40,687 nucleotides of DNA from a virus: positions 1 to 40,687 of the IMG/VR virus record IMGVR_UViG_3300032246_002280; one strand, written 5' to 3'. The first letter of the stretch is position 1. The number at the start of each line of letters is the position of its first letter. Below the pieces are notes generated by a model. That model was given only the letters and a program-made list of their open reading frames with translations. It was not told where the DNA came from and searched no databases. Shown one piece after another: positions 1-40,687 of the stretch. Made by a program: the position numbers and the translations under genes.

Positions 1-336
1 ATAATGAATAAAAATTATTATCAAAAAGCTTTTGAAGCAATAAATGTTTCTAACTATTTAGTTTTCTCCGATACAATTGATTACGCAAAACAAATTTTTA
101 ACGAATTTAAAGACATTAATTTTACTTATATAGAAAATAATCATGCATTTGAGGATATGTATCTTATGTCTAGTTGTCAGAATAATATTTTAGCTAATAG
201 TAGTTTTGCTTGGTGGGCTGCTTATATAAATAAAAATAACAATAAAATCGTAGCACCATCGAATTGGTTTGGTCCAGCATATAATGGTCAATGGAGATTT
301 GACGATCTCATACCACAAGATTGGATTGTAATATGA
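1..336 (+). CDS. GT11 alpha-1,2-fucosyltransferase-like, C-terminal part (cut by window edge)
   Basis: The visible 110 residues match the C-terminal half of family 11 glycosyltransferases, which move fucose from GDP-fucose to a sugar acceptor. The signature is the run MSSCQNNILANSSFAWWAA followed by KIVAPSNWF, preceded by a VFSDTIDYAKQIF segment equivalent to the family's 'FSDD..W' motif. The frame is open to the first base, and family members are usually close to 300 residues, so the true start lies upstream of the window. It ends by an ATGA overlap with the next gene, so the two are probably translationally coupled. GDP-fucose supply would fit the GDP-mannose 4,6-dehydratase encoded downstream. 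Family assignment is good; linkage and acceptor are unknown. Confidence 0.75.
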   Translation: MMNKNYYQKAFEAINVSNYLVFSDTIDYAKQIFNEFKDINFTYIENNHAFEDMYLMSSCQNNILANSSFAWWAAYINKNNNKIVAPSNWFGPAYNGQWRFDDLIPQDWIVI

Positions 337-1211
337 GTAAAGTAACTTGGAATATCTTAGATGGTCATTTTGCACATGAAAAATATTCCGTAGCTGGTAG
401 AGATGCAGAGTATATAAATTGGGACAGACAATTAAAAGATCTAAATAATTCTACATTCTACTCTCATATGGAAATGTTTAAGATAGATCAACTAAATACT
501 CCTAAAGGAAATTCATATGGATTAATCTTTGAATCAAGAGGTATTGATTTACAAACATATAGTTCTGTAGAACAATTAATACCAAAATTTAATAAAGTGT
601 TTACTCATAATTCTGAATACTTAAAAAAATATGAAAATTGCAAATGGATTCCTGGTGGAGGAATATGGGTTGGAGGAAGATCAGATACACCCCATGCAGA
701 AGGTGAAATAAAAATACAAGAGAAGACTAAACTTTGCTCAATTGTTTCATCTAATAAACAAATGTGCAGAGGCCATTTAACTAGATTACAAATCATGAAT
801 CTAGTAAAAGATAATAATAAAATAGATAAATTTTTTGGAGTTGGTGGACCAAGTGATAACTCTGGATGGATACCAATTTTTAGATCCTTAAAGGATTATA
901 TGTTTTCAATTGTAATTGAAAATTATGTAGATGATTTATACATAACAGAGAGAATATTAAATTGTTTTGCTACTGGTACAATACCAATATATCTAGGCGC
1001 ACCAAATATAGGGTCAATTTTTAATGAAAAAGGTATAATTCAACTAGTTAACTTATCATCAATAGAAGAATTTAATAATATCATTAATAACTTAACTCCA
1101 GAATTTTACTACGATAGAATAGATGCAATTAAGGAAAACTTTGAAAAGTGCAAGCAATATAAGTCGATAGAAGATTACATCTATTTAAATTATTTGCAAA
1201 ATTCAAATTAA
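333..1211 (+). CDS. GT10 fucosyltransferase-like glycosyltransferase
   Basis: A 292-residue protein with the C-terminal signature of family 10 (alpha-1,3/1,4-fucosyltransferases): FSIVIENYVDDLYITERI followed by GTIPIYLGAPNI, near residues 190-230. In this family the segment holds the GDP-fucose binding residues, with the pattern ENs..dYvTEK..na...g.vPV..G. I start it at the ATG overlapping the previous TGA (ATGA) rather than at the TTG four codons upstream, because this junction type recurs through the island. It has no signal peptide or membrane segment, so it should act in the host cytoplasm. Two unrelated fucosyltransferase families lie side by side here. Donor specificity is inferred from the family only. 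Confidence 0.72.
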   Translation: MSKVTWNILDGHFAHEKYSVAGRDAEYINWDRQLKDLNNSTFYSHMEMFKIDQLNTPKGNSYGLIFESRGIDLQTYSSVEQLIPKFNKVFTHNSEYLKKYENCKWIPGGGIWVGGRSDTPHAEGEIKIQEKTKLCSIVSSNKQMCRGHLTRLQIMNLVKDNNKIDKFFGVGGPSDNSGWIPIFRSLKDYMFSIVIENYVDDLYITERILNCFATGTIPIYLGAPNIGSIFNEKGIIQLVNLSSIEEFNNIINNLTPEFYYDRIDAIKENFEKCKQYKSIEDYIYLNYLQNSN

Positions 1212-1221
1212 GACATATAAT
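1194..1221 (+). promoter_or_regulatory. Putative promoter for the methyltransferase gene
   Basis: TTGCAA (1194-1199), a 16 bp spacer and TATAAT (1216-1221). The -10 ends 5 nt before the ATG at 1227, so a transcript from it would be leaderless or nearly so. The -35 lies inside the end of the upstream gene. Confidence 0.45.
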
Positions 1222-1226
1222 ACTAT

Positions 1227-2000
1227 ATGCTACAGCTACAAAGCAGTATTAGTGATACTCAAAGGTATAAGAATGCTTGCCAAATGGCGGCTTTAAATGA
1301 TTTTTATTTTAGCTTTTTTAAGCAAAATCCATATTATACTGAAATCCTAGAGCATGTTTCAGAAGATCAAGGAAAACTTTATAAACAGTATCTCGATCAA
1401 AACTTTCCAGAATATACCTTTAAACTAGATAAATTTAAAGAAAATGACCTATATGGTGGTACTAAACTATTTAATTATGATGGAATTGGTCAAGTATCAC
1501 CTACAACATTAAGATATATAAAAGTATTATCCGATTTAAAACAATTATATGGCAGTTTGGATAATTTTAATATTGTTGAAATTGGAGTTGGATATGGTGG
1601 ACAATGCAAGATTATATCGGATTTTTTCAATATTCAAAATTACTACCTAGTAGATTTAGATGAATCTTTAAACTTAGCGGAGAAATATTTAAACAAACTG
1701 AATGTAAACAACGTAAAAGTAGTAAGACCAAATGACATTGTTTCATTGAATAAAAAATTCGATTTGGTTATTAGCAACTATGCTTTTACAGAAATATCTA
1801 AAACAATTCAAGAGTTTTATTTAAATAATATTATTCTTAAATCTAGTCGTGGATATATAACTTGTAACTTTATAAGTCAGTATTGTAATATTGATTCTTA
1901 CTCTCTTCAAGAACTTGAAGTTAAACTAAATCATTTCAATACTAAAAAATTAGAAGAATTCCCTCTTACTCATAAAGATAACTTAATTTTGTATTGGTAA
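1227..2000 (+). CDS. Putative sugar O-methyltransferase (class I SAM-dependent)
   Basis: A 257-residue protein with a Rossmann-type methyltransferase core beginning near residue 115. Motif I is VEIGVGYGGQCKI, the acidic ribose-binding loop is YYLVDLDESLNLAEKYL, and a later strand reads FDLVISNYAFTEIS. This combination, with an N-terminal helical region containing LFNYDGIGQVSPTTLRY, resembles the 'putative sugar O-methyltransferase' family found in polysaccharide loci. It would transfer a methyl group from SAM to a hydroxyl of a sugar. It lies between glycosyltransferase genes and ends one base before the next start (TAATATG). The methyltransferase fold is secure; the sugar substrate is inferred from motif and context. 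Confidence 0.7.
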   Translation: MLQLQSSISDTQRYKNACQMAALNDFYFSFFKQNPYYTEILEHVSEDQGKLYKQYLDQNFPEYTFKLDKFKENDLYGGTKLFNYDGIGQVSPTTLRYIKVLSDLKQLYGSLDNFNIVEIGVGYGGQCKIISDFFNIQNYYLVDLDESLNLAEKYLNKLNVNNVKVVRPNDIVSLNKKFDLVISNYAFTEISKTIQEFYLNNIILKSSRGYITCNFISQYCNIDSYSLQELEVKLNHFNTKKLEEFPLTHKDNLILYW

Positions 2001-2001
2001 T

Positions 2002-2703
2002 ATGAACTTTACTTTTGGAATAATAACATCTCAAGATGATATTTTAAATACTTTAGCTCCAATAATAAATTCAATTAGAGATTTGAATATTCTTAATTAT
2101 GAAATAATCATAATCGGCGGAAATAAAGATTATCAATCAGATAGTTTAAGTATTTATTCATTTGAAGAAAATCCTAACGGAGGATGGATAACTAAAAAGA
2201 AAAATTTAATAACAAAATATGCAAAATATGAAAATATAGTATATTTACATGATTACATTATTTTTGATAAGGATTGGTATATAAACTTTCTAAAGTTTGG
2301 AAATGATTTCAAAATTTGTATGAATCAAATTATAAATCCAGATGGAACGAGATTTAGAGATTGGACTCTTTGGGCTGAATCTGCAGAAGAAATAGGAATA
2401 CCTAATCCATATTATCTTATACCTTATAGTATAAAAAATTTATCGAAATTAATGTATTTTTCTGGCTCGTATTGGATAGGGAAAAAAAATATTATGGAAG
2501 AATTTCCATTAAATGAAAATCTATTCTGGTGCCAAGGAGAAGATGTAGAATGGTCTAAAAGAATAAGGCAAAAATATAATTTTTCAATAAATGAAAATTC
2601 AAAAGTTCAGCTTTTAAAATATAAAAATCCAGCTTTTTTGAATTGTAATAATTTACAAAAAATTAAAGAAATAAATGAAACAAAACAATATCATAATATA
2701 TGA
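2002..2703 (+). CDS. GT-A (GT2-like) glycosyltransferase
   Basis: A 233-residue protein with a nucleotide-diphospho-sugar transferase layout. An N-terminal strand (FTFGIITSQDDI) is followed by YEIIIIGGN, then NGGWITKKKNLITKYA, which corresponds to the 'G.s.arN.gi..a' segment of GT2 enzymes. An acidic DXD-like site lies in VYLHDYIIFDKDWY, and a late acidic motif WCQGEDVEWSKRIRQKY resembles the catalytic-base 'ED' motif of GT2. It has no membrane segment. It starts one base after the previous stop and overlaps the next gene by ATGA. Donor and acceptor cannot be read from the sequence. Confidence 0.7.
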   Translation: MNFTFGIITSQDDILNTLAPIINSIRDLNILNYEIIIIGGNKDYQSDSLSIYSFEENPNGGWITKKKNLITKYAKYENIVYLHDYIIFDKDWYINFLKFGNDFKICMNQIINPDGTRFRDWTLWAESAEEIGIPNPYYLIPYSIKNLSKLMYFSGSYWIGKKNIMEEFPLNENLFWCQGEDVEWSKRIRQKYNFSINENSKVQLLKYKNPAFLNCNNLQKIKEINETKQYHNI

Positions 2704-3656
2704 ATAAAGAAATAACAATAAATTATCTTCCACATGGGAGATTCAGATACGCACCACATTTTATCAATGAAATAATTAAAGTCAAAGATTCAGTTAAAGA
2801 TTTAATCAAAGTAAATTTAATGTTCTCCGATCCATTTAATGAAGAATGGCAAAAAATGGTAAATTTTTTAAAAAATCACGGAATATATTCAGAATACTTT
2901 GTTACAGATGGTGGTCATTATATGAATAAAATAAAAACCGCTTCAGAAAATAGTGGCAAATACGCTATTAAATATGATGAAGATATCTTTTTAAATGCAA
3001 AAGGATGGGAGTATTTCCTAGAAAATTCAAAAGTTTTAGAAAATGACGAAAATCTTTTTCTTGCTCCAATTATTACAAATGGAATACCAACTGTTGATAT
3101 TTTTATAGACCAATTTTTTGATGAAAAAGCCAAAAAAGAAATTCATGATTTATTTTTAAAAGTACCATTCGGAAATGAATGGGGAGTTGATTATTCTAGT
3201 TTAAGAAAATATGTAACAGAAGCAAATGAATGGATTCCAGATAATTTTTATGAAGGGATTAAGCAAATCAATCATCATTATAAAGGTATACATCCTATTC
3301 GTTTATCTGGAGAAGCTCAATACTATATGGTGAATTATATATTAAATAATTTTGAAAGATTTATGGAGCCAAAAAATTATTCTATCTCCGAAGTCAAGAG
3401 ACCATATCATTGCAATGGAATTATGATGATAAAAAATGAAACATGGAAAAAAATTCTTTACAATCAATCTCTCTTTAGAGATGATTTTGATGAAGTTCCG
3501 TTTAACTTATATAGACAATCTAATAATTTAAAAATGTTATTTATTAATAACTGTTTCGCAGTTCACCCATCTTATAATACAATTGATGGAAAGGGTTTTT
3601 GTTATACTCATCTTTCAGATGTATTTTTTAATCATTCATATTTTATTAAAAATTAA
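2700..3656 (+). CDS. Glycosyltransferase-like protein, GT-A type
   Basis: A 318-residue protein without a confident named family. A DXD-like acidic motif lies in KYAIKYDEDIFLNAKGWEYF (near residues 95-115), and the preceding helix GHYMNKIKTASENSGKY occupies the position where GT-A enzymes have 'N.a...a.g.y...lD.D'. The C-terminal half includes a conserved-looking HCNGIMMIKNETWKKI segment, like the 'G..m..r...w' region of GT2-type proteins. ATGA overlap upstream and TAATG overlap downstream place it in the same translationally coupled series. I call it a glycosyltransferase from the acidic motif and neighbours; acceptor and donor are unknown. Confidence 0.5.
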   Translation: MNKEITINYLPHGRFRYAPHFINEIIKVKDSVKDLIKVNLMFSDPFNEEWQKMVNFLKNHGIYSEYFVTDGGHYMNKIKTASENSGKYAIKYDEDIFLNAKGWEYFLENSKVLENDENLFLAPIITNGIPTVDIFIDQFFDEKAKKEIHDLFLKVPFGNEWGVDYSSLRKYVTEANEWIPDNFYEGIKQINHHYKGIHPIRLSGEAQYYMVNYILNNFERFMEPKNYSISEVKRPYHCNGIMMIKNETWKKILYNQSLFRDDFDEVPFNLYRQSNNLKMLFINNCFAVHPSYNTIDGKGFCYTHLSDVFFNHSYFIKN

Positions 3657-4300
3657 TGAAAAATGTTTGCTTTTATCATTTAGCAACAATAGGCAACTAT
3701 CAAAAGATTACTGATGATATTTTTGGTTTGCTGGATAAAAGTAAATTATATGAAAGATTAGATCATATATTTATCAATATAGCTGGAAATGAAAAAGTTA
3801 TATTACCAAATAAAGAAAAAATTTCAATTTTTCAAGAAATAGCAGAATTAAATGAGTTTGAGTTTAGTACTATAAATAGAATCAAAAAATATGCAGACCT
3901 AGACTTAGACGAATCTAATATATTATATCTTCAAACGTTAGGATGCACGGCAGAAAATAATATATGCATAAATGAAAGAAGAGATTATATGTTATATTTT
4001 AATATAGAAAAATATCAAAAAGCTTTAGATTCTCTAAAAGAAAATGATGCAATAAGCGTTGATCTTGTAGATTACCCAGTAAAACACTTTTCTGGTAATA
4101 TTTGGTGGTCAAAATCATCTCATATTAAAAAATTGCCATACCCAGTAGAATTGCCTTTTATATTTAGCGAAAGGCATAAGTGCGAATTTTGGATATGCAG
4201 TAATCCTAATGGTAAATACGAAACAATGCATCAAACAAATATAAATGTACATGCAAGGCATTTAAATAGATATCCTAGAGAAAAATACGCAAATGATTAA
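3656..4300 (+). CDS. Glycosyltransferase-like protein of unknown specificity
   Basis: A 214-residue protein. The start (MKNVCFYHLATIGNYQKITDD) and the C-terminal segment HFSGNIWWSKSSHIKKLPYP, followed after a short gap by SERHKCEFWICSN, resemble small glycosyltransferase-like proteins of capsule loci and large viruses, in which an H.sGNfWW motif precedes a charged R..EfWi motif. The acidic cluster DLDLDESNILYLQTLG may be the metal or nucleotide site. Its TAATG junction upstream and 8 bp overlap downstream tie it to the same operon. The motif similarity is from memory and the catalytic activity is unproven. Confidence 0.45.
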   Translation: MKNVCFYHLATIGNYQKITDDIFGLLDKSKLYERLDHIFINIAGNEKVILPNKEKISIFQEIAELNEFEFSTINRIKKYADLDLDESNILYLQTLGCTAENNICINERRDYMLYFNIEKYQKALDSLKENDAISVDLVDYPVKHFSGNIWWSKSSHIKKLPYPVELPFIFSERHKCEFWICSNPNGKYETMHQTNINVHARHLNRYPREKYAND

Positions 4301-5672
4301 ATTAATCATTTTTGATCTTGATGGAGTATTGATTGATGCTCGAGAAATTCATTACGAAGCTCTCAATAGAGCTATATCTTTAATTGGAAAAGATTTTATA
4401 ATAAATAAAGAAGAGCATCTGTCCACGTATGATGGATTACCAACCAAAAAGAAATTAGAACTACTATCTAAAAATAAAAACTTACCAATAGATAACCATA
4501 GCTTGATTTGGGATAATAAACAAAAATTTACAATAGAAGTAATCAACGAAACAGTAAAAGAGGATGAAAGAATTAAATCTATACTTAAACAATTAAAGGA
4601 AAGTGGATACAAAATATATGTAGCATCCAATTCTATCAAAGAAACCATAAAAACTATATTACTAAGAAAAGGATTTATTGAGTATATTGATAATTATTAC
4701 TCTAACGAAGATGTTAAAAATCCTAAACCTAAAGCTGAAATATATTTAAAATGCATGATTGACGCTGGAGTTGATCCAGATGAATGCTTAATAATTGAGG
4801 ACTCAATAGTTGGCAGAAAAGCCGCTATAAAATCTGGAGGAAATTTGCATCCAGTATTAAATACAAATGATATTAATCTACATAAAATAATAGATAATAT
4901 AAATAAAATCAATAATAATAAAATAATGAAGCCCAAATGGAAAGATGATAAAATGAAGGTATTAATTCCAATGGCTGGAGCAGGAACTAGATTTGAAAAA
5001 GCTGGGTATACATTTCCTAAGCCTCTTATAGAAGTAAGAGGTAAGCCAATGATTCAAGTGGTTATTGATTCTATTGGCATTGATGCAAAACATGTATTTA
5101 TCGCTCAAAAAAGTCATTACGAAAAATATAACCTAAAAGATACATTAAATTTAATTAGTTTAAATTGCGAAATAGCCCTAACAGAAGGATTAACTGAAGG
5201 GGCAGCTTGCACAACTTTATTAGCCAAGGAGTATATAAATAATGATCAACCTCTTCTTATTGCGAATTCAGATCAATACGTAGATTGGGATAGCAATGAA
5301 TTCATGTACTCTATGATGGCGGATAATATTGATGCTGGAATTTTAGTTTTTGAATCAACTCACCCTAAGTGGAGTTTTGCAAAATTAGATGAAAATGGAT
5401 TTGTATCTGAAGTAGCCGAGAAAAAACCAATTAGCAATCTAGCGACAGTTGGAATTTATTTCTGGAGAAAAGGTTCTGACTATATAAAGTACGCAGAGCA
5501 AATGATTTCTAAGAACATTAGAGTAAATAACGAGTTTTATGTTTGCCCAGTATTCAATGAAGCAATTCAAGATGGTAAAAAAGTAAAAGTATTTAAAATT
5601 GGAAATGATAAGATGTGGGGAATTGGAACACCAGAAGATTTAAATTATTTCTTAGAAAATTATAAATCATGA
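4293..5672 (+). CDS. HAD phosphatase fused to sugar-phosphate nucleotidyltransferase
   Basis: A 459-residue bifunctional protein. Residues 1 to about 205 form a beta-phosphoglucomutase-like HAD domain: nucleophile motif FDLDGVLIDA (Asp8, Asp10), motif II VASNS, lysine motif NPKPKAEIY and motif IV CLIIEDSIVGRKAAIKSGG. A low-complexity Asn/Lys linker follows. A second domain starts at Met221 with KVLIPMAGAGTRFEKAGYTF, then PKPLIEVRGKPMI, the nucleotide-binding P-loop of RmlA/GlmU-type nucleotidyltransferases, and has LLIANSDQYVDWDS as the catalytic Asp region. The likely role is making an NDP-sugar, with the HAD domain acting on a sugar phosphate of the same route. Internal ATGs at 4926 and 4953 could allow the second domain to be made alone. 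Each domain is clear; the substrate is unknown. Confidence 0.8.
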   Translation: MIKLIIFDLDGVLIDAREIHYEALNRAISLIGKDFIINKEEHLSTYDGLPTKKKLELLSKNKNLPIDNHSLIWDNKQKFTIEVINETVKEDERIKSILKQLKESGYKIYVASNSIKETIKTILLRKGFIEYIDNYYSNEDVKNPKPKAEIYLKCMIDAGVDPDECLIIEDSIVGRKAAIKSGGNLHPVLNTNDINLHKIIDNINKINNNKIMKPKWKDDKMKVLIPMAGAGTRFEKAGYTFPKPLIEVRGKPMIQVVIDSIGIDAKHVFIAQKSHYEKYNLKDTLNLISLNCEIALTEGLTEGAACTTLLAKEYINNDQPLLIANSDQYVDWDSNEFMYSMMADNIDAGILVFESTHPKWSFAKLDENGFVSEVAEKKPISNLATVGIYFWRKGSDYIKYAEQMISKNIRVNNEFYVCPVFNEAIQDGKKVKVFKIGNDKMWGIGTPEDLNYFLENYKS

Positions 5673-6490
5673 ATAATTCTTGTATATTGGCTCCAATTCA
5701 CGAGCCAGATTTTAATACATATGGATTAGATTTTATACAGACTTATAATAATTTTTTTAAAGACGATCATATTTTTTTAGTTTTTTCTAATGAAAAAGAA
5801 TCTAATTTATTTAAATCGATAGCTGGAGATCTTAAATATAAATCTATTGTTTCTACTGAACAGATGGGCGAAAGACCAATAACTCAAAAAAAATTTTTTG
5901 GATTAAGGTATATATTCAAAAACACATCTTTTGATAAAGTTGGAGTTATAGATATTGACACAGCTTTTCTTAAGCATATAGATTACGATAATTGTTTTAA
6001 AAATTATATAAAAAATAAAAAAATATACGCTGGATTTGGAACACATCCTCATATAAAAAATATTATATCAAGTCCATTAAAATTTTTTGGAGCAGAAGAT
6101 AAAGAAAAAATAAAAAAGGTTACGCATGATTTAAATGCATATTTTTGGTTTAATGATATTCCTATTTATTCAAAAGATAATTTTTTAAATTTCATAAAAT
6201 ATATTAATTATGAAAATAGAATTAATGATCTACTACCCATAGATTTTGATTATATTATTTACGCATATTATCTATTTGTTAAAGATTTAGCTAAACTAGA
6301 ATTAATAAATATCAATGGCCAAATCCCAAGTACACCATGCAGTTTTATTGAACAGCAACATTTATCAGATCCAGTATTTTTTGAAGAAGCGGTCAAGAAG
6401 TACAAACCAATGTGGTTAAAGTATGATATAAATCAAAATGCAATGGAAAATGTCTTTATAAGACTTCATATACATTCTCCATACAAGTAA
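5669..6490 (+). CDS. Glycosyltransferase with DXD motif
   Basis: A 273-residue protein that looks like a GT-A enzyme. Its N-terminus CILAPIHEPDFNTYGLDFIQ is followed by a KKFFGLRYIF helix, then KVGVIDIDTAFL (near residues 90-100), a strand ending in a D-x-D-T metal site. The later segments FWFNDIPIYSKDNF and LLPIDFDYIIYAYYLF suit the acceptor side. It has no membrane helix. Its start overlaps the fusion gene's stop (ATGA) and its end is followed by TAATATG. Specificity is unknown, and similarity to any single CAZy family is weak by eye. Confidence 0.55.
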   Translation: MNNSCILAPIHEPDFNTYGLDFIQTYNNFFKDDHIFLVFSNEKESNLFKSIAGDLKYKSIVSTEQMGERPITQKKFFGLRYIFKNTSFDKVGVIDIDTAFLKHIDYDNCFKNYIKNKKIYAGFGTHPHIKNIISSPLKFFGAEDKEKIKKVTHDLNAYFWFNDIPIYSKDNFLNFIKYINYENRINDLLPIDFDYIIYAYYLFVKDLAKLELININGQIPSTPCSFIEQQHLSDPVFFEEAVKKYKPMWLKYDINQNAMENVFIRLHIHSPYK

Positions 6491-6491
6491 T

Positions 6492-6917
6492 ATGAAGATA
6501 ATATCCCACAGGGGAAATTTAAATGGCCCAAATCCATCCACTGAAAATTCTATACCAGTTATAAATATAGCTTTATATCATGGATTTGATGTAGAAATAG
6601 ACATATGGTACAAAGATAACAATTGGTATCTTGGTCACGACAAACCCCAATATCTCATAGACGAATCTTTTTTACAAAATAAAAAATTATGGTGTCATGC
6701 AAAAAATTTAGATTCATTTAACTTAATGCTAAAAAATAAAAAGATAAACTGTTTTTGGCATCAAAATGATGATTTTACATTGACTTCAAAAGGTTATATT
6801 TGGACTTATCCCTCGAAAGAGACAAAAGATAATTCTATTATTGTATTAACAAATAAAAAAGATAAAATACCCAAAAAATGTTTTGGAGTATGCACAGATT
6901 TTCCATTAATATATTAA
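6492..6917 (+). CDS. Short GDPD-like (glycerophosphodiester phosphodiesterase fold) protein
   Basis: A 141-residue protein carrying the N-terminal hallmarks of the GDPD/PI-PLC TIM-barrel superfamily: ISHRGNLNG (first catalytic His), STENSIPVINIALYHGFDVEIDIW (metal-binding E-x-D) and WYLGHDKP (second His). Canonical GDPDs exceed 220 residues, so this is about half a barrel. Either it is a reduced form, as seen next to sugar genes in some polysaccharide loci, or it has lost its C-terminal half. The frame itself is intact. It could trim phosphodiester-linked groups on a glycan, but that is only a contextual guess. Confidence 0.6.
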   Translation: MKIISHRGNLNGPNPSTENSIPVINIALYHGFDVEIDIWYKDNNWYLGHDKPQYLIDESFLQNKKLWCHAKNLDSFNLMLKNKKINCFWHQNDDFTLTSKGYIWTYPSKETKDNSIIVLTNKKDKIPKKCFGVCTDFPLIY

Positions 6918-6920
6918 AAT

Positions 6921-6953
6921 ATGATAATTGATAAAAATATTTGGGGAACATAA
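6921..6953 (+). CDS. Possible 10-codon micro-ORF ahead of the dTDP-glucose dehydratase gene
   Basis: ATG at 6921 opens a 10-residue frame (MIIDKNIWGT) that ends in TAA, 2 nt before the ATG of the next gene. It begins 3 nt after the previous stop, the same spacing used by real coupled genes in this island. It may be a leader peptide, the stub of a deleted gene, or chance. No homology can be judged at this length. Confidence 0.25.
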   Translation: MIIDKNIWGT

Positions 6954-6955
6954 AG

Positions 6956-7930
6956 ATGAAAATAATAGTAACTGGTGGACTTGGTTTTATTGGTTCTAAT
7001 TTTATTAAATATATAATTAATAAAAAAGAAGTAGATCTTATAATAAATATAGACACAATAACGAAAAGAAATTCTGCAGCCAACAAGAAGAATGCGGAAT
7101 CTTTTGAAAATCATCAAAAGTATAAATTTTATGATTTCTGGTTGGATATTTTGGACTATGCTCCTTCAAAAGACGAATTTAAAAGAATAATAAAACAAAA
7201 CCAAATAACTCATATAGTTCATTTTGCCGCTGAATCTCATGTAGACAATTCAATATCTGATCCAAGAAGATTTATTCAATCTAATATATTAGGTACATTT
7301 AATCTATTAGAAATTATTAGAGATTTTCCAGAAATTAGATTTCATCATATTTCTACCGATGAAGTTTACGGTAGTTTAGGTGAAGAAGGCAAGTTTACAG
7401 AAACAACAGCTTATGCTCCAAATTCGCCTTATTCTGCATCAAAAGCTGCTAGTGATATGCTAGTTAGAGCTTATAATCATACATTTAAAAGTTTAATTAC
7501 AATTTCAAATTGCTCCAATAACTATGGCCCAAATCAACACAATGAGAAATTTATACCAGTTGTTATAAATTCAATACTAAATAATAAAAAAATACCTGTT
7601 TATGGCAATGGAAAAAATGTAAGAGATTGGATTTTTGTTGACAATCATTGTGAAGCAGTATGGTCTATACTAAATAATGGTAAAATTGGCGAAACATATA
7701 ATGTAGGTGGAAATTGTGAAAAAACAAATCTAGAGATTATTAATGATATTTGCGAAGTATTAAATGTTAATCCTAAAGATTATATTTCTTTTGTAGAAGA
7801 TCGCAAAGGACATGATTTTAGATATGCAATAGATAATACTAAAATAAACAAAGAACTAAACTGGTATCCAATAACATCTTTTAAAGATGGATTAAAACAA
7901 ACAATTGATTTTTATAAAAAATTGTTATAA
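6956..7930 (+). CDS. rfbB: dTDP-glucose 4,6-dehydratase
   Basis: A 324-residue extended SDR that converts dTDP-glucose to dTDP-4-keto-6-deoxyglucose with NAD+. Visible signatures are TGGLGFIGSNF (NAD-binding GxxGxxG, residues 7-13), HFAAESHVDNSISDP, the catalytic STDEVYGS with Asp-Glu, YSASKAASD (Tyr159 and Lys163) and SNCSNNYGPNQHNEKFIP, all characteristic of RmlB/RfbB. The start is the ATG after GGGGAACATAAAG rather than the TTG five codons upstream, because MKIIVTGG is the usual N-terminus. The product is the branch point for rhamnose and other deoxysugars. No RmlA or RmlC is recognisable here, unless the upstream nucleotidyltransferase fusion supplies the activated sugar. Confidence 0.9.
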   Translation: MKIIVTGGLGFIGSNFIKYIINKKEVDLIINIDTITKRNSAANKKNAESFENHQKYKFYDFWLDILDYAPSKDEFKRIIKQNQITHIVHFAAESHVDNSISDPRRFIQSNILGTFNLLEIIRDFPEIRFHHISTDEVYGSLGEEGKFTETTAYAPNSPYSASKAASDMLVRAYNHTFKSLITISNCSNNYGPNQHNEKFIPVVINSILNNKKIPVYGNGKNVRDWIFVDNHCEAVWSILNNGKIGETYNVGGNCEKTNLEIINDICEVLNVNPKDYISFVEDRKGHDFRYAIDNTKINKELNWYPITSFKDGLKQTIDFYKKLL

Positions 7931-7939
7931 TATAACAAT
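7905..7939 (+). promoter_or_regulatory. Putative promoter with palindrome before the GDP-mannose dehydratase gene
   Basis: TATAAT (7926-7931) overlaps the TAA stop of rfbB and ends 8 nt before the next ATG. The only -35 candidate is TTGATT (7905-7910), with a short 15 bp spacer. The -10 sits inside a perfect 7 bp inverted repeat, TTGTTAT / ATAACAA (7922-7928 and 7932-7938), which could be an operator or a weak hairpin. Confidence 0.35.
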
Positions 7940-9079
7940 ATGAGTCAGAATTTTAAAGAAACCTATTATGGTAAAAAGATAGATACTTCTAATATTCTTA
8001 ATATTGAAGATGCAAGTAAAATTATTAATGGAAGAAGAACAATAGTAATAACTGGAGTTACTGGTCAAGACGGAAGTCATATGGTTGACTTTTTGCTTAA
8101 AAATACAGATTATCTTATTTTTGGTGGAGTAAGAAGATTAAGCGTATATAATCATGAAAATATTAAACATATTAAATCTGATAGATTTCATCTTATTAAT
8201 TTTGATTTGACTGATTCTCATGCTATATCTAGAACCGTAGAAAAACTCCAACCTGATTATTTTATTAACTTTGCTGCTCAAAGTTTTGTTGCAAGTAGCT
8301 GGGATTTTGCTAGACAAACTTGGCAAACTAATTCTACGGCAGTTCTTGATATTTTAGAAGCCATAAGGCTTTATAAACCATCTTGCAGACTCTACCAAGC
8401 TGGCTCGAGTGAAGAATTTGGAAATGTACAATATGCTCCACAGGATGAAAATCATCCATTAAAACCAAGAAGTCCATATGGAGCAAGCAAAGCAGCCTCT
8501 AGACAATTAGTTAAAGTATATAGGGAATCTTACAACACTTACGCTATTCAAGGTTGGCTTTTTAATCATGAAGGAACTAGACGAGGCGAAGAATTTGTTA
8601 CTAGAAAAATTACAAAAAATGTAGCAAGAATTTACAATGCGATTAAAGATAATAAAGAATTTAAGCCACTTGAATTAGGAAATATAGACGCAAAAAGAGA
8701 TTGGAGTGATGCAGAAGATTTCGTAGAAGGCGTTTGGATGATGTTAAATCAAGATAAATATAATGCAAATTATGATGGAGTACCAAAAGAATATATTTTC
8801 TCATCAAACGAAACACATACGATTAGAGAGTTTGCAGAAAAAGCTTTTGCTTGCGCTGGAATTATTGGCGAATGGATTGGTGAAAAGGAGCACGAAGTAT
8901 ATCTATCTAAGGATAAGAAAGTGTTAATTCAAATTAATCCTAAATTCTATAGGCCAGCAGAAGTAGAGCTTTTGCTTGGAGACTCTAATAAAGCTAGAAA
9001 AGAATTAAACTGGAAACCTAAATCATCATTTAATGATCTTATTGAAAAGATGGTAAAAAATGATATTGAAAATTTATGA
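7940..9079 (+). CDS. gmd: GDP-mannose 4,6-dehydratase
   Basis: A 379-residue SDR that makes GDP-4-keto-6-deoxymannose, the precursor of GDP-fucose, GDP-rhamnose, GDP-perosamine and GDP-colitose. Signatures are TGVTGQDGSHMVDFLL (NADP-binding loop near residue 39), NFAAQSFVASSW, AGSSEEFGNVQ, SPYGASKAAS with catalytic Tyr180, and GWLFNHEGTRRGEEFVTRKI, which is diagnostic for Gmd (usually FNHESPRRGE; here the Ser-Pro is changed). An N-terminal extension of about 33 residues precedes the Rossmann core. The product would feed the fucosyltransferase-like genes at the left end of the window if a GDP-fucose synthase is available. It overlaps the next gene by ATGA. Confidence 0.92.
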   Translation: MSQNFKETYYGKKIDTSNILNIEDASKIINGRRTIVITGVTGQDGSHMVDFLLKNTDYLIFGGVRRLSVYNHENIKHIKSDRFHLINFDLTDSHAISRTVEKLQPDYFINFAAQSFVASSWDFARQTWQTNSTAVLDILEAIRLYKPSCRLYQAGSSEEFGNVQYAPQDENHPLKPRSPYGASKAASRQLVKVYRESYNTYAIQGWLFNHEGTRRGEEFVTRKITKNVARIYNAIKDNKEFKPLELGNIDAKRDWSDAEDFVEGVWMMLNQDKYNANYDGVPKEYIFSSNETHTIREFAEKAFACAGIIGEWIGEKEHEVYLSKDKKVLIQINPKFYRPAEVELLLGDSNKARKELNWKPKSSFNDLIEKMVKNDIENL

Positions 9080-9930
9080 TATTATTAATTGGATCTAGCG
9101 GTTATATTGGTAGTGAATTTGTTAAACAATTAAATAAAAAAAATATAAAGTATTATACTTTATCATATAAAAGAGCAAATTTTAAAAATATAAAATCATT
9201 ACATGATACTTACAATATAAAATATTTAATTAATTCTGCAGCTTTTGTTGGAAAACCAAATATTGAAGCATGTGAGTCTCAAAAAGATAAATGTATAGAA
9301 GGTAATATTTTACTTCCTATTTCATTAAAAAATATATGTGAACAATTGAATATAATCTATTGCCACATTTCAACTGGATGCCTTTATAATGGAGTTGCTA
9401 GTGAATTAAATGGATACAAAGAAACAGATGAACCTAATTTTAATTTTAAATATAATAACTGCGGTTTTTATACAGGAACGAAGGCTCTAACAGAAGACCT
9501 AATTAAATCATATGAAGAAAGCTATATTTGGAGAATAAGACTACCATTCGAACAATTTAATAATGATAGAAACTATATATCAAAAGTTATAAAATATGAT
9601 ACTTTAATTACAGAAAAAAATTCATTAAGCAATAAAAGTGAATTTGTAAATGCATGCATAGAAAGTATATTAAAAGAAATACCTTTTGGAATATATAATA
9701 TAACTAATACAGGATCTATATCTGCGCTTGATATTTTTGAAAAAATTAAAAAAACAATAATGCCAAACAAAAAAGCCAACTTTCTAACAATGGATGAATT
9801 TTATAATAAAATAAGCTCCATGCCTCGATCAAATTGTATTACAGATAATTCAAAAATAAGATCCACAGGCATTAAAATGTTAGATGTAAACGAATCGGTA
9901 GACCTTTGCCTCAAAGATTGGATTTGGTAA
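9076..9930 (+). CDS. RmlD-like NAD(P)-dependent sugar reductase/epimerase
   Basis: A 284-residue atypical SDR related to dTDP-4-dehydrorhamnose reductases and bifunctional 4-keto-sugar epimerase/reductases. It begins ILLIGSSGYIGSEF (GxxGxxG), then has YLINSAAFVGKPNIEACES, CHISTGCLYNG and FYTGTKALTEDLI, where Tyr-x-x-x-Lys supplies the catalytic pair. The C-terminal part includes GIYNITNTGSISALDIFEKI, equivalent to the substrate-domain 'GiyHltg.g..S..efa' of RmlD. Sitting directly after Gmd by ATGA overlap, it could reduce the 4-keto sugar made by Gmd or RmlB. Which nucleotide sugar it takes cannot be decided here. It ends with a TAATATG junction. Confidence 0.7.
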   Translation: MILLIGSSGYIGSEFVKQLNKKNIKYYTLSYKRANFKNIKSLHDTYNIKYLINSAAFVGKPNIEACESQKDKCIEGNILLPISLKNICEQLNIIYCHISTGCLYNGVASELNGYKETDEPNFNFKYNNCGFYTGTKALTEDLIKSYEESYIWRIRLPFEQFNNDRNYISKVIKYDTLITEKNSLSNKSEFVNACIESILKEIPFGIYNITNTGSISALDIFEKIKKTIMPNKKANFLTMDEFYNKISSMPRSNCITDNSKIRSTGIKMLDVNESVDLCLKDWIW

Positions 9931-9931
9931 T

Positions 9932-11059
9932 ATGAATACTATTATTGATCTAGGAGAAATACCTTTAGTGAATAATCTGTGTCTCACTAAAGAAGAGTCT
10001 TTGAATTGTAAAAAATTTCCATTAAAAATAATTCAAAAAGAAGATCTAATTATGAAATTAGAATTAGAAATTAATTCTAATGATATGTTCTTCAACTATC
10101 TTTATAGAACGGCAGTAAATACTCCCTATGTAGATCATTGTAAAAAAATGTGGAAACAATTAGAAAAATATAACCCTAAAACTATAGTTGATATTGGAGG
10201 TAATGATGGATCTTTATTAAAATGTTTTAGATCAGAATCAAAGAGTAATTTAAAATTAATAAATGTTGACGCTAGTTCATCTTTTAAAGAAGAAAATGAA
10301 AAAGATGGAATTATATACTATAATGCTTATTGGGGAGATTTTGTACTTGATGAAAAAATAGACTTAATTACATCGACAAATGTATTTCAACATAATCCAG
10401 ATTATCGTAAATTTTTGAAAGGCATAAAAGATAATTTAAATGGCATTTGGGTTTTAGAGTTTCCATATTTCTTACATACTGTTGAAACTAATCAATTTGA
10501 TCAAATTTATCATGAACACGTTTATTATTGGTTAGTAACACCTTTAGTTAAATTATTCAGAGAATATGGTCTAAAAATACAATCAATTGAACAATATGAT
10601 ATGCATGGTGGATCTCTTAGAATCATATCTTCTAATAAATCTGATGATATAGAAAATTCACAAATTATTAATTATTATTTAAATAAAGAAAAAGATTATA
10701 ATTTTAAGAATTGGGGGAAACAAACAGCAAATAAAATAATTCAAGATTTTAATTTCATAAACTCATTAAATGGTAAAATTGCTGTATTTGGTGCAGCTGC
10801 AAAGGGTTGTGTTTATTTAAATAGTTTAAATATCTCAAATAAAATATCATATATTGTAGATGACACAAAAGAAAAGCAAAACAAATTTTGCCCAGGAACT
10901 GGATTAAGAATTGTTGATAGGGAATATTTCTACAAAGATAATCCAGATTATTTGATTATTTTAGCTCATAATTTTAAGAATTATATAATTGAATCAATAA
11001 GAAATGGTAGATTTAAAAATAGAATTATAACTATGATACCAGATATAGAAATATATTGA
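9932..11059 (+). CDS. NDP-sugar C-methyltransferase
   Basis: A 375-residue protein with the three-part plan of TylCIII/NovU-type deoxysugar C-methyltransferases. The N-terminal segment IIDLGEIPLVNNLCL resembles the substrate-binding domain start. The SAM-binding core has TIVDIGGNDGSLLK and LINVDASS. The family hallmark QFDQIYHEHVYYW contains the catalytic His-Glu-His. A C-terminal Rossmann-like domain begins GKIAVFGAAAKGCVYLNSL. These enzymes add a branching methyl to the carbon next to a 4-keto group. The N-terminus is short and lacks the usual zinc-binding CxxC pairs. The TGA stop (11057-11059) lies inside the -35 box of the next promoter. Confidence 0.82.
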   Translation: MNTIIDLGEIPLVNNLCLTKEESLNCKKFPLKIIQKEDLIMKLELEINSNDMFFNYLYRTAVNTPYVDHCKKMWKQLEKYNPKTIVDIGGNDGSLLKCFRSESKSNLKLINVDASSSFKEENEKDGIIYYNAYWGDFVLDEKIDLITSTNVFQHNPDYRKFLKGIKDNLNGIWVLEFPYFLHTVETNQFDQIYHEHVYYWLVTPLVKLFREYGLKIQSIEQYDMHGGSLRIISSNKSDDIENSQIINYYLNKEKDYNFKNWGKQTANKIIQDFNFINSLNGKIAVFGAAAKGCVYLNSLNISNKISYIVDDTKEKQNKFCPGTGLRIVDREYFYKDNPDYLIILAHNFKNYIIESIRNGRFKNRIITMIPDIEIY

Positions 11060-11084
11060 CATTTATATATAAAAATATTAAAAT
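11056..11084 (+). promoter_or_regulatory. Strong promoter for the 3-dehydrase gene, predicted leaderless
   Basis: TTGACA (11056-11061), exactly 17 bp, then TAAAAT (11079-11084). The -10 ends 6 nt before the ATG at 11091, so the expected first transcribed base is the A of ATG. The -35 contains the upstream TGA stop. No Shine-Dalgarno sequence is present. Confidence 0.65.
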
Positions 11085-11090
11085 CATATA

Positions 11091-12395
11091 ATGACAAAAA
11101 AAGATAAGATTCTAAATTTCATAAACTCTCTTGAACAAGAAGAGAATACGTTTATTCCACAATTTTGTCATAATTTAAAAGATACAAAAAATAAAGTATA
11201 TTATGGTGGGCCTTCTTATACAAAAGAAGAACTTGTAGAAGCTATAGATACTCTTTTATTTGGTAAATGGTTAGCTAGTGGTGAAAATGTAGCTAGATTT
11301 GAAAAAGAGTTCTCCAAGAGAATTAATGAAAAATATTCTGTCATGGTTAATTCTGGCAGTTCCGCTAACCTAGTAATGATCGCAGCACTTAAGAAGCATT
11401 TTAATTGGAAAGATAATGATGAAATTTTATTATCCGTAGTAGGTTTTCCAACTACTTTAAATCCTATTATTCAAAATAACTTAAAACCAGTATTCGTAGA
11501 TATTGAATTTAATACATTAAATTTTGATCTAAATCAATTAGAAACTAAAATAACTAAAAACACAAAAGCTATATTTATCTCTCCTGTTTTAGGTAATCCA
11601 CCAGATTTTGATAAACTTATTGAAATTTCTAAAAAATATAATATTGAATTAATTCTTGATGGGTGCGATAGCTTTGGAAGCAAATGGAAAGGTAAACATT
11701 TAAATGAATACTGCGTAGCCTCTAGTTGTTCTTTTTATCCAGCGCATCACCTTACTACTGGCGAAGGTGGAATGGTTTCTTCTAATATCGAAGATATTAT
11801 TAAATTAGCTAGAAGTTTTGCTTGGTGGGGAAGAGATTGCTATTGCATTGGTAGTTGTAATCTATTAAAAAATGGAAGCTGTAACGCTAGATTCTCTAAT
11901 TGGATCAAAGAAGTTCCATATAATATTGATCATAAATACTTCTTTACTCAAATTGGTTATAACTTGAAACCTTTAGATTTACAAGGCTCGATTGGTTTAG
12001 TCCAATTAAAAAAGATGGACGAATTTCACAATGCAAGAGTATCAAATAAAAATAAGATTCAAGATATCTTATCTAAAATTCCTAACTTAAAGTTTCCATC
12101 TGTTTTTGAAAACGCAGATGTTTCTTGGTTTGGAGTGCCTATCATTTGTGGCTGCTATCTCTCTAAAAACAATCTAGTAAATCATTTAGAAGAAAATGGA
12201 GTTCAAACTAGAAATTATTTCGCAGGAAATATACTTCTACATCCAGCTTATAAACATTTAGAAGATTGGAGGAATTATCCTAATGCAAATGCTGTTCTTG
12301 AAAAAGTATTTTTTGTAGGATGTTCTCCAACTATTGGTGAAGATAATATAAAGTATATACAAGAAGTTGTAAATGCATACGAGTCCAAGCATTGA
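11091..12395 (+). CDS. RfbH/E1-type NDP-4-keto-6-deoxyhexose 3-dehydrase (PLP plus Fe-S)
   Basis: A 434-residue member of the DegT/DnrJ/EryC1 PLP family. In SFYPAHHLTTGEGGMV the aminotransferase lysine is replaced by His (His219/His220), the mark of the deoxygenating 3-dehydrases RfbH/AscC (E1) and ColD. Unlike ColD, it also has the E1 cysteine pattern: Cys192, then exactly 57 residues, then Cys250-x-Cys252, with Cys256 and Cys264 as candidates for the fourth ligand. In Yersinia E1 the pattern is C-X57-C-X-C-X7-C around a [2Fe-2S] cluster; here the last spacing is X11 by a small insertion, or X3 using Cys256. It removes the C3 hydroxyl on the way to 3,6-dideoxyhexoses. It needs an electron-donating reductase, and none is visible here. 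Confidence 0.85.
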   Translation: MTKKDKILNFINSLEQEENTFIPQFCHNLKDTKNKVYYGGPSYTKEELVEAIDTLLFGKWLASGENVARFEKEFSKRINEKYSVMVNSGSSANLVMIAALKKHFNWKDNDEILLSVVGFPTTLNPIIQNNLKPVFVDIEFNTLNFDLNQLETKITKNTKAIFISPVLGNPPDFDKLIEISKKYNIELILDGCDSFGSKWKGKHLNEYCVASSCSFYPAHHLTTGEGGMVSSNIEDIIKLARSFAWWGRDCYCIGSCNLLKNGSCNARFSNWIKEVPYNIDHKYFFTQIGYNLKPLDLQGSIGLVQLKKMDEFHNARVSNKNKIQDILSKIPNLKFPSVFENADVSWFGVPIICGCYLSKNNLVNHLEENGVQTRNYFAGNILLHPAYKHLEDWRNYPNANAVLEKVFFVGCSPTIGEDNIKYIQEVVNAYESKH

Positions 12396-13200
12396 TCTAT
12401 TTGGTGGAACTGGTTTTGTAGGTTCTAATTTTTACAACTTATATAAGGATGAAGTTTACGTTCATCCAAGAAATCATAACGTACCATATTATAAAAATAT
12501 ATTGTACATGATTAGTACTACGGATAATTACAATGTGCTAGAAGATCCATATAAAGATATAAATACAAATTTAATTAAATTGATGGACGTTTTAGATAAC
12601 TGTAAGAATAAAGATGTAATTTTTAATTTTGTAAGCTCTTGGTTTGTTTATGGAGATACCGATCTACCAGCTAAAGAAACTTCTTATTGCAATCCAAAAG
12701 GATTTTATTCTATTACAAAAAAATGTGCAGAAGATTTATTAATAAGCTATTGCAAAACTTTTAATATCAAATACAGAATATTAAGAGTTGCAAATGTTTA
12801 TGGTAACAATGACTCTGGAACTTCTAAAAAGAAAAACGCACTAACCTATTTAATCAACAAAATAAAAAATAATGAAGAAATTAATTTATATTTCAATGGA
12901 TATTTCATAAGAGATTATATTCATGTAGAAGATACTTGTAAAGCTATTAAACTATGTTTAGATAAAAGTCAAATTAATGATATTTATAATATTGGTAATG
13001 GAGAACCTATAGTCTTTAAAGATATTATAGATTATGTAGTCAAACAAACTAATTCAAAATCAAATATAATTCCTATCGACCAACCAGAATTTCACAGAAT
13101 AGTTCAAGTTAAAGATATGTATTTAGATACCACTAAAATAAATAGTCTAGGATTCAAAAAAGATATTGACATTTACCAAGGAATTAGTAAACTATTATAA
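12373..13200 (+). CDS. Extended SDR: NDP-sugar reductase/epimerase
   Basis: A 275-residue SDR with FGGTGFVGSNF (nucleotide-binding loop), FNFVSSWFVYGD, YSITKKCAEDLL (catalytic Tyr-x-x-x-Lys) and RVANVYGNNDSG, followed by YIHVEDTCKAIKLCL and IYNIGNGEPIVFKDI, as in GalE-like and abequose/paratose-synthase-like enzymes. It overlaps the 3-dehydrase gene by 23 bp. In known 3,6-dideoxyhexose clusters such an SDR directly follows RfbH and reduces the C4 keto group. That order supports, but does not prove, the same job. The 23 bp overlap is longer than most junctions here, but the start is forced: the next in-frame ATG is far inside the fold. Confidence 0.72.
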   Translation: MHTSPSIDLFGGTGFVGSNFYNLYKDEVYVHPRNHNVPYYKNILYMISTTDNYNVLEDPYKDINTNLIKLMDVLDNCKNKDVIFNFVSSWFVYGDTDLPAKETSYCNPKGFYSITKKCAEDLLISYCKTFNIKYRILRVANVYGNNDSGTSKKKNALTYLINKIKNNEEINLYFNGYFIRDYIHVEDTCKAIKLCLDKSQINDIYNIGNGEPIVFKDIIDYVVKQTNSKSNIIPIDQPEFHRIVQVKDMYLDTTKINSLGFKKDIDIYQGISKLL

Positions 13201-13523
13201 TGAGTCAGCATAAGCTTTGTCAATTTATAACTAAAAAACATATAAAAGATAACATAAATTGGCCAAGAGAAATTAAGATCGCTCAAAGATTAACTAAAAG
13301 ATTCAAAGAGTTTGAATTTTGGGATAACTTAAGAGATTTTAAACTTCCATCATTAGCTTGGTTTCTTAAAAGCGAGGGTAAAGCTTTCTTATTATCAGAA
13401 TATGAGAAATTTAAATTAAATTTAAATGTTGAAACAGTAAAACTAGAAGAAAATAAAGTTCAAGACGATAAAAAGATTTGCAAAAAGCCTAAAAGTTTGA
13501 TAGAATTTATAAGACAAAAATGA
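13200..13523 (+). CDS. Hypothetical small basic protein
   Basis: A 107-residue lysine-rich protein I do not recognise. The N-terminal two thirds look helical with conserved-looking aromatic positions (NINWPREIKIAQRLTKRF, FEFWDNLRDFKLPSLAWFL), then a charged tail ending KPKSLIEFIRQK. It has no signal peptide, membrane span or metal motif. It is bound to its neighbours by TAATG and ATGA junctions, between the SDR and a glycosyltransferase gene. It could be an accessory to either, or a stray phage gene; function unknown. Confidence 0.6.
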   Translation: MSQHKLCQFITKKHIKDNINWPREIKIAQRLTKRFKEFEFWDNLRDFKLPSLAWFLKSEGKAFLLSEYEKFKLNLNVETVKLEENKVQDDKKICKKPKSLIEFIRQK

Positions 13524-14227
13524 AAAATATAGCCCTTACCTCTGCGATAAACTATAATGATTATTTAAAAATTTTTAAACAACATAATTATGATTATTTC
13601 GATGAAATATATGTGGTCACAGATACAAATCAAGACAATGAATTAGAAGAAATATGTAATGATGTTAAATTTAAATTAATAAAAACTGATAAATTTTATA
13701 CTTTTCAAAATCAACCAGCAAAATTTAATCGAGGAGCAGCTTATACATATGCTATGAGCTTGGTTAAAGATCCAAAGATTATTACAATTATAGATGCTGA
13801 TACTTTATTGCCAGAAAGTTATCATAATATATTTACAGAATTAAAATCAAAAGATAATTTTGACCAGATGATAAGTGCTAGAAGGTTTGTTTTAGAGACT
13901 TATCAAGATTATTCAAAAGTATTTCTAGAAAAAGATTCTAATTACAAATTAGAAATGAGAAGTTTTGATTGGGGTTGGGGATATTTACAAATTTTCCACG
14001 CAAAAAGCAAATGGTTAAAAAATGGCCTTGTATATCCAGAAAATTATGATTGTGCAGTATCAGATTTTATGTTTAGAAGACAATTTGGATGGCATATTTT
14101 TAGACAAGATACAGAAGAACATTATTGGGATCCAGAGGCACAAATATGCTTGAGGCAATTTCCAGTATATGGTCTAGGCCCAAACAATATTAATTCAAGA
14201 GGTCGCCGTGCGCCAGAATTTAAATAA
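13520..14227 (+). CDS. GT-A (GT2-like) glycosyltransferase
   Basis: A 235-residue single-domain GT-A protein. The segment PAKFNRGAAYTYAMSLV matches the 'fnra.a.N.g...a' helix of GT2/GT7-like enzymes and is followed by ITIIDADTLLPES, a clear DXD metal site near residue 95. The C-terminal motif FDWGWGYLQIFHAKSKWL resembles the 'GwG...' acceptor-side loop of family 7-like domains. It has no membrane segment. It is the last gene of the glycan block; six bases after its stop the promoter of the recombinase gene begins. Donor sugar unknown. Confidence 0.68.
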   Translation: MKNIALTSAINYNDYLKIFKQHNYDYFDEIYVVTDTNQDNELEEICNDVKFKLIKTDKFYTFQNQPAKFNRGAAYTYAMSLVKDPKIITIIDADTLLPESYHNIFTELKSKDNFDQMISARRFVLETYQDYSKVFLEKDSNYKLEMRSFDWGWGYLQIFHAKSKWLKNGLVYPENYDCAVSDFMFRRQFGWHIFRQDTEEHYWDPEAQICLRQFPVYGLGPNNINSRGRRAPEFK

Positions 14228-14232
14228 TTTAG

Positions 14233-14260
14233 TTGCATTTTGTTAAAAGAAAGGTATAAT
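14233..14260 (+). promoter_or_regulatory. Promoter of the RecA-like gene, predicted leaderless
   Basis: TTGCAT (14233-14238), 16 bp, TATAAT (14255-14260), then 6 nt to ATG at 14267. This spacing argues for 14267, not the TTG at 14240, as the true start, because the TTG lies upstream of the -10 box. Confidence 0.6.
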
Positions 14261-14266
14261 AAAATT

Positions 14267-15409
14267 ATGGGAAGAAAACCTAAAGAAGAAATCGTCCAAT
14301 CATCTGGTCCAAGTTCATCAGATAGATTGTTATCATTTTTAAAAGAAAATAAAGAAGATCATTATAATTTTGAAGATGAAATTTATTATAAAGTATCAAC
14401 TGGCAGTTTAAATCTCGATATCGCTACAAGTGGCGGCTTGTGTCCAGGTTTACATAGATTTATTGGCATGAATGAAGGTGGTAAAACTTCAGAAGCTCTT
14501 GAGGTAACAAAGAATTTTCTTAAATCGGTAGAAAATTCAAGAGCCTTACTTTTCAAAGCAGAGGGAAGATTAAGTAAAGAAATTAAAGATCGTTCTGGTA
14601 TTAAGTTTGTAACTGATCCAAAAGAATGGGTTGATGGAACATGTTTCGTATTTGAATGTAATATTTTTGAAACAGTTTCAGAATTAATGAAAGATCTTAT
14701 CCAGTCTAATGATGAAAATAAGAGATATATGTTTATTCTAGATTCAGTTGACGGTTTGATGACAAAAGGTGACTCTCAAAAAAGTATGACCGAAGCAACA
14801 AAGGTTGCTGGTGGAGCAGTTATTTCTTCAATGTTGATGAAGAGGATCTCTCTTGCGCTTTCTAAACGTGGTCATATGGCGATCTTTATTAGTCAAGTTC
14901 GATCTGATATTAAACTTGATCCTTATGCCGCAAATAAGGATGTTCGTCAAACTACTGCAACTGGTGGAAATGCACTATTGCATTTTGCTAATTGGATTCT
15001 TGAATTTGAACCAAAGTTCAACAAGGACCTTATTCTTGAAAAACCAAATGACAAATATGATCCAGTTAAGAATAAAATTATTGGACATAATGTTAAGATT
15101 GTTATTAAAAAATCCACAAATGAATCTACAAACTCTAAGATTCAATACCCAATCAAATATGGTCGTAAAGATGGTTCTTCTGTTTGGAGAGAATATGAAA
15201 TTATTGATCAAATCCTAGCTTGGGAATTTGCAACAGCAAAAGGAGCATGGGTTACTTTTTCTGATGAGATTATTGAAGAACTTAAAAAAGTAAATCTAGA
15301 ACTTAAGAAGCAACATCAAGGAATAGATAATCTAAGGTCTTATCTCGAAGAAAATAAACCAATCGTAGACTATTTCTATAATAAATTCATTAATACTCTT
15401 GCATCATGA
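14267..15409 (+). CDS. RecA/UvsX-like recombinase
   Basis: A 380-residue RecA-fold ATPase that would form filaments on ssDNA and drive strand exchange in phage recombination and replication. Features in order: KVSTGSLNLDIATSGGLCPG (the entry to the core in RecA), Walker A GMNEGGKT (residues 67-74), Walker B YMFILDSVDGL, the loop region MTEATKVAGGAVISSMLMKR, the sensor-like HMAIFISQVRSD, and TTATGGNALLHFANWILEFE, the counterpart of RecA's 'GG.al.fyas.rl'. The length is like UvsX rather than a short RadA. The start is fixed by the promoter and by the ATG that removes nine upstream codons. It ends in ATGA overlap with the nuclease gene. Confidence 0.85.
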   Translation: MGRKPKEEIVQSSGPSSSDRLLSFLKENKEDHYNFEDEIYYKVSTGSLNLDIATSGGLCPGLHRFIGMNEGGKTSEALEVTKNFLKSVENSRALLFKAEGRLSKEIKDRSGIKFVTDPKEWVDGTCFVFECNIFETVSELMKDLIQSNDENKRYMFILDSVDGLMTKGDSQKSMTEATKVAGGAVISSMLMKRISLALSKRGHMAIFISQVRSDIKLDPYAANKDVRQTTATGGNALLHFANWILEFEPKFNKDLILEKPNDKYDPVKNKIIGHNVKIVIKKSTNESTNSKIQYPIKYGRKDGSSVWREYEIIDQILAWEFATAKGAWVTFSDEIIEELKKVNLELKKQHQGIDNLRSYLEENKPIVDYFYNKFINTLAS

Positions 15410-15825
15410 GATTATTGAATATTAACGGCAAGCTCGTTAATAAAAATGTAAGAAATTACGAAATAGATTGGGATGGAAAATGCAGAAGCAAATTACAATT
15501 TAAATTCAAGCAATTCTTCTATCCTTACTGGAAAAATCATATTGTTTATGAAGAGTTTCCAGTTTACGGAAGCATGCTTAAAGTAGATTTATTAAATGCA
15601 ACTAAAAAGATAGCAGTTGAGATACAGGGTGATCAACATGAGAGCTTTAATAAGTTCTTTCATGACAATTCTAGATTAAAATATCTTCAAAGTATAAAAA
15701 GAGATGTCAAAAAAGAAAAATGGTTAGAAATGAATGGGTTTAAATTTCTTGAACTCTATGAAAATGATTTAAAAAATCTATCACCACAATATATAGAAGA
15801 AAAGTGCGGAATATTAATTATTTAA
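15406..15825 (+). CDS. Small PD-(D/E)XK / Vsr-DUF559-like endonuclease
   Basis: A 139-residue protein with a restriction-endonuclease-like active site. Asp61 in MLKVDLLN is followed by Glu72-x-Gln74 in IAVEIQGDQHE, a D-(x)n-E-x-Q variant used by Vsr, DUF559 and related nicking or junction enzymes. The later helix SIKRDVKKEKWLEMNGFKFLELYE matches the 'R...D..k...l...g..vlr' region of that fold. It overlaps the recombinase gene by ATGA, suggesting a joint role in recombination or branch processing. It could instead be a homing-type nuclease; no intron or intein surrounds it. Confidence 0.65.
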   Translation: MRLLNINGKLVNKNVRNYEIDWDGKCRSKLQFKFKQFFYPYWKNHIVYEEFPVYGSMLKVDLLNATKKIAVEIQGDQHESFNKFFHDNSRLKYLQSIKRDVKKEKWLEMNGFKFLELYENDLKNLSPQYIEEKCGILII

Positions 15826-15828
15826 GTG

Positions 15829-15834
15829 TAAAAT
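15829..15834 (+). promoter_or_regulatory. -10-like element of the AGTGTAAAAT type
   Basis: TAAAAT ends 6 nt before the GTG start at 15841. The wider string TTTAAGTGTAAAAT recurs exactly at 30287-30300 ahead of the tail-tip operon. No good -35 box is present, so if functional this would be an activated or second-class promoter. Confidence 0.35.
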
Positions 15835-15840
15835 TTTGTA

Positions 15841-16101
15841 GTGACAAATAAGAAAAAATTCAATTTTCCACCTGCCCTTTTAAAGCAAATTGACGAATGC
15901 AGTTTTGGTGGTTATATTCTTTTTAATTTTTCTAATAAAGGTGAACCACAAGTATATACAAAATTTGATAATCAAATAAATGCTATGGCTTTGTTATATT
16001 ATTTAAATACATGGGGACAAAGTATAGACCAACTTAATTTAGAAGCCACTACAGATTTAATAGCCAGAAAAAACGAAGAAGATTCAGAAGAACAAGATTA
16101 A
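15841..16101 (+). CDS. Hypothetical small protein with acidic tail
   Basis: An 86-residue protein starting with GTG. The core FPPALLKQIDECSFGGYILFNFSNKGEPQVYTKF looks like a small beta-rich fold, followed by a helix (NQINAMALLYYLNTWGQSIDQ) and an acidic tail ending EEDSEEQD. I do not recognise a family. Acidic C-termini like this are common in replication-associated proteins that bind partner proteins, and it lies between recombinase/nuclease genes and the helicase. No ATG is available near the N-terminus, and the -10-like element 6 nt upstream supports the GTG. Confidence 0.55.
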   Translation: MTNKKKFNFPPALLKQIDECSFGGYILFNFSNKGEPQVYTKFDNQINAMALLYYLNTWGQSIDQLNLEATTDLIARKNEEDSEEQD

Positions 16102-16104
16102 AAC

Positions 16105-16133
16105 TTGACTTTTAATTTCTAGTTTGGTATCAT
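16105..16133 (+). promoter_or_regulatory. Strong promoter of the helicase gene
   Basis: TTGACT (16105-16110), exactly 17 bp, TATCAT (16128-16133), then 9 nt to ATG at 16143. It lies entirely within the 41 bp between two genes. The untranslated leader would be at most 2-3 nt. Confidence 0.65.
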
Positions 16134-16142
16134 ATATAAAGG

Positions 16143-17627
16143 ATGATTTATTCTTTACAAGTAGAAAGACACGTATTAAGCGGTCTATTAAAACATCAAG
16201 ATTTATTTGCAGATATTGATGTATTTTTAACAGAGAACGACTTCTATAATGATGTTCATTGCACTATTTATTCAATATTTAAAAATATTAAGCATAAAGG
16301 CGAAAACGTAGATAAAGTACTATTAGCCGAAAAGATCAAGAACCTTGGAATCTCATTTAAAGATGAGATTAATATTTTTGATTATATTGATAATTTAAGT
16401 TTTTCTCAAATAACTCAAGAAGCCACAATGGAAGCTTGCAAAGAACTTATTAAGTTACGAGTCAGAAGAGAGATTTCTTCAACAGCAGATAAACTTAAAG
16501 AATATGTAACAAAAAACTCAGATGAATCCCTTGATTCTATTATTACTAAAATAGATCAGATTTATAATAAAAAGATATCATCTTATTCCGAGAACGATAT
16601 GCCAATTAATATCTTCGAAGGAGTTGAAGATCTTATCGAAGAAATCGGCAATAGTCCAAAAGAAGATACTGGACTTATAACTCCATATTCTGAATTTAAT
16701 AGAATGTATGGTGGTTTAAAGAATGGCAATATTTACGCTATTGCAAGTAGGCCAGGTCAAGGAAAATCAACTTGGTTAAATGATATCTGCTTTAAAACTT
16801 CTATTAATCCTAAGAATAAAACTAAAACTCTTATTCTTGATACTGAGATGCAAACTGTAGATATTCAATTAAGAATGGTTGCATCTTTGAGTGGTGTTCC
16901 AGTTTGGTATCTTGAAACTGGTAATTGGCGCAAAAATGAAGAAATGACCAAGAAAGTAAGAGAAGCTTGGGATAAAGTTAAAAAATATGAATACTTTCAT
17001 TATCATGTAGGAAATAAAAACATTGATCAAGTATGCTCCATAATTCGTAGATGGTATCTTTCTAAAGTTGGAAGAGGAAATCAAGCGATGATAGCTTATG
17101 ATTATATTAAGCTAACTGGAGAAAAAGTAGGCCAAAATTGGGCAGAGCATCAAGCAATTGGAGATAAGATTGATAAACTAAAAAGAATTTCAGAAGAAAT
17201 TCATTGTCCAATTATTACTGCTATGCAATTAAATAGAACTGGTGAAAGTTTTAATAGAAAAGGTTCAGAAGTTGTTGATGACAGTTCTGTGATCTCACTT
17301 TCAGATAGATTACAATGGTTTGCGTCATTTGTAGCAATTTTCAGAAGAAAAACATTAGACGAGATTACTCTTGATGGTCAAGCATTTGGAACTCATAAAT
17401 TGATTCCTACTAAAACTAGATTCCAAGGAAAAGATGCAGCTGGTCACCAAGATTTAGTTAGAAGACTCGATTGTACTGGCAAAGAAATCTGGTCACAAAA
17501 TTATTTAAATTATAATGTTCAAAACTTTAATATTGAAGAAAGAGGATCGCTAGCAGACGTAGCAGAGCATCAAAGAGAACAATACGAACTTAATGATGCA
17601 AACGCAAATGATGGAGAACTATTATGA
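16143..17627 (+). CDS. dnaB: Replicative DNA helicase, DnaB family
   Basis: A 494-residue hexameric 5'-3' helicase. The N-terminal domain (YSLQVERHVLSGLLKHQDLF) matches DnaB's 'E..vLG.ll.....'. A linker helix leads to the RecA-like motor with entry TPYSEFNRMYGGLKNGNIYA, Walker A RPGQGKST (residues 203-210), H1a LILDTEMQ, Walker B in MIAYDYIKLT (the usual LVVDYLQL) and H3 PIITAMQLNRTG. A C-terminal extension of about 60 residues ends acidic. It would unwind the fork together with the primase encoded two genes downstream. It overlaps thyX by ATGA. A GGAG lies 7 nt before that next ATG, one of the few Shine-Dalgarno-like sites. Confidence 0.92.
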   Translation: MIYSLQVERHVLSGLLKHQDLFADIDVFLTENDFYNDVHCTIYSIFKNIKHKGENVDKVLLAEKIKNLGISFKDEINIFDYIDNLSFSQITQEATMEACKELIKLRVRREISSTADKLKEYVTKNSDESLDSIITKIDQIYNKKISSYSENDMPINIFEGVEDLIEEIGNSPKEDTGLITPYSEFNRMYGGLKNGNIYAIASRPGQGKSTWLNDICFKTSINPKNKTKTLILDTEMQTVDIQLRMVASLSGVPVWYLETGNWRKNEEMTKKVREAWDKVKKYEYFHYHVGNKNIDQVCSIIRRWYLSKVGRGNQAMIAYDYIKLTGEKVGQNWAEHQAIGDKIDKLKRISEEIHCPIITAMQLNRTGESFNRKGSEVVDDSSVISLSDRLQWFASFVAIFRRKTLDEITLDGQAFGTHKLIPTKTRFQGKDAAGHQDLVRRLDCTGKEIWSQNYLNYNVQNFNIEERGSLADVAEHQREQYELNDANANDGELL

Positions 17628-18280
17628 ATGTAGATTTAGTATCAATTACAAAACCAGAAATCAAAGGAATTAAAAATCCAGAAGACTTAGTAGCATTTTG
17701 CGCTAGAGTTAGTAATCCATCTAATCAGATGAATGTTGAAACTGCTCCAAAGCTATTAAAATTCTTAATCAAACATAAACATTGGAGTCCATTTGAACTT
17801 GTTGATATGTGCGTTGAAATTAAAACTAGCAGAGGAATTGCACCTCAAATTCTTAGACATAGATCATTTAGCTTTCAAGAATTTAGTCAAAGATATAGCG
17901 TAGCAAATGAGTTTGAAGACATAGAGCTCAGATTGCAAGGAGATAAGAATAGGCAAGTAGGCGAAATTCTTATGAAAACAAATACCGATGCATACGATAA
18001 AGTTAATGAACTTCTTGTAGAATCGTTATCGCTTTCTCAACATTGTTATGATACAATGATTGAAAATGGAGTTGCAAAAGAAGTAGCAAGAATGATATTG
18101 CCTCTAACGACTCAAACTACAATGTATATGAAAGGTTCATTAAGAAGTTGGATTCATTATATTGAGTTGAGAACAGAACAAAATACTCAAAAAGAACATA
18201 GAATCATCGCAGAAAAATGCAAGAAGATTTTCATTAAAGAATTTCCTACAATAAGTGAGGCTTTAGAATGGAAGAATTAA
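17624..18280 (+). CDS. thyX: Flavin-dependent thymidylate synthase
   Basis: A 218-residue enzyme that makes dTMP from dUMP using FAD, NADPH and methylene-tetrahydrofolate. The defining motif RHRX7S is present (Arg78-His79-Arg80 to Ser88), extended as FQEFSQRY. The N-terminal CARVSNP with KHKHWSPFEL and the C-terminal MKGSLRSWIHYIELR complete the usual ThyX pattern (HxSPFEH, with His changed to Leu-Val here, and N.R.l.hfi.lR). It secures thymidine for an AT-rich phage genome. It overlaps the primase gene by 13 bp in a replication operon. Confidence 0.95.
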   Translation: MNVDLVSITKPEIKGIKNPEDLVAFCARVSNPSNQMNVETAPKLLKFLIKHKHWSPFELVDMCVEIKTSRGIAPQILRHRSFSFQEFSQRYSVANEFEDIELRLQGDKNRQVGEILMKTNTDAYDKVNELLVESLSLSQHCYDTMIENGVAKEVARMILPLTTQTTMYMKGSLRSWIHYIELRTEQNTQKEHRIIAEKCKKIFIKEFPTISEALEWKN

Positions 18281-19173
18281 ACGTATACCAAATCTTAACA
18301 GATCTTGGTTACCAATTAAAAGATTGCGGAAAAGAATTTAGAGCCAAACCTTTATATAGGGATAGCGATAATGATTCTGTATTAAGAATTTACAAAGATA
18401 GTGGAAAGTGGGTAGATTTCAAACAAAATATTAGTGGAGATATAAATTCATTAGTTAAAATGACATTGAAACTAGAAACTTCAAATCAAGCTCAAGAATG
18501 GCTTAAGAATAAAAATTTCTCATTTAAAAATCCAGAAGAAGTAAAAAAACCACTTATAAAATCTTCTAAAAAATTTGACATAGAAATTCTTTCTAGATTA
18601 GAAGATAATCAAGATTATTGGCTCAAAAGAGGAGTAGATATTGAAACATTAAAAACTTTTAAGGGTGGAGTTGCAAGAATGGGTAAGATGAAGAATAGAT
18701 ATGTATTTCCTATTTTTAACGCCAAGAATAATATTATAGGATTTTCTGGAAGAGACATTACTAACCTTTCTAAGATAAAATGGAAGCATATTGGTGAGAA
18801 AACAGAGTTTGTTTATCCATTATTCATCAACTCAGAAATCATACAACAACAAAAAGAAATAATCTTAGTTGAAAGTATTGGGGATATGTTGAGTTTATGG
18901 CAAACTGGAGTTAAGAATACTCTTGTTACATTTGGAACTAGTCTAAGTTTAGCGATTTTAAATTACTGTTTAAAACTTGATCCAAAAAAGATTTATATTA
19001 GTTTAAATAATGATTCAAATAAAAACAACGCTGGAAATATTGCAGCAGAAAAAACTCAAACCAGATTGAGTAGATACTTCGATAAGAGCCAACTAAAAAT
19101 AGCTCTACCACCTAAAAAAGATTTTGGTGAGATGAGTAAAGAAGAAATATTTCAATGGAAAAACAATCTTTAA
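18268..19173 (+). CDS. DnaG-like phage primase with Toprim domain
   Basis: A 301-residue primase-like protein. The N-terminal segment CGKEFRAKPLYRDSDNDS followed by LRIYKDSGKWVDF occupies the place of the DnaG zinc-ribbon but has lost the metal-binding cysteines. A middle region contains YVFPIFNAKNNIIGFSGR, as in the DnaG RNA-polymerase basic domain. The Toprim core has the catalytic glutamate in IILVESIGDMLSL and a degenerate acidic motif IYISLNNDSNKNNAG in place of the DxD. It would lay primers for the phage replicase, next to its helicase. The primase family is clear; whether it primes alone, given the altered motifs, is open. Confidence 0.82.
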   Translation: MEELNVYQILTDLGYQLKDCGKEFRAKPLYRDSDNDSVLRIYKDSGKWVDFKQNISGDINSLVKMTLKLETSNQAQEWLKNKNFSFKNPEEVKKPLIKSSKKFDIEILSRLEDNQDYWLKRGVDIETLKTFKGGVARMGKMKNRYVFPIFNAKNNIIGFSGRDITNLSKIKWKHIGEKTEFVYPLFINSEIIQQQKEIILVESIGDMLSLWQTGVKNTLVTFGTSLSLAILNYCLKLDPKKIYISLNNDSNKNNAGNIAAEKTQTRLSRYFDKSQLKIALPPKKDFGEMSKEEIFQWKNNL

Positions 19174-20120
19174 AAGTATTATCCGCTTCTAGAATTAAAA
19201 CTCTTGAGACTTGTTCTTGGGTTTATTGGAATAATTATCATACAAAAGTTCCTCAAAGTCAAAATGATGGGGCCTTAAGAGGAACAATTTGTCATACAGT
19301 TTTTGAATTATTATTAAATAAAAGACATCTTAAAAATTATAAAAGAATAATAAAAAAGAATGCAATAAGTGGAGATGAAGGTATAGATAGGTTAGTTAAA
19401 AAATTATTAACAAAAGTTAAACTAGACGAAAGTAATTATAAACTATTAAATGATATGATTTTAGTAGGTCTTAAAAATGATTTTTTTGGAGAAGGTGGTG
19501 AAATAGTTAAACCAGAGTATAATTTTGACATTAAAAATGATGAACCAAAATATCATATTCGTGGCTTTATAGATAAGCCTATTAAAATCAAAAAAGAAAT
19601 GCATATAATCGACTATAAAAGCTCCAAATATAAGTTTAGGGGTGATGATCTTGAAGCTAATATTCAAGCCATGATGTATAGTCTAGCAAGCAAAAAACTA
19701 TGGCCAAAATTAAAACCTATTGTTAAATTCCTATTTCTTAGGTTTCCAAAACAACCAATTCAAGAATTAGTATTTGACGATAATCAAATTAAGGGATTCG
19801 AACATTATCTTGAGCATATTAATGATTATGTTAATAAGTTTGATGAAGAATCTGCTAGATCAAACTTTGCGGTAGATAGTCTTAAGAATAAGTGGATGTG
19901 TCAAGTTGGAGGATGGAAATGCCCATATAAAGATCCATATACATATTATATTAAAGTAAATGATAAAGGCGAAGTAGTAGAAACCAGTTTAGAAGATAAC
20001 TTTAAAGATATTAAAGGATTTAAAGTAGAAACTCGAAAATATGAAGGATGTCCAAAATTTCAAAGTGCTTCCGCTAAAGATGATTTTCTAGATGATTCAA
20101 AAGACGAATTTTTAGATTGA
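19155..20120 (+). CDS. RecB/Cas4-like PD-(D/E)XK nuclease
   Basis: A 321-residue exonuclease-like protein. Motifs of the RecB nuclease family appear in order: LSASRIKTLETCSWVYW, RGTICHTVFELLL (conserved His), IRGFIDKPI (Asp), MHIIDYKSSK (Asp-x-Lys) and NIQAMMYSLA (Gln-Tyr). Cys20 with Cys249, Cys256 and Cys299 could hold an iron-sulfur cluster, as in Cas4, AddB and related enzymes, but the spacing is not the classical one. The C-terminal tail is acidic with a repeated DDFLD/DEFLD motif. It overlaps the primase gene by 19 bp and may process ends or flaps during replication and recombination. There is no CRISPR locus here to suggest a spacer-acquisition role. Confidence 0.8.
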   Translation: MEKQSLKVLSASRIKTLETCSWVYWNNYHTKVPQSQNDGALRGTICHTVFELLLNKRHLKNYKRIIKKNAISGDEGIDRLVKKLLTKVKLDESNYKLLNDMILVGLKNDFFGEGGEIVKPEYNFDIKNDEPKYHIRGFIDKPIKIKKEMHIIDYKSSKYKFRGDDLEANIQAMMYSLASKKLWPKLKPIVKFLFLRFPKQPIQELVFDDNQIKGFEHYLEHINDYVNKFDEESARSNFAVDSLKNKWMCQVGGWKCPYKDPYTYYIKVNDKGEVVETSLEDNFKDIKGFKVETRKYEGCPKFQSASAKDDFLDDSKDEFLD

Positions 20121-20145
20121 TATATTTATAAACTCTTGTTATATT
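20117..20145 (+). promoter_or_regulatory. Promoter of the split polymerase operon
   Basis: TTGATA (20117-20122), exactly 17 bp, TATATT (20140-20145), with an extended -10 TG at 20137-20138. The -35 contains the upstream TGA stop (20118-20120). The ATG at 20153 follows after 7 nt, favouring it over the TTG at 20144, which overlaps the -10. Confidence 0.6.
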
Positions 20146-20152
20146 GGTAAAA

Positions 20153-20899
20153 ATGATACCTTTATTTAAATCTCATTACTCTTTAGGAAGATCAATTCTT
20201 ACTCTAGAAGATAAGTCAGAAAGAGATGAGTATCCAGATTCTATAATTCAAATAGCTAAACAAAATAAATTAAAAGAGATATTTCTAGTAGAAGATAATA
20301 TGTCTTCATTTCTTGAAGCTTATACAAATTGTAATAGCAATAATATTAAATTGAATTATGGATTGAGAATTTCAGTCACAGAATCAATGGTAGATAAAAC
20401 TGATGAGTCAAGAACTAAAAACTCAAAATTAATACTTTTCTTTAAAAATAAAAAGGGTTATGAATCTTTAACTAAATTATTTAGTATTGGTGCAAAAGAT
20501 GGTTTTTATTATGAGCCTAGACTAGATTATACAACAATAAAAAATAACTGGTCAGATGATTTGATTATGGGCATCCCATTCTATGATTCTTTCATATTCA
20601 ATAATACTTTAAAAAATAGCATATGTGTTCCACAAATAGATTTTACAAAACCAGTAGTATTCATTGAGCAAAATGAATTACCTTTTGATTTTATTATTAA
20701 AGATAAAATGTTATCATTTGCAGAAAAGAATAAGCTAGAAATTTTTAATGCAAAAAGTATTTATTATACTGATAGAAAAGATTTTAAAACATACTTGACA
20801 TTCAGATGTATTAACAACAGAAGCGTTTTGAATAAACCAGATATTGAGCATATGAGCAGTAATGAGTTTTGTTTTCAAAGCTGGAAAGAAGATAATTAA
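20153..20899 (+). CDS. PHP-domain subunit of a split DNA polymerase III alpha
   Basis: A 248-residue protein equal to the N-terminal PHP domain of DnaE. It starts MIPLFKSHYSLGRSILTLED (DnaE: 'FvHLHvHSeYSlLDG'), then has IIQIAKQNKLKEIFLVEDNM ('A...gm.alAlTDhgnm'), IKLNYGLRI ('ik.IiG.E.'), LILFFKNKKGYESLTKLFS ('l.LlaKn..GY.nL..l.S') and a C-terminal part matching the ...SeeEM region. Most metal-binding His and Asp residues of an active PHP are changed, so it is probably structural. The protein stops just before the palm begins; the polymerase core is encoded two genes downstream. Together they should rebuild one alpha subunit. Confidence 0.78.
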   Translation: MIPLFKSHYSLGRSILTLEDKSERDEYPDSIIQIAKQNKLKEIFLVEDNMSSFLEAYTNCNSNNIKLNYGLRISVTESMVDKTDESRTKNSKLILFFKNKKGYESLTKLFSIGAKDGFYYEPRLDYTTIKNNWSDDLIMGIPFYDSFIFNNTLKNSICVPQIDFTKPVVFIEQNELPFDFIIKDKMLSFAEKNKLEIFNAKSIYYTDRKDFKTYLTFRCINNRSVLNKPDIEHMSSNEFCFQSWKEDN

Positions 20900-20901
20900 A
20901 T

Positions 20902-21540
20902 ATGGACGAACATCTTTTAAGGTATGATAAGAATAAAACTTTAGTTTTTATAGATTGTGAAACATTTAATCTTTGTTTAAACTTTTGCCATAATCTTCCT
21001 TGGCAAATTGCGATGCTTAAAGTTCAAGGTGATAAGAAAATTGATGAAAAGAATTTTTATTTAAAATGGCAAACAGATTTAAAGATTAGCCAAGACGCAG
21101 CCAGAATCACAAGATACGATCATAAAAAAGTTCAAAAAGAGGGTTTTGATCCAAAGGAAATATTTCCAACTATTAAAGATTGGTTAGATAATGCAGATTA
21201 TATTATTGGTCATAATACTCTTGGGTTTGACATTTATCTTATAAAAGAGTATTATAAACATATGGGCTGTAATTGGCATCATCTTGTGAATAAATTTATT
21301 GATACAAATGCAATAGCAAGAGGCATAAAATATGAGATGCCTTATAATTCAAAAGATAGTTTAATTGAATATCAATATAAAATTCTTCATACTAGAAAAA
21401 AGAATGTTAAAAGTTCTTTAACTTTCTTAGGAAAAGAAAATGGAATAGAACATGATTATGAAAAGCTTCATGATGCTATTAATGATCTTGACTTAAATTT
21501 AAAAGTATGGAATAAATTAAAGTGGCAACTAGAGGTATAA
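20902..21540 (+). CDS. DEDDh 3'-5' proofreading exonuclease (DnaQ-like)
   Basis: A 212-residue DnaQ-fold exonuclease. All catalytic positions are visible: Asp18 and Glu20 in LVFIDCETFN, Asp110 in IIGHNTLGFDIYLI, and His190 with Asp195 in LHDAINDLDL, giving the DEDDh class. The segment ITRYDHKKVQKEGFDP matches the family's 'i.gi....v...p...'. Its gene lies exactly in the break between the PHP and core genes of the polymerase, 2 nt after one and 1 nt before the next (TAATATG). It is therefore probably the proofreading subunit of that replicase. Confidence 0.85.
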   Translation: MDEHLLRYDKNKTLVFIDCETFNLCLNFCHNLPWQIAMLKVQGDKKIDEKNFYLKWQTDLKISQDAARITRYDHKKVQKEGFDPKEIFPTIKDWLDNADYIIGHNTLGFDIYLIKEYYKHMGCNWHHLVNKFIDTNAIARGIKYEMPYNSKDSLIEYQYKILHTRKKNVKSSLTFLGKENGIEHDYEKLHDAINDLDLNLKVWNKLKWQLEV

Positions 21541-21541
21541 T

Positions 21542-21760
21542 ATGGCATCATTAGACGATATTTATGATATAATTCAAAAACTAGAAGATGGTGGAATAGA
21601 ATACTTACTTATTACTGTACAAAAAGGCAAGAAACAAGGTAAAGCAGACGTATTCTTTTCTTTGAAAGATAGAGCTTCTATGAAAATATTAGCGACAGGA
21701 TTAGCGGCATTTAATAAAGAAATAGATAATATTGATAAACAAGATGAAGATGATGAATAA
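21542..21760 (+). CDS. Hypothetical 72-residue protein in the replicase operon
   Basis: A small protein, MASLDDIYDIIQKLEDGGIEYL..., with an alternating helix-strand pattern (LLITVQKGKKQGKADVFFSL, then a helix and an Asp/Glu-rich tail ending KQDEDDE). I recognise no family. It is sandwiched between the exonuclease and polymerase-core genes, overlapping the latter, so it is made in step with them. An accessory or bridging subunit of the split polymerase is possible but unsupported by any motif. Confidence 0.6.
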   Translation: MASLDDIYDIIQKLEDGGIEYLLITVQKGKKQGKADVFFSLKDRASMKILATGLAAFNKEIDNIDKQDEDDE

Positions 21761-24335
21761 TATTTTAAAAGATGAATTATTTTCTAGTAAGTTTACTACT
21801 ACTGATCTTGGATTACATGGAGTTAGACTTCCAGAATTTAATATTGATGGATCTTTAAAAAGACATCTTAATATTAGTGAAGATGTTTCTAATTACGATT
21901 TCTTGAGAGCATTAGCTTTAAATGGTTTTAAAGATTTAAAAATACAAAAAGACAATAAAGATTACAAAAAATATATTGATAGAGCAAAATATGAATTAGA
22001 AACATTGAAAGAATTAGGTTTTACAGATTATATTTTATTAGTATGGGATGTTATTAATTTTTGTAAAACAAATAATATACCAGTTGGATTAGGTCGAGGT
22101 TCAGCCGCTGGTTCACTTATTCTTTATCTAATTGGCGTAACTAGAATTGATCCAGTTAAATATGATCTCTATTTTGAAAGATTTATATCCAAGATTCGAG
22201 CTAAAAAGCAAGTTATTGATGGAATAACATATCTTGATGGCAGTTTAATGTGCGATGTCGATTTAGATATTTGTTATTATAATCGTCAAAAAGTATTACA
22301 ATATTTAGAATCTAAATTTAAAGGTAAAACTAGTAAAATTTTAACTCTTAATACTTTGAGTGGGAAACTCTTAATTAAAGAATGCGGTAAAATCGTTGGA
22401 GAAAAGACGGAAGAGGAAATGACTAATATATCCTCTTTGATTCCAAAGGTATTCGGCCAAGTTAAAGATATTAATACTGCATATGAAGAAGTAGAAAAAT
22501 TTAAAGATTGGTGCGATGAGAATAAAGAAACATTTCGAATTGCTTTAAAATTAAGAGATTTAATTAAAAATAAGGGAGTTCACCCATCTGGAGTTCTTCT
22601 CTCTTATTACGATTTAGAAACAGTATGTCCAACAGAATTTTCTTCTGATAAAGAACCAGTATCAAGTTTCGATATGAATTGGGTTAGTTTATTTAATATT
22701 AAACTTGATATCTTAGGCTTAAGAAGCGTTTCCGTAGTAGATGATGTTTGCAAAAATATTGGCATTAAAGTTGAGGACATTGATTTAAATCACGAATCTA
22801 TCTATAGAAATCTACAAGAATTAAAATCTCCTCATGGTTTATTCCAAATTGAAGCAGAAACTAATTTTAGAGTTTGCCAAAAAGTAAAACCAAAGAATCT
22901 TGAAGAGCTTAGTGGAGTATTAGCTTTAGCTAGACCTGGAGCATTACAATTTGTAGATAAATACGCTGCTCATACAAATTATCAACAATCAGAAAGTATT
23001 CATCCATTCTTTGATGATATTCTAAAGCAAACTGGTGGAGTAGCCTTATATCAAGAGCAATTAATGAAGATGGCTAATAAAATTGGATTTACTCTGGATG
23101 AAGCAGAAATTTTAAGAAGAATCGTAGGCAAAAAGAAAACCGAAGAAATTAAAGCTTGGAAAAAGAAGATCGAATCAAAGATCAAAGAAAACAAGCTACC
23201 AAAAGAAGTAGGTGAAATTCTATGGAAAATCTTGGAAGATTCTGCAAATTATTCATTTAATAAGAGTCATTCATTGGCGTATGCAGCTCTAGCAGCAGTT
23301 ACAATTTATTTGAAATTCAATTATCCTCAACAATTCTTCTTATCTTTACTGAAAATGAGCAGAAACGAACCAGACCCAATTGGTGAAATTTCTAAGATTC
23401 AAAAAGAAATGCATGAATTTAATATCAAACTTCTTCCTCCACATATTATTAAATCAGAAATGGATTTCTCAACAGAAGATAAAGATATTAGATTCGGATT
23501 ATTGTCAATCAAAGGAATTAGTGATAAATCTATTGAGAAATTAAATAGCTTCAGAAATAAATACTCTAATAAGTTCGAGATCTTTCAAGCAGCAGAAGAA
23601 GCTAATCTTAATATTGGAGTATTATCTTCTTTAATTCAAGCAGGAGCATTGAGCGGTTTTAATCAATCTAGAAGTAAAATTGTACTAGAAGCTCAATTGT
23701 GGAATATTTTAACTGCTAAAGAAAAGAAGTATTCAATTTCATTCGCAGATAAGTTTGACTATGACTTAATTAAAATTATTAAGCATCTTAATAAATTCAC
23801 TGATGAAAAGAACCATTTAGTTATTAAAGATACAAGATTAAATACTATCAAAGCTAAATATGCACCATATCTTGAAATCTATAATCAGAACAGTAAAAGT
23901 GAAAGTTTTGCTAACTGGTATTATGAAAAAAAACTTTTGGGGTATACTTATAATAAAAACCTAAGAGATATTTTTGCAGAAAAGAGAGAAAATCTTAAAT
24001 ACATTAGTGATATTATAGATGAACCAGTTAATAGTAAGGTTGCATTCGTTGGTCAAATAGAAGAAGTATATACTGGCGTATCTAAAAATGAAAAGAAAAC
24101 TAGATATGTAAGGTTAAAAATATCAGATGAAAGTAACTCAATCAGCGCATTAATATTTAATGATAATATTGAAAATAATAAATTATTAAATAATAAAGTT
24201 TTTGAAGAAGGAAATATTGTAATTGCGAAGGGCTCAAAAAGGGATGATTGTATATTTGGAGATTTGATAGCTATTCAAGATCATCAAATTTATATGAAAT
24301 TAAATGATTTAAAAAAGACGGATAAAAATAATTGA
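21750..24335 (+). CDS. dnaE: DNA polymerase III alpha, catalytic core (lacking the PHP domain)
   Basis: A protein of about 861 residues, the replicative C-family polymerase without its N-terminal PHP domain. Landmarks are FTDYILLVWDVINFCK, the nucleotide-binding GLGRGSAAGSLILYLIGVTR, DPVKYDLYFERF, catalytic Asp169 and Asp171 in MCDVDLDI (DnaE: PDIDIDF), Asp320 in KLDILGLRSV, the fingers region ALYQEQLMKMANKIGF, KSHSLAYAALAAVTIYLKFNYP, the LLPPHIIKSEMDF helix-hairpin-helix region, and a C-terminal OB domain (VAFVGQIEEVYTGVSKNEKK). The start is ambiguous: ATGs at 21744, 21750 and 21753 all overlap the previous gene. The fold begins after LPEFNIDGS, so all give the same enzyme. The PHP part is a separate gene upstream. 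Confidence 0.9.
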   Translation: MMNNILKDELFSSKFTTTDLGLHGVRLPEFNIDGSLKRHLNISEDVSNYDFLRALALNGFKDLKIQKDNKDYKKYIDRAKYELETLKELGFTDYILLVWDVINFCKTNNIPVGLGRGSAAGSLILYLIGVTRIDPVKYDLYFERFISKIRAKKQVIDGITYLDGSLMCDVDLDICYYNRQKVLQYLESKFKGKTSKILTLNTLSGKLLIKECGKIVGEKTEEEMTNISSLIPKVFGQVKDINTAYEEVEKFKDWCDENKETFRIALKLRDLIKNKGVHPSGVLLSYYDLETVCPTEFSSDKEPVSSFDMNWVSLFNIKLDILGLRSVSVVDDVCKNIGIKVEDIDLNHESIYRNLQELKSPHGLFQIEAETNFRVCQKVKPKNLEELSGVLALARPGALQFVDKYAAHTNYQQSESIHPFFDDILKQTGGVALYQEQLMKMANKIGFTLDEAEILRRIVGKKKTEEIKAWKKKIESKIKENKLPKEVGEILWKILEDSANYSFNKSHSLAYAALAAVTIYLKFNYPQQFFLSLLKMSRNEPDPIGEISKIQKEMHEFNIKLLPPHIIKSEMDFSTEDKDIRFGLLSIKGISDKSIEKLNSFRNKYSNKFEIFQAAEEANLNIGVLSSLIQAGALSGFNQSRSKIVLEAQLWNILTAKEKKYSISFADKFDYDLIKIIKHLNKFTDEKNHLVIKDTRLNTIKAKYAPYLEIYNQNSKSESFANWYYEKKLLGYTYNKNLRDIFAEKRENLKYISDIIDEPVNSKVAFVGQIEEVYTGVSKNEKKTRYVRLKISDESNSISALIFNDNIENNKLLNNKVFEEGNIVIAKGSKRDDCIFGDLIAIQDHQIYMKLNDLKKTDKNN

Positions 24336-24360
24336 CATTTTTAAATATAACTAGTAACAT
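24332..24360 (+). promoter_or_regulatory. Strong promoter of the ssDNA-binding-like gene
   Basis: TTGACA (24332-24337), exactly 17 bp, TAACAT (24355-24360), then 8 nt to ATG at 24369. The -35 holds the TGA stop (24333-24335) of the polymerase gene. No Shine-Dalgarno sequence is present. Confidence 0.62.
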
Positions 24361-24368
24361 AAAGTAAT

Positions 24369-24914
24369 ATGATATCATTTTATAAACCAAATAGTAAGAA
24401 TACAGGTACAGCCTGTAGTTTTAGCGTAAATTCAAAAGATAATTCAGTATGGGGATCATTAATCAAGCAAAGCTCTTGGAATGACGCCAAAAAGATTGGA
24501 TCTTTTTCGGAAAATCAAAATAATCCAAGTAAAAGTGTTAAAGTTAAATTTTCCTTAACAGAAGCAGCTGGACTTCTTGATGCTTTAGAAAGAAATACGG
24601 AATTTTCAGCATATCATACTTCTGAAAAACAAATTACAAAAATTAAATTAGCTCCTTATATAAGGGATGAAAAACAAGTAGGTTTTTCATATAGCGTCAA
24701 CAAAGAAGATAAACAAAATGTAGAGAATAAACAATCCTATTTGATTGGTTTTTATTTTAATGAAGCCAGATTATTAAAAGAATTTTTGACTTATTCTTTG
24801 AATTCTGTTTTTGAGGCACAAAGAATTGAAGCTATAAAGAAAGTTAAAAATTCAACAAAAGAAACCAAAGAAGTTAGCTCGACTAATCAAGAAGAAGATA
24901 GCGAACTCTGGTAA
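24369..24914 (+). CDS. Probable ssDNA-binding protein (Whirly-like)
   Basis: A 181-residue protein. The opening FYKPNSKNTGTACSFSVN with VWGSLIKQSSWNDAKK, then VKVKFSLTEAAGLLDALERN and FSAYHTSEKQITKIKLAPY with GFSYSVNKED, gives two beta-sheet repeats followed by a helix, the plan of Whirly/PUR-like ssDNA-binding domains found in phages. The protein ends in a lysine-rich linker and an acidic, aromatic tip (NQEEDSELW), as bacterial and phage SSBs do for partner recruitment. Position after the polymerase and its own strong promoter suit an abundant replication protein. No OB-fold SSB occurs in the window. Fold assignment is from pattern memory. Confidence 0.5.
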   Translation: MISFYKPNSKNTGTACSFSVNSKDNSVWGSLIKQSSWNDAKKIGSFSENQNNPSKSVKVKFSLTEAAGLLDALERNTEFSAYHTSEKQITKIKLAPYIRDEKQVGFSYSVNKEDKQNVENKQSYLIGFYFNEARLLKEFLTYSLNSVFEAQRIEAIKKVKNSTKETKEVSSTNQEEDSELW

Positions 24915-26830
24915 TGGAAAGAAAAAAGAAAGTTCTAATACAAACAGATTTTGCCTTAGCTAAAACAGGCTTTGGTAGAAATGCTAGAACTTTACTTAAA
25001 TATTTATATTCTACAAATAAATATGATTTAGTCCATTATTGCTGTGGGATGACTTATGATCATCCAGATTTTAAAAAGACTCCTTGGAAATCAGTTGGTT
25101 CACTACCTAATACTCAACAAGAACTAGATCAATTAAATAAAGATCCAAATTTAGCTAGAATGGCTAGTTATGGAGCACATTATTTAGATCGAGTGATTAA
25201 TGATGAAAAACCAGACGTATATTTTGCTGTACAAGATATATGGGGAGTAGATTTTGCTATTGAAAAGCCTTGGTTTAATAAAATTGCATCGGTAATTTGG
25301 ACCACATTAGATTCTCTTCCTATTCTTCAATCCGCTATAACTAATGCTCCAAAAATTAAGAACTATTGGATTTGGAGTAATTTCGCAACAAAAGCTCTTC
25401 ATAAACTTGGATATAGCCACGTAAAAACTGTTCATGGTTCTTTAGAAGATAAAGATTTTTATCGTTTATCAGATTTTGATAGAAATCAACTGAGAAAAAA
25501 ATATAATCTTGCTCAAGATGCTTTTATTATTGGATTCGTATTTAGAAATCAATTAAGAAAAAGTGTTCCTAATTTGCTTCAAGGATATGCGCTATGGAAA
25601 AAGAATAATCCTCAAATTAAAAATACATATTTATTGCTTCATACACATTGGGCAGAAGGATGGAATATCCACAAACTAGCCGCAGAAGCTGGAGTAAATC
25701 AAAATGAAATATTAACAACTTATATATGTAAAAGCTGTGGAAATTATGAAATTAAAAATTTTACTGGACAAGATTTAGATTGTAAATTTTGCGGATCAAA
25801 GAAAACTCAAACTACAACAAATGTTAATATTGGAGTAACAGAATCTCAATTAAATGAAATTTATAACTTAATGGATGTTTATTGTCATCCATTTACTAGC
25901 GGTGGACAAGAGATTCCAATTCAAGAAGCGAAATTAACAGAGCTAATTACATTAGTCACAAATTATTCTTGTGGAGAAGAGATGTGCGAGCCAGAAGCTA
26001 ATTCATTACCATTAGATTGGATAGAGTATAGAGAGCATGGAACTGAATTTATTAAAGCTTCAACTCTTCCAGAATCAATAGCAAAACAATTAAATATAAT
26101 ACATAAAATGCCAATTCCTCAAAGAAAAGAAATTGGTAAAAAAGCTAGAGAATGGACTATTAAAAATTTTGGAATTATTAATGTTGGAAAAACTATAGAA
26201 AATTTTATTGATAATCAAAAATTAATTGATTGGGATCAAATAAAAGAAAATCCCGAAGATAAAAAAGATCCTTATTTTCAAATTCCCAATATAACAGATG
26301 ATGCAGAATGGTTGATCTTTATGTATCATAATATATTAAAAATGAAAAATGTTGATCGTAATGATTCTGGACATCAATACTGGATTAGTGAATTAAAAAA
26401 AGGAGCAAAAAGGCAAGACATTGAAAATTATTTTAGAAATGTAGCTTTAAAAGAAAGCGAAGATAAAAAACAAGTCAAATTTGAAGATTTACTCGACCAA
26501 AATGATAAAGGTAGGGTAGTATATGTTATGCCAGAAAGTGCTGGAGACATTTTCTTAAGTACTGCATTATTTAAATCTATTAAAAATAGATATCCAGATT
26601 ATAGTTTATATGTTGCCACTAAACCTCAATATAAGGATATTTTAGATGGTAATCCATATGTCCATAGATGGATAGAATATAATCCAATTATGGATAATTT
26701 AATTTGGTTAGAAGGAAATAATCAACATGATGGATACTTTGATATCGCTTATTTACCCTATACATGCACCCAAAGAAATTTAAATTATCTACATAACGGC
26801 TTAGATAAAATAGAATTTCAATTAAGTTAA
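24914..26830 (+). CDS. Multidomain glycosyltransferase: GT4 with zinc-ribbon insert, DUF4214-like, GT9 N-half
   Basis: A 638-residue protein. Residues 1 to about 430 form a GT4-like GT-B enzyme (LIQTDFALAKTGFGRNARTL; later DVYCHPFTSGGQEIPIQEAKLT, the nucleotide-sugar site). Inside its second Rossmann domain sits a zinc-ribbon: Cys272-x2-Cys275 and Cys290-x2-Cys293. Near residue 480, VDRNDSGHQYWISELKKGAK resembles a DUF4214 repeat. From about 534, GRVVYVMPESAGDIFLSTAL and the following YPDYSLYVATKPQYKDIL are the N-terminal half of a heptosyltransferase-like GT9 domain. The GT9 C-half is in the next gene. It starts by TAATG overlap with the SSB-like gene. Its acceptor is unknown. Confidence 0.72.
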   Translation: MERKKKVLIQTDFALAKTGFGRNARTLLKYLYSTNKYDLVHYCCGMTYDHPDFKKTPWKSVGSLPNTQQELDQLNKDPNLARMASYGAHYLDRVINDEKPDVYFAVQDIWGVDFAIEKPWFNKIASVIWTTLDSLPILQSAITNAPKIKNYWIWSNFATKALHKLGYSHVKTVHGSLEDKDFYRLSDFDRNQLRKKYNLAQDAFIIGFVFRNQLRKSVPNLLQGYALWKKNNPQIKNTYLLLHTHWAEGWNIHKLAAEAGVNQNEILTTYICKSCGNYEIKNFTGQDLDCKFCGSKKTQTTTNVNIGVTESQLNEIYNLMDVYCHPFTSGGQEIPIQEAKLTELITLVTNYSCGEEMCEPEANSLPLDWIEYREHGTEFIKASTLPESIAKQLNIIHKMPIPQRKEIGKKAREWTIKNFGIINVGKTIENFIDNQKLIDWDQIKENPEDKKDPYFQIPNITDDAEWLIFMYHNILKMKNVDRNDSGHQYWISELKKGAKRQDIENYFRNVALKESEDKKQVKFEDLLDQNDKGRVVYVMPESAGDIFLSTALFKSIKNRYPDYSLYVATKPQYKDILDGNPYVHRWIEYNPIMDNLIWLEGNNQHDGYFDIAYLPYTCTQRNLNYLHNGLDKIEFQLS

Positions 26831-26832
26831 TA

Positions 26833-26838
26833 TATCAT
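26833..26838 (+). promoter_or_regulatory. -10-like box before the GT9 C-half gene
   Basis: TATCAT ends 6 nt before the ATG at 26845, the same hexamer and spacing as the promoters at 16128 and 28011. No convincing -35 is seen, so it may be chance. Confidence 0.25.
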
Positions 26839-26844
26839 AAATAA

Positions 26845-27996
26845 ATGAGACTTCTTGATACATACGCAACAAATACTGGTTCAAAAATTGATAAACCTTT
26901 TATTTATACTAAATTTTTTCCATTACCTTTAGATAGATATATAACACTTCAATCTCAAACTCCATACGATTCAAGAAACTATTCTTATTGGCAAGAAGTC
27001 ATAGATATAATCGCTCCATATTTATCTAAAGAAAAAATACATCTTGTTCAAGTTGGAACTAAAGATGAAAGGCCATTAAATGGAGCTATTAATTTATTAG
27101 GTCAAACTAATATAAATCAATTAGCGTATGTAATAGAAAATTCTACTTTACATTTTGGAGCAGATAGTCTTTGCGTTCATTTAGCTTCATATTTTGATAA
27201 ACCCATAGTTTCAATTTATAGTATAAGTAATCCAAATGTAGCTGGTCCACATTTTGGAGATAAAAATAAACATATTTTATTAAAAGGATACGAAAGAATA
27301 GGAAATAAAAAACCATCTTACTCTCAAGTAGAATCACCAAAATCTATTGATACAATTAAACCAGAAGAAATTGGCAAATCAATTTTACAACTTTTAGATA
27401 TAAAATATAATGATATACCAGAGACTATATTTTTTGGAACAGACTTTAATGTTAAAAGTTTTGAGATTATTCCAGATGAAATTTTAGACCCAAATTCAAT
27501 ACCAGTAGAAAATCCAATTATAAGAATGGATTACAGTTTCAATGAAAAAGCTTTAGAAGTTATAATCTCTACAAAGAAAAGTATAGTATTTACAAATAAA
27601 CCAATTAAAAAAGATATTATTGAAAAATATAAACATAATATCAATCAATTAATTTATATAATTGAAGAAGATAACAGCGTTGATTTTGTTAAATTGCTAA
27701 AGAATAACTCAATAAATTATGTGCTTTTATCATTTTTACCAGAAGAAATTTTAAATAATTTTAAATTAGATTATATGGATTATAATTTAATTGTTAATAG
27801 GAAACATAAAACTAAAGAAGAAACAAAAATACAAGACGCTAATAATCTTTATTATAAATCTTGCAGAACATTATTTTCATCAAAAGGTAAATTTATGTCC
27901 AGATACGACTGGGTTAACGGTAATGGTAGTAAAGTAGTAGATCATCCAGATTTTTGGAAAGAAGCCGATAATTTTTATATTTTTAAGTTGACTTAA
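26845..27996 (+). CDS. GT9 (heptosyltransferase-like) C-terminal half plus unknown domain
   Basis: A 383-residue protein. Its first 190 residues are the nucleotide-sugar-binding half of a GT9 glycosyltransferase: a strand-helix lead-in (KIHLVQVGTKDERPLNGAINLLG), then LAYVIENSTLHFGADSLCVH and LASYFDKPIVSIYSISNPNVAGPHFG, matching the family's 'ali..a.l.ig.DSgp.HlAaa.g.P.v.lfG.t.p....P'. The N-half is at the end of the previous gene, in another frame, 14 nt away. The remaining 190 residues (ETIFFGTDFNVKSFEIIPDE to the end) are not recognised. The split falls at the link between the two GT9 lobes, so both may fold and associate. Confidence 0.65.
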   Translation: MRLLDTYATNTGSKIDKPFIYTKFFPLPLDRYITLQSQTPYDSRNYSYWQEVIDIIAPYLSKEKIHLVQVGTKDERPLNGAINLLGQTNINQLAYVIENSTLHFGADSLCVHLASYFDKPIVSIYSISNPNVAGPHFGDKNKHILLKGYERIGNKKPSYSQVESPKSIDTIKPEEIGKSILQLLDIKYNDIPETIFFGTDFNVKSFEIIPDEILDPNSIPVENPIIRMDYSFNEKALEVIISTKKSIVFTNKPIKKDIIEKYKHNINQLIYIIEEDNSVDFVKLLKNNSINYVLLSFLPEEILNNFKLDYMDYNLIVNRKHKTKEETKIQDANNLYYKSCRTLFSSKGKFMSRYDWVNGNGSKVVDHPDFWKEADNFYIFKLT

Positions 27997-28016
27997 AATA
28001 TAATTTACAGTATCAT
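27988..28016 (+). promoter_or_regulatory. Strong promoter of the annealing-protein-like gene, predicted leaderless
   Basis: TTGACT (27988-27993), exactly 17 bp, TATCAT (28011-28016), then 6 nt to ATG at 28023. The -35 abuts the TAA stop of the upstream gene. Confidence 0.65.
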
Positions 28017-28022
28017 TCTTAA

Positions 28023-28835
28023 ATGAGTCCAAAAATAAAATCAGAAGAAAATACAATTTCAATTGGTAGTTCAGAACTATTTGAACCAGTAACAGTAGTT
28101 GTTTCAGAGAGTAAATCAATATCTCCTCAAGTAATTCCTCCAAATATAATAACAAGAAATCAATATGGACTTATCGAAGATAAAACTCTTAATTATATAT
28201 TTAATGATGATGGAACTATTAATTGGCGCAAAATGGTTAAAACTGAACATCTTGTCCCTAATAGACAAAAAACCCAGGAAATAGATGTTTCAAAACTTCA
28301 AGATAAAGATCTTCTTATACTTTTAGGTGGAATTAAAGAGTTGGCTCAAATCAGAGGCTATACTAGTGTTGAATATAAAGTGGTTGCAGCTTCTGAAAGT
28401 TATTTTGCAACAAGCTGCAAGATTACTTGGCTTCCAAATTATGAAACTGGCGGAAGAGAAGTAGTTTTTGAATCTCTTGCTGATGCAACTGTAAATAATA
28501 CAAAAAGTTTCGCTAGATTCTTTTTAGCTGCAATTGCTGAGAATAGAGCGTTTGTTCGTTGTGTACGTAATTTCTTAAAGATTAACATTGTCTCTCAAGA
28601 AGAACTTGGAGATGCAAAACTTCTTGATGATTCCTCATCTGTAAATGAAAATCCAACATCTCCTCAATCATTACTTGATAAAGTTATGAAAGAAAAAAAT
28701 ATTAATTTTGATACCCTCAAGAAAAGGCTTATTAAAGAAAAATTTGAAAACGCAGAAAATCTTAATTCAATTGCTGATATATCAAAAGTAAAAATATTTG
28801 AATTAATTGATAGATTAAAAAAAGTAAAAGATTAA
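28023..28835 (+). CDS. Probable single-strand annealing / recombination protein
   Basis: A 270-residue protein of uncertain family. The core DKDLLILLGGIKELAQIRGY, then TSVEYKVVAASESYFATSCKITWL and FARFFLAAIAENRAFVRCVRNFLKINIVSQEELGD, resembles the Rad52-superfamily annealing proteins of phages: beta strands followed by a helix rich in 'A..A..RA..Ra.r..l.i...sqeElg'. After a Ser/Asn linker, a small C-terminal domain (MKEKNINFDTLKKRLIKEKF ... IADISKVKIFELIDRLKK) resembles the helical tail found on many recombination proteins. It has its own strong promoter and ends head-on with a minus-strand gene. A different ssDNA-binding role is possible. Confidence 0.45.
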   Translation: MSPKIKSEENTISIGSSELFEPVTVVVSESKSISPQVIPPNIITRNQYGLIEDKTLNYIFNDDGTINWRKMVKTEHLVPNRQKTQEIDVSKLQDKDLLILLGGIKELAQIRGYTSVEYKVVAASESYFATSCKITWLPNYETGGREVVFESLADATVNNTKSFARFFLAAIAENRAFVRCVRNFLKINIVSQEELGDAKLLDDSSSVNENPTSPQSLLDKVMKEKNINFDTLKKRLIKEKFENAENLNSIADISKVKIFELIDRLKKVKD

Positions 28836-28843
28836 TAATCTTT
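28827..28843. terminator. Possible bidirectional terminator at a convergent junction
   Basis: A 7 bp inverted repeat, AAAGATT / AATCTTT with a 3 nt loop, spans the overlapping stop codons of the two convergent genes. On the minus strand it is followed by a T-rich run; on the + strand by a mixed AT run. Only one G-C pair is in the stem, so it is weak. Confidence 0.3.
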
Positions 28844-29128
28844 ATATTTAATTAATTGATTTCTAACAAAATAAAGATTAATAAAAAATCCACAAAAAGC
28901 ACTAAATATATTGCTCAAATAAGGATAAGTTAATCCATAAAATGGATTAATAAAAAAACTTATAAATAAAGATATCCAAAAACTAGAACATTCATGACAA
29001 AGTAATAGTCGATTTATATATGGTATTCTTGCTATTAAATTTCTAAATGGTCTAGTTATTTCAGTATCACTCCAAGCAAAACAAACTCCTAAGCAGACAA
29101 ATAGATAAATAAAAAAATAATAAAACAT
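28832..29128 (-). CDS. Small membrane protein, DUF1360-like
   Basis: A 98-residue hydrophobic protein with about three membrane spans: FYYFFIYLFVCLGVCFAW at the N-terminus, LCHECSSFWISLFISFFI in the middle, and IFSAFCGFFINLYFV near the end. The C-x2-C-x3-W motif directly before the second span resembles DUF1360-type phage and bacterial membrane proteins ('CpwCv..W.s'), whose role is unknown. It would sit in the host inner membrane. It is the last of three minus-strand genes, 7 nt after its upstream neighbour, and its TAA shares the TTAA with the convergent + gene's stop. It is not an obvious holin: no charged tail, and the Cys pair is unusual. Confidence 0.5.
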   Translation of the reverse strand: MFYYFFIYLFVCLGVCFAWSDTEITRPFRNLIARIPYINRLLLCHECSSFWISLFISFFINPFYGLTYPYLSNIFSAFCGFFINLYFVRNQLIKYKDY

Positions 29129-29135
29129 TTTTTAA

Positions 29136-29417
29136 TTATTTAATTCGTGAATTCAAAAAATTCTCAAGATTAATTAACATTTTCTTCGTTGTTTCATCAT
29201 TAAAAAGATTATTAAAGTAATCAGTTTCTGCATCATATTTAGATATTAAATACGATATAACTTTTTTAACACATGGACAATTTACACTACGCTTTGCTAC
29301 AGTTAGATCAGCTAAAATTTCTGGAAATTTATCTTTTAGAGAATTAAAAATTTTAGGATTTTGCAATATACCATTTAAATATAAATTAGAACTAATATAT
29401 TTTTTAAATTCTGACAT
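29136..29417 (-). CDS. Hypothetical small helical protein
   Basis: A 93-residue mainly helical protein (MSEFKKYISSNLYLNGILQN...). The only distinctive feature is VNCPCVKKVISYLISKY, a C-x-C pair at the start of a helix, which might bind metal or pair with the Cys motif of the membrane protein encoded next. No family recognised. It has its own consensus-like promoter in the 40 bp gap upstream, which supports it being real. Confidence 0.55.
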   Translation of the reverse strand: MSEFKKYISSNLYLNGILQNPKIFNSLKDKFPEILADLTVAKRSVNCPCVKKVISYLISKYDAETDYFNNLFNDETTKKMLINLENFLNSRIK

Positions 29418-29424
29418 ATATAGA

Positions 29425-29453
29425 ATTATATATTATTTACAGTATTATTTCAA
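29425..29453 (-). promoter_or_regulatory. Promoter of the two small minus-strand genes, predicted leaderless
   Basis: On the minus strand: TTGAAA (29453-29448), exactly 17 bp, TATAAT (29430-29425), then 7 nt to the ATG at 29417. It starts 4 nt after the stop of the upstream minus-strand gene, so the gap is filled by the promoter. Confidence 0.6.
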
Positions 29454-29457
29454 TATT

Positions 29458-30267
29458 TTATCTTTCACCACTTAATATATATGTTTGAAAAGCTAGATTT
29501 AATTTGGCATCATCAGAAATACTATAATTTAATTGAGTTTGATTATTTATTAAATTAGATAAATTTAAAGATAATAATGATTGATTTGTATTATATTTTC
29601 GGAAAGAAATATTTAAATTTCTTTGAGTTATGCCATTTAATATATTAGTTACTTTTTCTTGATTATAATTACTCATAGAAAATTGAAAGTTTAAAGATAC
29701 AGATATTGGATATTTTATAATAACATTATCTGGAAGATAATTTCCAACAGTATAAACTGCTTGTCTTGGAATATCTATATTTAATTGAAAATTTTGTAAT
29801 CTATTTTCATTAGCTTCTTTTAAGTTTAAATCAACATAACAATTATCTGCTACATTAAAATTATTTAAAATTTTTGGAGTATAGTTGAATACTCCTGATC
29901 GATTTCCTAATTCTCCTAAAATCAAATTTTTTACGCTAACAATTGGATACTCACCAAAAGAATAGGATATACTATAATTCGTTAAATATCCACTAGAAAA
30001 CGTAAAATAATTATTACCATATTCAACTTTACCGCTAAATGGTCTAGATCCAGTATAACTTATAAAGTTATCATTAGAACTTAATATATAATTTAAATCA
30101 AGATTAGCAACAACTGGACTAGTTACCAAGTAATTTATATTAGGGTCATTTATAGCTAAAGATGGGTTAATATTATTATTATAATTAATATCTAAACTCT
30201 GCACACCAGATACCAAAGAATCATTTAGATAAAAGTTTTGATTTTCTATAGAATATACATTAAACAT
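29458..30267 (-). CDS. Probable phage structural (tail-tube-like) protein
   Basis: A 269-residue, Asn/Ser/Tyr-rich, beta-strand-dominated protein without signal peptide or membrane span. The opening YSIENQNFYLNDSLVSGVQS and the later VVANLDLNYILSSND, then FSSGYLTNYSISYSFGEYPI, have the 'lnG..i.gVqs..i.y ... a.lsl.Yll..d ... ftG ... GylTsysvs...' pattern seen in tail-tube-type structural proteins. I infer a virion role from this and from its position next to the tail-tip operon, which it faces divergently. It could be the tube protein itself or a minor tail component. There is no second candidate tube gene in the window. Confidence 0.45.
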   Translation of the reverse strand: MFNVYSIENQNFYLNDSLVSGVQSLDINYNNNINPSLAINDPNINYLVTSPVVANLDLNYILSSNDNFISYTGSRPFSGKVEYGNNYFTFSSGYLTNYSISYSFGEYPIVSVKNLILGELGNRSGVFNYTPKILNNFNVADNCYVDLNLKEANENRLQNFQLNIDIPRQAVYTVGNYLPDNVIIKYPISVSLNFQFSMSNYNQEKVTNILNGITQRNLNISFRKYNTNQSLLSLNLSNLINNQTQLNYSISDDAKLNLAFQTYILSGER

Positions 30268-30318
30268 TAACTATAATTACACTACTTTTAAGTGTAAAAT
30301 ATAGGAGGTAAAAGGTAT
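30268..30318. promoter_or_regulatory. Divergent control region with palindrome and strong Shine-Dalgarno
   Basis: Only 51 bp separate the minus-strand structural gene and the + strand tail-tip operon. It holds TATAAT on the + strand (30272-30277), overlapping a minus -10-like TAATTA that ends 6 nt before the minus ATG. A 7 bp inverted repeat TTACACT / AGTGTAA (30277-30283, 30291-30297) follows, then a second + strand TAAAAT (30295-30300). AGGAGG (30303-30308), 10 nt before ATG 30319, is the best ribosome-binding site in the window. No -35 boxes are evident, suggesting activator control. Confidence 0.5.
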
Positions 30319-30861
30319 ATGGCTAGCATTTACGATATAGTTCCTAATTGGAGCGCTGTAAGTACTTACAATAAGTACAATATAGTCTTAGGATCGGATA
30401 ATAGATATTATTATTCTGTAATAGATTCAAATATAAATCAAAATCCTACGGATATTAATAATTTACAAATTGAATGGGATGGGTATATACTTATAAATGG
30501 TAATTTAACGCCCAATTTCTTTTGGAAACCTTCTTATAATATTGAAGCAATTTCTAAACCAAGAGTTAAAATAAACCAATTTGGAAATGGTTATCAACAA
30601 AGAATATCTGATGGAATAAATATTAATTTAATTGAATTCAATATAATTTTTGAAAATAGATCAGAACTAGAAACCGTTTCAATACTTCATTTTTTACAAC
30701 AAATGAGTACAAAACAAAGTTTTATATATAATATGCCAACGATCTACTCAAAATCAAATTCTAATTTAACTACGATGTTTATTTGTCCAGAATGGAACGC
30801 AAGTTTTGTTTCTTATAATAATTATTCCATAAAAGCTAATTTCACAGAAGTTCCAAAATAA
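30319..30861 (+). CDS. Minor tail protein, lambda gpM-like, with N-terminal carbohydrate-binding-like module
   Basis: A 180-residue protein. Residues about 70-180 are the lambda M family: KPRVKINQFGNGYQQRISDG then ININLIEFNIIFENRSE, with 'FLqqm....sF.y..P' after it, matching the conserved 'FGdGYeqr...Gin.....w.l.f'. The first 60 residues are extra: VPNWSAVSTYNKYNIVLGSD, NRYYYSVIDSNINQNPTD and EWDGY follow the 'W....Y..gd.v...g.yY.s..dnn...P.....W' pattern of small chitin-binding-type beta modules. gpM joins the tail tip to the tube or tape-measure complex. It is the first gene of the M-L-K-I-J operon, with a strong AGGAGG site. The M assignment is firm; the module is inferred. Confidence 0.85.
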   Translation: MASIYDIVPNWSAVSTYNKYNIVLGSDNRYYYSVIDSNINQNPTDINNLQIEWDGYILINGNLTPNFFWKPSYNIEAISKPRVKINQFGNGYQQRISDGININLIEFNIIFENRSELETVSILHFLQQMSTKQSFIYNMPTIYSKSNSNLTTMFICPEWNASFVSYNNYSIKANFTEVPK

Positions 30862-30862
30862 T

Positions 30863-32251
30863 ATGCCAACATCTTCAGAAACATATAATTTAATTGTAAG
30901 CGGAGCAAAAGATATTAATGCAGAGTTAAGTTCTCTTACTCCATCTTCTCCATTACAATTTTATGAAATAGATTTATCTGAAATTTCTCCTATAACAATA
31001 AATTTTGATTATAACGGACAACAACCGATGAATCGTGGAATTTTACGTATTTATAATGATTATAATTTATTTAAAATAACATCAGATTCTTATGGAAGAA
31101 TAAAATGGCAAAATAATTTTTACTATCCATTTCCTATATTTTCAGAAGGATTTGAATATACTTCGGCAGGAACACTTCCTACTCCAAAAGTTTCTATATC
31201 AAACCTTTCTCCAGATTATTCTAATAATTCATTTTATAATTATATCAGAATGCAAATGCAGTCTTTGGGTGATATAGTTGGAGCAAAATTTACAAGAATT
31301 AAAACTTTTTTAAAATATTTAGACGGATCAAATTTTTCTCAAGGTTACAATCCATATATGACAAACTCTGGAATATATGAAATGGAACTTCCAAGAGATA
31401 TTTATTATATAGATAGAAAAACAATAGAAAATAAATCAATAGTAGAATATCAATTAAATACAATTTTAGATTTAGAAAATTTAGTTTTACCAGGAAGAAC
31501 GATTTTAGCTAAAAAATGTCCTTTTCAGTATAGAGGAGAAGGATGTTGTTATGAATATAATAGTAGATTAACATATTTACATAGTGGAATTTATGCTAAT
31601 ATACAAAATTCTCCTATAACAGTCAAAGCTCTCCAAACCGCACCACCCGTAGCCAGTGAAAATGATCAATTATTTATTGGCGGAATTTTTGAAACAGGAG
31701 TAGCTGGAACAGCTGTAAATACAGCTATATTTAGAATTACTGGAGCAAATCAAGGAGACAATGATCCACTGGGCAATTCTGGTTTATGGATAGAAAATGC
31801 GCAATATGTTTCTGGAGATTTTATTTTTACTCAAAATAAAGGTTTAAAATATTATTACGTTTGTATAAATAATAATACATCAGATATTTTTAATGCTCCA
31901 CCAAATAAAAACTATTGGATTGCAGATGCATGTTCTAAAAGTATAAATTCATGTAGATTAAGATGGTTAAAAAATCCAGCATTTAGACCCGTTATTTGGC
32001 CCATAAACAGAAATGGAGAAAATTTTGCAACTACATATTTGAGAATCTATAATTTTTATTCTGTAGATAATATTGCTGCGAATTGGCTTACTGGAATCAA
32101 TGGAGTCCCAGTATATTTTCCAAGAAGACCTGGAGCAGAAAATCCAATTTCTGAACAAGCGCATGGTATACCTAAAGATGCTAATGGAAATTATTTAAAT
32201 GGATTTTTACCATTTGGAGGATTTCCTGGCACAAATAAACCACAAAATTAA
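30863..32251 (+). CDS. Minor tail protein, lambda gpL-like, with insertion
   Basis: A 462-residue homologue of lambda L, a tail-tip protein that in lambda carries an iron-sulfur cluster. The conserved CPFQYRGEGCCYEY (Cys219, Cys228/229) and DACSKSINSCRLRW (Cys357, Cys364) give the expected four-cysteine set. Lambda L is much shorter (about 230 residues): here the two cysteine pairs are separated by about 125 residues that include VSGDFIFTQNKGLKYYYVCI ending YWIADAC, again like a small carbohydrate-binding module. The C-terminal part after the cysteines (NRNGENFATTYLRIYNFYS to the Pro/Gly-rich end) is also extra. It begins one base after M (TAATATG). Confidence 0.85.
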   Translation: MPTSSETYNLIVSGAKDINAELSSLTPSSPLQFYEIDLSEISPITINFDYNGQQPMNRGILRIYNDYNLFKITSDSYGRIKWQNNFYYPFPIFSEGFEYTSAGTLPTPKVSISNLSPDYSNNSFYNYIRMQMQSLGDIVGAKFTRIKTFLKYLDGSNFSQGYNPYMTNSGIYEMELPRDIYYIDRKTIENKSIVEYQLNTILDLENLVLPGRTILAKKCPFQYRGEGCCYEYNSRLTYLHSGIYANIQNSPITVKALQTAPPVASENDQLFIGGIFETGVAGTAVNTAIFRITGANQGDNDPLGNSGLWIENAQYVSGDFIFTQNKGLKYYYVCINNNTSDIFNAPPNKNYWIADACSKSINSCRLRWLKNPAFRPVIWPINRNGENFATTYLRIYNFYSVDNIAANWLTGINGVPVYFPRRPGAENPISEQAHGIPKDANGNYLNGFLPFGGFPGTNKPQN

Positions 32252-32252
32252 A

Positions 32253-32957
32253 ATGATTGATAAAAAGATAAAAAATTTTATTAAAAAACAAGCACTAGAA
32301 AGTGCCCCTAATGAATGTTGTGGGTTTATAGTAAAAGAAAATGATTCTTTTAAATGTATCCCTTGTTATAATATAGCAACCGATACAATTAATAATTTTA
32401 AAATAGGTAGTTTAGAATATTTAAAAATAAAAAACAAATATAAAATATTTTATATTTATCATAGCCATACTAATGAAAATTGCGATTTTTCAGAAATGGA
32501 TAAAAATTGTTCAGAAAATTTAAATTTACCAATTATATTATATAATATTGAAAAAAATATATTTAAAGTTTACGAACCAATTTCAGTTGATACCAATTTA
32601 ATTGGAAGATTTTATGAATATAAAAAATATGATTGTTTTACTTTAATAAGAGATTTTTATCTTAAAAAAATGAATATAGACTTATCAATTGAATATGAAG
32701 ATTTGGATAAAATTAATGTTAAAAAAATGTTTATTGATCATTATAATGATAAAAATTTGATGCTAATTAATAATATAGAAGAATTAAAAGATAATGATAT
32801 ATTGCTTATTGATGACTTTAAAGAAGCTTGTCATTGTGCAATTTATTTAGGCAATAATAAAATACTTCATCAACCAATGGATACTTTCTCAAAAATTGAA
32901 AATTATTGTAATTTTTATAGAAGGCGTACAAATTTAATATTTAGGTCAAAAATATGA
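32253..32957 (+). CDS. Tail-tip peptidase, lambda gpK-like (JAMM plus NlpC/P60)
   Basis: A 234-residue two-domain protein. The N-terminal JAB/MPN metalloprotease domain has Glu21, the zinc site His70-x-His72 and Ser80-x2-Asp83 in YHSHTNENCDFSEMD. The C-terminal NlpC/P60 cysteine-peptidase domain has Cys128 in YDCFTLIRDFY and His194 in CHCAIYLGNNKILH. Lambda K has the same order and is needed for tail-tip assembly; NlpC/P60 enzymes cut peptidoglycan stem peptides, so it may also help entry. The chosen ATG follows the L stop by one base; an upstream start at 32199 would lie inside L and is not needed. ATGA overlap with I. Confidence 0.88.
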   Translation: MIDKKIKNFIKKQALESAPNECCGFIVKENDSFKCIPCYNIATDTINNFKIGSLEYLKIKNKYKIFYIYHSHTNENCDFSEMDKNCSENLNLPIILYNIEKNIFKVYEPISVDTNLIGRFYEYKKYDCFTLIRDFYLKKMNIDLSIEYEDLDKINVKKMFIDHYNDKNLMLINNIEELKDNDILLIDDFKEACHCAIYLGNNKILHQPMDTFSKIENYCNFYRRRTNLIFRSKI

Positions 32958-33721
32958 TAAAAGTTAATTTACATGGAAAGCTAGGAAGCGATATTGGAGA
33001 GTCTTGGGATTTAGAGATCTCAAGTGTAGCTGAAGCTTTTAGAGCTATAGAAGCAAATTCAAAACAATTTAGAAAATGGATAATAAATCATTCAGATCGT
33101 TATGAATATGAAATATTAATAAACAAAAATAATCTTTTTTCAGAAAAACCCAATTTTAAATCTATAGCAGAAATTAAAAATTCAGAATTATTTATTAATT
33201 TAGATGATAAAATTGAAACAATAGATATTGTTCCTTGTATCGTAGGAGCAGGTGGAGTTGGAAAAACAATACTTGGAGTTTTCACTGTCGCTGCGGCAGT
33301 TGTAGTTGGCGCATTTTTTCCTCCATTACTTCCTCTTGCAGTTGGAGTAGGTATTGCTGGTTTAGGACTAATTGCTGCGGGTACTAGTGAACTATTATCT
33401 AAACCACCACCAAATGTACCATTTACAGCGCAACAAGTTAATCCAATTGGAGGAGAAGGTGAAAGCGGTGGGCCAACTTCATATCTTTTTAATGGACCAG
33501 TAAATACAGTTGGAGAGGGTGGACCAGTTCCAGTAGGTTATGGTAAATTACTTGTTGGGGGAAACAATGTATATGCAAATTATGATATAATTTATAGAGC
33601 TTATAAAGCTTCTGTCTCATCCACAACGCTTCAAAGCATAAATCAAGGAGATAATCAATATACATTTAATTCAAAATGTTATTTGATAAGTCAAGATTCT
33701 TTGAGTACTTTACCTTTTTAA
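32954..33721 (+). CDS. Tail-tip assembly protein, lambda gpI-like
   Basis: A 255-residue homologue of lambda I. The N-terminal beta-grasp domain is IKVNLHGKLGSDIGESWDLE, then SSVAEAFRAIEANSKQFRKW and a last strand (SELFINLDDKIETIDIVPCI). A long Gly/Ala/Val hydrophobic stretch follows (TILGVFTVAAAVVVGAFFPP onwards, about residues 105-145), as usual for this family. The signature SYLFNGPVNTVGEGGPVPVG ends in YGKLLVG. A tail of about 50 residues beyond this point is not usual and was not recognised. It lies between K and J as in lambda, overlapping K by ATGA and 4 nt before J. Confidence 0.85.
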   Translation: MIKVNLHGKLGSDIGESWDLEISSVAEAFRAIEANSKQFRKWIINHSDRYEYEILINKNNLFSEKPNFKSIAEIKNSELFINLDDKIETIDIVPCIVGAGGVGKTILGVFTVAAAVVVGAFFPPLLPLAVGVGIAGLGLIAAGTSELLSKPPPNVPFTAQQVNPIGGEGESGGPTSYLFNGPVNTVGEGGPVPVGYGKLLVGGNNVYANYDIIYRAYKASVSSTTLQSINQGDNQYTFNSKCYLISQDSLSTLPF

Positions 33722-33725
33722 TTTT

Positions 33726-36700
33726 ATGGGAAATGCATATAAATTTGCAGATGGTTTAGCTTACGTTTTGTTTCCTGGAATGTTAGGATATGGATTTGCT
33801 TCTTATAATTTTCCAGAAAGTACAGCTCAAGATGATGGAGGTGGGGCTGGATCAATTTCTTTATCTTTTAGTGGTTCACAAATACCATATAGTAATTCAA
33901 GTATTTATAGCGTAGGATATGGTCCTAGCGGTTTTGAAGCGGTTTATACTCCTTTGGCTACTTTAACTGGAGATAGTTATACTGATTGGCGCTCAAATAG
34001 ATACATTGATTTTAATATAGATAAAAATGCTCCAAATTTACAAGGAATTTATAATGTAAGTCCAGGTCCAGCTGTAGAAGCTAGTTATGGTGATTTAAAA
34101 AATCAATCTGCATTTAATTCTATTTCTCAAATTAATGTATTAGATTTAATTTCAGAAGGCCCAGTCGAAGGTTTTATTTCTGGAATTTATATTCCAAATT
34201 TAAGTGGAAAAACTACTGGAGACATTGGTTACACAAGTGTGACATTTCAACCTTTTGAACAAACTTATAGTGTTCCAGAATCAAGATCAATATATTGGAA
34301 TGATGTTCCAATTACAGATCTTCAAGGTTTTTATAATTTTCAATATGCAGATTATAAATTTTCATATGGGGAAAAAACAAATGATCATACAGTATATAAT
34401 CCATATTTAAATCTTTATGAAGATAGAAGAGATTATTTTGGCAAACAAGTTGATAAAAATAAATATCCAATACAAACATCCACCACAAGAAGTATTGGAG
34501 AGCCTCTATACGGATATTATATAATTAGTGGTAATAGACAAATTATTACTCCAAAAACATATTACATATATAATACAGAAGTTTCTTCAATAAAAATTAA
34601 TATCAAAATAAATGGATTATATGAACAAATTGTCACTGGGTCAAACGCTGGAGATGTAGAACGCCAAGATCTACAATTAAGATTTACTATTTTTAGAATT
34701 TTAAATAATGGGGAAATTGTTTTATTGGATACTTCAAAATATCCACCTTTTAAAAAAGCATATTGGTCAAGTGATGATGTTTTACTTAAGGGAAAAATAT
34801 CTAATTCTCCAGTGATTTGGACTTATGAAATCGCATTAAGACCATATGCAGAAAATAAACCATTTTTCTCTTTATTTCCAAATCAAATTGGTTGGTCAAT
34901 AGAAGTAACTAAAGTATCTAGAGAATTTACAACTCCAACACTATCTTCTAGTTGTTCTGTAGATAGCATAACAGAGGTCTATTCCGATAGATTTGTTTAT
35001 CCAGATTCAGCTCTAGTTTTTTCAAAATTTGACGCAAGATATTTCAGTGATGTTCCTGCTCGATCTTATTTAATGAGACTTTTAAAAGTTAAAGTTCCAA
35101 TTAATTATGATCCAATTGCAAAAAATTATTCTGGTCCTTGGAATGGAAAATTTAAAGTTGCTTGGACAGATAATCCCGCGTGGTGTTTTTACGATTTAAT
35201 TACAAACAATAGATTTGGTTTAGGAAAGTATATAAATGCAGATTTAGCAGATAAATGGAATTTATATGAAATTGGTCAATATTGCGATCAATTAGTAACT
35301 GATGGTTTTGGCGGACTTGAACCAAGATTTAGATGTAATGTATATATTTCAACAAAAGAAGAGGCTTATAAAGTATTAAATGATATGGCAAGTATATTTT
35401 TAGCTATAACTTATTATTCTGCTGGACAAATAACGGTGGCTCAAGATTCACCCAAAGAACCAATTTATTTATTTAATAATAGCAATATATTAAATGGTGA
35501 TTTTTCTTACTCTGATGCTTCAAAGAAATCAAGAAAAACCGTAGCATTAGTCAGGTATAATGATGAAAATGATAATTATAAACCAGGAATTGAATATATT
35601 GAAGATAGAGTTTCAATGGCTAAATTTGGCATTAGAGAAACCGAAATTGTAGCTTTTGGTTGCACAAGTAAAAATCAAGCTAGAAGAGTTGGCAAATGGC
35701 TTCTTACTACTCAAAATAATGAAACTGAACTAGTAGATTTTAAAGTTGGTTTAGAAGGTAATTTTTTAAAACCTGGAGATATCATTTCAATTTATGATCA
35801 ATATAGAAAAAACTCAGCTTATGCAGGAAGAACACTAGAATTAACTACTGGATATGCAATATTAGATCTTCCTTATAATTATAATAATACCTATGCGATT
35901 ACTGGTGTTAATGTTGATAATTCTGTTGTATTTAATCTATTAACTCCAACTTATAATTTAAATTTTGGAACAAAACTTGGAGATCTTTATGCTACTGGAT
36001 ATTCAGATGTTACATCTTCTGGAGTTTCTGGATTAAATAGTTCATTTCTTAGAAGAAGTCAATTACAATCAATCACGATAAATAATCCATTGAATTATTT
36101 AACAAGTGGATCTGGAATATATAGTAATAATATAAGACTTAATTTTCCAAGTATTTTATACAATTCTGGATATATTTTACCTCAAAATACAGTTTGGTCA
36201 TTAGATATTAGTACTTCTGGATATTTACCAGCAGGAATGAACACTAGATCTCAAATGAATAACTCTCCACAGAACGTTGCATATCCAGGATATTATCTCG
36301 AACCTTATTTAAATAAACCTAAAAAATATAGGGTATTAAATGTTACAGAAGATGAACCAACTATATTTTCAATAAATGCTTTAGAGTATAATGATCAAAA
36401 ATTTAAAGATATAGATAATATTGCAACATTAGTTAATGTTCCTAATCGCCCAGCTTTACCAACTCAACCAACTTTAAATTTGAGTGGTTTATTTACAAAT
36501 GCAAACGGATATTTTTATAGAAATATTTCTAATCCAGCCGCAGGACATTATACAACTAATCAAGGTGGAATTAATAGTATTATTTATAATATAGTTCCAC
36601 CAGAAACATCTTCTAATACTTTATATTATGTATATGTTAATTCTGGAGTTAATTTTGGAACAAATACTCCACAATCTAATTTAAAAGATGTATTATCAAC

Positions 36701-36929
36701 CACTAATTTAAGAACTGGTATATCTAGCTATTCTGGTGCTGCTAATAACCCAATAAATACTCCAATATTTCCACCATTTTTTACTCCACTTTATACTGGA
36801 GATTATTATTTTAGAGTCTTCGCAGAAAACAGTATAGGAGAAAGATCTACTCCAGCAACTGGTTTTTATAGACTTCAAAATCAAGCTTCTGTATTTAGCG
36901 TAACAGCTTCTGGAATAAATGTATATTAA
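33726..36929 (+). CDS. Central tail-tip / receptor-binding protein, lambda gpJ-like
   Basis: A 1067-residue homologue of lambda J (1132 residues). The J hallmark INVLDLISEGPVEGFISGIY is near residue 140; later come a region with FKVAWTDNPAWCFYDLITNN then RFGLGKYINADL, AYKVLNDMASIFLAITYYSA (tail-hub domain), VGLEGNFLKPGDIISIYDQY, and a C-terminal fibronectin-III-like domain ending YYFRVFAENSIGERSTPATG. It forms the tail-tip hub and, in lambda, its C-terminus binds the receptor. The first 120 residues (Gly/Ser/Tyr-rich) precede the usual start of the family. It closes the M-L-K-I-J series, with the next gene 2 nt downstream. Confidence 0.9.
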   Translation: MGNAYKFADGLAYVLFPGMLGYGFASYNFPESTAQDDGGGAGSISLSFSGSQIPYSNSSIYSVGYGPSGFEAVYTPLATLTGDSYTDWRSNRYIDFNIDKNAPNLQGIYNVSPGPAVEASYGDLKNQSAFNSISQINVLDLISEGPVEGFISGIYIPNLSGKTTGDIGYTSVTFQPFEQTYSVPESRSIYWNDVPITDLQGFYNFQYADYKFSYGEKTNDHTVYNPYLNLYEDRRDYFGKQVDKNKYPIQTSTTRSIGEPLYGYYIISGNRQIITPKTYYIYNTEVSSIKINIKINGLYEQIVTGSNAGDVERQDLQLRFTIFRILNNGEIVLLDTSKYPPFKKAYWSSDDVLLKGKISNSPVIWTYEIALRPYAENKPFFSLFPNQIGWSIEVTKVSREFTTPTLSSSCSVDSITEVYSDRFVYPDSALVFSKFDARYFSDVPARSYLMRLLKVKVPINYDPIAKNYSGPWNGKFKVAWTDNPAWCFYDLITNNRFGLGKYINADLADKWNLYEIGQYCDQLVTDGFGGLEPRFRCNVYISTKEEAYKVLNDMASIFLAITYYSAGQITVAQDSPKEPIYLFNNSNILNGDFSYSDASKKSRKTVALVRYNDENDNYKPGIEYIEDRVSMAKFGIRETEIVAFGCTSKNQARRVGKWLLTTQNNETELVDFKVGLEGNFLKPGDIISIYDQYRKNSAYAGRTLELTTGYAILDLPYNYNNTYAITGVNVDNSVVFNLLTPTYNLNFGTKLGDLYATGYSDVTSSGVSGLNSSFLRRSQLQSITINNPLNYLTSGSGIYSNNIRLNFPSILYNSGYILPQNTVWSLDISTSGYLPAGMNTRSQMNNSPQNVAYPGYYLEPYLNKPKKYRVLNVTEDEPTIFSINALEYNDQKFKDIDNIATLVNVPNRPALPTQPTLNLSGLFTNANGYFYRNISNPAAGHYTTNQGGINSIIYNIVPPETSSNTLYYVYVNSGVNFGTNTPQSNLKDVLSTTNLRTGISSYSGAANNPINTPIFPPFFTPLYTGDYYFRVFAENSIGERSTPATGFYRLQNQASVFSVTASGINVY

Positions 36930-36931
36930 TT

Positions 36932-38347
36932 ATGAAAATAAATAATTTAAACTTAACTTTAGAGTGGGATACATTAAGAAAAATACCTGAGTACGTTGAG
37001 GTTTTTGATGATTTTCCAAGTTATAATATAGCTGTAAAAGATAAAAATGGAAATATAGTACAAAAATATTTTAATATTAAAAACAATGAACCACTTTTAG
37101 AAAGAAAATTTAAAGCAATTAAGGGTATACCTAAAATTAAATATTTCGTTAATTTATCTAAAAATCAAATTAAAAGTAATTTTAAATATAATTTTGAAGA
37201 TAATTATAATAAATTTAAAGAATTAAACAATAAAATAGGATTTTTTAAAGAGTTATCATTCTCAATAGACTATAATAATGATGATAAAGAAGATTTTAAT
37301 GTAAATGTCGAATACGAAACTATAGAAGATTTAAATAAAAATATTTTATTTAATAAAATATATAGAAGTAGTGATTATGTTAGTGCAAAATTATTAATTA
37401 ATAAAGAATATTTTAATCAAAAAAATATTCACTCTTTTTTAATTTTAAGTGAAGTTTCTAATAAGATTTTGAAAAATAAAAAATTAAACAATTTATTTAT
37501 AGAAAATGTAAAAGATAAATGGTTAGACGTAAATGAATCAACAACTTTGCTTACTGTTCCTTTTATAGAAACTGATATTGTAGAAATTTCGGAAAATTTA
37601 AATATTAAAATTATTCCACTTAATTATTTTCAATCTGAATTGTATAATTTTTTAAAAGAAAAAGAATCTCAAGAAGATATTAATAATTTATATGAAGAAT
37701 ATTTTTCTAATCAAACATTTAATATTGGTAAGATATACAAGCAATCTGTAAATAATGAAACTGTAATATTTTATCAAAATTACTTATATTTATTCAATAA
37801 TCAAAGTTTAAATTCAAATAGCTTAACTTCAGATTTATCAATTAATGATATGGTATTTAATAGTTATTTCCCACTTTTAAATAAAGATCAAACGAATAAA
37901 ACTATATGCTTATCTAATGATTTAAATACAGATGATGTACTTGATAATAATTATAACCTACAAAAGGGATATTTAGGCTTTTACGGCAGAGACTCTAGCT
38001 CTTATGAAGATGTGGCAATTGATCTAGATTATCTTCAAAACCAAGGGGTACTTCAAGCCAAAATCATTGAAATCGAAGAAAATAACGATACTTGCAATAT
38101 TTATATTGAATATATAACCACTTTTTATAACAATGAGAAGTTCTATATAGAAACCAGTAATAACCTCAAATATAGCGAAAAATACAAGACAAATATTGAT
38201 GGCAGGGAGTATATTACTTTATTATTTAAATACTCTTATGACTTACAAAATTTAAATGAATATTTAAATGAAAATACTTCTATAAATAAATCTCAAATTA
38301 TATCAGATAAAGACTTAATTAATTTTTCTGCAAAACTTATATTATAA
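36932..38347 (+). CDS. Hypothetical protein downstream of the gpJ-like gene
   Basis: A 471-residue Asn/Lys/Ile/Glu-rich protein, mostly alternating short strands and helices, with no recognised domain, signal peptide or membrane span. Its place directly after J, 2 nt away, is where phages often keep fibre or tip accessory genes, so a virion role is plausible. Base composition changes within the gene: the last 400 bp (from about 37950, encoding LGFYGRDSSSYEDVAIDLDY onward) are visibly richer in G and C than the first kilobase, as if the 3' part had a different history. It ends 1 nt from the stop of the convergent minus-strand gene. Confidence 0.6.
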   Translation: MKINNLNLTLEWDTLRKIPEYVEVFDDFPSYNIAVKDKNGNIVQKYFNIKNNEPLLERKFKAIKGIPKIKYFVNLSKNQIKSNFKYNFEDNYNKFKELNNKIGFFKELSFSIDYNNDDKEDFNVNVEYETIEDLNKNILFNKIYRSSDYVSAKLLINKEYFNQKNIHSFLILSEVSNKILKNKKLNNLFIENVKDKWLDVNESTTLLTVPFIETDIVEISENLNIKIIPLNYFQSELYNFLKEKESQEDINNLYEEYFSNQTFNIGKIYKQSVNNETVIFYQNYLYLFNNQSLNSNSLTSDLSINDMVFNSYFPLLNKDQTNKTICLSNDLNTDDVLDNNYNLQKGYLGFYGRDSSSYEDVAIDLDYLQNQGVLQAKIIEIEENNDTCNIYIEYITTFYNNEKFYIETSNNLKYSEKYKTNIDGREYITLLFKYSYDLQNLNEYLNENTSINKSQIISDKDLINFSAKLIL

Positions 38348-38360
38348 GTTATCGTTTTTT
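38334..38360. terminator. Probable bidirectional intrinsic terminator
   Basis: A perfect inverted repeat AACTTATA-T-TATAAGTT (38334-38350) covers the + strand stop and most of the minus-strand stop of two convergent genes. On the + strand it is followed by ATCG and then six T (38355-38360). On the minus strand it is followed by a TTTT run. The stem is AT-rich but this is the clearest terminator-like element in the window. Confidence 0.5.
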
Positions 38361-40687
38361 ATAAACATTCGATCCTAATAATCCACCTGGTCTTTGTTGT
38401 TCTGTAATTACTCTAATAACTTGCTCTTTAACTCTTGCTGCTAATTCTTTTGTTTTTTGATTTTCTGCTTGTCTTTGTTCATTTGCGGAAGAGCTATCGT
38501 CCTTAGTCTCTGATATTACTTGTTCTTGATTTAAATTAACTGTTATATTAACATTATTTGTTGGAGAATAACTACTAGAACTTCCTCCACTAATGCCAAC
38601 TTCTCCACCCTCTGCAAATTTTCTTGCTCTTCCAGAATTGAGATCATTAAAGAATTTTTTACCATACATATTAACCGCTTCTTTTCTCATTACAAATTCA
38701 CCGCCCATTAAAAGAGCTGGAATATCATCTTTACCACTTGACCCACCATTTGCAAAACCTCTAATATATCCTCCCATAGCTTTACCTACTTTTAGTCTTG
38801 CAGATGGATTTGGCGCTGGAGATGTACCAAGAGATGGAGAAACATAAGGTGATCTCAAACCAACTTGATTCGATGCTTTTTCACCTGCTCCTCCAAGTCC
38901 TCCAAATCCTCCCATTGATGAAAATTGACTTGCTCCTGCTCCAAGAAGACCGAAACCGAAACTCATCCATGCGCCTCTACTTTTTGCGCTTTTTTGTTGA
39001 TTGTATTCATCTTGAATTTTTTTATTTAGAGCTATATTTTCTTGTAATGCTCTTTCATTTTCTAATCTAACTCCTTCAACATAATTCAAATAATCATATA
39101 ACGCTTTTTCTCTATCTTGCCTAATTCTATTTTGAGGATTATTTGGATCAGTAACAGCTCGCCCACTTAAATTTGAACTAAAAAGTTCTTGTCCAGCGGT
39201 TGGGTAAAGAGGATCGTTATATCTATAAGTATTTACTCCAAGATAAGAAGATTCTCCACCACTAGCAAATCTTTGGACTCTTCCGCCGTATTTAAAATAA
39301 TTATCTTCTCTGTTACGCTGTCTTGTGCCTATGCCCATGATATAAGCTGGAGAAACGCTGGTAGAAATATTTTGATTACTTCCTTTACTATTACCTAGAT
39401 TTATACCAAATACTGGAGCTATATTTTGAAACATAGAAGGATTGCCTTGACCAAGTCCTGCCATAGCTAAACCCATCGCTCCTCCCAAAAAGTGTTTTCC
39501 AACTTTTCCTTCATTTAACATTTGTAAATATTCTGGACCATATTTTTTAACTGCATTTTTTCTTATTACATATTCTCCACCGCTTAACATAGCTGGAACA
39601 TCATCTTTACTTCCTGATCCGCCAAGAACATGTCCTCCTGTAGAATAACCTTTAATAATTCCACCTTTTGATTTGGATAGACCGCTTAAAAAATCTCCGA
39701 TTCCACCACCGATACCGCTAGTAGTACCAAAAAGCGCACCAAAAACTTGATTTGTACTAAATTCAATAGCTAATTGTTGTATTTTGTCACTAATATTAAG
39801 AGCCATTTTTGTGAAAGCATCACTAGCTGTAGCTGTTCCATTAGCAAAAGATAAGAAGGCATTATTGAATTCACTTTTAATTGTGTTAGCAGTATCTTTA
39901 GCGCCTAGTTGAGCTTGTCTAAATGAATCAGCAGCACTATTATCAAATTCATCAAAAAATGCTCCAGCAAAATCTGATAATTTTGTTTCATTAGCTAACG
40001 CATTCGCTTCTCTAGCTTGCTGTCTTCCACTTCTAAAATCTTCTGCAAATATTGTTCCACCTCTTCTTTGTTCAAGAATTATTTTATCTTTTAATCCTTC
40101 AAGAGCTTTATTATATTGGTCTTCTGTTATTTGTCTATTTGTTAGTTTTTGTCTTAGTTTATCTTCTTCTACTGTTAATTGCTCTATTACTTTATCTTGA
40201 CTGCTTCGAGTTAAAAATGTATTTTGAACACTCATATTTAAAGCATCTTGATTTTTAGCTAAAACATCCATTGGGTCTTGATACGCAAATACAAATTCTT
40301 TATAATATTTTTGAGCATCTTTTGCATTTAATGTACCATTTTTAAAAGCAGCAATATATTCTTGAACACTTTTTATTCCATTTGTTTTTAAAGCATAATC
40401 AACCTTTTGTGCTGTTTTTCTAGTATTATCTATGTATTGTTTTATATCTTTAATTATTATATCAGCTTCTTCTGTGTCCGCCCCTACTCCACTTGCTCGC
40501 ATAGATAATTCTTCAAATTTAGCTCTAGTTTCTTCTGTAGCTTGATACAATGGCTTAATTGTTGTTAAAATATTTTGTAAATTTGTTTTCAATAAAATAT
40601 CTGTCTCTTCGATATCTTTTGCGACTTGTCTTTGAAGCTCAGGGTTTTCTGCGCTAAGGTTATAACCAATTTCTTGCATCATTGTTC
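38349..40687 (-). CDS. Tape measure protein, C-terminal part (runs off the window edge)
   Basis: 777 visible residues from the first ATG; the frame stays open to the edge, so the N-terminus is probably missing. The first 250 residues are long, charged, coiled-coil-like helices. FNNAFLSFANGTATASDAFT and IQQLAIEFSTNQVFGALFG match the C-terminal region of lambda H-type tape measures. A module of KGGIIKGYSTGGHVLGGSGS, KDDVPAMLSGGEYVIRKNAV and YGPEYLQMLNEGKV (near residue 355) is repeated as GGYIRGFANGGSSGKDDIPA, LLMGGEFVMRKEAV and YGKKFFNDLNSGRA (near 645), typical of tape-measure ends. Unlike lambda, the gene faces the tail-tip operon instead of preceding gpM. Assignment is good; total length unknown. 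Confidence 0.78.
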   Translation of the reverse strand, partial: TMMQEIGYNLSAENPELQRQVAKDIEETDILLKTNLQNILTTIKPLYQATEETRAKFEELSMRASGVGADTEEADIIIKDIKQYIDNTRKTAQKVDYALKTNGIKSVQEYIAAFKNGTLNAKDAQKYYKEFVFAYQDPMDVLAKNQDALNMSVQNTFLTRSSQDKVIEQLTVEEDKLRQKLTNRQITEDQYNKALEGLKDKIILEQRRGGTIFAEDFRSGRQQAREANALANETKLSDFAGAFFDEFDNSAADSFRQAQLGAKDTANTIKSEFNNAFLSFANGTATASDAFTKMALNISDKIQQLAIEFSTNQVFGALFGTTSGIGGGIGDFLSGLSKSKGGIIKGYSTGGHVLGGSGSKDDVPAMLSGGEYVIRKNAVKKYGPEYLQMLNEGKVGKHFLGGAMGLAMAGLGQGNPSMFQNIAPVFGINLGNSKGSNQNISTSVSPAYIMGIGTRQRNREDNYFKYGGRVQRFASGGESSYLGVNTYRYNDPLYPTAGQELFSSNLSGRAVTDPNNPQNRIRQDREKALYDYLNYVEGVRLENERALQENIALNKKIQDEYNQQKSAKSRGAWMSFGFGLLGAGASQFSSMGGFGGLGGAGEKASNQVGLRSPYVSPSLGTSPAPNPSARLKVGKAMGGYIRGFANGGSSGKDDIPALLMGGEFVMRKEAVNMYGKKFFNDLNSGRARKFAEGGEVGISGGSSSSYSPTNNVNITVNLNQEQVISETKDDSSSANEQRQAENQKTKELAARVKEQVIRVITEQQRPGGLLGSNVYKKR

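Follow-up and report, generated by a model that had tools for sequence, protein, structure and literature searches.

Why would a tailed phage carry, beside its replication genes, a whole battery of enzymes for unusual sugars, and on what would these sugars be placed? The question is raised by the window analysed here, i.e., the 40,687 nucleotides of IMG/VR record IMGVR_UViG_3300032246_002280. Sugar gene clusters are already known in phages, and the striking new aspect of this one is that the cassette is swapped. Since near-identical viruses differ in it, much as bacteria swap their surface-sugar genes, these viruses probably make, and vary, their own sugar coat. An earlier note on this DNA had named remodelling of the host surface, decoration of the virion and glycosylation of DNA or protein as targets, all sensible candidates for a phage-borne cluster.

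Judged from its genes, the contig is genuine tailed-phage DNA: it carries homologues of the lambda-type tail-tip proteins M, L, K and J together with a tape-measure fragment, which confirms phage origin. The tightly coupled sugar-gene cluster announced by the earlier note is indeed there, as 17 tightly packed co-directional genes (1-14227), and the same-strand run, with gaps of at most 41 bp, extends across the replication genes to 28835. The left end of the record cuts into the GT11 gene, so that the locus is incomplete on that side; in relatives it extends further left with GT4, GT2, GT17 and GT25 genes. The polymerase of the lineage is of the DnaE type, and no integrase was seen in the window. 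A PHROG-based lead to PurZ (2-aminoadenine) was rejected, the protein being nearer to PurA and keeping the WGDEGKGK motif. The cassette and its right-hand boundary read as follows:

1..336, + strand: GT11-family glycosyltransferase, C-terminal 111 aa only (PF01531, 55.8 bits)
321..1211, + strand: GT10-family (fucosyltransferase-like) glycosyltransferase (PF00852, 43.1 bits, cut-off 23.9)
1227..2000, + strand: putative sugar O-methyltransferase, NanM type (TIGR04371, 94.6 bits, cut-off 44)
2002..2703, + strand: cassette protein with GT-A-like motifs by eye only; homologues in the cassettes of 4 relatives
2700..3656, + strand: cassette protein without family match (dN/dS 0.06 against relative G023)
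3656..4300, + strand: cassette protein without match above curated cut-off (97% identical in G023, dN/dS 0.05)
4293..5672, + strand: HAD beta-phosphoglucomutase-like phosphatase fused to a sugar-1-phosphate nucleotidyltransferase (PF13419, PF00483)
5669..6490, + strand: cassette protein with a DxD motif by eye only, without family match
6492..6917, + strand: small conserved phage-family protein, glycerophosphodiester phosphodiesterase-like by eye (phrog_34507, 96 bits)
6941..7930, + strand: RmlB, NDP-glucose 4,6-dehydratase (TIGR01181, 415 bits, cut-off 365)
7940..9079, + strand: Gmd, GDP-mannose 4,6-dehydratase family, anchor gene of the cassette (PF16363, 352.6 bits)
9076..9930, + strand: bifunctional 3,5-epimerase/4-reductase type, NRS/ER-like (matches to 4qqr and 7jid; motifs)
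9932..11059, + strand: sugar C-methyltransferase, TylC3-like (PF08484, 81 bits; 4rv9)
11091..12395, + strand: E1/RfbH-type PLP/[2Fe-2S] 4-keto-6-deoxyhexose 3-dehydrase (3bcx, E=6e-77; NF011936)
12373..13200, + strand: SDR-family epimerase/reductase, partner of the 3-dehydrase (PF01370, 103 bits)
13200..13523, + strand: small 108-aa protein, right-hand anchor beside RecA, in 32/32 relatives' loci analysed
13520..14227, + strand: GT2-like glycosyltransferase, sub-threshold (PF13704, 25.0 bits, cut-off 27.5)
14240..15409, + strand: RecA/UvsX-like recombinase, bounding the cassette on the right (PF00154; phrog_97, UvsX-like)

Which sugars could such a set make? Family profiles bear out RmlB, Gmd, the C-methyltransferase, the 3-dehydrase, the SDR and the O-methyltransferase, with two of them below equivalog cut-offs: Gmd (330 bits on TIGR01472, cut-off 415), for which every top PDB match is a Gmd enzyme, and the 3-dehydrase (376 bits on NF011936, cut-off 423), which, aligned with 3bcx, shows the histidine that replaces the PLP lysine and conserves the [2Fe-2S] cysteines of E1. 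The SDR adjoins RfbH in most relatives that have it; Pfam revealed no cognate E3 reductase in the proteins of the window, and the host may supply it. The gene previously read as an RmlD-like reductase is better taken as a bifunctional 3,5-epimerase/4-reductase than as a plain RmlD, since its product is closer to 4qqr (E=4e-34) and the UDP-L-rhamnose synthase 7jid (E=3e-16) than to the RmlD 1vl0 (E=4e-6), with the TGC and YxxxK motifs aligned. Because of this resemblance RmlC is not necessarily missing, and, as predicted from sequence only, RmlB and this protein make up a rhamnose pathway set. Roughly 50,000 deposited phage records yielded no match to the latter. The HAD/nucleotidyltransferase fusion has 4evw as its top PDB match and full-length homologues, 58% identical, in Synechococcus phages.

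Two readings of the donors lost ground. The earlier note took Gmd, GT10 and GT11 to indicate GDP-fucose; the three are present, and the fucose reading is weakened because no GDP-fucose synthase (Fcl/GMER) was identified in the window, the best protein reaching 51 bits on NF047922 (cut-off 500). Neither RmlA nor RmlC was identified among the window proteins; none of the records is known to be complete, and genes not found may lie elsewhere. In turn, a branched deoxysugar had been deduced from RmlB together with the C-methyltransferase. The latter matches the D-mycarose 3-C-methyltransferase 4rv9 (E=7e-29) and has both the C-terminal PF08484 and the SAM domain of TylC3/NovU enzymes, its N-terminal zinc-binding domain not being recognisable with Pfam. 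In relatives, the C-methyltransferase gene accompanies those for the epimerase/reductase and Gmd, and no homologue of RmlB lies within 6 kb of it, which weakens its link to RmlB.

As for the glycosyltransferases, at least six of which had been counted in the cassette, family support exists for only two or three. GT10 and GT11 both pass curated cut-offs, and fucosyl transfer by them is unproven without a GDP-fucose synthase; the GT10 product matches solved alpha-1,3-fucosyltransferases, while a GT11 homologue (full length in relatives, about 270 aa) used as query found nothing among solved structures. Profile-profile comparison, with families of 2-5 sequences, placed none of the products of 2002-2703, 2700-3656, 3656-4300 and 5669-6490 in any phage glycosyltransferase family. 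The first of them had no match in Pfam, NCBIfam or PHROG, and the AlphaFold model of the second has a pLDDT of 41. Two further glycosyltransferases are located outside the cassette, in the replication block (24914-27996):

24914..26830, + strand: conserved backbone GT4 glycosyltransferase (PF00534; AlphaFold pLDDT 79.6)
26845..27996, + strand: GT9-like glycosyltransferase, C-terminal half (PF01075, profile positions 165-229 of 247 only)

The N- and C-terminal halves of GT9 are split over two ORFs, an arrangement conserved in relatives, and by eye the C-terminal domain of GT4 resembles a GT9 N-terminal half. GT4 itself is kept in relatives, down to 50% identity in L238. The best fold match of its model is 3oy2, a glycosyltransferase of Chlorella virus NY2A, a match that is not specific because GT4 folds resemble each other; for the NY2A glycosyltransferase studied, GDP-mannose was reported as the best-bound donor (PMC4691112).

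The comparison with relatives, at least 80 IMG/VR records of uncultured viruses, gives the locus its meaning. The cassette occupies a fixed genomic position, anchored by Gmd and by the 108-aa protein adjoining RecA: PF16363 matches in 43/44 records and the Gmd cluster occurs in 30 of the 32 loci. Even a distant relative, with 50% PolIII identity, keeps the order Gmd-RecA-...-PolIII, with GT4-GT9 downstream. Between the anchors the turnover is extreme, the 32 loci holding 219 gene families, 122 of them singletons. The window shares 94.3% core identity and only 2/17 cassette genes with G001, versus 80.9% core identity and 15/17 cassette genes (at 86.4%) with G023; in the latter pair, synonymous divergence is lower in the cassette (mean pS 0.45) than in the core (0.63, p = 6e-5). 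Cassettes are thus exchanged between relatives. The matching base composition, from which the earlier note had excluded a fresh acquisition, is blind to this exchange because the partners are equally AT-rich, and was rejected as an acquisition test.

Such turnover could suggest that these are mostly host-derived passenger genes with little function, and "stuffer DNA" has been raised for cyanophage LPS genes (PMC3037559). Nevertheless, the cassette genes are under purifying selection, with dN/dS of about 0.03-0.25 for nearly all of them, so that the cluster is not there by chance; active-site motifs are intact, and the Gmd kept by nearly all relatives bears intein-like insertions. Inteins usually occupy indispensable genes. 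We consider the passenger explanation highly improbable.

A far stronger rival places the sugars on the infected cell. On this view, lipid-linked or LPS-core intermediates would be altered with phage-made sugars and soluble glycosyltransferases and then exported by the host, so that superinfection is blocked or the cell masked. For cyanophage LPS-type clusters, such a role is usually suggested (PMC9602691); relatives of GT25, GT9 and RfbH are typical of LPS synthesis, and the window and G002 have near-identical tail tips (gpJ 95%) with different cassettes, which would be expected if each phage marks its own cell. However, no Wzx flippase (PF01943, 0/44 records; positive controls matched 13/14), initiating polyprenyl-phosphate sugar transferase (PF02397, 0/44), polymerase/ligase (PF04932, 0/37) or GtrA flippase over cut-off (PF04138, 0/37) was found, and a transmembrane segment is predicted in 20 of 506 cassette genes, three or more in only two. 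With export genes undetected and membrane proteins rare, remodelling would rely wholly on the host. Moreover, a lasting surface change would bring limited benefit to a phage whose cassette lies in the replication operon and whose window shows no integrase. We regard this as possible, while not expecting it.

The linkage of Gmd and GT4/GT9 to the replication block, even in the distant relative, could also point to sugar hypermodification of the phage DNA, protecting it against host nucleases; DNA-modifying phage glycosyltransferases are known, according to work cited in PMC12619734. This target has lost support, as no thymidylate-synthase-family (5-hydroxymethyl-base) enzyme passed the PF00303 cut-off in 44 records and the window ThyX is of the ordinary flavin type. 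The Tet/JBP oxygenase profile PF12851 gave no match, but neither did its positive controls. To our knowledge, known DNA glycosylation uses fewer sugar genes than the ten or more variable ones present here, which also counts against DNA, and we judge it improbable.

We tentatively favour, at a little under an even chance, a modular, swappable, cytoplasmic glycan locus whose likeliest acceptor is a virion protein of the phage itself. Gene content, fixed position, exchange, selection and the undetected export genes are observed; from them we infer sugars, acceptor and purpose. The near-invariant Gmd would convert host GDP-mannose to GDP-4-keto-6-deoxymannose, a hub for several 6-deoxyhexoses; RmlB and the epimerase/reductase would yield an NDP-rhamnose-type sugar and RfbH with its partner SDR a 3,6-dideoxyhexose; branches and caps would come from the C- and O-methyltransferases. 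In the cytoplasm, as the phage replicates, soluble glycosyltransferases would build a short and variable glycan, primed on the virion protein by the conserved GT4/GT9 pair, and exchange among relatives would generate "serotypes". Soluble cassette glycosyltransferases could equally modify host lipid-linked glycans exported by the host, which counts against a virion acceptor. A complete phage serotype system in a widespread lineage, combining the near-invariant GDP-sugar hub, the priming pair, whole-cassette exchange and frequency-dependent selection, is more doubtful; under it, the glycans displayed may differ between phages whose replication genes and tail tips are almost the same.

If true, glycan variation, the main currency of bacterial serotypes, would operate on the phage side too, in a lineage that has numerous relatives in metagenomes and lacks a close one among deposited phage genomes. 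In cellular collections, the sole close match is to a phage contig that had been binned into a MAG of the Flavobacteriaceae, and among 299 genomes of this family GT4 was found in no other. The loose idea of "LPS genes" becomes testable, with a fixed site, a near-invariant Gmd hub, a conserved glycosyltransferase pair and swappable tailoring enzymes, and the cassettes are a source of predicted enzymes for unusual 6-deoxy, 3,6-dideoxy and C-branched sugars, including a phage epimerase/reductase.

Among known systems, the clusters of T4-like cyanophages (P-SSM2, S-SSM7, S-SCSM1, S-H68) share Gmd, RmlB, an RfbH-type dehydrase, GT11, GT25 and the HAD/nucleotidyltransferase; S-H68 carries RmlB, RmlC, GT11 and GT25 together with a 55% identical RfbH. 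Those phages are myoviruses, whereas the window has a lambda-type tail tip and a DnaE-type polymerase. The fixed position of its sugar cluster next to RecA may also set it apart. Unlike gtrABC-type seroconversion, the present system shows no GtrA flippase over cut-off in 37 records. In mycobacteriophages, both the capsid and the tail tube protein are glycosylated (Freeman 2023, as cited in PMC12619734). In contrast to the cassette described here, they have few glycosyltransferase genes for this task. We know of no large nucleotide-sugar cassette in them.

Chloroviruses and mimiviruses, whose autonomous glycosylation likewise involves virus-encoded Gmd, epimerase/reductase and glycosyltransferases (PMC4691112, PMC7826918), are eukaryotic viruses with proven capsid glycans, whereas a virion glycan in our lineage is a prediction; the chlorovirus capsid protein carries variable outer sugars, and a conserved multidomain glycosyltransferase is encoded (PMC7826918), a parallel that favours the proposed virion coat. 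Prasinoviruses are algal viruses in which adhesion and capsid genes predominate in the hypervariable region proper, yet they have a similar type-specific block with glycosyltransferases, GT17 included, an epimerase and Gmd (PMC12906663). Finally, bacterial O-antigen and capsule (Wzx/Wzy) loci differ in the flippase, ligase and initiating transferase undetected here, while sharing with the cassette fixed flanks, a variable middle, nucleotide-sugar and glycosyltransferase genes, and exchange by recombination.

The window, the full length of a single IMG/VR virus record (40,687 bases, without end repeats, GC about 27%), is, to judge from its gene content, a tailed phage. Its origin in a phage rather than a bacterial chromosome, on which the earlier note relied, is borne out by the second of these two regions:

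14240-24335, replication genes: UvsX/RecA-like protein, DnaB, ThyX, primase, PD-(D/E)XK nuclease, PHP, exonuclease and DnaE-type polymerase
30319-40685, homologues of the lambda tail-tip proteins M, L, K and J, with a tape-measure fragment

Polymerase III alpha, the PHP domain and the exonuclease are separate ORFs (20144-24335). Bases 1 to 14227 carry the sugar genes, all on a single strand, and the series runs on through the replication genes to 28835 with gaps of at most 41 bp; given this packing on the replication-gene strand, both sets are probably expressed together.

Family models support GT11 (a fragment), GT10, RmlB, Gmd, a C-methyltransferase, an RfbH-type dehydrase, an SDR, a NanM-type O-methyltransferase and a HAD-nucleotidyltransferase fusion, while four cassette proteins received no family assignment in family-model searches or profile comparison. 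When RfbH is aligned with the solved E1 enzyme, histidine replaces the PLP lysine and the E1 cysteines are retained. The C-methyltransferase is TylC3-like, without a recognisable N-terminal zinc domain. The supposed RmlD-like reductase (9076..9930) is indeed of reductase type, but not a plain RmlD (30 bits): it is far closer to the bifunctional 3,5-epimerase/4-reductase 4qqr (122 bits), with which its TGC and YxxxK motifs align, and it also matches the UDP-L-rhamnose synthase 7jid (63 bits), presumably the mimivirus enzyme. A separate RmlC would therefore not be required. No match to this protein was found among deposited phage records. As for the GDP-fucose-type donors proposed from Gmd, GT10 and GT11, the gene families stand, but the window shows no evident GDP-fucose synthase, and GT10 and GT11 are thus fucosyltransferase families without a demonstrated fucose donor.

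By polymerase, at least 80 IMG/VR contigs are related to the window (179 candidate stretches), and none of 50,697 deposited phage records is a close relative. Layouts were compared on 20-kb stretches and whole contigs, with genes predicted by a simple ORF caller; none of the records is known to be complete, and gene absence means absence from the sampled sequence. Genes left of RecA are replaced wholesale, while the replication genes stay conserved (roughly 60-100% identity; near 47-70% in one deeper pair). The layout recurs: one subgroup has a left end that is semi-conserved (GT4, GT2, GT17, GT25, GT11), followed by a variable middle and then by Gmd, a 108-aa protein and RecA. Over 32 loci we counted 219 protein families, 122 of them singletons; variable genes include GT8, GT32, GT47, TylF-like methyltransferases, and aminotransferase-like and Fcl-like enzymes. 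Gmd is a near-constant element of the cassette (30 of the 32 loci; PF16363 matched in 43 of 44 records), and the 108-aa protein occurs in all 32.

Some Gmd genes carry in-frame intein-like insertions, one in G016 and two in G043 (L212:15117-17300 (+), L237:12856-16197 (+)), with Cys at the start and HN or GN at the end, within conserved active-site motifs, which is unusual for a sugar enzyme. DnaB (816 aa) and ThyX (559 aa) of G018 (L186) each hold a large in-frame insertion, probably an intein. Near some cassettes (G033, G037) lies a five-segment, SdpB-family-like membrane protein (L228:874-1755 (+)). A short PurA-type adenylosuccinate synthetase (L164:11770-12765 (-)) is present in 19 of 44 records; its PHROGs label as PurZ-like was rejected, the protein being closer to PurA, and in relatives a PurA-type gene and an IMP-dehydrogenase-like gene (L165:559-1668 (+)) lie near ribonucleotide reductase genes. 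Two phage-like contigs with the backbone GT4 gene described below, L238 (CAKZOO010000058.1) and G044 contig 140, fall in the same Flavobacteriaceae MAG, which hints weakly at the host.

Three relatives illustrate the exchange. Across 15 core proteins, mean identity to the window is 94.3% in G001, 96.4% in G002 and 80.9% in G023, and the cassette genes in common are 2, 7 and 15 of 17, respectively, the last at 86.4% identity. Synonymous difference from G023 is lower in the cassette (0.45) than in the core (0.63), with p = 6e-5 in a one-sided Mann-Whitney test that takes the genes as independent. Gene content and synonymous divergence thus point to horizontal exchange of cassettes among relatives. 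The reading of the cassette genes as passenger DNA is disfavoured by conservation and purifying selection (dN/dS mostly 0.03-0.25, up to 0.36 in a few pairs). Separately, tail-tip genes L to J (30863-36929) are 95-100% identical to those of G002, at dS 0.02-0.12 against about 0.4 for most core genes, which suggests recent recombination in the tail tip.

Three other loci (L321-L323) also have the epimerase/reductase and C-methyltransferase pair near Gmd, and there, weak cross-matches aside, no homologue of RmlB or RfbH lies within 6 kb; to judge from this neighbourhood, the substrate of the pair may be the product of Gmd and not that of RmlB. RfbH also occurs in relatives without a high-identity RmlB.

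Hydropathy, the only criterion used, predicts a membrane segment for 20 of 506 contiguous cassette genes and at least three for two of them, and the cassette proteins are thus predicted to be nearly all soluble. Nor did flippase, initiating transferase, ligase or GtrA families turn up in the sampled records, which makes a self-sufficient surface-polysaccharide locus improbable. The best fit would be glycosylation of a phage protein in the cytoplasm; remodelling of the host surface via the host's own export machinery comes close to it in likelihood. Glycosylation of DNA is improbable because no PF00303 enzyme exceeded the cut-off in sampled records; a Tet/JBP search gave no match there, nor in controls.

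Outside the cassette, a backbone GT4 is conserved down to 50% identity in L238. Its predicted structure (pLDDT 79.6) best matches the fold of a chlorovirus NY2A glycosyltransferase, by our inference the NY2A enzyme that bound GDP-mannose best (PMC4691112). A GT9-like enzyme is apparently split (24914-27996), its N-terminal half fused to the GT4 end and its C-terminal half in the next ORF, an arrangement kept in relatives.

Phage sugar clusters are already known, as in cyanophages P-SSM2, S-SSM7 and S-SM2 (PMC3037559) and S-SCSM1 (PMC9602691), and S-H68 holds RmlB, RmlC, RfbH, GT11 and GT25 together. What is new is that the lineage is unsampled, that its cluster is anchored on Gmd at a fixed site next to RecA, that there is evidence of exchange, that a GT4/GT9 pair is conserved in the backbone and that the phage epimerase/reductase has no deposited phage match; in the open-access literature text searched, neither this lineage nor such cassette exchange in phages is described. 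For the cassette together with its conserved GT4, the closest functional analogy, which is not proof of the acceptor, is found in the chloroviruses, where a capsid protein with variable outer sugars is accompanied by a conserved multidomain glycosyltransferase (PMC7826918).
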